Positions 1 to 64,000 of a DNA stretch of 64,000 bases are shown here, piece after piece (the stretch's first letter is position 1; every line of letters starts with the position of its first letter). The DNA is from Halichondria panicea (taxonomy: Eukaryota; Porifera; Demospongiae; Suberitida; Halichondriidae), in assembly GCF_963675165.1 (NCBI RefSeq), contig NC_087384.1:669001-733000 (forward strand). Direction: 5' to 3'. Position numbers and translations under genes: made by a program. The notes beneath the pieces were generated by a model. The model saw nothing but the letters and a program-made list of their open reading frames with translations, was not told the origin of the DNA and did no database searches.

Positions 1-117
1 TGTTCATATGTTTAGTTAACTAGTTAACAGTTTTTATTGTTATTGTTGTGCATGCCATGGTTGTACACAAGGCCATATGAAGGTAGAACCTGTAACTGCT
101 ATATAATTATAGTGAAA

Positions 118-275
118 GAGATGTTGTTCAATGAACTTGTGAATAGTAGCCACTGGGAGAGCTTGGAGGGAGAGAGAGAAGTAGAAAGTATGTCAACAAA
201 GGTATAGCCTTGACAACCAATTCTCCCTGGCATGGAAAATGTGATCAATATATTTACCTAGAAGTTATTGATTGT
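118..275 (+). pseudogene. Sulfotransferase gene fragment
   Basis: This stretch is a close copy of an internal piece of the intact sulfotransferase at 14626-15927. It covers the part encoding roughly FNELVNSSHWESLEGE through NSPWHGKCD. A frame disruption occurs in the run of gagaga, and neither start nor stop is present. It is a dead fragment moved here by local duplication; a second fragment lies at 5520-5705. Confidence 0.75.
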
Positions 276-557
276 CATTGTGGGCACATGAGTGACTTAA
301 TTAAGGGGAAACCTATAATTATAATTATAGCTGGGAACTCAATTGTTAACTTACCTTACATACATAATATTTTATACAAAAAAGATTTTATCTCCAAATC
401 AATTCAATTTAATTGCAGAACTGCTGTAAATCTGAAAGAGATCACTGCATGAGACTTTCATCTAGGCATTGAATCTCAGAGAAATAGACATTATTTTCTT
501 ACAAAACTATAATGCGTGTATATAATTATAGTCATTTATTTATGTTGTTTTGACTCT
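276..557. other. Intergenic, no gene recognised
   Basis: AT-rich sequence without a convincing gene. Bases from about 413 to 510 resemble bases 2391-2490, so this is the 3' flank shared by the two DSL gene copies and was duplicated along with them. Confidence 0.5.
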
Positions 558-1345
558 TAAATGTATTCATAGTCCCCTATGCTTATCTCCTTGAAGTGGT
601 GAACTCCGTAACCGAGGTTGGGGTGTGTCTTTATCTCTCCACTTTTATTGTTTGTGTTGCGCTCTTGCATAGAGGGTAGCTCGTGTATCGGCTAAGTTGC
701 TGTCATTCTACCTTATAATAACATGAGTTGTGCAGTATATAACCATAAACAGTTTTAGCTTGATTAAGGTGCGTGTGTATTTACCTGATTGATTTCAACA
801 CTTTCTACGTAATAGCCAAACAATTACGCAACCAAAGGCAGCCAGTATGAGTGCCGCTGTAAATCCAATAGTAACACCTAATCCAAGTCCGAGTCCAAAA
901 CCAGCTGAGAATGTATATTGGTTTACATGTAGATAGTAGTACACAATCAAATTAATACTGCAGTATACACTTCACACAATTTTTGACCTGCATGTTTTTA
1001 TATGTCACCCCTCGTATACATAGTATAGCTATATAATTATAGCTATTACAGTGAGATGAATAACTGCATTACTCTACAATATCTGTGTGTGGTGAGATGT
1101 CCTCAGGCAGAGTGCAGTCCGAGGCTGGGTCTTGGAAACCAGGCAGGCACACCACCCCGGCCCTCTCTATTCCCACACGTGCAGTGACCAAACAGATCAT
1201 CTCTGGCACGACAGGAGGTGTCAGTCGTACAAGTCATTATGTCAGGATAGGTCACCAACAGCCTCAGGGGAAATGTGGCTAGTCCATTAGCGCCAGTTAG
1301 CTGAATCTGTTGCAGCACTCCAGATGACTGATCGGCCACTAGTTC
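558..1345 (-). pseudogene. Broken second copy of the DSL-domain (Delta-like) gene
   Basis: Pieces collinear with the intact DSL gene at 2546-4380 are present: a DSL exon at about 1090-1345, a transmembrane exon at about 775-905 and a cytoplasmic-tail exon at about 558-712. The DSL exon carries a frame-changing insertion after FGHCTCGNRE, so the last conserved cysteines are lost. A conserved Tyr of the FGHY motif is Cys. The transmembrane exon runs into a TGA right after the RRKC sequence, and the tail exon has an early TAG. The 5' part (signal peptide and MNNL exons) is missing; beyond base 1345 the homology switches to a fragment of MMAB. I read it as a pseudogene made by tandem duplication. 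Confidence 0.8.
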
Positions 1346-1354
1346 TTGTTCAAT

Positions 1355-1900
1355 TTTTTCTGCTCGCCTACACTTCTAGCTATGTATGGGCACTGCTTTT
1401 TTCTCCCGACTGCATGTGTGTGGGTGGCGGATGTTGAGTATATGTGAGTGAGTGGGTGTATGTTTGGGGTAAGATGAAGTTCTTGAGTTCAGGAATATGG
1501 TCGTCCATTGCATTGATCAACGTCTCCAGCTTGATTGCGTCTCTCATTGAAATCTGTCAGAGCTAAAAGTGTATAGATGACAGAATTTTAGAGGCTACAA
1601 AATACCTTTTTTGTAATTGTTTATCGGAGTAGCCACGTGAGATCCAACATCTTGCAGCAAACTTTGAATCTATATATAGTTGTGCGTATACTGGTGAACA
1701 GTCGACAACAACATATAGTAGTGTGTTTGCATTATTATTGAGTGTCAGGCTGGCAGCAGGAGAACCAAAAGTGAGGTCTACTATCTCCTCCAAACCCAGA
1801 CAATGTTCTCGAGCCAACCAATCAGCAAACGGAGTCTTCATCAACTGGAGACAGAGAACAAATACAGTGCAGAGAAACTGGAGTTTTTTACCGGCTTCTC
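1355..1900 (-). pseudogene. MMAB pseudogene fragment
   Basis: Four exon-like pieces match the intact MMAB gene (6203-7489) in the same order and strand: a damaged SGGK-type exon near 1358-1412, the exon encoding [15 protein letters not shown] (about 1470-1560), the LLQDVGSH exon (about 1625-1675) and the exon encoding [16 protein letters not shown] (about 1740-1825). Frames and splice sites are eroded and there is no first exon. This is a duplicated dead segment joined directly to the broken DSL copy. Confidence 0.75.
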
Positions 1901-1916
1901 TTATACATGCAAGCAC

Positions 1917-2341
1917 GGGGATAGGTGGGGATTAGACCAGTCACCTGATCTAATACCCCTACCTTTGGGCATGTTATTTGGTCTAATCCCCTGGTAGCCC
2001 CTAGTACAACATGGGGGTTATGTGGGGATTAGACCTGTATCACACTCTAGCGAGAAGATAAACAGATTATTTGAAGTATCAGAATTACTATATAAATATT
2101 GACAGCTATACTCCTATAGAGCTAGTGAAGTCAAGAAGGCAGAGATGCATGCTCAGGATCAATAAACTGTAAATTTTGCTCTCACTGTACTCAGCATGTG
2201 TTGGAAGGAAGAGTGTGGCACACATCATGTGATCTTTAATTGACCTTTGACCCAATGCATGCATCAGGTGATCTGTCTAATTCCCCTGGGTAGGGGAGCA
2301 ACTTCAAGTCTAATCCCCAACTAATCCCCACTTATCCCCGG
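1917..2341. repeat. Foldback (MITE-like) element
   Basis: The left end begins ggggataggtggggatta and the right end is its near reverse complement (taatccccacttatcccc). Several further taatcccc/ggggatta motifs sit inside in opposing orientation. There is no coding sequence. It looks like a non-autonomous inverted-repeat element about 425 bp long. Confidence 0.55.
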
Positions 2342-2545
2342 TAGGGGGAGGTGGGGCATTACTTTGACAAGTGCATTATGTGTTTCTTAATTGCAGAACT
2401 GCTGTTCTAAAAGTGAGGGATCCACTGAAGGAGATCACTGACTTTCAGCTAGGCATTAAGAAGACAGTAGAACATTATTTTCTTACAAATAAGTCATGCA
2501 CTCAATGTTTCAATATGCAATCTATGAATATAATTGCTCAGACTC

Positions 2546-4380
2546 TTAAATGTAGTCATAGTCCCCTGTGCTACTCTGTATCTCCTCGAGGTGATGAACT
2601 CCGTACCCAGGATTGGGGTGTGTCCTTATATTGTTTGTGTTACGCTCTTGCGTAGAGGGTAGCTCATACACCGGCTGTGTTGCTGCTATTCGACCTAGAA
2701 TAACATGAGTAAGCATAACAGTTTAGCTTGTTTATATAGTAAAGTTTAGTAAAGTGAGTGTGTATTTACCTGATTGGTTTCGACACTTTCTACGTAATAG
2801 CCAAACAATTACGCAACCAAAGGTAGCCAGTATGAGTGCCGCTGTGAATCCAATAGCAACACCTACTCCAAGTCCAGTTGAGAACGTACTGTCGTCTTGG
2901 GGAAATTCTACATAATATTTACAGAAGGGGAGGGGGGCAGATCTAGTACACAGTCAAATGTTAAGACAATACAATATACCTGTGGGTACAAAACTTATCA
3001 CAGTATACACGTCATCCCTTGTAATAGCTGTAAGTATACATAGTTAGTGAAATTGAATATACTGTATTACACTTTATTACCTGTCAGTGTGTGCACAGAC
3101 TCTGTAGATATGTCAGCACCCCTCGTTGTAGCTGTATGTATAGTAGTTATGGAGATGGAATTAATACATGCACTCTCTATACAATACCTGTGTGCACACA
3201 ATCTGTAGATATGTCAGCACCCCTCGTTGTAGCTGTATATGTAGTAGTTATGGAGATGGAATTAATACTGTATTACATGCACTCTCTATACAATACCTGT
3301 GTTTATAGAATCTGTAGATACTTCTCTCCTCGTTGCAGCTGCAGTAGTAGTTACTGACATAGTAGATGTAGTAGTAGTTTGTGAGATGTCGTCAGGCAGA
3401 GTGCAGTCAGAGGCTGGATCTTGGAAGCCAGGTAGGCACACCAACTGCCCTCTATTCCCACACATGTAGTGACCGAACAGATCATCTCTAGGACGACAGG
3501 AGGTGTCAGTCGTACAAGTCATCATGTCAGGACAGGCCACCAACAGCCTCAGGGGAAATGTGGCTAGTCCATTAGCGCCAGTTAGTTGAATCTGTTGCAG
3601 CACTCCAGATGACTGATCGGCCACTAGTTGCTGTTCAATTCTCACCAGTCCACCGTCTACGATAACTCCATGAGTACTGTTTATATTTCTGGACACTCGA
3701 AATAACATCTGAAAAGCTCCCTAAAAGTGCATGAGTTAAGCTTCTCTAACAAACTACAATTAATACATTAATTGTTGCAGGGATGATATTTATCTATAGA
3801 ACAATTTGATCTACGTCTTCTTACGCAGGTCAAGCAATATATATACACCAGCTACACGACAGCCAGCATCAACCCAAATCATATTCCAAAGTATAGCTAA
3901 GAACTAACCGTGTAAATGGTGTCCTGTCTGCCAAAAGTCACTGTAACACTGCCACTGATCGAGTCAATACCAATCCCGACTGATCCCACTGAACAGTTAC
4001 TGATGTCAGTATCGCTGGTGTCATGAGTGTCAATACGAGCACAGAGTTGTAGATGCAGGTTCGGACAGCTGGTGCACTGCGGAGGAGACTGGGAACTGAC
4101 ACAGCAGCTCCCGTCAGCTAATTGATTGGTCGGAGTGGACACTGCTATATCACCAATTTGCACGACAACTGTATACTGAGCGTTCACAAACACTGCCTGC
4201 ATAAATTATTGAATTCATAAAAATTATTTTTTATAAATATCATAGAAGATTGCAATTTTGTGTGAATGTACATGTACGTATTGACTGTAGCTCTAACCCA
4301 GAAAGCTGTTAGGCTTCATTGCAACAACAACAACTTACTGTGAACAGCAATACAATATAGCTTGTCAATAAAGACTCCAT
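2546..4380 (-). CDS. DSL-domain (Delta-like) type I membrane protein without EGF repeats
   Basis: Eight exons join in phase to 390 codons: 4339-4380, 3909-4196, 3297-3708, 3188-3232, 3081-3131, 2980-3027, 2770-2907 and 2546-2694. Exon 1 encodes a short hydrophobic leader starting [14 protein letters not shown]. Exon 2 resembles the MNNL N-terminal domain of Notch ligands (GSCC, CTSC and LHLQLCAR positions). Exon 3 ends in a recognisable DSL motif, [13 protein letters not shown], with following C and G positions. Next come three small Thr-rich stalk exons of 45-51 bp, then a hydrophobic segment ending RRKC and a cytoplasmic tail of about 50 residues ending YDYI. No EGF repeat is visible, which is unusual because classical Delta/Jagged carry several. 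It probably acts at the cell surface as a Notch-type ligand or modulator; the role is inferred from domains only. Confidence 0.82.
3081..3351 (-). repeat. Tandemly duplicated stalk mini-exons of the DSL gene
   Basis: A unit of about 107-109 bp, consisting of a 3' splice site, a 45-51 bp phase-1 exon, a donor and intron, is repeated at 3081-3131, 3188-3232 and at the end of the DSL exon (about 3297-3351). A more diverged relative is the exon at 2980-3027. Each added copy keeps the frame and adds 15-17 residues of the TTRGADIST type to the juxtamembrane stalk. Confidence 0.75.
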
Positions 4381-4644
4381 TAGCTTTAGTCCTCTTAATT
4401 GCTCCAGTATGATGCATGTACTGATATAGATACATGTATAGTTTAACTTCTGTTGCTTCAATTGGCACCATATCATTTCACATGTTTATTCTGAGCTACT
4501 CCCTTTAGTAGGGTATTCACCATGCAAATTGAAACACAACCATTTTTGCATATGTGCTGAGTATAGCACTTCCATAAAATAGCGCAGTATATATATAACA
4601 CAAACAAACAAATACTGCATGATCACTAAGATATACCAGTATAT

Positions 4645-4885
4645 ATTAGCTGGTTATAGTCCACTTTCCATACATCAGTGAACAAGAAATCACTCAGCCT
4701 GTGCAATAACAATAATTAAATTTACTACTTTTCGTGCTTACAACCATGCACTTCAGCTCACCTGTTCAAATATTTAGCCACTGTATGGTCAACTTTCCCA
4801 GACACATATAGAGGGGGACCACCCTGTATTATTGGAGCTTGAGATAATTGCTGAAAATGCTCACAAATTACATTCTTAATTTCTG
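4645..4885 (-). pseudogene. MMAB 3' exon fragment (copy 2)
   Basis: This matches the last two exons of MMAB at 6203-6409. The exon encoding [18 protein letters not shown] is well preserved with its donor, but the terminal exon (about 4660-4710) has deletions. No upstream exons accompany it. It is a duplicated remnant. Confidence 0.72.
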
Positions 4886-4949
4886 GCGCGCACCTGCACC
4901 TCCAAAAATAAGATAATGATTGAGTGTTACTGTGTCTTAATTTGTGCAG

Positions 4950-5300
4950 GAGATCTATAGCTTGGCCTGCATTGGACACAAAGACTTGTACTTGCTCATG
5001 CACAGGAATGAACTAGCGGTGAGTATACCTTTCACAAAGCAAATTGTGATACGGACACTCTAATCGTTGTACGGTAATTTGTCTGCTTACATTGCACACT
5101 ACCACCATACTCACTTTCTACACATACACCACCCGCAGCAATGGATAAAGGAACATGAGGAAGAGGGGGAGAAGGCAGAGGCAGAGAAGACTTCCAAGTG
5201 GTGGAAGCTTAAGACCACCTTGAAATACCTTTTCATGTGTCTACTCGATATTGTGAAGAGTTGTCTATACTTTATATTGTGGAATGAAGGACAACTATAG
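4950..5300 (+). pseudogene. Copy of the last two TPCN1 exons
   Basis: Two exon-like pieces (4950-5018 and 5139-5300) with good acceptor and donor sites correspond to exons 24 and 25 of the two-pore channel at 13821-14333. The first encodes HKDLYLLMHRNELA (compare [13 protein letters not shown]). The second encodes QWIKEHEEEGEKAEAEK and ends at a TAG. The second piece stays open throughout, so the copy is fairly young, but nothing upstream supports a full gene. Confidence 0.7.
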
Positions 5301-5519
5301 TTTTTATTATACTGATTACTTTAATAAGGTATCACAGATACTTATTATCTTCTTTGGGTATCCCTGGTACCACGCAACAACTGATTTTCTTTCAGTAGAT
5401 GTGTTTACATGTTTATAGTTAACATGTACTTTTTGTTGTTATTGTTATGCATGCATGCCATTAATTGTTGTATACAATATTGGCCACACGTGTATTGAAG
5501 GTGCATAGAACATGCATGT
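5301..5519. other. Spacer between duplicated fragments
   Basis: No gene is seen. The 3' part (around 5400-5480) resembles the first 60-70 bases of the window, which also precede a sulfotransferase fragment, so the duplicated unit extends upstream of that fragment. Confidence 0.4.
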
Positions 5520-5705
5520 AACCAGAACATTGTTCAATGAACAGTCAATATAATTATATATAGCAGCCACTGATGGGAGAGCTTGAAGGGAGAGAGAAGT
5601 GGAAAGTATGTCAACAAAGGTTACAGCCTTGACACCAATTCTCCCTGGCATGGAAAATGTATTCAAATACCTGCTATAAGTTATTGGCGATAAACGCGCT
5701 GGCAA
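5520..5705 (+). pseudogene. Second sulfotransferase fragment
   Basis: Same internal piece of the 14626-15927 sulfotransferase as at 118-275, ending around the sequence encoding VIGDKRAG. Small insertions break the frame. It is a duplicated remnant. Confidence 0.72.
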
Positions 5706-5837
5706 AGAATATTGTATAATATATAATTATAATCAGAGGCTTCATTGAGCTCCTCCTTTTGTCATCATGTGGAAACAAAAGACAATTGTACCCCTCTTGC
5801 TGACCCATTAGCACATTTCTTGTGAAAGTTGATAATA

Positions 5838-5950
5838 ATTTAGTCCACTTTCCGATACACAACTTCGTTCCTTCCTTCTCTGTGTGCAGTGAAATTTGCA
5901 GCAGTAACTGAACAAGAAATCACTGAGCCTGCAATAACGTGTGCATACAC
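5838..5950 (-). pseudogene. MMAB terminal-exon fragment (copy 3)
   Basis: This is a third copy of the MMAB last exon, with the gatacacaacttcgtt and aacaagaaatcactgagcctg stretches shared with 6203-6287. It is isolated and frame-damaged. Confidence 0.65.
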
Positions 5951-6202
5951 AACCATCAAGTAAACTGCAGCTCTTGCATGCTCCTGATGCAGTATGTACT
6001 GCTAGATAGATAGTTCTGTTGCTTCAAATGGTACCAATATCCTTTCACATGTTTATTCTGAGGTTTAGCACTTCACAAATTGAAACACCATCATTTTTGC
6101 ATAAATTATGTGCTGAGTATAATTATATCACTTCCATAACAGCACATTATACAAGCACAAAACAAACAAATACTGCATGATCACTAAAAGAACTGGTTAT
6201 AG

Positions 6203-7489
6203 TTATTTCACTTTCTGATACACAACTTCGTTCTTCCCTTCTCTATGTGCAGTGAACCTTGCAGCAGTGAACAAGAAATCACTCAGCCTGTGCATGCAAT
6301 AACAATAATTTACTATTCGTATACAGCCACCAAGTAAACTGCAACTCACCTGTTCAAGTATTTAGCCACTGTATGGTCAACTTGCCCGGACACATAGAGG
6401 GGGACCACCCTGTAATTAGGGGAGCTTGAGGTAATTAATTATAATGCTCACAAATCACCTTCTTTCTGCTCGTCTACAGATAGTTCTGGCCACGTGGAGA
6501 TGGGCACTGCTTTTTCCTCCCGACTATATGTGTGTGTGGGTAGTGGGTGTGTGAGTAGTGTGTGTGTGGGTGATTGGATGGGTGAGTGCGTGGTGTGTGT
6601 GTGGATGAGTGGTACATGTGTGTGTGTGTGTGTGACATGTGGGTGATTAATTGGTGTATGTTTGAGGGGACTCACAGGTAAAATAAAGTTCTTGAGTTCA
6701 GGAAGATGATCGTCCATTGCATTGATCAACGTCTCTAACTTGGTCACATGACTCTCACTGAAGTCTGTCAGAGCTAAAATGGGAGATTATTAAATTACGC
6801 AATTCTAGAAGCTACAAAAAAACACCTCTCTTTTTCGGAGTTGCTTTATCTCTTGGAGTAGCCATGTGAGATCCAACATCTTGTAACAAACTTTGAATCT
6901 GTACGGTTGTGCATACTGGTGAATAGCCGACAACAACAAAGCAGAATCTTGCATATTATTATTGAGTGTACCTCCTGTAGAATCTCCGTCAGAGGGGCAG
7001 CTGGGGAACCAAAAGTGAGGTCAACTGTCTCCTCCAAATCCAGACAATACTCTCGAGCCAGCCTGCACACACAAGGGGAATTAGTATTAAGATAAAGACA
7101 ACCCTTCTGTCAGTCAGTACTCAGCTAACCTAGCCTCGAATCCAGGCCGATTAATAAAATCGGCCTGAATTTGAGGCTAGTACTCACCCGACGTAAGAGC
7201 TGAGCTCATCGTTTGCTCCCAGTGCCTCGAAAATCACGTCTGTCTTGGGAAGCCGCTGTCCGGAGAAGGTACTGGTGACACCTGGCTATGAGGAGAGGAG
7301 GTGTATGGTTTGTATGTATGGCCTGGCTACAAGGCTCTCTGTCTGGCAGTGATCACCTTTATCCCCTGTTCTGGTGTAGACCCTCAGTTTGGTAGGTGCA
7401 GAGTCATCACTGAGCCTCCTACTGAGCTCTAGCAGTCTCCTGGAGCTTGCAGATCTTGCACACACAGTCCTATGAAGGAGAGAAAGCAT
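6203..7489 (-). CDS. MMAB: Cob(I)yrinic acid a,c-diamide adenosyltransferase, mitochondrial
   Basis: Eight exons join in phase to 232 residues (human about 250): 7357-7489, 7188-7281, 6972-7062, 6826-6898, 6676-6773, 6459-6523, 6350-6409 and 6203-6287. The N-terminus ([20 protein letters not shown]) is Arg/Ser-rich like a mitochondrial presequence. Family motifs follow in order: [10 protein letters not shown] (nucleotide-binding start), [55 protein letters not shown] and [17 protein letters not shown]. The enzyme transfers the adenosyl group of ATP to cobalamin, making the cofactor of methylmalonyl-CoA mutase. It is head-to-head with TPCN1. At least three broken copies of parts of it lie upstream in the window. 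Confidence 0.93.
6535..6640. repeat. GT-rich simple sequence in MMAB intron 5
   Basis: This is a degenerate (TG)n stretch directly upstream (in minus-strand sense) of MMAB exon 6. On the coding strand it reads as CA-rich sequence before the 3' splice site. Confidence 0.6.
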
Positions 7490-7716
7490 GGTTGCTTGTA
7501 GATTCTAGACCACTCCTGAGACCCTCCCCCTTGCAAGGTCAGCTAATCTAATCTCCGCCTAGCAACTAGTACTTTACAGTGAGATGACCTCTTCTTGCTG
7601 GCATGCAGCTGTCAGGCAATGAATAGACTAGACGGCCCAAACAAACAATTGCAAGCTAGCTAGCTAGCCTAGACGGCCCAAACAAACAATTGCAAGCTAG
7701 CTAGCTGGGCCGAGCC
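7490..7716. promoter_or_regulatory. Shared promoter region MMAB/TPCN1 with tandem duplication
   Basis: Only 227 bp separate the two start codons. The TPCN1-proximal part holds two adjacent near-identical copies of about 41 bp (about 7629-7668 and 7669-7707), each with acggcccaaacaaacaattg followed by gctagctagct. No TATA box is evident. Confidence 0.6.
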
Positions 7717-8355
7717 ATGGCTATGCCAAGATTCCTATACAGTGTCACCGCCTCCATGCTGAAAGCACCACTACTGAATGAGAACACAAGTGATGATGAA
7801 TTAGAGCTGGCATTATCAGCAGATCAAAACCCACCCTCTGAAGATCATAGTGACAGATTCGACCAAGAGGTCGTACTGAGCCCCATAGAAATTGAAAAGA
7901 CGAAATCAGATATTTACACATCTGCTCGATTAGCTGCGGCTGGAATTCCCGATCCTATTAACGAAGAAGATGGTCCTAACGAATATTATGATCCTATCGA
8001 AGATGACGATGAACAGCTGTTAGGTGTGTCTAGTCGTGGGCACGCTGTGAACGCCCCAGAGGGAGGACACGGGGCCTACAAAGAGATTTCATACAATTAT
8101 CAAATGAGGTCTTCCCCTCGTCCCTCCAGTACAGGTAAGGGAAAGAGATGGTGGCGTACCCATATATTTATTCTTGTGTGTATATAGTGTCTGTTGGTGA
8201 TGATGCTATTCTGTACAAGAATGACAGGACTAGAACTAAGCACGAGGTGAGCCACCCACACACTAACATGTTTCCAGTTTAATGCTTGTACATGTACCTT
8301 TGCAAATTATCTTTGAGCAGCCACAACTTGATGGTTATTCTAGGAACCACACACA

Positions 8356-8394
<39 letters not shown>

Positions 8395-11006
8395 AAACAC
8401 ACACACCCACACCACAGGATGCAGCCCTGTACGTGAGAGAAGGTGAAGACAACGACAAACTCTACCAGCACCCCCGGGGGAAATGGTCCAAGCGTGCGTA
8501 CCAGGTCCTCCACAGCACAGTGTACCATGTGTTCAACCTCTGTGTGTGTACTCTACTACTGTTCCTAGCACTCATGGAGCACCCCTATCTAGGGGAAGAG
8601 GCTAACCTGCCGGAGAGCACCCTCGTTACCGTCATTGTGGTGAGTTGGGGGGGGGGGGCTGTATTTGTGCTGGGGGGGGGGGGGTGTGTTTGTGCTGGGG
8701 GGGCTGTGTTTGTGCTGGGGGGGGTGTTTGTGCTGGGGGGGGCTGTGCTAAACAGCTATTCTAAACTATGTATGTAGTAGGAAAGAATTAACCTACTTGA
8801 AAGTTTAACTTTCAGTGTCCTTTGAAATTCAAACAATACTAATAGCTATAATTATAATTATATGTACACAGCCAAGAGGATAATCGTATACAACTCAATG
8901 TAAGCTATGTGTATGTACATCTGCCAGGATATTATTATAATTATACTCAAGTAATCAATGTCATTTGTTGTAATGACTATTATGTTTTTGTAGGTACACG
9001 CTCTGCTGGAGATCTTCCTGCTGTCCCTCCTCTGGCTGGACATGGTGCTCAGGTTCCTCTGGTTCAGACCAAAAAACTTCTTCACTCACAAGAGAACTTT
9101 GCTCATTGTAAGTCAAATAGAGATACCTATACATCATCTATACTCTGTACGATGACCTTTGACCTCTATCGGTATAGCTTGTTGTGCTGGTGGTGATGAG
9201 TGTGGAGGCCGTAGTAGTGTTGGCACGACAACAAAATCACATTCGGATCACACGAGCACTGAGACCAATCTTTCTAGTTGACACTTACCTCATGCACGGA
9301 GTCCGAAGGTATGTATGTACTCCACCCCCACACACACACCCCACCTCACACCACCCACACACACACCACCCCACACACACAGAGTCCTGCGCCAGATATT
9401 CCTATGTATTCGACCCATCTTGGATGTGATAGTTCTCCTCATTCTATCTCTAGTGCTCTTCTCCCTACTAGGTCAGTTCCTCAGTCACAATGAATGGCTA
9501 AGCGGGTGTGTTTAACTACACACACACACACACACACACACTCACACGCATACAGGCTATCTCATCTTTGCTGAGCTGGACATTACGGTAAGATCTCCAT
9601 CTGTCTTACATTGTATTTGTATTGTCACCCTTCTCCTCAGTACTTTGAGAGCTTCAAGAGAACTCTGGTCAGCTTCTTCATCGCCTCAACCACTGCAAAG
9701 TGAGTCTTACTGTAGCTCTTGTGTTACACGAGTATGGTATACAGTACAGGACATGTAATTGCTTTTGTGTCCACTTTGATTGTCCATAACTTGTGTTGAG
9801 AACGTCTAATTTCCAAAAAAATGTATTTAGTAGTTCTTTGATAGTGCTGCAAAATGATATGCTTGGATCAGTGGTTTATTTGGGGCCCAAATTGTCCATT
9901 TTCTGGAAAAAAAAGTGTGGGCTAGAATAATATACAAGTGTACATGCATACTACCTCATACCCACTCTCCTATAGCTATCCGGATATCTGGTTAGAGGCA
10001 TACATTCGACAACCAGCCTCCGCTCTGTTCTTCATCCTCTACATTATCGTCATGGTCTACTTCATCTCCAATGTGGTAAGTATATAACCTGTTAGTAGCT
10101 AGTAGAACACGTACACGGTGAGCAAGTGACCACGATACATCTGTTCCTCCCAACAGCTGTTAGCTGTCGTGTACAGTAGCTTCAGTGAAGCTGACAAGAA
10201 TAAATTCAAGAAGCTGTTCTTGCACAAAAGGTAAGTGCTAGTCCCCCCACCACACTACTCTCTAACCTTACTATAATTATAGGGATGCTCTTCGTCATGC
10301 CTACAATGTCCTGGCCACCTCCCTGGATGGTATCAAGTTCCATGACTTCCTACTCTTCATGCACAAGTACAGACCTCGTATACGTAAGCCACTCCCCCTT
10401 TTTTTCATAGTATAATGACTGTGTACATAATAACGCAATCTGCTAAATTATTGTCTATATAATTATGCGCCACAATTGTAATGAACTCTTGATTGTGCTT
10501 AATTGATCGTCCACACCAAGTTAGCTAAAGAAATTTATTCCTTAGAGGACAAAACTCCAAAAGTGTACCTATAGACCGGTTTTTGCAACAACAAATTACC
10601 TTAAAAGTAGAATGTTGATCTAACCCCCCCCCCCCCCCCACACACACACACACACACACAGCCGAGTGGCAGGTCATGTGTATATTCAAGGTCCTGCACA
10701 GTGGCCGCCGTATCTCTACCAGCAGTGATGATGACGACGAGGGAGTCAAGGATCTCAGCCTGGAGCAGTTCTATGGGTTCTACGAGGTCTTCAACCTCAA
10801 GTGGAAGCGGGTATGTGTTGTTTGTGTGCTGCTGTTGGCATGGTAACCAAGTTATATGGTGACAGGTATCCTCGGAGGGGGAGGAGCTGACATGGTTTCA
10901 ACACTCTCGTCCTTCCATTAAAATCCCTGCAAAAAGTGAGTGGAGTGACAATAATTATGATTTCCGCTATACCCCCCCACACACCTCACACACACACACA
11001 CACACA

Positions 11007-11082
<76 letters not shown>

Positions 11083-11092
11083 CACACGCACG

Positions 11093-11147
<55 letters not shown>

Positions 11148-11157
11148 CACACGCACG

Positions 11158-11202
<45 letters not shown>

Positions 11203-11212
11203 CACACGCACG

Positions 11213-11273
<61 letters not shown>

Positions 11274-14200
11274 GTGCACAAGATTGTCAAGAGCAATCTA
11301 TTCAACTTTGTCATCAGTAAGTGTACACCTCCTCTCCCTCTGATTATAGTAAACATCGCTACCCCCTCTGTGCAGATATGTTATTGGTAGCTAACCTCAT
11401 CTTTCTGGTTTCCTACACTTACTTCATTGACAGTAAGTTAACTCATGATAGTCGTGTGATATAGTCATGTGATATGCACTACAGAGACAGACGTTAGCAA
11501 TCGTTTCTTCATTCTCAACAACGTGGTGGCTGTCTCTCTCGTCTTTGTTTGCAGTGAGTTGATCATTACAAATCACTAATATTATTGGTGGTTCATCATG
11601 CCACTGTATGTGCTCATGCAGTTTATGTTCTGGAGATTTGCCTGAGGATATTTGGACTGGGCCTGTACAACTACTTCAGAAAACCACAAAACATGTAAGT
11701 CTGTCCAATATTGGGCTCTCCACTCCCCATATCTGCCCCCTCCACCCCCATATCTGCCTCCTCCACCCCCATATCCGCCCCCTCCACTCCCATATCTGCC
11801 CCCTCCACTCCTATATTCGCTCCCTCTCAGATTGGACACTCTGGTCATCTTCACAAGCTTTGTGCTACTGATCTTAGAGGCTGTTAGCCCCGCCCACTCT
11901 GCACTAGCCGTCTTCCGTCCTGTAAAATTTATTCGTCTTCTTCGTCTGAAACGTCGTTACCGTGACATCATCAACACCCTCTACGTGCTTAGCAGACGAC
12001 TTATTAGTGTCGGACTTCTTCTACTCGTCGTTTATTACGCTTTTGCCATAATTGGAATGGAATTTTTAAGTGACACAGTTTTTGAAGGTTGCTGGTGAGT
12101 TGTGTGGGTGGGTGGGGATTTTCCCTATTCATTTTATTCCCGTTCTTTAATTTCCATAGCAACGAGAGCATGTACGGCGTGGGCGAGTATTATAGCGGAA
12201 TGAACGAGACCAACTCAAACTTCACGATCAACGTTTACTACATCCTCAACTTTAACAATGTTCTCAGGAGCTATGGTAACTAAGTGTGTGTGAGAATTAT
12301 CAGAATTATGCTAGCTTACAAAATGGAGGTTTTCTACATAATTATGTGTGTGGGAGTACATAGACTAGCGCATTATTATCTGCTTTGATACAATTTAACT
12401 AACATAATTTTATTCGACACTTGTTTCACATGGTTACTGGACCTTCAATAGTGTGTCTCTGTGTGTATTGGGTAGGTCTCTGTTTCACATGGTTACTGGA
12501 CCTTCAATAGTGTGTCTCTGTGTGTGTTGGGTAGGTCTCTGTTTCACATGGTTACTGGACCTTCAATAGTGTGTCTCTGTGTGTGTTGGGTAGGTCTCTG
12601 TTTAGACTTGTGCTGAGTAGACACGAACAAGGTACCATAATTAATCAATGCTCGTAACGGAAGCACTCTTATTATTCTTACCCTGTCTTGCCTCTGCAGT
12701 GACTCTGTTTGTGCTCATGGTGATCAACAACTGGTTCATTATCATGGTAAGTGATACCCCCCACCACATGAGTAGTAGTCATGTGATCACTGCAGGAGGG
12801 CTTTGCCTCCACCTCCCCCAATGGTTGGCTGGTACGGATCTACTTCATGAGTTTCTACGTCATCACTCTGGTAACTATCTATCTATCTGTGTGCTTACGT
12901 GTGCTTGCTTATATGCTTGCAGTGCTTATAATTATGACCTTATGCTTGTGTGCCTCTGTACTTATAATTATTACAATGCGTGCCTGTGTGTAGATGGTGC
13001 TACAAGTGATCATCTCGTTCATTGTTGAGGCCTTTGTGTTCAAGATCCAGGCCAAGGAGAGAAGACGACGCTGCCACAAGCACCCTGACCAGTACTGTGA
13101 ATGTCACAAAGGTGAGGATGTGCTCTCTGGTTAGCATTGAGGGCCTGTGAGTTGAGTTTAGAAGATCCAATTTCAAGGGATCTCTATCACTTGCTACATG
13201 CTTAGATCATCATTCCAGATCAACCATGTTTTAGGCTGGTATATTTTGGTGTTTGGCAGCTAACTTTGAAGGGCTTGAATCTCTTTAGTTTGAAATAATA
13301 AAGCTGCATCCATTCCCATCGATTTCAGGCTAAGATAAACCATCTGTGACTGGCCCAATTCCCTAACAAATACTTGCAATATACTACACAGAAAACGAAG
13401 GCAAGAAAGTGGCCAATATCAAGCTGATCAAGGCGGACATTGACAAGCTACGCTATGAGATGACATACAGTGATCAGACTGAAGGTGTGACCTCCCTCAA
13501 CAAGTGGATCAGACATCGGAGGAGAGTGAACCTGGACAGTCTAACGGTGGGTGGGTGGGTCTGTTCCCCTAGGCAATGTAGTACATGTAGATACGGTGTG
13601 CTCGCAACAGCCGGCAAAACCACAACTAATTATACGTGTGCAGAAGCTAGCAGTGATAATAATTATAATAGTTAGTCTTATTTGCTATTTGGAAATTTCT
13701 ACTTTACTTTACTGACTACTGACTCTACACTGCACTGTGGACGTACCTCCTTCCAGTGCTACCCTCATTGCCTAAAAACCCCTCAAGGCTATGGTATAAT
13801 GATTGATCGTTGCTATGCAGGATACCCAGAGCTTATTCGGGGGACTCGGGATCTACTTGGCCTACACTGGACGCAGATTGAGGACTAAGGATGACATACA
13901 TCTGCTCATGTACAGGAGCGAACTAGTGGTGAGCACAACCGCCTCTCACATAGCAACTGGGCTGACACTAACTTCCAGCATTTTTTAGCAGATTTTAAAT
14001 TATTACACAATTTTATTATGTGCATACATACATTCACACCACCCCCTCCAAGCACCACCACACACACACACACACACACACACCACCCCCTTCACACCAC
14101 CACACACACACACACACACACCACCCCCTTCACACCACCACACACACACACACCACCCCCTTCACACCACCAACAACACACACCCATAGCACTGGATCCA

Positions 14201-14333
14201 GGAGAAGGACCAGGAGATGGACCGTGAGGCAGGGAAGCTGGAGGAGGTAAAGAAAGGAAAGGCTTCCTGGAGGAAAAGCTGTGGGGTGGCATGGAAGTAC
14301 CTCAAAAGTGGCCTGCTCTATATCGTGGAATAA
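7717..14333 (+). CDS. TPCN1: Two-pore cation channel, TPC1-like
   Basis: Twenty-five exons join in phase to about 962 residues (human TPC1 is about 816; the extra length is an acidic N-terminal extension). Exons: 7717-8134, 8188-8246, 8418-8639, 8994-9107, 9178-9308, 9383-9471, 9556-9587, 9641-9699, 9976-10075, 10157-10230, 10283-10383, 10662-10810, 10866-10935, 11272-11316, 11376-11432, 11485-11553, 11622-11694, 11831-12094, 12160-12275, 12700-12746, 12796-12870, 12994-13111, 13392-13546, 13821-13928 and 14190-14333. Landmarks are [18 protein letters not shown] before the first six-helix domain, the S4-like [13 protein letters not shown], filter I TTANYPDIW, the second S4 [13 protein letters not shown], and filter [10 protein letters not shown]. 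TPCs are endolysosomal Na+/Ca2+ channels gated by PI(3,5)P2 or NAADP. The conserved NN in filter II suggests Na+ permeation (inference). The start is the first in-frame Met of an open acidic N-terminus. Confidence 0.93.
8345..8417. repeat. (CA)n tract ending at TPCN1 exon 3 acceptor
   Basis: This CA-dinucleotide run forms the pyrimidine-containing tract of the 3' splice site (ccacag) of exon 3. Confidence 0.8.
8643..8748 (+). repeat. G-run minisatellite in TPCN1 intron 3
   Basis: Immediately after the exon 3 donor there are about four repeats of a unit like gctgtgtttgtgctgggggg, each containing 7-10 consecutive G. The coding strand could form G-quadruplexes in the pre-mRNA just downstream of the donor. 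Confidence 0.75.
10639..10661. repeat. (CA)n tract ending at TPCN1 exon 12 acceptor
   Basis: A C-run followed by about ten CA units ends in the acceptor AG of exon 12. Confidence 0.8.
10975..11271. repeat. Large (CA)n array filling TPCN1 intron 13
   Basis: Nearly 300 bp of CA repeats with interspersed acacgcacgcacgc variants (three times) occupy almost the whole intron and end in the acceptor of exon 14. Long open frames across it on both strands are artefacts of the repeat. Confidence 0.9.
12422..12600 (+). repeat. 59-bp minisatellite, three copies, in TPCN1 intron 19
   Basis: Three nearly identical tandem units begin tgtttcacatggttactgg at 12422, 12481 and 12540, with one base differing in the first. 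They lie within the intron between exons 19 and 20. Confidence 0.9.
14048..14189. repeat. CA/CACC minisatellite ending at TPCN1 exon 25 acceptor
   Basis: Three blocks of (CA)n separated by ccacccccttcacaccac-type spacers run up to the 3' splice site of the last exon. Confidence 0.8.
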
Positions 14334-14625
14334 AAGACAATTAACCATTTGCTTGTATATAATTATGTACATGTATATGTAATGTTTGTTTCTGGTAATA
14401 ATATTTATATTTGTATACAGTGTATATGGTTTTTATTGCAATTTTTTGTGCTTTGTTATGTTATGATGATTACAATGTGTACACAAAAGACTGTTAACGA
14501 AGTGACATCTGTTGTAAGGTATTATCAGGGGAATTCCCTTACAGGCCACTTATACGCCTACTTATACAAGCCTTACAAGAAGCTTTGTGGTAGAGCTACA
14601 AGCTATAGCTCTGAGCTCAGTAATT
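14334..14625. other. Intergenic region between TPCN1 and the sulfotransferase
   Basis: The TPCN1 stop overlaps an AATAAA (gaataaaag), a likely polyadenylation signal. The rest is AT-rich with no recognised gene. An in-frame upstream ATG at 14587 precedes the chosen start of the sulfotransferase by 13 codons. Confidence 0.5.
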
Positions 14626-15927
14626 ATGGCAAAAAAGATCAGTTTAAAGAAAGTTTTGCTATTATGGTTTACTACTTGCCTGCTGGGATTCGCAGTGGTC
14701 GTCTACATGTATGCAGCAGTGCCCTATAGACAAGCAGAATATCATGTGAGAGAACCCAAGGATATGAACTCCCAGCAAGACATCCAAGAGGCCCCAACAA
14801 GTCATAGAATGAATCTAAGTGCTGAGAACACCCACAAACCTCATCGAGAAACTACTAGACAACACAAAGATATAGATATTGCAACAAGTCCAACAGAATG
14901 CAACACAGCAATCTGCAAACTATTCAATGACTCTCACAACGATAAAATAGAAAGTAAAATTTTGTCTCAGAGCAGATCTTCAGAGACATGTCTAATGGAC
15001 AGTGAATCTATCAAGAGTATTCATAATTTTGTGTTTTTTATTGGATATCCTCGGAGTGGGCACAGTATTGTAGCAAGTTTCCTCGATGCACATCCACACA
15101 TGATTGTCGCTCACGAGTTCTCGGTCTTCTCCAAGTGGCCACAATTACTAAAGAAGAAACATTCAGCCACTGTAAATATGCGAGAGGTACTGTTCAATGA
15201 ACTTGTCAATAGCAGCCATTGGGAGAGCTTGGAGGGAGAGAGAAGTGGGAAGTATGTCAACAAAGGATATAGTCTTGACACCAATTCTCCCTGGCATGGA
15301 AAATGTGATCGATACTTAGAAGTTATTGGCGATAAACGAGCTGGAGGGACTTGTGAAGAATACCTCAGAAATCCTATAGAATTTGAGCATAATTACAGAG
15401 AGCTGATGAAGGTGGTTGCCTTACCCATAAGAGTGCTTCATGTTGTGAGGAACCCGTTTGATTTGATTGCCACCAGCGTATTGTATGAAGCTGCTAGACG
15501 GAGAAATGGAGGGAGAGCATCTGGAGACGATGCTAACTTTGTCAATAAAATGAAAAATCAATCAAAACGATCCAAATACGAATACAAGTATAGAAACGAT
15601 AAACTGCTAATGGAGAGAGTGTCAGTGATAATGCGACTAGCCCAAGCTGTAACCAACCTCACCACACTATTTGGGAGAGAGAATGTGCTCGAATTACATA
15701 ATTGTGACATGGTGTCAAATACCATTGAATTCGTTAACCAGGTATGTAGATTCAATAAAATGGAGTGTCCTAGTGATTATGTGAAGGATTGTGTAGACAA
15801 GGCATTCAAGGAAGTATCTCAAACTAGGAAATGTGTTCATTGGCCAGCAAATATTATAGAAATTGTAATACAACAGAAACAAAACTTTTCCTTCTTTGAC
15901 AGATATTCATTTCAAAGTGAATGCTAA
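14626..15927 (+). CDS. Golgi-type single-pass sulfotransferase, intronless
   Basis: A single exon of 433 residues from the preferred Met (MAKKISLKK); an in-frame ATG 39 bp upstream would add 13 residues. Residues about 8-32 form a hydrophobic signal anchor (LLLWFTTCLLGFAVVVYMY), as in type II Golgi enzymes. A variable stem follows to about residue 135. A PAPS 5'-phosphosulfate loop, GYPRSGHSIVASFLDAHP, lies at about 140, and a 3'-phosphate motif, HVVRNPFDLIATS, at about 270. It should transfer sulfate from PAPS to a glycan or protein acceptor in the Golgi lumen; the acceptor is unknown. The lack of introns in an intron-rich neighbourhood may reflect a retro-copy origin. Fragments of it recur at 118 and 5520. 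Confidence 0.82.
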   Translation: MAKKISLKKVLLLWFTTCLLGFAVVVYMYAAVPYRQAEYHVREPKDMNSQQDIQEAPTSHRMNLSAENTHKPHRETTRQHKDIDIATSPTECNTAICKLFNDSHNDKIESKILSQSRSSETCLMDSESIKSIHNFVFFIGYPRSGHSIVASFLDAHPHMIVAHEFSVFSKWPQLLKKKHSATVNMREVLFNELVNSSHWESLEGERSGKYVNKGYSLDTNSPWHGKCDRYLEVIGDKRAGGTCEEYLRNPIEFEHNYRELMKVVALPIRVLHVVRNPFDLIATSVLYEAARRRNGGRASGDDANFVNKMKNQSKRSKYEYKYRNDKLLMERVSVIMRLAQAVTNLTTLFGRENVLELHNCDMVSNTIEFVNQVCRFNKMECPSDYVKDCVDKAFKEVSQTRKCVHWPANIIEIVIQQKQNFSFFDRYSFQSEC

Positions 15928-16086
15928 CGTATTTTTTTTTACTGAATACCATGTTGTTATTATTATCATTGTAAAGAAGCATATGATTGAAGACTACAAA
16001 ACCATAGATACAGATTATAAATAAGGAAAAAACGTACATAGAATGGTTAAAAATATTAACTGAAGTGATTCTTTTAATTATGTGGT

Positions 16087-16102
16087 GGCTTTTAGAAAAG
16101 CC
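16087..16102 (-). terminator. Histone mRNA 3' stem-loop of H2A
   Basis: On the minus strand the sequence is GGCTTTTCTAAAAGCC: a 6-bp stem with a 4-base loop matching the metazoan histone 3'-end hairpin consensus. It lies about 20 bases after the H2A stop, and a purine-rich stretch (aaaagaatc) follows where a U7 snRNA site would be expected. Confidence 0.9.
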
Positions 16103-16122
16103 GTTTGAATGAAATTAAGTGT

Positions 16123-16524
16123 TCAGTACTCCACACTCTGAGAACTCTTCTTGCCACCCTCCTTGGACTTCTTGGGCAATAGAACAGCTTGGATGTTAGG
16201 GAGGACACCACCCTGAGCAATAGTCACTCCAGCCAAGAGTTTGTTCAGTTCTTCATCATTCCTGATGGCCAACTGAAGATGTCTCGGATTGATTCTCTGT
16301 TTCTTGTTGTCACGGGCAGCATTTCCAGCCAGCTCAAGGATCTCAGCAGCCAAGTACTCCATAACAGCAGCGAGATAGACAGGTGCACCAGCTCCAATTC
16401 TCTCGGCATAGTTACCATTCCTGAGAAGTCTGTGAACACGTCCAACAGGGAACTGCAGTCCAGCTCTGGCAGATCGAGTCTTAGACTTTGCACGAGCTTT
16501 GCCTCCTTTTCCACGTCCAGACAT
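16123..16524 (-). CDS. Histone H2A with an SQ-containing C-terminus
   Basis: A single exon of 133 residues. The start [10 protein letters not shown], the histone fold ([40 protein letters not shown]) and the acidic patch DEELNKLL are all standard. The tail ends [10 protein letters not shown]2A.X carries SQ followed by an acidic and a hydrophobic residue at the very end; here an SQ is present and the protein ends EY, but two residues (SV) intervene. It packages DNA in the nucleosome with the divergent H2B. The stem-loop marks it as replication-dependent. Confidence 0.97.
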
Positions 16525-16844
16525 TATTGTTGTTGAGCTTCAAAGTTGAGTTGAGATGAGAGAGAGATTTGTGATGGCCTTCATGTTGAGTTAGCCGCTT
16601 TTACGAGCATAAACACCCACTCGGATCACATTGTGAGGATCAATTCTTCAGCATCCAATCAGATTCACTAAAACTACACGACCGCATTCGAAAACAGGGC
16701 CACTACTACAACCTAATCACGTTTATCTGATCTGATCTGATCCATTCAGTGGTAGCTAAATACTTGACCACCCAACTGTGGACCCATTCTGGTTTCATCA
16801 ATTTCCACAACTCTACAACTTACAACTTACAACTTAACAACAAT
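16525..16844. promoter_or_regulatory. Divergent H2A/H2B promoter
   Basis: A 320-bp region lies between the two histone start codons. A CCAAT box (ccaatc) sits at 16654-16659, and a short tandem tctgatctgatctgatcc at about 16726-16742 lies nearer H2B. No clear TATA box is seen. A compact shared promoter is typical of metazoan H2A/H2B pairs. Confidence 0.7.
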
Positions 16845-17216
16845 ATGCCTGGAAAAGTAGCATCCAAGAAAGGAGAGAAAAAGGCTGCCATCAAGAGCAA
16901 GCCGAGTGGTGAAAAGAAAACCCGAAGAAAGTCTCGCAAAGAAAGCTATTCTATCTACATCTACAAAGTTCTGAAGCAAGTCCACCCCGATACTGGCATC
17001 TCTTCCAAGGCTATGAGCATCATGAACTCATTTGTTAACGATATCTTTGAGAGAGTAGCGACTGAATCATCACGTCTGGCCCACTACAACAAGAAACACA
17101 CAGTCTCTAGCAGGGAGATACAAACTGCAGTCAGACTACACCTCCCTGGAGAACTGTCTAAGCATGCCGTCTCTGAGGGTACCAAGGCTGTCACCAAGTA
17201 CACAAGCAGCAAATAA
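16845..17216 (+). CDS. Histone H2B
   Basis: A single exon of 123 residues from [13 protein letters not shown]. An in-frame upstream ATG at 16749 would add an unrelated leader and is rejected. The core [38 protein letters not shown] and the C-terminal AVTKYTSSK are canonical, including the ubiquitin-acceptor lysine region. No histone stem-loop is seen in the 80 bases after the stop; an aattaaa about 80 bases downstream could serve polyadenylation instead. Confidence 0.97.
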
Positions 17217-17418
17217 ACTGTTTGTATTAACTCATTTTTATTGCCCTGTGTTTTGTTTGTACATGTGAACGTAATTATTATCAACCTTTGTCAATTAAAA
17301 TTAACTTCATTGTGATAATTAAACTTTCAACAATACATGAATAATAATAATAATTTCTTTACTAAATAGAGTCATGCTATAAGCAGCTAGTACTGTTAGT
17401 TGATTAAAGAGTATAGTT
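17217..17418. other. Convergent 3' intergenic region H2B/CCT6
   Basis: About 200 bp of AT-rich sequence lies between the two stop codons. No stem-loop for H2B was found. An aattaaa near 17295 is the best 3'-end signal for the plus strand. Confidence 0.5.
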
Positions 17419-20400
17419 CTAGTCTCCTTTAAGTGAGGACATCCCAGCCTTCATGATCTCATCCACCAGCAGCAGGTTCTCAGCAATGGTCGTGCTGCAT
17501 GAGAATAACACCATTAATGACTAATTGTCACACTCCAAAGCATGCATGCATGCACATGAGGAATGTTACAGGTATAGTTCACTAGCAGCACACAGGAATC
17601 AAACTGTTAGCATAGTACATAATACATACAGGCAGTTTAGGTACAGAAGCTATAGACAACTGCTTTCAATATACACCCCAACAGTAGTTTGCTTACCATG
17701 AGTGTAGCAGTGTCTTAGTAGACAACTATTTACAATAATATATTATACCCCAACTGTAGTTTGCTTACCATGAGTGTAGTAGTGTCTTCTTGACTCTGTA
17801 GTTGTCAAATATCCCCTCCTCAGAGGGCAGCATGGCCTCTCCTGAAGGGACACAGGGCAGTAATAGGTGTGTGTGTGTGGTGGGGGGGGGGGGGGCAATA
17901 ATAGGTGTGTGTGTGTGTGGGGTGGGGGTGTGTGTGTGGGGGGGGGAGACCACTCACCACTTGACACATCCAGACCCACAGGCTGACCAGTCTTCACATA
18001 TTCCTCCTGCACACAAAGCAACCACTCACAACACACACACATAATGACACACCTAAACACAAAAACACAAAGACTAACTACAACCCTTCACAAACTGAAA
18101 GCATATTTAAATACCCACAACCACCATACACGCACTATCTCTAATTTGTATTACCAAGAGTTCATTCCCAATGAACTTTTGGTGTTGCTGATATGGTTCA
18201 GGGACTCTTTCAGCTGCAATAACTTGAATTCCGTGCATTCAATTTCAACGATTTTCTGATTTTCTGAAAGCTTACAAAGAGACCTTTCAAATGGTAGCAT
18301 CAAAGTTCATATTTGTGAGATGAAAGAATTTGCCAAATACCATGGATTATAGCCCATGGCCCAAAGCCGAAAATGACAATTATGGCCTCAAAATTATTTG
18401 GAATTTAAACACATCATTTGAAAGGCCTCTTTCTAAGCTTTCAGAAAATCCTAAACATTTTGAAATCGGATCAATAACACTGAAGTTATGGCTGTTGTAA
18501 GATATTCAACTGAGATCTAATGTGTACTAAGTTCTGTGTGTGTTCTATATCTCCCCCTATTCAGATTCTACATACCATTGCCATGCTTTATATACCATCC
18601 ATTCTCTTTATATCTGGCGTCCATATTCCATTCCATTCCACATTCATTATTTTACAACATGCCTAAGTGTACCCACACACATATGCACACAATAAGCAAC
18701 CACTCACCTGAAGCTTGATTATACTGTCTTGAGGGTCAAAGCCAGAGTTCCGAGCAAGAGCCTTAGGGATAATCATAAGAGCCTCGGCGAAAGCCTGTAC
18801 ACGACAAATTCACTCGAACAACAGCCATTAAAAACACGCACACACCTTAACTCCAAATTTAGCCCTCCCCTGAACAGAATTGAGAAATTCTGCTGACATC
18901 AGCTCATAGTTGGCTACCACCTCGAATGCCCCACCCCCTGGTACGACAGAACCATCTTCTATGGCGTTCTTTACTGCCCTCAAACCGTCGTGGATAGCGT
19001 CCTTGATCTGGGTGAGGGTGTGCTTGTTGGGACCTGTGTGGAGGTGTGCGTGTGTGCAGGAAATGACAGTAGAAGACAGTTAATATTACGAACTGCACAT
19101 TCATTGTACATACATGTATACTACAGATAATATCGTAGCAATTATACAGACAAAGTTCAGAGTACAGTACCCACCTTTGACTAGGATAGTGACAGACTGA
19201 GGATTGTCCACGTCCTCCACAAAAGTGTACTTGTCCTCACCCTACACAACAATCCACCAGCACATAAGCCACCCGCTACTGAACACATTACACACTCCAT
19301 GCTATCACATATCACACAGTGAGTGGGTGGGTGGTCTCACAGGCACACCATGCTATCACATATCACACACTATAAGTGGGTGGGTGGTCTCACAGGCACA
19401 CCATGCTATCACATATCACACTGTGAGTGGGTGGGTGGTCTCACCAGCACACCATGCTATCACATATCACACACTATGAGTGTCACAGGCACACCATGCT
19501 ATCACATATCACACACTATGAGTGGGTGGGTGGTCTCACCAGCACATGCTCATAGACGACACCAGCGTGTCCCAGACAGTCGGGAGTGAGGTCATCAAGA
19601 GAGTTCATAGCTACTCCACCACAAGCCAGAGTTAGCCTGCATGGAGACAAGAGAATCAGAGTTACCAATTTTCAAAGAAAACGAAAAATATTATATTCCA
19701 GTCTTTGAAGGGCCACCATAGCACATCACAGTAATACTTGTAAGGAATTCGAATAGAACAGTGCGGAATATTTCACAGTATTGTTAGCTAGTACACACAG
19801 ACATGTAGGACATTCAGGAGTTCACTTTGACCGTAAGTATACGATAGCTTATATAGTTACTAGTGCTAGCTCACCTCTCCATGTTTCTCCTCTTGGCCCT
19901 CCTCAGAGCCATGATGCCCTCCCTTGCCAGCATGTCCAGGGAGATCGGGTCTATGCCCTGTGGGGGGTGGGGGTCATGTGACTGTCATGCATATATGTAG
20001 GGGGGGCCTTACCTTCTGGTTGATGACAATAAACGTCTTGTCACTGTCCCCACACACCTGAGAAATAACAAAAAGGATGGTGAATAAACTGAATAAAATT
20101 TGGGGAATCGCCAAAGCCATTTTTGTGTGTACCTCTTTCTTAAGCTTGATGACCTTTCGTACTCTATCATCGATGAACTTCCTCTCGGCATCGACCAACT
20201 TCTCTCTCTCAGCGGCTGTCTTATAGAAGAACCCAGAGTTCACCTCGCTGTAAGAAGGGGGTGGGGTAACTAGGAGACAGTTAATAGAGATAAGGCTCTC
20301 TCACGTTTTCTCGTACTCCAAGGATACGTTGCATGTGAGGATGAACGAGTTCTCCACTCTCTTGGGCATGTCGGGATGTCTTGATCCGTGGTCCATCACC

Positions 20401-23400
20401 AGACCCCTCACCAGTCTAGCAGGGGGTGGGCAAGCACACACGTAATTATATATGGACACGTAGGCTGTATAATGTGTACAGCTACTGTACGTATGGAACA
20501 TTTCTGAATTACAAATTTGAATGCATTGTATTAATACCAAGAGTATAATATGACAGAGAAGAGAGTATCGAACGTTGATAGATTACATCACCCACACGCT
20601 TGGATTGGTCAGTGAGAAAATTCCAAGCTTGTGACAGATATAGGAAGTCACATTACTCTCCGCATACATCTGATGTACAGTACGCCTACGTTCGATACTC
20701 TCTTCTCTATTATAATTTATACTCTTGGTGGGAGTCACATAAAATAATTGTTCTGTGTGTTTGTGTTACTTGGTGTCAGTGTCAGTCCTGTGCATCATCT
20801 GCATGATCTCGACCATGTGCAGGTCAATGGGCACGTTGGGACCACGCTGCACAGCCAACACTGCATCAACCACCACCTGTGTGGGCAGAGATAGAGAAAC
20901 AATAATGTCTGAACTGAAACCAATATGAGAATAGGCTAGGCATATAATTCAATAGGCCTATAATGCAAACAAACCAAAATTTATACAGGTCGCACAATAC
21001 ATACATGTAGATATATTGAAGTGTGTACATGCAGAATACAGTGTCAAGCTAGAAAATATATAGCTAGGGATGTTTCTCATATATACCAGTAGTACTGTGG
21101 GGTAGACTCCCCGTAGTAGCTAGCACATGTATACAGTTTGTACGATGCACAGACCTCAGTGAGAATGGTTGCCACTTGTTTGGATAGCTTGGTGCAGAGA
21201 GAGGTCCTGGCCACACAGATGAGTGTCTCCCTGTCCATCTCCTTGGAGACCTTCACACTCTCCAATACCTGTGTATGTGTGGTGGATGAAGGCATGTAAT
21301 AAATTATGTAATAAAAGAGCAAAGAGGCTTTTTTACAGAAGGCACAAGCAAACACCACACACAAATTTAAATAGAATTCATAATTATGGTTGTATGCATA
21401 ACGTAATCATAGGTGTGGTTAATTTCAAAAATGGGCGAGCCTCATGTGTTTTAAAAGTGAAGCACTTATTTTAGCACAAAAATGGAAATCGAGATAGATA
21501 CTCTAATCTCCCAAAAAGTGAAGGTGACTCTGACCAACTGGGTACGCTTGAGCAACGCCCCCCTCCTCCTAACGAGAGCATCAGCCGTTCAATGGAATGA
21601 CTATGTCTTTGTGCTAGCTAGTGACGGTACAACACTTCTCTACCACAGCAAACACAATATGTGGTCGATGCTGTCTAAGTCACCCCATACAAGTGTCAAC
21701 CTTGCCCCGGCCTTGACCCTCTATAATGACAGAATTATCACGATGTCTGAGAGAGGAGAAATGTCTACATTTGATTCCCAACTGTGCCAGTGGACAATGG
21801 TTAAAGATATGAATATGTCCGAGGGTAGGGGACCACGAATCATTGCCAGTGACAACAACATTCTCTACTCTGTTGTCGACTTTAAATCAAAAGGGCAGCA
21901 AAAACAAGCCCGAAAAGGAGGACCGCTACAGTTTGAGCTTGTCGCACAAACGGTCAGCCCTAAACACACTGACTGCACTGTCTTCTCGTACAACACAAGC
22001 TCTAAATGGGAGAAGATCTGTGAGATCAGATCAAGCCCTCTCCAATCTGCAGCAGTGGTTGGTGGAACCTTGTTTGTCCTTGCTGGACAAGAAATGTTCA
22101 AATTGACTCTGCCAGTAGAACTAAAAATGGCTACAACCAAAGGTGGCAGTATATCTAAAACCAACGCTACCGCAACCGCCAGCACTCATCGGGGTGGGGT
22201 CCAGAGGGCCGCCAACATATTTTACTGGAAATCCCCTCCCCCGCGAGAGTATTCCTAGAAACCTACCCCCCCAACAACAACAACCGATACTACAGTCCAC
22301 AATAGCCTGTGCCAGTCCTATGTACGCGGGATCAACTCTCCACGCCACTAAAGATACTCTATTCTCTTTCGGAGGGCGGGACAAAGACAACCTGACGTGT
22401 TACGATATAACCCCGACACTGACACCTGGGAGAGTGCCGGCTACATGAGGAGTGCTCGCTACAATGTTGCTGCGGTAACCGTACAAGATACGATAATGAA
22501 TGTGATTGTGCTAGGAGGAAGCCTCGGAAGCAGTGAGCATATCATGACGCAACGACAAGTACACAGTGATCCTGTAGTAATACACGATCCCTCACCTCCT
22601 CCTCCTACCTGGGACAACAAGACGAGCATTGTAGAAAAATGCACAGTCAACTAAACAGTGTACATGAACTACATACTATCAGTGTATACACAACTAAAGA
22701 GATTTATTTTGTGAATGTTAGTTATACAAGCCAGTTCTCCCAACCATGTAATGCATATAACGTACCTACAAATACAAAACAAATAATGGTATTGGTCCAT
22801 GGATAACGGATAGGCTATTAACACACATGAAACGCCTGCAGTCAACTGAACATTATACATGCATATTATAAGATCTAATATATCCACACTCTCTAACACC
22901 TGTGTATGTGTGGTGGACGAGGTTATGTGAAATAGCACATGCACATTGTATTGTTAACTGAACCGAAACAATAGTTCAATGGTGTTTTCATTACTGAGTG
23001 GTTGTGGCACTTAGGGTCGTCCCGAAGGCCTTAATGGGCTCATGTGATCTCAAGTGATCTACATGACTTGTGTGCATCATTAAGTGGTTTAACTACACAG
23101 CCAACACAAGATGGAGGATTATAGTACCCACTTCCAGGGAACAAAAGTGACTCTGACCAACTGGGTACGCCTGAACAACGCCCCCCTCCTCCTACCAAGA
23201 GCATCAGCTGTCCAATGGAATGACTTCGTCTTTGTGCTAGCTAGTGACGATACAGCACTGCTCTACCACAGGAAACATAACATCTGGTCCATGCTGCCTA
23301 AGTCACCCTATAGCTACTTCAACCTCACCCCGGCCTTGACTCTCCATAATGGCCAGATTCTCACGATGTCTGCAAATGGAGAAGTATCCACGTTTAATCC

Positions 23401-26400
23401 CCAGCTGTGCCGGTGGGCAGTGCTTCATGACATGCGTATGGAAGTGGGCAACAGACCGAGACTCCTTGTCAGTTCCAACAACATTCTCTACTCTGTTGTT
23501 GACTTTAAAACACGAGTGCAGCAAGTGCAGCAAGAACAAGGCCTACATGGAGGAGGGCTAAAGCTAGGAAGAGGGCCGCTAGGAGGAGTGCTACCACAAA
23601 ATTTCGGCCAACAACAAGCTTCCTCCAGACACACCGACAGCACTGTATTCTTGTACAACTCAAAATCTAAGTGGGTAAAAATCAATGAGATTGGATCCAG
23701 TCCTCTTAAATCTGCAGCAGTGGTTGATGGAACCTTATTTGTTCTAGCTGGACAAGATATGTTCAAATTGACTCTGCCAGCGGAAACAAAGGTGGCAGCA
23801 AATCCAAAACTAGAAAGTAACACAAAGCTAGCTACAGCAGCGCAAACAGTCACTGGGCTCTTTAGTACGCAAGCAGGAACAAGATCACCGTTTGGAATAA
23901 ACGCCATTCCCCCCCAGAAAGTGCCTAGAAACCAACCAGTCCCACAACAAGTACTACAATCCGCGACAGCCTGTGCCAGTCCTATGTACGCGGGATCAAC
24001 CCTCCACGCCATTAAAGATACTCTCTTCTCTTTCGGAGGGCGGGACGAGGACAACCAACCAACATCTGACGTGTTACGATATAACCCCGACACTGACACC
24101 TGGGAGAGTGCCGGCTACATGAGGAGCTGTAGATACAATGTTGCTGTGGCAACCGTACAAGATACGACAATGGATGTGATTGTGCTAGGAGGCAGCCTCG
24201 GAAGCAGTGAGCATATCATGACGCAACAAGTGCGCCCTCCAAGTAAACCTGTAGTACAGGATTTATTTGGAAATTATGGTCCACAGTTGGTAGCCCCTCC
24301 ATCTCCCTCCCCTCCTACCTGGGACAACAAGACCAGCATCATAGAGAAATGCACAGTCAACTAAACAGTGTACACTAGCTACATGTAAGACTAGCGTATA
24401 GAAAATATAAATTTGTAGCGAAGAATGAATTGCCATTAATTTTGATAAGATAATTTCAATCATGTGATCCAAACAAAAACATTGTACAAACCGAAGATAC
24501 AAAAAAATGTTGGCAGGTGGAAATAATGACAATAAACTAAGAGATTGAATGAGTATTATGATTAACACAGTGTGTGGCCGCTGTATTATTATGTAGAAGT
24601 TAATTAACATATCAGACAATAATTATGGTACAATATACACGATGTACAATGACAATTATTGTACTCCGTCCAATGGAATGATTACATCAAAATAATATGA
24701 ACGTGACAGCTGTACATGTAGCAATCAATACAGTAGTCTAGCAACGAGTGTATTGGGTATGACTCAACCGAAAATGTGCTGTAAAATAGGCCAACAAAAT
24801 TATGTACACTGCAGCTAATTTAGCAATTACAAGCTCATTGTGTATGTAAGAGAACACGTACCATATAAGTTCCGGCAATTGTTCCGGCAATTGAACAATT
24901 CATATTATTGTACAGTGGCACAATCAATCATGTGATCTGCAAATTTAGCTCTTGGCTAAAAATGGCTAGTGACAAAAAGTCTAAAGCGGTACTTCGTTTT
25001 CACAAATCACCAGTTGCAATCAACATAAGACTAAAGACAACAGTGACTCTGACCAACTGGGTACGCCTGAACAATGCCCCCCTCCTCCTACCGAGAGCAT
25101 CAGCCGTCCAATGGAATGACTACATCTTTGTGCTAGCTAGTGATGGCACAGCATTGCTCTACCATGCTACAAATGCTATGTGGTCTGTTCTAATAAGCTG
25201 CAACGAAACACTGCCACCAGAAGGTCCCCCACCACTAGCCCTGTACAAAGGTGAAGTCATAACTGTATCCATCAATGGGACGGTGTTATGTTATAGTAAA
25301 CGTGCAAGTCAGTGGAAGGAGTGTCCTGAGCTTAAAATGGATTTAAAATACAGCTACATTCACTCCATTGCAATGATGAGTGATAGAAACAACTTGTATG
25401 TTATCATGTACTATGGTAGCCGATCAAATCCAATTTATGGCTCTCAGGCATGCCATGTCTTTAGCTACAGCTCTGGTCATAGTTGGGAAAAGATCAGTGA
25501 TATGGAAGCTCCACGCAGTATCACCTTTAAATCAGCAGCACTGGCTGGCTCTTCCCTATACATTCAATCAGGGAAAAAGATACACAAGCTAGCAATCGAA
25601 GGCTTGAAAACTGCCGAGCTGGTACCGGAGCTATCACCAGCAAAGAAACAAAAAACAGAAGAATTCGTGCAAATGACATCACCAAACATGCCTCCTTTAA
25701 AAGGATCAACTCTTCACGCCATTAACAACGAGCTATTCTCTTTCGGAGGGCGGGACGAGAACAACCAACCAACATCTGACGTGTTACGATATAACCCCGA
25801 CACTGACACCTGGGAGAGTGCCGGCTACTTGAGGAGTGCTCGCTACAATGTTGCTGTGGCAAACGTTGAGATTGATACGAAGAAAGAAGTTTTTGTACTC
25901 GGAGGAAGCTTTGGGAGCAAGAGCTTACAGACACCGCTCAAGGTACATGCACCATCGACAATATCAAGCACGACATCATCGAACGATGATTGGGAATGTT
26001 CCACATCGATGATGGAGAAGTGTGTAGTATAGTGACTATAGTGCTGACTTACTGTATAGTTAATAATTATAATACATGACTGGTAGCATCAAGATAGTAA
26101 TTGTATGCGTATACAGTAATGCAGGCAGTTAGTGTTTCAGTCAATATTATAAACATACTTGAGTAAACTAAGAACATACAAACACTTAATTACTAGATGC
26201 AGGACATTATCAATGAATTCACTCACTGCAACTATACACACGATTAGTTACACCCACTTTTAGTTCAAAATCACGAAACAAGAGCGGCAATGGTAAGTAA
26301 CGCAGTATCATATAATAATAAAATTAGTCAATGACATATCTTTGTATTCCATCACAGGCTTCACTAGACCCTCCCCCTGTCACACCATCGAAGGTGACTC

Positions 26401-29400
26401 TGACCAACTGGGTACGCCTGAACAACGCCCCCCTCCTCCTACCGAGAGCATCAGCCGTCCAATGGAATGACTACGTTTTTGTTCTAGCTAGTGACGGTAC
26501 AACACTGCTATATCGCAACAAACATGATATGTGGTCCATGCTGTCTAAATCACCCTATACAAGTGACAACCTTGCCTCAGCCTTGACCCTGCATAAAGGC
26601 AGAATTCTGACGATGTCTTTGAAAGGAGAAGTGTCTACATTTGATTCCAAGCTGTGCCAGTGGACTGCGCTTAAAGATATGAACATGTCCGAGGATAGTG
26701 GACCACGAATCATTGTCACTGACAATAACATTCTCTACTCTGTTGTCAACTTAAAATCATCGGTACAGCAACGACAACATGTTAGTGGGTTAAACCAACA
26801 AGCTAGCCAGTGCACTGTATTCTCGTATGATCCAAGCTCTAAGTGGGTAAAAATCTGTGAGTTTGGATCAAGCCCTCTCAAATCTGCAGCAGTGGTTGGT
26901 GGAACCTTGTTTGTTCATACTGGACAAGAAATGTTCAAATTGACTCAGCCAACACAACTAACAATGCAGTAGAAACGAAAGTGGTAGCAAATCCAAAACT
27001 AGAAGAAAATACAAAGCTACCATCAGCGCAAATAACCACTGAGTTTAAATTAGGTACGCAAGCACCGGCCACCTTCATTGCACAAGCACCAACAGTACAA
27101 TCTACTAGAATTTCTGGAAAACAAACCATCTTCCCCAAAAGATTCCTGGAAACATATTCACTCCACAGTTCGCGACAGCTTGTGCCAGTCCTGCGTATGC
27201 GGGATCAACTCTCCATGCCATTAAAGATACTCTCTTTTCTATCGGAGGGCGGGACGAGGACAATCAACCAACATCTGACGTGTTACGATATAACCCCGAC
27301 ACTGACACCTGGGAGAGTGCCGGCTACATGAGGAGTGCTCGCTACAATGTTGCTGTGGCAACTGTACAAGATACGACAATGGATGTGATCGTGCTAGGAG
27401 GGAGCCTCGGAAGCAGTGAGCATATCATGACGCAACGACTGAACCTGCCAAATGAACCTGTAGTACAGGCATCTTCTAATGGTGGTTTGTTCGGCCGGCC
27501 ATCCCCACAACGTCCTCCTACCTGGGACAACAAGACTAGCATCATAGAGAAATGCACAGTCAACTAAACTAAGAACTACACATACAACTAGCTAGTGTTT
27601 AAATATGTAGCAAATATTTTATGTTGTGGGATTGCCTTTTATAGTAGTGATTAAATGTATTTTAAAATTTGTAGCTATAATTATAGTAGAATCGCCATTT
27701 AATAGTCATCATAAATTATGTGATGCAAACAAAAAAGCGCTATTAAAAAAAATGCAGGCACGTGATTGAATGAATGTCTATTGTTAATAATTAACACAGC
27801 GTGTGGCATGTATGTGAAGCAATTAATACAGTAGTCTAGCAACGAGTGTATCGGTTATCATTCAACTAGAAATATGCTGTGAAGTGAGGCCAACACAATT
27901 ATGTACACTGCAGACCATTTAGTAATTACAAAACTCATTGTACGCACACAACAATTGAACACAAACTAAGTTCAGTTGAGCAATTCAATTTTGTATCTAG
28001 TAGTACATGCACTTGAAACGCAAACCACTACGTACAATATCGTGGCATGAAAACAGTAAGAGGCATGAATATAGGGTTTGTACATAAAATACAATGTAGC
28101 AACCATTTTAATATTCATATTTAGATTAAAAAATAACTGTGTGGTTGCGTATATAAACAAATACATCATAAATATTGGGTATTTCCCAACATGGGCTCAG
28201 GTGACCTAAATTATTCTCCACATGGTTAGCTAAATACACAACAGAAGTCAAGATGGATACACACTCTCCAACCTCCTCCAAGAAATCGAAGGTGACTCTG
28301 ACCAACTGGGTACGCCTAAACAACGCCCCCCCTCCTCCTACCGAGATGATACATACTCTCTTTCGGAGGGCATGACGAGGACAACCAACCAACATCTGAC
28401 GTGTTACGATATAACCCCGACACTGACACCTGGGAGAGTGCCGGCTACATGAGGAGCTGTAGATACAATGTTGCTGTGGCAACCGTACAAGATACGACAA
28501 TGAATGTGATCGTGCTAGGAGGAAGTATAAAATTATACCCAAAACATACATTGAATCTTTGCGCTACAATTTGTACGCTGGTAGTACACATACATATGTA
28601 GCATACATGTACACTGTTCAATTGACTGTGCATTTTTCTACAATGCTGGTTTTCTACAATGCTTACATCACTTTCTACTGCCCGCTCTGTCATAGGGAAC
28701 TCACTGCTACGTAGTGGTTTGCGTTTCAAGTGCATGTACTACTAGATACAAAATTGAATTGCTCAACTGAACTTAGTTTGTGTTCAATTGTTGTGTGCGT
28801 ACAATGAGTTTTGTAATTACTAAATGGTCTGCAGTGTACATAATTGTGTTGGCCTCACTTCACAGCATATTTCAAGTTGAATGATAACCGATACACTCGT
28901 TGCTAGCAGTGAGTTCCCTATGACAGAGCGGGCAGTAGAAAGTGATGTAAGCATTGTAGAAAACCAGCATTGTAGAAAAATGCACAGTCAATTGAACAGT
29001 GTACATGCATGCTACATATGTATGTGTACTACCAGCGTACAAATTGTAGTGCAAAGATTCAATGTATGTTTTGGGTATAATTTTATAGTCAAGTCAACAA
29101 CATTTTCTCTCAACCATGTGGCACACACATGTATATTGTACAAATACAACTAAGAAAATGAAAGTGGTAGGCAGATCCACTGCATCGCATAAGCTAGTAC
29201 AGTGACTTCAATATTGTCGTGTGTGTAAATAGATAACTAAGATACTATCGACATGGCGACCAATTTTTGTTACAAATGGCCCTCCATAAGATACGACAAC
29301 AGTGCCTAGCAAACTAGCATGAAGAGCTTATTAATTAAAATAATGATCGACAACATTCTAATACAGTATCGTCAGATTACATCCATGTATACTGGTAGCT

Positions 29401-32400
29401 GTGACTAAAACAAGGCCACCAGAGAGAGGGTGAGAAAGATTCAATATGTTGGTTGTCTAGTATGTTCAACAGCAGAAGCGAGAGATGGGAGACGGGAAAA
29501 GGGATATAGCAAAGTGATGACACACATGCAGTCAATTGAAAAATAATACAGTCATATACATTATAAGATCTAAAATTACTGATACAAAATTGTAGCAACA
29601 ATTGTAATTGTGTCATTGACTAACAATGATCTCAATCATGTGTATTTGGTGTGTGTGGGAGTAACTTTTTTGACCACACAATAGTGTACAGAGAAATCAT
29701 ATGGGCATTATCTCTAAAAATAGCTCATGTGACCTAAAGTAAACAAGGTTATATTCTCTAGTATACTGTTAGCTAAATACACAACAGAAGTCAAGATGGA
29801 TACATACTCTCCAACCTCCTCCAAGAAATCGAAGGTGACTCTGACCAACTGGGTACGCCTGAACAACGCCCCCCTCCTCCTACCGAGAGCATCAGCCGTC
29901 CAATGGAATGACTACGTCTTCGTGCTAGCTAGAGATGGTACAGCACTTCTCTACCACAGCAAACACAACATGTGGTCCATGGTGTCTAAATCACCCTATA
30001 CAAGTGTCAACCTTGCCCCGGCCTTGACTCTCCATAACAGCAGAATTCTCACGATGTCTGTGAATGGAGAAGTGTCTACCTTTGATTCCCAACTATGCCA
30101 GTGGACAATGGTTAAAGATATGAATATGTCCGAGGGGAGGGGACCACGAATCATTGCCAGTGACAACAACATTCTCTACTCTGTTGTCGACTTCAAATCA
30201 CAAGTGCAGCAGCAACATGTAATAGGAGGGATACGGCTAGTAGGAGGAGGAGGGCTACAGCTAGGAGGAGGGCTGTACCAACAAGCTAGCGAGTGCACTG
30301 TATTCTCGTATGATCCAAGCTCTAAGTGGGAGAAGATCTGTGAGATTGGATCAAGCCCTCTCAAATCTGCAGCAGTGGTTGGTAGAACCTTGTTTGTTCA
30401 AGCTGGAGAGAAGATGTTCAAATTGACTATGCCAGCACAACTAAAAATGGCTACAAATCAAAAAATTGACGACTTTTCAAAGCCAATAACTACTGGGCTC
30501 AACTTCGGTTTCCCACCTCCACAACGACTACTACATTCCGCGACAGCCTGTGCCAGTCCTACGTACGCGGGATCAACTCTCCATGCTATTAAAGATACTC
30601 TCTTCTCTTTCGGAGGGCGGGACGGGGACAACCAACCAACATCTGACGTGTTACGATATAACCCCGACACTGACACCTGGGAGAGTGCCGGCTACATGAG
30701 GAGCTGTAGATATAATGTTGCTGTGGCAACCGCACAAGATACGACAATGGATGTGATTGTGCTAGGAGGAAGCCTCGGAAGCAGCGCGCACATCATGACG
30801 CAACGACTGAACCCGCCAAGTGAACATGTAGTACAAAGTCAACCATGTAGTGGTTTACAGTTGGGGACCTCTCCACCTCCCTCCCCTCCTACCTGGGACA
30901 ACAAGACTAGCATCATAGAGAAATGCACATTCAACTAAACAGTGTACACTAGCTAAGACTACCGTATAGAAAATATAAATTTGTAGCGAAGAATGAATTG
31001 CCATTTGATAAGATAATTTCAATCATGTGATCCAAACAAAAACATTGTACAAACCGAAGATACCCCAAAAAATGTTGGCAGGTGGACAATAAAGTATTAC
31101 CGTATAGCGGGTGTATTTCGAGGGTATACATTTTCGAGGAAATGCCTTTAGAAGGTTTTTGCGGATTTAATTGGAATATATAGCGCCTTTTGGCAGCATG
31201 CATGCATGCATGCAATATTAAATTCGCATACCATCGAAATATACCCGCTATACGATAGCTAACAGATCTTGCTTCACATCTCGCACACCGAGGCATAATT
31301 AACAGTTTTAAAAAAGTGACAGCTCTAAATGCTCTAGTCTAGCAACATGGTTATCGAAATGCACTGTGAAACGATCCCAACAAAATTATGTACACTGCAG
31401 CTAATTTCACTGTACACAAGAACTGTAGGAAGATACCATATAAGCTCACAACTATAATTATTATTGTACCGTACCATGTGACACTGTCAATCATGTGATA
31501 CCATTTGGAAAACAGGCTCAAATCTCTGAAGCTAAAAAAATGGTGAGTGACAAACATCTGTTTATAATTACTATCTTATTCTTATTCACACTCAGGCCTC
31601 TCTCTACCCAGTTGAAACCAGCACAAGTGTGCCAAAAAAAAGGTGACTCTGACCAACTGGGTACGTCAGACCAACGCCCCCCTCCTCCTACCGAGAGCAT
31701 CAGCCGTCCAATGGAATGACTACGTCTTCGTGCTAGCTAGTGATGGTACAGCACTTCTCTATCATGCTAAACACGGGATGTGGTCCATGCTACCAAAATG
31801 TCCAATCGAGCAACTGGAGGGAGCTCCACCATTAACAGTACACAAAGGAGAGGTTATCACACTTTCTGATAACAAGCAGGCAAGCTTTCATTTTCACCTC
31901 GGGGATTGGAAAACTCAAAATAACACCTTTCAATTTCTGGAAGATTTAAATCACAGTTCTCACAAAACCAACAAAATAGTGATAGCCAGTTTAGAAGGAT
32001 CACTGTATGCAATCGTCCAGTGGACAGAGGAGAGCGATCTTGGCTACAATTATTCTTCGGAGAAAAATGACATTGAAACGACACAGCATTGTGACGTTTT
32101 ACAAAGCCAAGGAACATGGAAGACAATATGCAGAATAAGAAAAGAAAAACCTCAATCTTTCGAATCTTACGAATCTTTCATATCTAGGGTAACAACTCCC
32201 ACTGCAGCAGTTGTCAAAACACCTCATCTTGAATCTGCAGCAATTGTCGGAACAACTCTCTACGTACGAACTGATGAGCAACTGTGGAAGGTGGCACTAG
32301 CCATGGAAGAAGAAGACAAAACAGAAAATAGATATAAAGCAGTATTTGGCAAAGTTAAAATGACAAAGTTTTTGCCAGTGTCACATTGCTCTAAGCCTCT

Positions 32401-35400
32401 CCACCCGGGATCAACCATCCATGCCGTCAAGAACAGCTTGTTCTCTTTCGGAGGACGGGACGAGGACTATCAACCAATGCCCGACGTGTTAAGATATAAC
32501 CCCGACACTGACACCTGGGAGAGTGCCGGCTACATGAGGAGCTGTAGATACAACGCTACCGTGGCAACCATGAGCCAAGCCGAAAATCTGGATGTAATTG
32601 TTATAGGAGGAAGCTTTGGGGGTAGTCAGTACGTCATGAAACCAAGGTTATACACCGAGACCAAGACTGACAACAAGCAAGACAAAGCTGAGGAGAAGGT
32701 CATCTCAGAATGGGAAGATGCCACCAGTATCGTTGAGAGATGTGCTGTGGAATGAGGCTAACAAAACTATGTACACTGTAGCCAAGTTAGCTATTAGTTA
32801 AAACTCACTGTACACAATAACTGTAGGAGAATAGAATACAAGTACTGTATGAATAATTATAGTTGTCATAATTATGCTCAAAACTAACTACATGTACTTA
32901 GACACTATGATAAGATCTACATGGGAAGTACATGGGAAAAGTGCCTCAGAGCAGGTATACTATGGGACTTAGTATACATAGTATTCCGTTGTCAAGTAAT
33001 TGTATTGTAGTCAAGCGGTTTGAGCATGCGCACTAGTATCTAAATGAGTTAGACACTGTTTTGTCGGTGTCCATGTGATTTAGAAGCCCTCAGCCACTTT
33101 AGTACCCTCGCTACGCTCGGGATACTAAATCAGTGCCTTTGGGCTTCTAAATCCCATAGACACCTCCAAAACAGTGTCTAACTATTATATAATTCAATTC
33201 GGTAAAACAAAAACTGGCACGAAAAAGTGCTTTGTACATAAAATTATAGCAGCTTGCCTGAACAAATTGACAAACATGAATTCAAACATAATACTACTTT
33301 GTGGTTGTGTGTGCATTTATAATTATACAGAGGAATCGTGTGGTTCTGGGGTAATTCCTCAAACCAGGCTCATGTGATCTAGTAACCACATTATTCTATA
33401 GCACATGGTTTGCTACAGTAGAAGTTAAAATGGCGTCCAAGATGGATACACACTCCTCCCCCCTCCAAGAGATCGAAGGTGGGCCGGTTACACACACCTG
33501 AATATTTCACTCATTGTTCCAATACCACACCCACCCACTACACAATGCTTGATGGATAAAACCCGAGTCTATTAAACAAACGCTTGAGCAATGCTTTCTT
33601 TACTATAACAGTATCGTATAGCGGGTAATTTTCGTGGGGTAAAAAATTCGTTCAACTCGAGAAAAAGTGGTTTTCGTGAGTAAAAAAAGTCCCTTTAGTC
33701 TCGTTGCCTGCCTGCATTCCTACATTCCGGTAAGCCACACCTACGTTAAAATTTCGTGGAGGTCAGCTTGCCCACAAAATAACGAATGTTTTACCCCACG
33801 AAAATTACCCGCTATACGGTAGTCTTAGCCTCACAGACATGCATGACTAACTATCATCACATGATTGTCACTTTCAGTTAATAATAACCAAACGAGCAAT
33901 TCTATGTAACAATATATATCTTATCTAACACAGGCTTCACTAGACCCTCCCCCTGTCACACCATCGAAGGTGACTCTGACCAACTGGGTACGTCTGAACA
34001 ACGCCCCCCTCCTCCTACCAAGAGCATCAGCCGTCCAATGTAATGACTACGTCTTCGTGCTAGCTAGCGATGGTGCAGCACTGCTCTATCATGCTAAACA
34101 CGGGATGTGGTCCATGCTACCAAAATGTCCGATCGAGCAACTGGAGGGAGCTCCACCATTAACAGTGCACAAAGGAGAGGTTATCACACTTTCTGATAAG
34201 AAACAGGCAGGCTTTCATTTTCACCTCGGTGAGTGGAAAGCTCAAAGTAACAGCTTTAACTTTCTGCCACATAATACCTCTTACTCTTACAACAAAACAA
34301 CCAACAAAATAGTGATAGCCAGTTTAGAGGGATCACTGTATGCAATTGTCCAGTGGAGAGAGGAGAGATCAGGATATCAAACGATAGAGAGTTGTGATGT
34401 TTTAAAAAAGAGGGGAAAATGGGAGACAGTATGCAGATTAGGAAGATTGATTTTCAATCTGTAACAGTTGTTGGAAAAAATCTCTACTTACGTAATGATG
34501 GACAAATGTGCAAGGTGGCATTAGTCACAGAAGAAGAGGTGGAAAACAAAACAGATCATAAAGCAGCTGCGAAAGTGAAGGAAATAAAAAAAGAAATTTT
34601 GCCCGTGTCAAATTGCTCTAAGCCTCCCCACTCGGGATCAACTCTCCATGCCATTAAAGATACTCTCTTCTCTTTCGGAGGGCGGGACAAAGACAACCAA
34701 CCAACATCTGACGTGTTACGATATAACCCTGTCACTGACACCTGGGAGAGTGCCGGCTACATGAGGAGTGCTCGCTACAATGTTGCTGTGGCAACCATGA
34801 ACCAAGCCGAAAATTTGGATGTAATTGTTATAGGAGGGAGCTTTGGAAGCAGTCAGTATGTCATGAAACCAAGGTTATACACCGAGACAAAGACTGACAA
34901 CAAGCAAGACAACAAGTGGGAAGATGCCACCAGTATCGTTGAGAAATGTGCTGTGGAATGAAGCTAACAAAACTATGTACACTGTAGCCAAAGCGTAGTT
35001 TTAACAACTGTAGGGAGAATAGAAGATTACTGTAACAATAGACTTACTGACAGACATACCTGACTAACTATATTCATATCATTGTCACTTCATCATACAC
35101 AATTAATAGTGAAGAGGGTTTTTAAAAGGCACAAGCAGCCACTACAGTGCGAAGAGGCTTTTTTACAGAAGCCATCGCGCACACATTTAAATAGAATTCA
35201 TAACTGTGTGGTTGTGTGCATAACCATAGTCGTGGGTAATTCTTAAAAAAATGGGCGAGCCTTCATGTGATTAAAAGGTGAACCACTTATCTCTAGCACA
35301 AAAACAAGCAAGATGGATACACACTCTCCAACCTCCTCCCAAAAATCGAAGGTGACTCTGACCAACTGGGTACGCCTGAGCAACGCCCCCCTCCTCCTAT

Positions 35401-38400
35401 CAAGAGCATCAGCCGTCCAATGGAATGACTACGTCTTCGTGCTAGCTAGTGACGGTAGAGCACTTTTCTACCACAGCAAACACAATATCTGGTCCATGCT
35501 GCCTAAATCACCCTATACAAGTGCCAACCTTGCCCCGGCCTTGACCCTCTATAAGGGCAGAATTCTCACTACGTCTGTGAATGGAGAAATGTCTACATTT
35601 GATTCCCAACTGTGCCAGTGGACAGTGGTTAAAGATCTGAATCTGTTTGAGGGTAGTGGACCACGAATCATTGCCAGTGACAACAACATTCTCTACTCTG
35701 TTGTCGACTTTAAAACACAAGTGCAGCAAGAGTATGAGCAAATAAGGCGAAGCGATAATTTCAGACAAGTTTCCTATAAACACACTGAGTGCACTGTATT
35801 CTCGTATGATCCAAGCTCTAAGTGGGAGAAAATCTGTGAGATTGGATCAAGCCCTCTCAAATCTGCAGCAGTGGTTGGTGGAACCCTGTTTGTTCACGCT
35901 GGACAAGATATGTTCAAATTGACTCAGCCAGTACAACCAGAAGTGGCAGCAAATCCAAAACTAGAAATAAATACAATACTACCATCAGCGCAAACAACCA
36001 CAGAGCTCAACTTTGGTATGCAAGCACTGGCAGTATCTCATACTGGAATAAATGCCCATAATATTCCTAGAAATCTACCCCCCCAGGGACAACTACAGTC
36101 CGCGACAGCCTGTGCCAGTCCTACGTACGCTGGATCAACTCTCCATGCCATTAAAGAGACGCTATTCTCTTTCGGAGGGCGGGACAAAGACAACCAACCA
36201 ACGTCTGACGTGTTACGATATAACCCTGACACTGACACCTGGGAGAGTGCCGGCTACATGAGGAGTGCTCGCTACAATGTTGCTGTGGCAATCGTACAAG
36301 ATACGATAATAGATGTGATTGTGCTAGGAGGGAGTTTTGGAAGCAGTGAGCACATCATGACGGAGCGAGCAGTAGAAAGTGATTCAAAAACCACCCCAAT
36401 TCGTCCTCCCTGGAATAACATGACGAGCATTGTAGAAAAATGCACAGTCAACTAAACAGTCAAAATTAAAAGTTACCGTCCATAATTAGTATGTACTACC
36501 AAGTGTACAGACAATCGTATATTTTAGGTACAATCTATAATTATGTCAAAGTCAATATTATATTTTATCTCAACCATGTGGTAGATATATCGTACAAATA
36601 CAGCTAAAAAATGGTTGGCAGATCTATATAATGATAATAATAGTCACTACAATTAAACGAAAGCATCACAGGTGCTGAGTAGGTGGCAATGAAGCTACAG
36701 TACTAGCAGACTATTATGAAATACACGTCTTTGTGCTAGCTAGCGACGGTTATAATATGGACAATTCGCTGTATTTATTTGACCTACACATGTATGTAAC
36801 AGGGTAACAACTTTTTTTTGATCTCAAAATACCTTTTCTATTTACTATAGCCTCGGCCGGACAAGGAATACTAGTTTAGCAGTCTCCCGTTTTGTTAAAC
36901 ACTAAAAGAGTGTTGCAGCTGTAGATGTACATAACGGTAATAATAGCAGAAATTACACCTACACGTATAATGCAGGCAATGAATGTTATAGGCATATCAT
37001 ATATCATATGTTGCAGTGGGCTAATAACGGAACATTCAATCACATATTAATGCTAGACTAACGTCAACAGAACATTATCAATGAATTCACTGACTGCAAC
37101 TATACACACGATTAGTTACACCCACTTTTATAAGAATCACAAAGCAAGAGCAATGGTAAGTAACACAGTATCATACAATAACATTACTAGTCACTGACGC
37201 TTCACTAGACCCTATCTCTACACGCGCAGGACGTACTCGCGTAGCACGTCCTGCCACACCATCAAAGGTGACTCTGACCAACTGGGTACGCCTGAACAAC
37301 GCCCTCTCTCTCCTACCGAGAGTATCAGCCGTCCAATGGAATGACTACGTCTTTGTGCTAGCTAGTGACAGTACAGCACTGCTCTATCACATTACAAATG
37401 ACATATGGTCTCTTCTAATAAGCTGCAAAGAACAACTACCACCAGAAGGTCCCCCACCACTAGCCCTGTACAAAGGTGAAGTTGTAACAGCATCCATCAA
37501 TGGGACGGTGTTATGTTATAGTAAACGTGCAAGCCAGTGGAAGGAGCGTCCGGAGCTTAAAATGGAATTGGAATACAGCTACATTTACTCAATTGCAATG
37601 ATGAGTGATAGCCACAACTTATATGTTATCATGTACTGCGGTAGCCAAGTAAAACAAACTACTCACTATCAGGTATGCCACGTCCTTAGCTACAGTTCTG
37701 GCCATAGTTGGAAAAAGATCGGTGACATTGAAACTCCATCCAATGTTTCCAATATTACCCTTGAGTCAGCAGCACTGGCTGGCTCTTCCTTGTACATTCA
37801 ATATGGGGGGAAGATGTACAAAGTAGCAATCAAAGGCTTGAAAACTGCCGAGCTAGTATCACCAGCAAAGAAACAAAAAACAGAAGAAGTTGTGCAAATG
37901 ACAACACCAAACATGCCTCTTTTAAATGGATCCACTCTCCACGCAATTAATAACAAGCTATTCTCTTTCGGAGGGCGGGACGAGGACAACCAACCAACAT
38001 CTGACGTGTTACGATATAACCCCGACACTGACACCTGGGAGAGTGCCGGCTATATGAGGAGCTGTAGATACAATGTTGCTGTGGTGAACGTTGAGATTGG
38101 TACGAAGAAAGAAGTTTTCGTACTTGGAGGAAGCTTTGGGAGCAAGAGCTTACAGACACCGCTCAAGGTTCACGCATCGACAACATCAAGCACGACATCA
38201 TCGAACGATGATTGGGAATGTTCCACATCGATGATGGAGAAGTGTCCAGTGTAGTGACCATAGTACAGAGTCACTGAGTTACTGTATAGCCAATACGATA
38301 GCTGGAGATAATTGCACATGTTTTGTAAAGAAAAGATTGACAATTGCTTTACTTGCTACAGTATAGCACATGATCAATTAACGAATACACTTCCCAGACT

Positions 38401-41400
38401 ACATGGAGCACACCTTGTCCGGGAAGTGTATTTCAATGAATTCACTCACTGCAACTGTACACACGATTAGTTACACCCACTTTTAGTTCAAAATCACGAA
38501 ACAAGAGCGGCAATGGTAAGTAACGCAGTATCATATAATAATAAAATTATCGTGATTACTATAATTATAATCAATGACATATCTTTGTATTCTATCACAG
38601 GCTTCACTAGACCCTCCCCCTGTCACACCATCGAAGGTGACTCTGACCAACTGGGTACGCCTGAACAACGCCCCTCTCCTCCTACCGAGAGCATCAGCCG
38701 TCCAATGGAATGACTACGTCTTCGTGCTAGCTAGTGACAGTACAGCACTGCTCTATCATGCTAAACACGGGATGTGGTCCATGCTACCAAAATGTCCGAT
38801 CGAGCAACTCGATGGTGCTCCACCAATAACAGTGCACAAAGGAAAGGTTGTCACACTTTTTTGCTGAACCCCAGTGAACCCTATTCAGTTAGGAGATATG
38901 CTTGCTACAAATGTTGAGAGCACTGCATCTTTCATATACATCTGGGCGAGTTCTAACCAGGACCTCAGCTGGAGAAACACTATAGCTAGCCATAGAGACC
39001 TTGAGCAACGTACAGAGCTAGCTAAACAGTCAGTTACAAGCGTTCTACAAGCCTAGAGTTTGTCGTGGCAAGGTCGCGATAAACTGCCAGCTAAGCAAAC
39101 GTCATCACAACGGAATTTAATTAAAAAAAGTGTCGTACCTCCTCTAGACCAGCATTATAGAGAAATGCACAGTCAACTAAACTAAGAACAAAACATACAA
39201 CTAGCTAGTGTTTAAATTTGTAGCAAAGATTATATATTGTGGGATTGCCATATATAGTCACATTTATTTTCTTTCAATCACGTGATGCGAACCCAAGAGC
39301 TACAGCAAAAAAAAGGCAGGTGGATACAATGACAATAAAGAGATTGCATGTACTGTAACATGTGCACACATTAAGTGCAGTAAACTGAAACAAAACAAAC
39401 ATTACGCAATAATTATTACACAACTATAAATAAAAATAACTGATTTTATTGCCATTTATGACTAACAGCTATCTCAATCATGTGATACATACATAACATG
39501 GTATATATAATTAGCATGTGAGTAACTTTTAAAGCTCTACAACAAGAACAATAAGAATGGTAGGTGAAGAATGACGATGATAGTGACTACAAAGTGATTG
39601 ATAATGTACTAATATTCATAGGCCACTTTCTACTTCGGCTCAAAAACGATAGAACTGACCAACTGGGTACGCCTGAACAACGCCCCCCTCCTCCTACCGA
39701 GAGCATCAGCCGTCCAATGGAATGACTACATCTTCGTGCTAGCTAGTGATGGCACAGCACTGCTCTATCATACTACAAATGACATGTGGTCTGTTCTAAT
39801 AAGCTGCAACGAAACACTACCACCAGAAGGTCCCCCACCACTAGCCCTGTACAAAGGTGAAGTCCTAACAGCATCCATCAATGGGACGGTGCTGCGTTAT
39901 AGTAAACGTGGAAGTCAGTGGAATGAGTGTCCGGAGCTTAAAATCCATTTATATTACAGGAACACTTACTCTATTGCAATGATGAGTGATAGAAGCAACT
40001 TGTATGTTATCATGTACTGCGGTAGCCAACCCAAACCAAGAGGTTTATTATTCAGCTTTCAGGAATCTTGCCACGTCTTTAGCTACAGCTCTGGCCATAG
40101 TTGGGAACAGATCGGTCACATTCGAGATTCACATAATGGTTCCCTTGAATCAGCAGCACTGGCTGGCTCTTCCTTATACATTCAATATGGGGGGAAGATG
40201 TACAAACTAGCAATCAAAGGCTTGAAAACTACCAAGCTAGTATCACCAGCAAAGAAGCAAAAAACAGAGCGAATGACAACACCAAAAATACCTCCTCAAA
40301 GAGGATCCACTCTCCACGCCATTTACGACGAGCTATTCTCTTTCGGAGGGCGGGACAAAGACAACCAACCAACATCTGACGTGTTACGATATAACACCGA
40401 CACTGACACCTGGGAGAGTGCCGGCTACATGAGGAGCTGTAGATACAATGTTGCTGTGGCAAACATTGAGATTGGTATGAAGAAAGAAGTTTTCGTACTT
40501 GGAGGAAGCTTTGGGAGCAAGAGCTTACATACACCGCTCAAGGTACATACACCGACAACATCAAGCACGACATCATCGAACGATGATTGGGAATGTTCCA
40601 CCTCGATGATGGAGACGTGTGCAGTAGTACAAAGTTACTGATTTACTGTATACAGTATATGTAGTTGTTATTGATGTTTAAGATAGAGACATATTGCACA
40701 GCTTTTGCAAACAGATCAAGATAGTTTTGTAACAATATACAATTCTCGATAAAATTGCTATTACTTGCCTATACAATGAGACTACAGTAATCAATTAACG
40801 AATACATTTCCTATTATAGCCCCAGCCAGACAAGACAAGGAGTACACACTAATCATCAGATTACTACATTCAGCAGTTCCCCCTTTTGAAATAATTTGGC
40901 AGCTGCGTATGTACATGTAGCAAGCAATGAGTTAGACAATTATCAGTATATAGGGATCTAATGCAGGTAATTAGTGTTTGAGCCATATTATGCCTCCGTT
41001 GCGCATGTGCAGCCAAGGTATACGATAGTGTGTGTGTGTGTGTAGACTGCTGCAGCTGCTCAAGGATCAATAAAGTGCAAGTAAGAGTCTCTATAGGCTT
41101 CTAGTCATGTTTTCTTGGTTTGCTATTTTTACATTTGCAAAATAATGCTTGGTTCTTGAGATATGCCTAGTTTTGCTTACTTGGAATGCTATTGCAGCCT
41201 TTTCAGAAGAGTGCGTAGCAAAACTTGTTCACCGAGTGTTGCTACTCTACTTAGTAGTTAGCTCTGCACTAGAACGCTAGCTATTGGTAGCTGCAAGAGT
41301 GAGAAGAGAGCTGCAGCCATTAATTTTAGACTTTTGGCATCCCTTTAGCAACAATCATTTCACACTCTTTGAGTTTCTGCCTTGCTGCAGAAATTTTTAA

Positions 41401-44400
41401 GCAAACATTTTTAATGCACGTGTGTATTAGCAATAGCTTTATGTTATGTAGGTTTGGCACATCCACCGAGGCATCAGCACCCGCGGTGCTTTCATTATAT
41501 CCGTGAGCTAAGAGCATAACTGACAGTCAAATACAGTTTTAGATGCTAGACTAACGAGAACATGCCATTATCAATGAATTCACTCACTGCAACTATACAC
41601 ACGATTAGTAGTTACACCCACTTTTATAAGAATCACGAAACAAGAGCAATGGTAAGTAACGCAGTATCATACAATAACATTACTAGTCACTGACATCTTT
41701 GTATTCTATCACAGGCTTCACTAGACCCTCCCCCTGTCACACCATCGAAGGTGACTCTGACCAACTGGGTACGCCTGAACAACGCCCCCCTCCTCCTACC
41801 GAGAGCATCAGCCGTCCAATGGAATGACTACGTCTTCGTGCTAGCTAGTGATGGCACAGCACTTCTCTATCATGCTAAACTAAAGCTATGGTCTATGCTA
41901 CCAAAATGCCCGTATCATCTGAAGGAAAATGTACCGCTAGTCAACTATGAAGGGAAGATTCTAGCAGTCAGCAATCGTTCACAGATATGTGCTTTTGACG
42001 CTCCTACTAGTAGTTGGAAGGAGGAATCTGGACCAACAGTAGAGGAGATTATCCACATGGCTGTCAATCACGATACTCTACATGTGTATGCATGGGTCAC
42101 AAAGTCAACCGGTTACATGTTCGGTAAACAAGGTAAAGCTGCTCTGTTCACACTGACCACTGAAGGATGGGAAGAACACGATATTTACATCCAACGATAT
42201 GCTTCAAAACTTCTGCTTACATCAAAACACATTTTTGTAGAAACTGCTAATTCAAAAGGCATTTATTGCCAGAAATTCAAAAAGACTTCAGAAAGTGAAG
42301 CCGAATCAGACGATACACCAATCGAGCCACCCAAAGAGATAGCTCCTCCCCCCTACAAGGCGTTCACTCTGCACGTGCTGAAAGACACGCTACTTTCGTT
42401 CGGAGGGCATGACGAGGACAACCAACCAACCTCTGACGTGTTACGATATAACCCCGACACTGACACCTGGGAGAGTGCCGGCTACATGAGGAGTGCTCGC
42501 TACAATGTTGCTGTGGTAACCGTACAACAAGACACAACTACAGAGGTCTACGTGCTAGGAGGAGAATTTGGAAGCACCAAACTGAAAATGAAACCCAAGC
42601 TGTATGTACAAACACAAGCATGTACACGTACGCATAATATTATGCATGCTTTTGTATCTACACAAGCACAAGCTACACGTAAATCTACACAAGCACAACA
42701 AGCACCAGCTGACTGGGACTGCTCCACAAGCATTGTTGAAAAATGCACACTGTCAGATTGAAGCTACATGTACGAACCAACTGTATACACACTAGCTAGC
42801 AGCATATGAATTAAACTATACTTGTCTAATGTATGTTACATATTGTATTGATTTGATTCACACTGATCGCATATTACTGAGACGTACGACTAATTACCAT
42901 AAATGTCTCAACAACAGCACCACTCTGACAGATATCTCATTTGTTTTAAGCATGGCATGTTTAACGTGAAGAGCAATAGTATAATTATATGACATTGTAT
43001 GAGCATGGAAGCTACTGTGAGCAGTAACTAACTGAGGCAATGAAACTAAACTAGAGTCATGCTGATAGTCAGTATTACTGGTTGCACTACCATAATGTGA
43101 TAGTGTTGCCATATTATGGCAATTGAGGCGGACATTTTAGTGGTGCACGATTGATCACATGCATTGGGACTAGGATCACATGCAGCAGAGCTAGAACGAA
43201 TCATAATAGAGTCTTCCTATGAAACGAATAAGGCTCTCCCACATGACTGTCCCACATGACTGTATCAAGCAATTACAAAATTCTGTCACTTAAACACATA
43301 ATAGTAATTGTACACGAATATAGGAATAGTTATCATACATGTAACCCGCTAACAATACTACATGTTATCGTACCACATGACACAATCAATCATGTGATTC
43401 CATTCGACAAAAAAAGCTCAAATTTCAGAAGCTAAAGAACAAGAAAATGGTAATCGAGTGACAATAATCTACAATACTTATATGCGAGCATAAAATATTG
43501 TGTTTTTTGGTCAATTATAAGGATACTGCAATTAATATTATTTCCTTGTAAACCCCGCGATTTCAATGGGGATTGTATAGGGTTCGAATAAAGGTGTGAT
43601 ACAAATTTTTGCAGCTGCTTGCATAAATAGCATTAGTTAGTATCACTCATACATAAGCTCATACTGTACTCTTCACACTCAGGCCTCTCTCGACCCAGCG
43701 GACAGCAGCACAAGTGTGCCAGAGAAAAAGGTGACTCTGACCAACTGGGTACGCCTGAACAACGCCCCCCTCCTCCAACCGAGAGCATCAGCCGTCCAAT
43801 GGAATGACTACGTCTTTGTGCTAGCTAGTGACGGTACAGCACTGCTCTATCATACTAAGCTAAAGCTATGGTCTATGCTACCAAAATGCCCGTACAGAAT
43901 GACAAGTAATGTACCGCTAGTCAACTATAAAGGAGAGATTCATGCAGCCAGCTCTTATTCAGGGATGTTTGCTTTTGACGTCGCTACTAGTAGCTGGAAG
44001 AATCTATCCAAGCCAGCAGAAGGGGAGATTATAAGCATTGCAGTCAACGGCAACGCACTACATGCATACATGTATGTATGCATAAAAACTAAGTCAACGC
44101 AAACGTATCCACCACAAACACCTGCTCTGTTCTTGCAGACAATAAAAGAGTGGAAAAAACAAGACCTTGGTGTCAATGAGCTCGGTTCAAAAATCCTACT
44201 AACGTCAAAACACCTGTTCATAGAAACTAATAAAGTCATTTATCGCCAGAAAATCAGCAATGCTTTTGAACCAATCGAGCCACCCAAAGAGATAGCTCCT
44301 CCCCCCTACAAGGCGTTCACTCTGCATGTACTGAAAGACACGCTACTTTCGTTCGGAGGGCGGGACGAGGACAACCAACCAACATCTGACGTGTTACGAT

Positions 44401-46055
44401 ATAACCCCGACACTGACACCTGGGAGAGTGCCGGCTACATGAGGAGTGCTCGCTACAATGTTGCTGTGGCAACCGTACAACAAGACACAACTACGGAGGT
44501 CTACGTGCTAGGAGGAGAATTTGGAAGCACCAAACTGAAAATGACACCCAAGCTACATGTACAAACAGAAGCATGTACACGTACGCATGCTAAATCTAAA
44601 ATGACACCCAAGCTGCATACAAGTATTGAGCCAACGCCTACTGATAAAACACCAGCTAACTGGGACTGCTCCACAAGCATAATTGAAAAATGCACACTGT
44701 CAGATTGAAGCTATATGCACGTACGTACCAACTGTATACACTAGCTAGAAGCGCATACAAAACTACACGTATGTTATAGATTGTATTGTATTATAGCCAA
44801 AATGTTACTTATGAACCATAAATTGTACTCGGACAGTTGCTTTGATAATTGTTAGACCCCAGTTATAACCCACGATCACCTAAGGGCCTCGGGTTAATCA
44901 ACCAACAGAAAGTTTTCAAAAACAGGCTTAAAAATCAACTTTTATTTTAATATGCCATCTTATACATGTAGCTCTAGGTAAAATCATAAAATCAAACCCG
45001 TAATTATTATGGGCACTCAAAGGATGGATACACATTCGTTCCCTAGGTGATAGTGCTGACACTACACCCTCACACTATATTGTACATTCATTTATTATAC
45101 TGCATTTCAGGACATCTATTGTAATCAGGACAATTATTACTTGTGAATAATTACCGTAAACGTCTGTATTAAAGTACCCTCTAAATATAAGCACCACTCA
45201 AACATTTTTTAGTACATCGCAACAGTTAGTACATCGCAACAGTTAGTACATCGCAACAGTTAGTACATCGCAACAGTTAGTACATCGCTACAGTTAGTAC
45301 ATCGCTACAGTTAGTACATCGCAACAGTTAGTACATCGCTACAGTTAGTACATCGCAACAGTTAGTACAGTTATTTAGTGGTGCTTTAAAATTATTAATT
45401 CAGACGTTTACTAAGGTAATGCATTACCTGGAGAGCTTTTCCCTTAGCCTTCTCAAATCCCTCAGTGATGATCCTCGGGTGGAGTCCCTCAGAGACATAG
45501 AGGTCGGCTTGCTTCAGCAACTCTCCGATAATCAGCACATTGGAGGTGGTACCATCTCCCGTGATGTCATCCTGTGTGTGGAGTGGGTGGGGGTAGAGGT
45601 GTGTGAGTTGTGGAGTGGGTGGGGTAAATGTGTGAGGGTGGAGTGGGTGGAGCTTACCTGGGCCGTGGCTACTCTTGCAATCAGTGAAGCTGTGGGGTGT
45701 TGGATTTGCTGCAAGGAGATAGTTTATTTTTATTTTATTTTTTTTATTTTTTTATGCGTGTGGATAGTACACCAATATTTATACCAGTACTGACCATTTC
45801 ATGGAGCAAGACGTTGCCGTCTTTGGTCAGTTTAATGTCTCCAGCTCCAGACACAAGCCTGAGGGGGGAGGGTACGAAACCATTTAATTATCGGAACATT
45901 GGTGTACGGAATAACCACATTTTCATGGTTCCCTTGGGTCCCAGGTTTGTCCTGAGCACATCTTGCAGACCTCTGGCAGCTGAGATGTTCACTTGAAGTG
46001 CTTGAGCAGCTCTGGCGACCTCTGCCTTGGGATTTAGGGATTTTATTGCAGCCAT
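17419..46055 (-). CDS. CCT6: T-complex chaperonin subunit zeta, with a 24-kb intron
   Basis: Seventeen exons join in phase to 536 residues (human CCT6A is 531). Exons: 45916-46055, 45795-45858, 45658-45708, 45428-45571, 21155-21268, 20770-20876, 20305-20415, 20133-20247, 20013-20057, 19875-19957, 19540-19636, 19175-19241, 18846-19033, 18708-18794, 17958-18006, 17769-17841 and 17419-17494. Motifs include [11 protein letters not shown], the ATPase loop [11 protein letters not shown], the apical region, GCVVPGAG-like [12 protein letters not shown], and the end AGMSSLKGD. It is one of eight subunits of the cytosolic ring that folds actin and tubulin. The join from exon 4 (ending KALQ) to exon 5 (starting [13 protein letters not shown]) is exactly the conserved continuity, so intron 4 (21269-45427) really is about 24.2 kb in this sequence. 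It contains the kelch array on the opposite strand. The start codon is 219 bp from malectin, head-to-head. Confidence 0.93.
17690..17735 (-). repeat. Duplicate of CCT6 exon 16 end and donor
   Basis: The sequence cagtagtttgcttaccatga with following bases repeats, with changes, the end of exon 16 and its donor at about 17755-17800. It is a decoy donor segment inside the last intron. Confidence 0.7.
17868..17948. repeat. GT/G-rich tract in CCT6 intron 15
   Basis: Alternating gtgtgtgtg and G-runs between exons 15 and 16. On the coding strand this is CA/C-rich sequence upstream of the exon 16 acceptor. Confidence 0.7.
18155..18515. repeat. Palindromic dispersed element, copy 1
   Basis: The centre is flanked by opposed motifs: ttttctgaaagcttacaaag with acctttcaaatggt on the left, and atcatttgaaaggcctcttt with aagctttcagaaaatc on the right. 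The outer parts also pair (caataacttgaatt / gaagttatggctg). There is no coding capacity. Related copies are at 50665-50965 and 52855-53190, all within introns. Confidence 0.75.
19298..19545 (-). repeat. Minisatellite carrying copies of the CCT6 exon 11 donor
   Basis: About five units of roughly 54 bp (ccatgctatcacatatcaca ... gtgggtggtctcac) lie immediately after exon 11. The unit's end, ctcaccagcaca, matches the true exon-intron boundary, so imperfect copies of the donor and of the last exon bases recur through the intron. Confidence 0.8.
21482..22654 (+). pseudogene. Kelch array copy K1 (frameshifted)
   Basis: Reads openly from [20 protein letters not shown] for 258 codons, with the constant N-terminal kelch core and an alpha-class middle ([16 protein letters not shown]), then stops at about 22256. 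The homology continues in a second frame and returns to the first after a 10-base deletion in the C-terminal core (GGRDKDNL instead of [12 protein letters not shown]). It therefore has two indels, and the C-terminal kelch core cannot be translated as found. The C-core variant is RSARYNV. Its promoter-side flank closely resembles that of K9. It lies about 210 bp from CCT6 exon 5. Confidence 0.8.
22655..23110. other. K1-K2 spacer with a fragment of CCT6 exon 5
   Basis: Bases about 22880-22925 (cactctctaacacctgtgta followed by tgtggtggacgagg) copy the start of CCT6 exon 5 and its 3' splice site at 21255-21290. No other gene is seen. Confidence 0.7.
23111..24364 (+). CDS. Kelch-repeat protein K2 (alpha class), intact
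   Basis: A single exon of 417 residues, the longest copy. Residues about 12-70 form the constant N-terminal core ([20 protein letters not shown], ending in the kelch-like WSMLPKSP). Residues 71-290 are the alpha middle, with a Gly-rich insertion near 150-175. Residues about 295-380 form a clear kelch blade ([36 protein letters not shown]). The end is [14 protein letters not shown]. There is no signal peptide or membrane segment, so it is probably intracellular. The C-core variant is RSCRYNV. It is likely a partial beta-propeller; partner and function are unknown. Confidence 0.85.
   Translation: MEDYSTHFQGTKVTLTNWVRLNNAPLLLPRASAVQWNDFVFVLASDDTALLYHRKHNIWSMLPKSPYSYFNLTPALTLHNGQILTMSANGEVSTFNPQLCRWAVLHDMRMEVGNRPRLLVSSNNILYSVVDFKTRVQQVQQEQGLHGGGLKLGRGPLGGVLPQNFGQQQASSRHTDSTVFLYNSKSKWVKINEIGSSPLKSAAVVDGTLFVLAGQDMFKLTLPAETKVAANPKLESNTKLATAAQTVTGLFSTQAGTRSPFGINAIPPQKVPRNQPVPQQVLQSATACASPMYAGSTLHAIKDTLFSFGGRDEDNQPTSDVLRYNPDTDTWESAGYMRSCRYNVAVATVQDTTMDVIVLGGSLGSSEHIMTQQVRPPSKPVVQDLFGNYGPQLVAPPSPSPPTWDNKTSIIEKCTVN
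24365..24961. other. K2-K3 spacer
   Basis: About 600 bp of AT-rich flank. Its first part is shared with the flank after K6 (atagaaaatataaatttgta ... tgatccaaacaaaaac), so it was duplicated with the genes. No gene is seen. Confidence 0.5.
24962..26032 (+). CDS. Kelch-repeat protein K3 (beta class), intact
   Basis: A single exon of about 356 residues from [14 protein letters not shown]; an in-frame ATG at 24908 is less likely because the MAS start matches other copies. Constant N-core, then a beta middle ([20 protein letters not shown], with short kelch-like stretches [20 protein letters not shown] and [15 protein letters not shown]), then the C-core with variant RSARYNV. The beta tail ([18 protein letters not shown] ... 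STSMMEKC) follows. Intracellular beta-propeller-like protein of unknown role. Confidence 0.85.
   Translation: MASDKKSKAVLRFHKSPVAINIRLKTTVTLTNWVRLNNAPLLLPRASAVQWNDYIFVLASDGTALLYHATNAMWSVLISCNETLPPEGPPPLALYKGEVITVSINGTVLCYSKRASQWKECPELKMDLKYSYIHSIAMMSDRNNLYVIMYYGSRSNPIYGSQACHVFSYSSGHSWEKISDMEAPRSITFKSAALAGSSLYIQSGKKIHKLAIEGLKTAELVPELSPAKKQKTEEFVQMTSPNMPPLKGSTLHAINNELFSFGGRDENNQPTSDVLRYNPDTDTWESAGYLRSARYNVAVANVEIDTKKEVFVLGGSFGSKSLQTPLKVHAPSTISSTTSSNDDWECSTSMMEKCVV
26290..27567 (+). pseudogene. Kelch copy K4 (alpha class), interrupted
   Basis: The ATG at 26290 is followed directly by an intron (26293-26357). Exon 2 starts GCTTCACTAGACCC and reads the leader, constant N-core and alpha middle, but ends at a TAG at 26970 (LTMQ). 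Downstream homology continues in two further frames to the normal EKCTVN end. The C-core variant is RSARYNV, and FSFGG is altered to FSIGG. A truncated product of about 206 residues is possible; I treat the gene as broken. Confidence 0.8.
27826..29090. repeat. Nested inverted duplication around K5
   Basis: Segment A (about 27826-28036) recurs in reverse complement at about 28710-28910. Segment C (about 28526-28708) recurs in reverse complement at about 28906-29090. The order is A, K5 remnant, C, A-reversed, C-reversed. C-reversed is the 3' end of a kelch gene (gagcgggcagtagaaagtga ... aaaaatgcacagtca). The whole can fold into two large hairpins. Confidence 0.8.
28253..28540 (+). pseudogene. 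Kelch copy K5 (collapsed)
   Basis: Starts like K6 (ATGGATACACACTC) and reads the first part of the N-core. It then jumps by an internal deletion of about 0.8 kb to the C-core (variant RSCRYNV), where it is out of frame. The 3' end is lost at the inverted duplication. It cannot encode a normal product. Confidence 0.85.
29091..29795. other. K5-K6 spacer
   Basis: About 700 bp of AT-rich flank. Nothing coding is recognised. The last 50 bases (gttagctaaatacacaacag ...) match the flank just before K5, marking a shared proximal promoter. Confidence 0.5.
29796..30938 (+). CDS. Kelch-repeat protein K6 (alpha class), intact
   Basis: A single exon of 380 residues starting [19 protein letters not shown]. 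Constant N-core, alpha middle with a short Gly-rich loop ([10 protein letters not shown]), C-core with variant RSCRYNV, tail [14 protein letters not shown]. It shares its leader and upstream flank with K5 and its leader with K9. Predicted intracellular beta-propeller-like protein of unknown function. Confidence 0.85.
   Translation: MDTYSPTSSKKSKVTLTNWVRLNNAPLLLPRASAVQWNDYVFVLARDGTALLYHSKHNMWSMVSKSPYTSVNLAPALTLHNSRILTMSVNGEVSTFDSQLCQWTMVKDMNMSEGRGPRIIASDNNILYSVVDFKSQVQQQHVIGGIRLVGGGGLQLGGGLYQQASECTVFSYDPSSKWEKICEIGSSPLKSAAVVGRTLFVQAGEKMFKLTMPAQLKMATNQKIDDFSKPITTGLNFGFPPPQRLLHSATACASPTYAGSTLHAIKDTLFSFGGRDGDNQPTSDVLRYNPDTDTWESAGYMRSCRYNVAVATAQDTTMDVIVLGGSLGSSAHIMTQRLNPPSEHVVQSQPCSGLQLGTSPPPSPPTWDNKTSIIEKCTFN
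31099..31256. repeat. MITE with CGTATAGCGGGT termini, copy 1
   Basis: The left end accgtatagcgggt and the right end acccgctatacgat are inverted repeats about 158 bp apart. There is no coding sequence. It belongs to the same family as 33612-33821. Confidence 0.75.
31540..32755 (+). pseudogene. Kelch copy K7 (gamma class), one-base start frameshift
   Basis: The ATG at 31540 is followed directly by an intron (31543-31595). Exon 2 begins GCCTCTCTCTACCC, as in K14. In K7 the run before GGTGACTCTG has 8 A, whereas the frame needs 9; K14 has agagaaaaa at this place. Reading from the ATG therefore stops after 16 codons. Beyond this the frame is fully open for 370 codons: N-core, gamma middle ([20 protein letters not shown]), C-core variant RSCRYNA, tail SIVERCAVE. 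Assembly error, slippage or a genuine null are all possible. Confidence 0.75.
32756..33046. other. K7 downstream spacer
   Basis: AT-rich, no gene seen. A catgcgcac motif near 33025 is the only GC-rich spot. Confidence 0.4.
33047..33183. repeat. Near-perfect palindromic foldback element
   Basis: A 137-bp inverted repeat from agttagacactgtttt to aaaacagtgtctaact. Both arms contain gatttagaag/cttctaaatc, and the centre holds taccctcgctacgctcggga. There is no coding sequence. MITE-like. Confidence 0.8.
33428..33478 (+). pseudogene. Orphan kelch 5' end
   Basis: ATGGCGTCCAAGATGGATAC and the following bases match the K5/K6/K9-type leader, but homology ends exactly where VTLTNW should begin (gatcgaaggtggg). 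It is a stranded leader upstream of K8. A donor-like gaaggtggg is present, but joining it to K8 exon 2 would be out of frame. Confidence 0.6.
33612..33821. repeat. MITE with CGTATAGCGGGT termini, copy 2
   Basis: The left end is cgtatagcgggtaattttcg and the right end cgaaaattacccgctatacg, perfect inverted repeats. The 210-bp element lies between the orphan leader and K8 and may have separated K8 from its first exon. Confidence 0.85.
33934..34961 (+). pseudogene. Kelch copy K8 (gamma class), frameshifted
   Basis: Exon 2 begins at an acceptor with the GCTTCACTAGACCC leader, but no ATG followed by gtaag is visible upstream. The N-core has Cys for the conserved Trp (AVQCNDY). The gamma middle loses its frame near 34440, relative to K7, after a deletion. 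The C-terminal 180 codons are open in another frame, with C-core variant RSARYNV and tail SIVEKCAVE. Confidence 0.8.
34962..35312. other. K8-K9 spacer with K1-type promoter flank
   Basis: Bases about 35150-35290 (gaagaggcttttttacagaa, then atttaaatagaattcataa, then aaaatgggcgagcc) closely match the flank upstream of K1 at 21325-21440. K1 and K9 therefore share a proximal regulatory region although they lie about 14 kb apart. Confidence 0.65.
35313..36455 (+). CDS. Kelch-repeat protein K9 (alpha class), intact
   Basis: A single exon of 380 residues starting [19 protein letters not shown]. Constant N-core, alpha middle ([20 protein letters not shown]), C-core variant RSARYNV, then [19 protein letters not shown] and tail SIVEKCTVN. 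The MTERAVESD tail also appears in the inverted fragments near 28650 and 28920, identifying a K9-like gene as their source. Intracellular beta-propeller-like protein of unknown function. Confidence 0.85.
   Translation: MDTHSPTSSQKSKVTLTNWVRLSNAPLLLSRASAVQWNDYVFVLASDGRALFYHSKHNIWSMLPKSPYTSANLAPALTLYKGRILTTSVNGEMSTFDSQLCQWTVVKDLNLFEGSGPRIIASDNNILYSVVDFKTQVQQEYEQIRRSDNFRQVSYKHTECTVFSYDPSSKWEKICEIGSSPLKSAAVVGGTLFVHAGQDMFKLTQPVQPEVAANPKLEINTILPSAQTTTELNFGMQALAVSHTGINAHNIPRNLPPQGQLQSATACASPTYAGSTLHAIKETLFSFGGRDKDNQPTSDVLRYNPDTDTWESAGYMRSARYNVAVAIVQDTIIDVIVLGGSFGSSEHIMTERAVESDSKTTPIRPPWNNMTSIVEKCTVN
36456..37152. other. K9-K10 spacer with a kelch remnant
   Basis: About 700 bp without a gene. Bases about 36724-36752 (acgtctttgtgctagctagc ...) are a 30-base remnant of a kelch N-core, showing that at least one further copy was deleted here. 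Confidence 0.6.
37153..38254 (+). pseudogene. Kelch copy K10 (beta class), first-intron acceptor lost
   Basis: The ATG at 37153 is followed by gtaagt as in K4, K11 and K13, but the sequence holding the acceptor before GCTTCACTAGACCC is deleted (ctgacgcttcac instead of ...tcacaggcttcac). In the leader a short insertion contains GCAGGACGT and ACGTCCTGC as inverted repeats. From GTGACTCTG at 37268 the frame is open for 328 codons: N-core, beta middle, C-core variant RSCRYNV, tail [10 protein letters not shown]. With no usable start seen, expression of the full protein is doubtful. Confidence 0.72.
38513..39185 (+). pseudogene. Kelch copy K11 (gamma class), truncated
   Basis: The ATG at 38513, intron 38516-38600 and exon 2 with the GCTTCACTAGACCC leader are intact. 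The N-core reads into the start of a gamma middle, which stops at 38865. About 270 bp of unrelated sequence follows, then only the last codons of an alpha-type gene (agcattatagagaaatgcac, about 39148-39180). The junction tgtcgtacctcctcta resembles the right terminus of the MITE at 56118-56254, so a transposon-related deletion is likely. Confidence 0.78.
39557..40641 (+). CDS. Kelch-repeat protein K12 (beta class), two exons
   Basis: Exon 1 contributes only the ATG (39557-39559), followed by gtaggt. Exon 2 starts at 39622 and runs to the stop at 40641, giving about 341 residues beginning [20 protein letters not shown]. The leader differs from all other copies (ELTNW instead of VTLTNW). Beta middle, C-core variant RSCRYNV, and a tail that reads past the usual EKC end as ETCAVVQSY. 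Intracellular beta-propeller-like protein of unknown function. Confidence 0.82.
40642..41648. other. K12-K13 spacer with a dispersed repeat
   Basis: About 1 kb. Bases about 41030-41330 are related to 58650-58900 in an HPD intron (shared ctataggcttctag, gctagct ... ttagct and agctgca blocks), so this is a dispersed repeat. The remainder has no recognised gene. Confidence 0.5.
41649..42761 (+). CDS. Kelch-repeat protein K13 (delta class), two exons
   Basis: ATG at 41649-41651, intron 41652-41714, exon 2 41715-42761, about 349 residues starting [19 protein letters not shown]. Delta middle ([20 protein letters not shown] ... [11 protein letters not shown]), C-core variant RSARYNV with GGHDEDN, then the delta tail ([18 protein letters not shown]) with a Thr/Ala/Gln-rich stretch and the end [10 protein letters not shown]. 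Exon 2's leader is the same as in K4, K8 and K11, which carry other middles. Function unknown. Confidence 0.85.
42762..43446. other. K13-K14 spacer
   Basis: About 685 bp of AT-rich sequence; no gene or repeat recognised. Its last part (caatcatgtgattccattcg ... agaagctaaag) matches the flank upstream of K7. Confidence 0.5.
43447..44708 (+). CDS. Kelch-repeat protein K14 (delta class), two exons
   Basis: ATG at 43447-43449, intron 43450-43682, exon 2 43683-44708, about 342 residues beginning [23 protein letters not shown]. Constant N-core with LLQPRAS, delta middle ([19 protein letters not shown]), C-core variant RSARYNV, delta tail ending [10 protein letters not shown]. It uses the K7-type leader although K7 carries a gamma middle. 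It is the last copy before CCT6 exon 4. Function unknown. Confidence 0.85.
44709..45151. other. Spacer after K14
   Basis: No gene is recognised in these roughly 440 AT-rich bases. Confidence 0.4.
45152..45420. repeat. Foldback element with internal 17-bp satellite beside CCT6 exon 4
   Basis: The left end attaccgtaaacgtctg is the near reverse complement of the right end cagacgtttactaaggtaat; caccact/agtggtg also pair further in. Between them (about 45210-45370) are about ten tandem copies of acatcgcaacagttagt, some with gctacag. The right end is only 7 bp from the exon 4 donor of CCT6. Confidence 0.85.
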
Positions 46056-46274
46056 TGCTAATCAATACTTCACAATCTCTGCCACGTGGTGACCCACCCA
46101 TCTTTTGCCAGCAGGCTCTGTTTTGCGCATGCGCGATAATGTGGTGCGCTTCATTAATTAATACCTCTCTTCACCAGAAAAGAAAGTGAAGCCGAAACCT
46201 TAAGAATTAAGTAGTTTTACGGCATACAGACAAGCTAAAACTCTCTCCAGTGCAAGATATTATATCAAGGAATC
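46056..46274. promoter_or_regulatory. Shared CCT6/malectin promoter with an NRF-1-type site
   Basis: 219 bp separate the divergent starts. Near the middle, 46124-46135 reads tgcgcatgcgcg, a match to the palindromic NRF-1 binding consensus. A cacgtg E-box lies at about 46083. No TATA box. Confidence 0.7.
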
Positions 46275-47745
46275 ATGTTTGTCAGTTTAAAATGGCTACT
46301 GCAGGTAGTTCAAGTCTCGTGTGTGGTCTCCTTCCTTCTAACCTTACAGCCACAAGTAACTCATGCCTACAATGTCGTCTATGCTCTCAACTGTGGAGGA
46401 TCAAAGCTCACTGACTCATACGGCATACGCTATAAAGCTGACAACAGTAAAGTCGGGATACCGTCAGAGTTTGGCAAAACACTCATCATATCTCGTACTC
46501 GACCTGACGACATGATGCTGTATCAGACGGAGAGATATCACACTTCGTCATTCAGCTACGATGTCCCGATAAATAGCGATGGAGAATACGTGCTTATATT
46601 GAAGTTTGCAGAGGTGTACTTCACCTACCCTGGTGGGAAGGTGGGTCTCATAGGTGCTAGTATAGTCAAAGAGTTCCGTGCTGTAAATACCTTGTACTAA
46701 TACAAGCAAATGAATAACTTCAAAAAATAATCTAATTTCCTGGTTTTGATGGGATATGCGTTTACATAATTCACATAGTCTATAATTCGCACACGCACAT
46801 TCGCAGGTGTTTGATGTGGTGTTGAACCAGCAGCACACAGTGGTGCCTGGACTGGATATATTCTCCAGGGTTGGAAAGGCAGCTGCTCACGATGAAGTGG
46901 TCCCCTTCACAGTGGAGGGGGGACAGTTGACAGTGGGAGAGGAATCGAGCGACTTCGATGGCAACCTCAACATTGAGTTCTCAAAGGTAGCCATTAATTG
47001 CTGTATGATATAAATCTCCTGACTGTATCAATTACCCTTGATAAATGCTATTACAGCCTTCACTTTCATTATCATCATTTCTTATAGCATCTGTATAGGC
47101 TTACACATGTAGTTTTTTGTGCAAACTGATTGATGATGATGATTTTGTTTCTCCCTCTCTACACAGGGAAGTGCTGACAACCCCAAGTGCAACGCCATTG
47201 TCGTCTTGAAAGGACCACTAGAACCACACGGTAAGTACAGCACTACACCGCCTTACACAAGATCACAATTAAATATTAAAAATTAGGTGAATTGAGTGTA
47301 ATACATGTACAATAGATGAGCATATCAAGGTTATAAGTAGCAAGCCCTATAGCTGAAGTATACATGTATGTAGTAGTGCTTGTGGAGTAAATGATTGGTG
47401 ATGTCGTGAATTTAATCTATATACAGTACCAAAACCTAATCATCACAGCCTCAGTACATGCTCACACACATACGCCTTTCACTCCCTCACACTCTTCACA
47501 CTCCTCACACCCTCCACCCCCTCACAGATCTCCCTGCCATCCCTCCCATGCAAGAGTCGGAACCAGAGGATATGGACTCTGAAAACGACGACTCAGTAGA
47601 AGAAGAACAAGAGTCCAAGTTCAAGCGAACCTCGGGTCCAAAGGTCACAGATCCATATGCCTCTGATGACAGCTGGTTTATGCCTATCACCATAGCGATA
47701 GCTGTGTTTCTACCAGTTTTATTCTGTCTGTGTAGAGTTAGGTGA
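46275..47745 (+). CDS. MLEC: Malectin, ER carbohydrate-binding membrane protein
   Basis: Four exons (46275-46640, 46807-46986, 47167-47230, 47528-47745) join in phase to 275 residues (human 292). An N-terminal hydrophobic signal (about 1-31) is followed by the malectin fold: YALNCGGSKLTDSYGIRY, YQTERYHTSSFSYDVPI, YVLILKFAEVYF, VFDVVLNQQHTVV and LDIFSRVGKAAAHDE. Then come an acidic linker (residues about 200-245) and a C-terminal membrane segment (MPITIAIAVFLPVLFCLC) with a very short tail (RVR). It recognises Glc2-high-mannose N-glycans on new glycoproteins in the ER. It is head-to-head with CCT6. Confidence 0.93.
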
Positions 47746-48038
47746 ACTCTCTAGGTCTAGTTAATTAATTAAATCACTGTCTAATAATTATCATTATTCA
47801 ATTATTTTATGAAGTGAAAATGTATCTTGTGAAGTGAAGCATGTCAAGGTGTACCGTAAACACACTATAGCTATGTATATACAATGAATGTGAATATGTA
47901 CAAAATGAAATGTGATATATGAAACATCATTGTATATAACTTTGGAAAAAGCACTAAGCTTGAGGAGTCATGTAATAATTATATAAAAATGAAATAATTA
48001 TGTTGTTCTGTGTGAAAATAATTATGGTATTTATACAA
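47746..48038. other. Convergent 3' region malectin/TLCD3
   Basis: About 290 AT-rich bases between two stop codons. Several AT-rich hexamers could serve as polyadenylation signals. No gene. Confidence 0.45.
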
Positions 48039-49322
48039 CTATTTCAGTTTCTGTTGAGATCTTCTCCTGCAGTGTGAGCTGACGGCTATTCTGAGTAGAG
48101 AGAGGAACCAATATAATTGGAGCACAAAGAGTACGCTGTTGAAGAAATGGCAGAGAGGGGTCATGGTGGATAGTGCAGAGGGTAGGTCCCAGCTGTGGCG
48201 TTGGGCAGTGTAGAGTAGCATGATGAGGGGGATGTTGGCCACTCGCGCTAGGAAGAATATGGGAAGGAGGGCTAGTCCGGTTAGCCGATAGGGGAGGGAG
48301 TGATCCAGGCCAACCTGTGTGTGCGTGTGTGTGCGTGTGTGTGCGTGAGAAGGGAAGTTTGTGTGTACTTAGGTATAAATTACTAATGAAAGTCCGTGAA
48401 ACATGTTATTAAGTTGGCTTGGCCTCATATTATGTACTTAATATTATGCAATAATCTCGCCTAACATGTCTAATCACTATGTCTAACAGTTCTAACTATT
48501 GACTCACCAGTCTGAGGATCTTGACTATAGAGAGTAGAGGTGTACTCAGCTCCTGGGCAATGAAAGCTCCCAGCACAAAGTCACCCTTACCACCACGAGC
48601 ATTGATATTCTGCACCACACATAGTTCAATGTATTGTGCTTTTCTTCTACAACTCTAAGCATACATACGGATACCCAAAACACTATACTCACCACTGTGA
48701 GGGGGTAGCCTATACAGAGCAGTAACAGATGGTGTACAACCATTGACCATCTCCCACGTATGAACCTAGTGACAGTCTGAGTGGTTGAAAGGCCATGGAG
48801 CCGTCTCCTGAGTCTATACGAGGTGAACATGGTATAGAGGTCCAACAGGTAGTACGAGGCTCCAAAGTGGGCGAATGGGACCAACACCCAGGACCTGAGA
48901 GGAGGTGATTCATTGAGAGATATAATTATGATGATTTGATGCTTACCGTTGGCTGATGACGTCCCCTTTAGATTGGTACATGACAATCAGGCCAAACACA
49001 GATGCTAGCGGAGCGAATAGCAGACCAACAATCCTATAGAGATGTGATCATAATCTAATTTATATCATACATTTATTATTACTCACAATTGTGCTATCTC
49101 AGCTAGGTCTCCCTCAGACACAAATCTAGGCTCCTTGTGCTCGACATCAGTTCTTATACCATTTATGCCATTTCTTTGTGAGTGCCTTTTTTCCTCTTGT
49201 TTGAACTGAACTTCAGCTCCCAACAAATACCTACAGATCCATTTAGCCAGGAGCACTCGAGATAGACCATACAAGGCGCTGTGGAAGACAAGACTAAAGA
49301 TACTCAGCCACACACTCAACAT
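48039..49322 (-). CDS. TLC-domain protein, TLCD3/FAM57 type
   Basis: Five exons (49087-49322, 48947-49033, 48693-48894, 48508-48609, 48039-48314) join in phase to 300 residues. Several hydrophobic helices are present. The conserved TLC signature includes VVHHLLLLCIGYPLTV, then GKGDFVLGAFIAQELSTPLL, FFLARVANIPLIMLLYTAQR, and the last helix VLFVLQLYWFLSLL. The GKGDF ... AE-STP and QLYWF blocks match vertebrate TLCD3A/B (FAM57), ER/plasma-membrane proteins linked to ceramide and lipid metabolism. Catalytic activity is not established from sequence. It shares a 103-bp intergenic region with CCDC157, and its last intron begins with a (GT)n-gcgt tract. Confidence 0.82.
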
Positions 49323-49425
49323 TGTTTGTACTCTAAATAATGCCCATTTATTTGGGTGTGCATTATCAAGACTAGAGGCTCTAGTAGAGCTCCCTAGCTA
49401 CACTTAGCAACCAAGCAGCGAGCAC
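49323..49425. promoter_or_regulatory. Very short bidirectional promoter TLCD3/CCDC157
   Basis: Only 103 bp lie between the two divergent start codons, so 5' UTRs and core promoters must be compressed or overlap. No TATA box is recognised. Confidence 0.55.
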
Positions 49426-52400
49426 ATGGAGAGCCTCAAGTCAGATCTAAAGAATGTACAAGGCGTGATAAAGGATCTCCTGAGCCAGCTAAGTGGAGAA
49501 CTTCCCGTAGCCTCATGGAGGTTCCCTGAGAAGCTGGCTGCAAATCTGGACCCTCTGGAGGAGCTCCAATCACGTGATCGGGAGGAGGAGGGGCTGGGGG
49601 ACCTCAAGACATTGCTCATGGAGCTCCTTGTGGACAGGTGAGGGCATCCATTTATTGAAAATTCCAAAGCGTATTTAATTATTGCAATTGCAGACTTCTG
49701 TTTTTGCTCCAATGTTGCGTTCGATTCTCGGAGACGAGTCAGGGTCAAAAGTTCACATCCCTCCCCCTCACGCTGGGATCTACAGTGAAGAAATTTTCTC
49801 GCAAAATCCAGCATGACTACGCATCACTCAAAAAAACAACGGAGAAGGTTTGTAATATTCTATGCTCCTCTTGTGTCAAATTCACTAGGAAAAATCTTCT
49901 GCAATTTTAATGTTATTTTGTACATTTTATTTGTTTTTTTTTTATCAATTCTTTCTGCTTTTATTTCTGTAGGTGTTGGTGAGGGAGGAGCACATAGCTG
50001 TTCTTGAGGCTACTGTATCAGAGCTGCAGTCCCAGTCACCACTACCTCACAGCCACTCCATCACCACTGTACCCTCTCATGATCCCATGCCAATCGAACC
50101 TCCGTCTCTTGTTCCCTACGAGGCTCTGGGTACTATGAAAATTAACCGTCTCTATTCCTCAGTGGCTATTAAACCCTCAACCAAATCTATAATCGAGGTC
50201 AAGCGCACTCCGACATTAACTCGAGGCTGCAGTATATCCACACAAACTACAGAAACTGGATTTGCACTGTGTGTGCAGTGTGCAGGCACTCACCAAACAT
50301 TAGTGGAGCTAGCGGACACTGTGATTAATACATCCTCCACACACAAGCTGAAGAGTGAGCTATCAACCAGAGACTGGGCAGGTCTTGTCAGTGTTGGTGG
50401 ATTGGACACTAGAGAATGGGCTGGCTGCTTCACAACTGACTTGAATGCGTTGAGTCATCGTGCTAGTTCACAGGAGTGTCGAGTGGAGGAGCTGGAGGGA
50501 CAGCTGGTAGAGCAGAGGGAGATGGTACTAGCAATGGAGGGGGAGATAGCCTCACTCACAGCTCATGTCAACCACCTACAAGTAACTAAATGCAATCATT
50601 TTGTGTACAATAACGTTTTTATATCCTACTGTAGCAGGGAAATGTATTTAACGCTAGTCCCCTTCATTTTGAGTTGTCTCTAGAGTTTTGGTGGTCTAAA
50701 TTTTATGATTTTCTGAAAGCTTAAAAGGAGCTTTTTCAGATGGTTTGCTTAAATCCTAAATTTGGAACGGGCCATAATTTCTTATTTTCGGGAAAATACC
50801 GTGGGCTATATATAGCCCATGGTATCTTGTCAAAAACAGGCCAAAATAGACTTTTGATTTTAATACATCATCTGAAAGGCCTCTCTCTAAGCTTTCGGAA
50901 AATCATAAAATTAACATTATTGGACCAACAGAACTAAAATTATAGCCGTCAAATATCATAGCTATTATAGCGCATTTATGAGGGATGTAGCTACTGCAGC
51001 ACTGCAATATTGTTACATTTCTACTGATTCCGTGCAGGCTAATGTGGAGGAGGTGAGACAGGTGGGTGACAAGTCATTGGCCAGTACCCAGCGAATGTTG
51101 GGAGCTCAGTTGAGGGAGTTGAGAGAGAGTGTGGGTCGACTAGAGACTGCTAATGGTGTGGTGTGTGAGGAACTGGGGGTATCACGGAAACAGGAGTCAT
51201 TGCTCAAGGCTAGAATGGCAGAAATAGGTAAGCTCTGGCGATTGCATGTCTGTACTTAATCACCATTATCTTTGGTTTGTCTTATTGTACCGTGATACCA
51301 CATACAGATTCATTTAGAAGTGATTTTTATTGAAAACTATCGTACAAATTATATTGTAGTCATCATTACAGCACAGAACCTGCATATTCAATACCTAACA
51401 GTTCCTGTTTCTGCCCCCCTCCTCCTATAGAGGCCAGGAGAACAGAGGTTTTACGAGAGCTCCAAGCTGTGCAGAGCAGAGAGATGAGGCTGCTCTCATC
51501 ACAACAGACATTGGAGAGGGAGCTGGAGGTGGCCGTGGGAGAGAGGGCAAAGGTCAAGGAGGCCCTTGAGGAGAACAAGCTTCAACTGACTAAAACTAAG
51601 ATCGCCTCACAGACAATGGAAAAGAAGAACAAGGTAGCATAATTGCACAGCAGAATATCGTTAGCTAGCTAAATTTGAGAGCTCATAACTTGTGTTTTGA
51701 AGGTCAAATCTGTGTGGCAAAAGTTAAACCCAGAAATTATTTATTTTTGGTAAGTTTTCATATTGGATGTAAGTACCGTATTCCTCCTGCGGCTATCTAT
51801 TGTATTCCTTATAGGCCATTTTCTCAAAGCAATCCTCTCTGCTGTCTCGACTGGGCCAATTGGATGAGGAATGTGATGATATGCGAGGGAGGCTGTGGGG
51901 GGTGGAGCGTGAGAGGGAGGCACTGTGCGAGGAGCTGACTGACATACAGGCCCAATGTGTGGGCCTCAGGGCAGAACTGGACACTGAGAAGGTATATGCA
52001 CACTCGTCATGTGACTGTCACTAAACTTGTGAGATGAAAACTGCCTATACTGTATTTTTTTCTCTCGTCAATTTTCACGGTGTAGTGTACAGTGTTTGTC
52101 ATAGTGTTGTGTGTGTGTGTAGTGTTCAGTCTAATAAAAGTGTATGATTTTGTACTTGTATTTTAGGTATTGTGTATGATACATACTGTAATGTAATTGT
52201 TTGTGTGTGTAGGAGAAGCTGTCAGTGTCCGTGAGTGAGGGGGAGCGACTGAGAGGTGTCTGCTGTGAACTGGAGACTCAGATCAAGACCACAATGACAC
52301 AACTGGACGCAGAGAGGGAGAGATGCAGGTGAGTGCATTGTTGCACTGTAGCATGTACATGTATATCACAAGCATTATATAATTTCAATCCTGGTTAGGC

Positions 52401-53544
52401 AGACAATTAGTATAATAGTTTAGGCGTCAGCTACGTTGCAACAAGTCCAAGGTTGACCTCTTAAAGTTTGTACAAGTGCATTTCTTCCTGCCTTAATATT
52501 TGAAGTAGTTTGGCGTTGTGTTAGTTTGTTGTGCTCTGCAATAGGCTGCTGATGGACTACCCGTTTGTGAAGCAGACTAGAACTGGTTATGTGGAGCACA
52601 TCCGTTCCTTGTCAACAAGAGAATCACAGAAGCAGATCTCAGCCAATACTGTGCGGATACTTTTACTAGAGGAGCAGAACTCTGAATTGAGAGAGAGGGG
52701 CGTAGCAGAGGTCAGGGAGAGAGGGACCAACTCTGCACCACTGGTGAGTGTGTGGTGTTGGGCACTGTGAGCCTATAGCTATAACATGTACATAGCAGAT
52801 TAAACCTTTCCTGGCTTTTAAAGTGCACAGTATTGTAAGTTAGATACACGATTGTAGTCTGAACAACTGTACAAACGGCCATAACTTGAGTACAATTGAT
52901 CCAATGTCAAAATTTTTATCATTTTCTGAAAGCTTAGAAAGAAACCTTTCAAATGGTGTAATTCAATCCAAAATTTCGTCAGGGCCAAAATTTGTCATTT
53001 TTCGGCCTTGGACCATGGGCTATATATAATCCATGATACGACCAAAATAATGGTAAATACTTAATTTTTCAAATACGAACTTTGATGACACCATTTGAAA
53101 GGTCTCTTTATAAGCTTTCAGAAAATCCTCACGAATTTTACATTTGATCCAGAGAATTCAAGTTATGGCAGCTGAAAGAGTCCCCGAACCATTGATTAAA
53201 GGGGGGGTTACAGTTTTGTCTTGTGAAGAGATTCAAGCTATGTGTACTGTAGATGGAGCTACCAACTAGGCACCAAATATACATTAATACAATTTACTGT
53301 ATCAATCCCCATCCCGCTGTAGTTACGAGCCCCAGTGCGTATGTGGAGGGATGGACTACTAACCCAAGTGCACAGTGAACAGGCCATGGCCAGACAAGCA
53401 GCCTCAAGCAAGCAGCACTCTAATGATGATCGAGTCGTCTCCCCCATGATCAGACCACCGTCCTCGGGCTCTCTCAAAGGTCGCTTAGGTCACCTCGTCA
53501 CAGCCATTGCTGATCATCGCTCCAATGTGGACAATTCATTATAA
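49426..53544 (+). CDS. CCDC157: Coiled-coil protein, CCDC157-like
   Basis: Nine exons (49426-49637, 49694-49847, 49973-50581, 51038-51227, 51431-51633, 51815-51991, 52213-52328, 52545-52743, 53323-53544) join in phase to about 693 residues (human 752). The N-terminal block MESLKSDLKNVQGVIKDLLS, ASWRFPEKLAANLDPLEEL and LMELLVDRLLFLLQCC fits the start of vertebrate CCDC157. A Ser/Pro/Thr-rich stretch follows, then long heptad coiled coil (residues about 290-560). Vertebrate CCDC157 is associated with Golgi/acrosome formation in sperm; a similar role here is inference. Introns 3 and 8 contain copies of the palindromic dispersed element. The gene converges tail-to-tail with the coiled-coil gene at 53681. 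Confidence 0.78.
50665..50965. repeat. Palindromic dispersed element, copy 2
   Basis: In CCDC157 intron 3: gattttctgaaagcttaaaa on the left and aagctttcggaaaatc on the right, with atggtttgc and catctgaaaggcctct inside. The central taccgtgggctatatatagc segment is again palindromic. Same family as 18155 and 52855. Confidence 0.75.
52855..53190. repeat. Palindromic dispersed element, copy 3
   Basis: In CCDC157 intron 8: cattttctgaaagcttagaa with acctttcaaatggtg on the left, and caccatttgaaaggtctctt with aagctttcagaaaatc on the right. The outer arms are ataacttgagt and ttcaagttatgg. Confidence 0.78.
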
Positions 53545-53680
53545 ACATTGAACAGTTATTCTGTTTCATTAACATCATCATAATTAGTCATAACCGGTTA
53601 TATCGAAGAATTTTTTACAATGGTGATATAAATGAGTTTAAGTATAACAACAAAATTAAAGACAAATAATTATAATTATA

Positions 53681-54610
53681 TCACTTCAGCACAAATTCCC
53701 CTCTAAAGCCAGGTACATTATCAACAAAATCAGAGAATTCAGTTCGAATGTTCTCATACTTAGTCTCCCAACTGTCCTTGAGTTGGGTCATGGCCTCCAG
53801 TCTTATCGCCAGTTCCTCCACTCTCTGTCTCTGATCATCGAGTTCTCTACCAACCTCTCCTAGTCTGCACTCATAGTCATCACACACATCAGCTAACTTG
53901 TCCTTAAACTGTCCCTCTAGTTCTTCTTTCTGTCTCTCCAACGCTCGGCATTCTTCCAGTTTTAGTAACTCCATCTGTTCTGATAGTGCCTCCTGTTTGT
54001 CCTCCTCGGCTTGTTGGTTATTTTGCTGTGCTATCTCAGAAACTGTTGCTGCCACTTTACAAGACTCGACTCTCGCTATATAAACCTCTTCTTGTCTCGC
54101 TTCTTCCACAGCTTCTTGTTTTACCGCCTCTGCTTCTGCCCATGTGTTATCAATCTTTCTAGCTAGTGTCTCTTCGTGCTTCTGAGTTAGTTTCTTTAAG
54201 GTACTAGCAAATTCTTCCCGTAGCTTTGTCTCAAGGATGGAGTTTTGTCGTGCTATAGCTCTGAGCTGGCTCTGATGGGCCTCTTGGAATAACGCCTGTC
54301 TCTCTTTCAACCATTCAGAATTAGCCGCTGTTAGTTTCTCCTCGGCCTTTGCTGCCTCTTCTCTTCGTATCACCTCCTCGACACTGCGGATTGTTCGTTG
54401 CCTCTTGTCCTCACTCAGTTCCTCATACTGCTGTCTCAGCTCCTCTCCAATGTCTGCATACACAAAACAATATCATCACAAGTTGTACAGTGCAAACTAG
54501 GCTAGCTAGATGTATATTTTATGCTAATTTTCTAGCTACTCACTGATAATAGTCTCATGTGACAGGGCTTGCTGTGAGTCTGTTCTCAGCACAATAGGAG
54601 AACTCATCAT
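53681..54610 (-). CDS. Coiled-coil protein, possibly C6orf163-like
   Basis: Two exons (54544-54610, 53681-54453) join in phase to 279 residues starting MMSSPIVLRTDSQQALSH. A second ATG follows immediately. Nearly the whole of residues 30-265 is charged heptad sequence rich in Glu, Gln, Lys and Ala (RSVEEVIRREEAAKAEEKL, ARKIDNTWAEAEAV). The C-terminal part (QLKDSWETKYENIRTEFSDF ... GEFVLK) resembles the end of vertebrate C6orf163, an uncharacterised coiled-coil protein. That match is from memory and is tentative. It is head-to-head with PSPH and tail-to-tail with CCDC157 (136 bp between stops). Confidence 0.65.
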
Positions 54611-54797
54611 CAAAGGAATTCCGATAAAAAAAGTGATCAAAAGCAAAACAAACAGTTGCCAATAACAACAACAAAGGTCAACGAGCCCCGCCCCCACACA
54701 CGTGGCTGCAAAACTTCATTGTCTTCTTCACACAGCTTTTCTTGTCTTCATATTGAGACTCTGTTACCCCTCTGTCAGGTAAAAGCAATTTCACAAG
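54611..54797. promoter_or_regulatory. Bidirectional promoter coiled-coil/PSPH with imperfect X-box
   Basis: 187 bp between divergent starts. It contains gttgccaataacaac (54655-54669), which resembles an RFX X-box with one mismatch in the right half, a ccccgcccc GC box near 54687 and a cacgtg E-box near 54700. Confidence 0.5.
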
Positions 54798-56403
54798 ATG
54801 GTAGAGGCAGCTAAGGAAGTGTGGAGACGTGCTAATGCGGTGTGTTTTGATGTGGACAGCACTCTGATCATAGAGGAGGGGATCGATGCTCTGGCCCAGT
54901 ACTGTGGTGTTGGGGAGAAGGTGGCAGAGTGGTGAGTGAGTGAGTCCTGTACAGGGGACTCTGTAGTGTGGTGTTGGGGAGAAGGTGGCAGAGTGGTGAG
55001 TGAGTGAGTCCTGTACAGGGGACTCTGTAGTGTGCTTTACACCATTTGTGGCTACAAGTTTATTATAGTTGCTGTGTAGTAGCTGCTTTCAATGCAAACG
55101 GCAGTTCCATTGTACCAGTTGGTACCGAGTCCTACATATTAGGAGTGCTTATTTTAATTTACAAGTTGATCTCACAAATCAGTTTAGAATACGGATAAAA
55201 TATGGTAGTTACTGTTCATCTTTACTGTTCATCTTGTTCTTTCCCAGGACTCGTAAAGCTATGGGTGGGTCAGTGACGTTCCAAGAAGCACTGAGAGCAC
55301 GGCTAGGTCTCATAAAGCCGTCACGAGAGCAAGTGGAGGCTATAAAGAAAGAAAAGAACCCCAAAGATATCCTCACCCCAGGAATCGAGTAAGCTCTCTT
55401 ATCGTGTTGGTACTGATGTATCAGACGTACCGTTGTACTTGCAGGCAGTTGGTTGGTTTGCTCCACTCTCGAGGGACGATAGTGTACCTGGTGTCCGGAG
55501 GGTTCCACTGTATGATAGACCCACTGGCTGACTACCTCAACATACCCAGAGAGAATGTGTTTGCCAATAGAATACTCTTCAACGATAAAGGTGTGTTTTA
55601 GATGCATTTTGTGTTGTTTTGAAATTGGTTGAAGCTTTGCCCAGTCAAAAATAGTTGCCAAAATGCCTACTTTTAATAACTCCACGTTAAGCCTCCTTTT
55701 TACAAGTTCAAATTATTCAGCTACATTTTGTGTTATATATTACAGCTTTTTGATACCTGTACATACGAACAAGTGCGTGATCACTGTGATAGTATCCCCA
55801 GGGCTCACACACACACTCATGCACTCTAGGAGATTACGCTGGATTTGATGAAGAGCAGCCGACTAGTAGAACTGGAGGCAAGCCGAAGGTGGTGGGTCAG
55901 ATCAAGGAGAAATACAAGATGTAAGGGAACAACATATAAAGCACATGGTGTTTTAACCCTTTCATCCCTGCAGTGTGGTGATGATAGGAGATGGAGCTAC
56001 AGATATGGAAGCCTGTCCACCAGCTGTAAGCACCTACTAATTTTGCTATCATGTTTTTAAAGCTAGAATTAAGAAACAGTCATCTTGTTGTGTATGTGTG
56101 CTGTTTAAAGAACAGGCAGGGGAGGTCCGACACAAGTACTTTGATTAGGCTGAAATTGAGTTAATTAGTCACATGCAACAATGAATTTACTGTCGAATTT
56201 TGCACGTGACCAAGCCTAATCAATTGATCGAGGTACTCGTGTCGTACCTCCTCTAGGGAACTGGCTAACAGTGTTATACCTCCCACCCCCTTCAGGATAC
56301 ATTCATTGGTTTTGGAGGCAATGTGGTGAGAGAGAAGGTGAAGGCAGGTGCCCCGTGGTTCATCTACTCCATCACTGACCTCATCACTGAGTTACAGCTG
56401 TGA
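54798..56403 (+). CDS. PSPH: Phosphoserine phosphatase
   Basis: Six exons (54798-54931, 55248-55388, 55445-55590, 55830-55920, 55974-56025, 56296-56403) join in phase to 223 residues (human 225). The HAD motif I, CFDVDSTLIIEEGID, carries the nucleophile and acid/base Asp. The cap has GGSVTFQEALRARL. Motif II is VYLVSGGFH, with the Lys of motif III around KPKVVGQIK, and motif IV is MIGDGATDMEA. It hydrolyses phosphoserine to serine, the last step of serine synthesis, in the cytosol. The end of exon 1 with its donor is duplicated in the first intron. Confidence 0.95.
54905..55031 (+). repeat. Tandem 63-bp duplication spanning PSPH exon 1 donor
   Basis: Two exact or near-exact copies of tgtggtgttggggagaaggtggcagagtg plus the donor gtgagtgagt and the following ctgtacaggggactctgtag lie in tandem. 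The first contains the real exon 1 end; the second lies in the intron. Use of the second donor would read through gtgagt into a TGA, so the proximal donor must be chosen. Confidence 0.9.
56118..56254. repeat. MITE in PSPH intron 5
   Basis: The left terminus aggggaggtccgacacaagt and the right terminus acgagtac-type sequence (gtactcgtgtcgtacctcct) are inverted repeats. Further in, gattaggct and agcctaatc also pair. 137 bp, no coding. A related terminus is at about 39130 in K11. Confidence 0.8.
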
Positions 56404-56579
56404 ACTGCAGATCGCTATATAATAGTTTTATAGTTTTATAACTCTATAATGCTTTTATAGTGTGCATAATATATAAATTTACATGACGTTAAATCAGTTT
56501 TTGTGCAAATTTCAAAGCTGTGTAACAGCACGTTCTTCACAAATAAATATAGCACTAAGTAACAACGATTTCATCTCAT

Positions 56580-56696
56580 ACCGTATATGCTTGATCAGAG
56601 GCCGCGCTTGTATAAAGGCCGCACTCAAATAGTAGCCTCCCTTGCTAGCAAAATGAAACATTTAGTAGCCGCGGCTCCTGATCAAGCATATACGGT
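56580..56696. repeat. MITE between PSPH and HPD
   Basis: Inverted termini accgtatatgcttgatcag and ctgatcaagcatatacggt flank a 117-bp element containing ggccgcgct/gccgcggct. The flanking sequences (atagcacta.g.aacaacga) on both sides are similar, as though the 3' flank was duplicated around it. Confidence 0.8.
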
Positions 56697-56785
56697 AAAT
56701 TATAGATTGTAAACAGTTTCAAATATAGCACTGAGCACAACGAAAAGATTTATCTCATATATACATAAAATAGATTGTAACCAGT

Positions 56786-60555
<3,770 letters not shown>

Positions 60556-60873
60556 AATTATTCTTAGCTCTCTGCTTTATATACTGCACTGGAGGATCCC
60601 TCACCCGGCCTGGCCTTTGCAGCTTATCAGTAATGAATTTAATTAACATCTAATTAATTATTTACCACACACAAAACAAAATAACAGTCACATGGTTCAG
60701 TGACCTTTGACCTTTGTGTTCTAATTAACAGAGATGTTACAAAATCACGTGCAAATTGAAAAATCTACACTAAGAAAAAATGGCCACTGAGTGTGCATGT
60801 GTGCCTATCGAGGTAGCTTATTCCGTCCCTATTAAAGTGTCTGTAGAGATAGCGAAGACTTATTAAGGCTAGT
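60556..60873. promoter_or_regulatory. Divergent HPD/NCOR promoter region
   Basis: 318 bp between start codons, AT-rich near HPD with repeated attaattaattta motifs. Contains tgacctttgacctttgtgtt (about 60701-60720), two direct AGGTCA-like half sites spaced by one base (DR1), a possible nuclear-receptor (HNF4/RXR-type) element. Confidence 0.5.
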
Positions 60874-63800
60874 ATGAAGACTGGGAGGCGATCGGACTCA
60901 GAGAGTCTAAGAAGGGAGGCTAGGTAAGTCACTGCAGCTTTCAAACGTACAGTCAGTAAAACGTTTCTAAGGTCAAGTGCATTTATTGTGCTAGTGCGAG
61001 GGCTTTAGACTAGCTCTCACAGTCTGTTCAGCATAAGCTAGTTATTCAAGCACACACAATGGTGAATTGTCTATGTCTATAATAACAATTAGAAGGTTTA
61101 CGATCCCAAAAAAGCCTCATGCATTTATAATAATACTTGTACACTAATTATTATTATCCAATATTCAATGTAGGATGTCTTATACACCTTTGGTATCCCC
61201 TGGTACCCATACAGTAGCATTAGACATAACCCTATTCTCTATTAGGGACAGAGATATGAGTCGTCTTCATCGTAAGCGTCCATCAATGCTCTCAGAGTTT
61301 CATGGCAAACACAACAGCCATCGTGAGCAGGACAGAGATGCGTGAGTTACCTCAATTAATACCCACCAAGAGAGAGTAACCTCATTTGATTCATTTGTTG
61401 ATAACGGATACGATGATAATGTACCTTTGTTATAGTCTGTCAGTTTCCGTTCATTTCAATCTCCTTAATGTCTACCGTATAATACACTCTCCTCCCACAC
61501 AGTGACTCCGCCCACTTTCGTTCCTACAACCGTTACGCTCACGATCCCCTCGAATACGGTAGTCGCTTTCCCCCCTCGTCTGGGGGGATGCATCCCAAAC
61601 TGAAACCCGACCCCCGTAGTAAACGTCTCTACTCTCCAATGGCGAATCACCATAGCAACTACAGGGCACCCTATCATCAAATGTCTTATTCTCGTATAGA
61701 CAGTTTTAATGAAGGTTCTATAGACGAGGAGATTCGTGCTAAACGGCCGTGTCTGAGTGTGGACGTGTCAAGACGAGCCACTGACCCCCCCAATAGTGCC
61801 GACTCTGTTGCTAGTAGCAACCACGTGGGGGGTAGCCCACCCACTGTCACAAAGGTAAGTCGTGTCTTTTGCTGAGATACCCATAAATGGATCCGTTTTT
61901 GTCTCTGATTACTGGCTGTAGTAACATAACCACATTACTGTGCACTGTAGATTAGCAAGGCAGTAGGTGCATGTGTTGTAATCTAGAAGGAAGTCAATAA
62001 ATTACTATGTGTAAATATTACTGCTATAGTTGTGTGCCTTAAACTGGAGCGCGCGCACACACACAACCCCCCCCCCCCCCACATACACACACACACACAC
62101 TCACACACACACACAACCCCCCCCCCCCACATACACACACACACACACTCACACACACACACTCCCCCCCCATACACACACACACACACACACACACAGG
62201 GTGGTGGTCTGAGTGCCTACCACCTGGAGGATATAGACAGTGACGATGAGGAAGCTCTGCTCAAAGCTGACGAACCCAAACCCTCAGACATGGACGTGGG
62301 GAGACAGTCTGAGCAACCAACCATCAAACCCAGCAAGGAGGAGCTCCTTCAAATGATGGAGAAAGTGGACAGAGACATCTCAGCCCTGGAGAACCAAATA
62401 GTCTCCCTGCAGAAGAAACAGGTTAAGTTTGTTGAGTGTTGCCATGTGTTCACTTTTTAGTTAATTAATTATCAATTGCATAGTGTTAATATTGGTCATT
62501 TCCATGTGCACTTTTAGTATGGTTGTTGCAAGTGTATGACATATGTGTACACTGTATACAATTTAGTTATATTCCTTCACCTATTTACTGCAGGCTGAGC
62601 TCGAGGTGGGAGGTAAACTGTCCCCCCCTTCCCCGGTCACCCCCTCGCCAAAGACCCCTTCCCCCGATGTCAGCTCCCCCTCAGAGGAGAGCCCTGTTTT
62701 GCCCACCACTCCTGACCAACAACGACAGCCAGTGTCCAAGATGAGCCTCATAGAGACTATATACTCTGAGAACAAGAGCAAGGCATGTGCTGCACAAGGT
62801 CTCCTTCAAGCACTGGGTACACACATACCCACACAGCATGGAACGGTGAGCTGAGGGGCTACTCATACTAACAACATGAGAACTTCACATGTGTATACTG
62901 TAGATGTTCATTAACATAATTATGTGTGTTGTAAGCTGAGCATTTCTGACTAAGCGTTGTTATGTGTTGGCTGTAGGCCCTTTCACATGCAGTTATGCTC
63001 AGTGGGTAATGTTCATGTTGTCCTTCTCTCCACACAGCCACTGTATTTCCAGCCATCAGAGGCTCCATTCTACCATTCCAATATTGCAAGGTGAGTATTT
63101 GTCAGGCATCAAAATCATTTCACTGATTGCTTTTTGGTCTAAAATCCACCGTGTTTTTTTTAGTAAGCTTTGTGCAGGCCTGTGTTTTCCATTTCAAAAA
63201 ATTGTATTCACTGTGCCTTCTTCTGTTTGTTCAGCCATCGCTTGTTTCGCCCTCGTCTGATTGAGTATCTGAGACGTACTAAGTTGTCCCTCCACGAGAA
63301 AGAGTTGTCACTGTGTACCCGCTATGACAGCCTCATGGCCGACTGGGAGAGGAGGGTGGAGCGTATGGAGGGAGGGGCAAAGAAGAAGTGAGTACACACA
63401 GTGATGCAATACTATACACCGATGCGATACATAATTATATCAAACGGAAGTTAGTTAGCTCCCTAAGCATGCAAATTGATTGCAATGGACTTTTTATAGG
63501 TAGTTTTAGAGCCCCTTGTTCTTGCATTTGATAATTTCTAAAGGTGTATTTGATTTACTATTTTTGTGTGTTTTTGCAGGGCACGTGATCTTAAGAACAG
63601 AGAGTTGTTTGAGAAGACATTCCCAGAGCTCAAGGCGAGGAGAGAGCAGCAGGAGAGGTTCACAAGGTGAGGGAGTGAACCATATTACCTTTCTCTTGTA
63701 CTATGTATACTGTATGTGGCCTCTGAATGCATTACCAGAAGCATTACTAGAAGCATCTTACTGAATTATTTACTGTATGTAGACTATAAAGTTTGAAGCA

Positions 63801-64000
63801 GCTGTGTAAGCCCTTGTAGTTCATTAGGATTACTGTACTCTTGCAGTTTATTTGTCTGTATGCATACATTGCATGTACTGACTGTGTGTGTGTGAAACAC
63901 CTTTCTTTCTTCTCCAGGGTGGACCAGCGTGGGTTTGGTGTTGTGAGGAGTGATGCTGAACTCCATGAACTTATGTACGAGCTGAGTAATAAAGAGGCAG
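60874..64000 (+). CDS. NCOR1: Nuclear receptor corepressor (NCOR/SMRT) homologue, 5' part
   Basis: Nine exons are visible (60874-60923, 61246-61341, 61503-61854, 62200-62421, 62594-62845, 63038-63090, 63235-63387, 63580-63666, 63918-64000); the gene runs off the right edge. An Arg-rich start is followed by KRPSMLSEFHG, which matches RRPSLLSEF of vertebrate NCOR. Then come SKEELLQMMEKVDRDISALE (the deacetylase-recruiting coiled coil), SLIETIYSENKSKA, LYFQPSEAPFYHSNI, and RYDSLMADWERRVERME through REQQERFTRVDQRGFG, all collinear with the region before the first SANT domain. It scaffolds HDAC3-type repression complexes in the nucleus. The symbol denotes the NCOR1/2 family, not a specific vertebrate orthologue. 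Confidence 0.88.
62056..62199. repeat. CA/C-run repeat ending at NCOR exon 4 acceptor
   Basis: Three blocks of acacac separated by C-runs and cccacata motifs end in the acceptor of exon 4. Confidence 0.8.

Follow-up and report, generated by a model that had tools for sequence, protein, structure and literature searches.

Regional gene conversion among tandem paralogs is described for the clustered protocadherins in the excerpted text of a study in fugu (PMC1852091) and of a review (PMC3966226), and the excerpts of the fugu study treat raised GC3 as a sign of repeated conversion. A second relevant system is the NWD family of Podospora (HET-D/HET-E), whose WD-repeat proteins serve in non-self recognition. 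The excerpted account of this family (PMC1805685) describes propeller genes under concerted evolution, in which selection diversifies residues of one propeller face at sites in the d-a loop and the b-c turn. Propellers of the KLHL/KEAP1 type provide a third comparison.

The window analysed here is a stretch of 64,000 nucleotides from contig C8 of the 131-Mb genome of the sponge Halichondria panicea. It carries 14 same-strand Kelch-only gene copies at positions 21482-44708, which are listed with their modules in Table 1. A genome search with the K2 protein placed all matches with E <1e-16 inside this cluster, except for two pieces of a single alpha-type gene (copy D) located approximately 0.78 Mb away on the same contig. 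As in the clustered protocadherins, to the extent that the excerpts describe them, the copies are tandem paralogs in which part of a coding exon is homogenised at silent sites, GC3 is raised, the boundary is discrete and the rest is diverse. The protocadherins differ in having cadherin ectodomains and one homogenised 3' region, whereas the window family has a propeller with two islands in one exon, plus an exchangeable 5' head. Three process features of the protocadherin type were found here, namely partial silent homogenisation, tree conflict (for the C-core) and raised GC3. It is quite probable that the locus is a tandem birth-and-death array in which regional gene conversion acts on two islands, with four old body classes and with constant and variable arcs in the encoded protein.

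Table 1. Positions of the Kelch gene copies, of selected modules and of related loci (window coordinates unless a contig or locus is named).
Feature	Position	Strand	Description
K1	21482..22654	+	alpha, head C; disrupted by two frame changes, one within the C-core
K2	23111..24364	+	alpha; intact, 417 aa
N-core island of K2	23147..23269	+	41 codons, VTLTN..LLYH; in the K6 model, closing strand plus blade I
Variable middle of K2	23270..23992	+	predicted blades II-IV with linkers
C-core island of K2	23993..24148	+	52 codons, GSTLH..YNVAV; predicted blade V and beginning of VI; matches Kelch_1
K3	24962..26032	+	beta; intact
Head A of K4	26200..26390	+	5' flank, inferred exon 1 ending ATG/GTAAGT (ATG 26290), intron, leader
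K4	26358..27567	+	alpha body with head A; frameshifted
K5	28253..28525	+	head C and N-core start fused to C-core; middle deleted
K6	29796..30938	+	alpha, head C; intact
K7	31540..32755	+	gamma, head B; inferred exon 1 ATG at 31540
K8	33934..34961	+	gamma, head A leader; frameshifted
K9	35313..36455	+	alpha, head C; intact
K10	37153..38254	+	beta, head A; lacks 20 bp including the splice acceptor
K11	38513..39185	+	head A, N-core, gamma front; lacks the C-core
K12	39557..40641	+	beta; inferred exon 1 ATG at 39557
K13	41649..42761	+	delta, head A; inferred exon 1 ATG at 41649
K14	43447..44708	+	delta, head B; exon 1 inferred, with ATG at 43447 and a weak donor
D	L039:3932-5953, C8 ~1.495 Mb	minus	distant alpha-type copy
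Second Kelch array	C1:15.48-17.39 Mb, C1 ~11.0 Mb, C6:0.48-0.80 Mb, C28; loci L040-L072		kinase-linked where examined

The coordinates, copy number and four classes (alpha, beta, gamma and delta) reported in a first-pass annotation of this DNA were right. A tree of the middle regions of the 12 alignable copies and D recovers all four classes with 96-100% bootstrap each, and K11 is assigned to gamma from its front part only. That annotation also credited every copy with both an N-core and a C-core, which holds for 12 of the 14. The exceptions are K5, whose truncated N-core is joined directly to its C-core, and K11. The constant-variable-constant architecture that it described is apt for the cores relative to the middle, but the real layout is one of two conserved islands, with a variable leader 5' of the N-core and a return to class-specific sequence 3' of the C-core. 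Likewise, the statement that the classes barely align went too far. The middles are 23-29% identical between classes, yet they agree in the order of their strands.

Conservation of the cores extends to silent sites. For this comparison, a codon alignment of 13 copies was used (12 of the 14 plus D, with K5 and K11 omitted as fragments), which yields 58 between-class pairs. Between-class pS is 0.185 for the N-core and 0.284 for the C-core, in line with the earlier description of cores that are near-identical between classes even at such sites. The corresponding values are 0.795 and 0.723 for the two middle parts, 0.611 for the short part after the C-core and 0.835 for the tail, and the pS of each core is below that of the middle in all 58 pairs. 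Between classes, same-residue codons differ in 659 of 4379 cases (15%) in the cores versus 1736 of 2915 (60%) outside them, again with the lower value in the cores for 58 of 58 pairs. This contrast indicates that the between-class identity of the cores is no by-product of protein constraint. In a circular-shift control, the observed gap was reached in 18 of 5000 draws from 412 possible shifts, which is barely above the contribution of the unshifted position itself. The difference between cores and outside sequence is confirmed as real rather than a product of chance. Within classes the same-residue contrast is weaker (0.131 in the cores versus 0.173 outside, with lower core values in 14 of 20 pairs), silent divergence is high in the C-core of the gamma pair (pS 0.48), and beta shows no clear rise in divergence with distance from the N-core. 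The silent-site identity of the cores can be attributed to exchange rather than to constraint on the scaffold.

Base composition was also examined. In all 13 copies, both cores exceed the middle in GC3, and GC4 is 0.574 and 0.479 in the cores compared to 0.405, 0.266 and 0.365 elsewhere, although a rise in GC3 can have causes other than conversion. Within the C-core, a stretch of 36 nt has a mean identity of 98% among the aligned copies, D included, which is what would be expected if an overlapping code or an RNA or DNA signal had frozen the cores with no exchange at all. However, we regard this explanation as highly improbable, given that silent sites in the cores do vary (in the 15% of same-residue codons noted above), that variants cross classes in linked blocks that constraint alone leaves unexplained, and that a search of Rfam at the gathering threshold gave no match within the cluster.

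Distances and trees for the separate segments bear on the same issue. The N-core has no class signal, with a distance of 0.085 within versus 0.088 between classes (permutation P=0.35), while the first part of the middle gives 0.168 versus 0.560 (P=0.0002). For the C-core the distances are 0.078 and 0.122 (P=0.0008), and therefore some class signal is kept in this island. The C-core tree (114 columns) rejects clades for alpha (p-AU 9e-9) and beta (8e-4), and a block of linked differences in this core, coding SCR or SAR, is common to alpha, beta and gamma. In the N-core tree (123 columns), alpha, beta and delta are not recovered and grouping of the gamma pair is weak; with so few columns, clades for alpha and beta are not rejected (p-AU 0.37 and 0.45).

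The 5' heads are shuffled among classes as well. Head A, which spans approximately 200 bp, shows 76-91% similarity among K4 (alpha), K10 (beta), K11 (gamma) and K13 (delta), and its leader part is also present in K8 (gamma). Head B is common to K7 (gamma) and K14 (delta), and head C is found in K1, K5, K6 and K9 and, judging by leader and flank, in D, whereas the heads of K2, K3 and K12 belong to none of these types. A one-codon exon 1, consisting of an ATG and a splice donor, with an acceptor just before the leader, can be predicted from the sequence in K4, K7, K11, K12, K13 and K14. K10 retains the exon 1 donor but is missing the acceptor, and for K8 no exon 1 was found in the stretch examined. 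In K11, the sequence from position 39146 onward is an alpha-type 3' end, with 91% identity to that of K4 across 113 nt. The shuffled heads, this chimeric copy and the deleted K5 argue against heads and cores being inherited along with the bodies. The notion of exchangeable modules in the first-pass annotation is supported for heads and cores, which pass between classes; no movement was seen in the middles for which it was proposed. Exon shuffling was rejected as the origin of the cores because both lie inside one exon.

The sharp boundaries and near-identical flanking cores might also reflect a recent burst of copying, during which middles were swapped in from older, diverged Kelch genes. We consider this improbable, since the sequence 3' of the C-core is class-specific again, variation among the heads is independent, and N-cores are as variable within classes as between them. 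Moreover, no donor was seen in the genome search with K2, the only query used, in which the next match beyond the cluster and D has an E value of 6e-6.

The mechanism that we favour instead is one in which the four old body classes, each comprising blades II-IV, the rear of blade VI and the tail, would persist while ectopic gene conversion or unequal crossover moves three short modules across copies regardless of class. One module would be the 5' head, made up of the promoter side, the one-codon exon 1, its intron and the leader, and the other two would be the cores. Evidence for exchange comes from silent homogenisation, the C-core tree conflict, the GC3 rise, the shuffled heads, the chimeric K11 and the deleted K5, and we infer that conversion rather than crossover is the route. 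Exchange is probably limited to the cores, and the likely cause is that the classes are similar enough to pair only there, such that the islands would maintain themselves.

A search of Pfam with nine copies (K2, K3, K6, K7, K9, K10, K12, K13 and K14) yielded Kelch_1 matches of 28.8-54.8 bits in all nine, compared to a cut-off of 20.1. Each matched only Kelch-type or related propeller families, except for a sub-threshold GATase_4 hit in K9 (E 0.068), and the strong repeat lies mainly at the C-core. In a sequence comparison, solved structures match the C-core side of the family profile, at positions 222-317 of 347 (best 60 of 69 matches). The family thus resembles propellers of the KLHL/KEAP1 type in carrying a Kelch motif above the Pfam cut-off and in the alignment of the predicted K6 model with the Kelch domains of KLHL12 and KEAP1. 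It differs from the BTB-BACK-Kelch arrangement of KLHL proteins in being Kelch-only, as the nine scanned copies gave no BTB or BACK match and have short leaders. The longest plus-strand frames clear of the Kelch genes are at most 91 aa, although an upstream exon that is split may exist.

Structurally, the window family may form a ring of six blades. The two predicted models have a mean pLDDT near 52, lowest towards the ends, and hence the division of this ring into arcs draws largely on strand order. If the ring closes as predicted, the N-core would adjoin the C-core to create a constant arc of blades V-VI-I opposite a class-specific arc of blades II-IV. Because the islands meet in the predicted ring, a gene that is constant-variable-constant in linear order would become a propeller divided into a constant arc and a variable one. 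The first-pass annotation had proposed to check whether the middle maps to one propeller face; in these low-confidence models it maps instead to a sector of the ring, formed by blades II-IV. The classes may interact with different partners, with the constant arc contacting one that they have in common. The locus offers a clean natural example of exchange restricted to two islands of one exon that adjoin in a predicted closed ring, and it cautions that identical cores alone do not prove the presence of a recognition scaffold.

Within-class dN/dS for the middle is 0.42-0.47 in alpha, 0.50-0.61 in beta, 0.56-0.68 in gamma and 0.63-0.64 in delta, where the gamma and delta values come from one pair each. 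Sliding windows over the 15 alpha pairs reach a maximum of 1.05, located in a linker, after a final 8-column window with no silent differences was set aside. Windows above 1 exist in beta, gamma and delta, but these derive from 1-3 pairs and often cover short, gappy stretches. Neither segment nor window dN/dS revealed positive selection in the window family, and the copies are too few for per-site analysis. The middles are clearly under purifying selection on average, although rare selected sites are possible. Purifying selection of this kind is half of what the first-pass annotation had named as counting against its proposal of a diversified recognition surface. What stands of that proposal is a propeller diversified in modules around blades that the classes share; the diversifying surface itself is unsupported for this cluster.

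More generally, the cluster might be a repertoire for allorecognition or innate immunity in which selection diversifies the middle arc and conversion of the cores keeps the scaffold. The idea would fit the four divergent middles carried on common blades, the shuffling of modules and a high turnover with many broken copies. It would also fit the regional conversion that the excerpted protocadherin sources also describe (PMC1852091, PMC3966226) and the fact that another Kelch family of this genome does diversify its repeats. However, we judge it unlikely for the window cluster, not only from the dN/dS values above, but because R follows the blade V GG in 10 of the 11 copies that keep the FGG motif and because none of the nine scanned copies has a kinase or death-like part. 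Compared to the Podospora NWD genes, as portrayed in the excerpts of PMC1805685, the window family is likewise a propeller multigene family under concerted evolution. The diversification of one face described there was not seen in the window family, whereas a second Kelch array in this genome is similar to it.

This second array comprises at least 126 Kelch exons on C1, C6 and C28 that are only distantly similar to the window family, as judged by a protein search in which 126 matches were scored of 467 candidates. The exons are 82-90% identical to the query copy, and four contain a stop. In the three regions examined, each Kelch exon is on the same strand as kinase-like exons (with Pfam run on L040 only), and coiled-coil-like frames were noted by eye between the two. 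One subtype carries a weak death-like exon in front, for which the Pfam Death matches (E 0.04 and 0.10) are below the cut-off and 12 of 12 solved-structure matches are to death-domain proteins, with FADD in 11 cases (best E 0.019). Among 150 scored matches, 45 kinase exons are 95-100% identical. A comparison of two genes gave 11 differences over 609 nt in the kinase exon, against 62 mismatches and 24 gap positions in the Kelch exon.

We fetched 30 Kelch exons of the second array, 27 of which were aligned (three were missed by the filter) and 23 of which are distinct. Overall pN/pS is 1.23, and this value is 3.44 for 27 hypervariable columns of the 344 and 0.67 for the others. In the 23 distinct exons, 10 of the 16 most variable positions (within the first 290) either follow GG or precede that place by 16-17 residues. 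The hypervariable spots fall right after GG in four of the six repeats and 16-17 residues before it in all six. This register gives two hypervariable places per repeat, with the remaining sequence almost constant. The twelve sites that it defines, which we take to be the ligand-face positions of KEAP1, have a pN/pS of 3.04 versus 0.89 elsewhere. Because they were picked after the variability was known, the comparison of entropy and pN/pS is partly circular, and the repeat register stands as an observation. The sites resemble the d-a loop and b-c turn sites that are under selection in the Podospora WD-repeat proteins, as excerpted from PMC1805685. A profile comparison aligned the window family and the second array over 61 columns, around the C-core only, and the face sites are therefore not transferable to the middle of the window family.

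From its sequences, the second array looks like a germline-diversified family of recognition receptors. We lean towards the view that, being kinase-linked where examined, it could form the signalling arm of a non-self recognition repertoire with a hypervariable face of twelve positions. The shared fold would be the one link between the window cluster and such a repertoire. It is doubtful that the two together represent an animal counterpart of the fungal NWD receptors, with the second array as the signalling arm and the window cluster as a kinase-free arm that recombines head, middle arc and C-core. Nonetheless, the second array serves as an internal yardstick for diversifying selection on a propeller, and it raises the possibility of a large recognition family in animals that is based on Kelch propellers. 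Exons with identical protein sequences occur at separate C1 sites (L050/L051, L060/L061 and L063/L064/L065), reflecting either very recent duplication or duplication in the assembly. Two more dense arrays of kinase-like exons are located at C3:0.87-2.46 Mb and C11:4.4-6.5 Mb, with approximately 45-51% identity to the Kelch-linked kinase.

A pattern search outside this genome gave 38 genome-contig and 16 viral-contig matches, none of which was confirmed as a relative. At the level of listings, a literature search returned no recognisable account of the window family or of the kinase-Kelch array in sponges. The excerpted PMC6208332 includes, in two tables for two sponges, a Kelch-motif gene with a negative expression change after microbial cues, which is no more than a weak hint.

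The state of the individual copies bears on whether the cluster is simply decaying and has little present function. Five of the 14 copies (K1, K4, K5, K8 and K11) are clearly broken, and two more (K7 and K10) have smaller defects or are doubtful, with K7 carrying a 1-nt frame change in an A-run 3' of its leader. Seven copies (K2, K3, K6, K9, K12, K13 and K14) and D look intact. Since these include members of alpha, beta and delta, and since purifying selection is evident within classes, there is little reason to expect that decay is the main explanation. D carries a 308-aa insertion rich in Gly, Leu and Pro in a linker of its middle, the DNA of which is a minisatellite with 18-bp and longer periods. 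Short Gly-rich stretches are present in K2 and K6 at the site of this insertion.

Several other features of the window were recorded. K5 is surrounded by two overlapping inverted-repeat pairs (27836..29087), with arms of 199 and 184 nt that are 99% complementary, which are the product of a recent rearrangement. Short intergenic matches to the N-core and head C at 24666-24688, 36725-36750 and 33438-33481 are perhaps remnants of lost copies. Upstream of the cluster are a sulfotransferase-like ORF (14518-15924) and divergent genes for histones H2A and H2B, together with a histone 3' stem-loop in keeping with an animal source (16063-17213), and a malectin-domain frame is located downstream (46239-46697).
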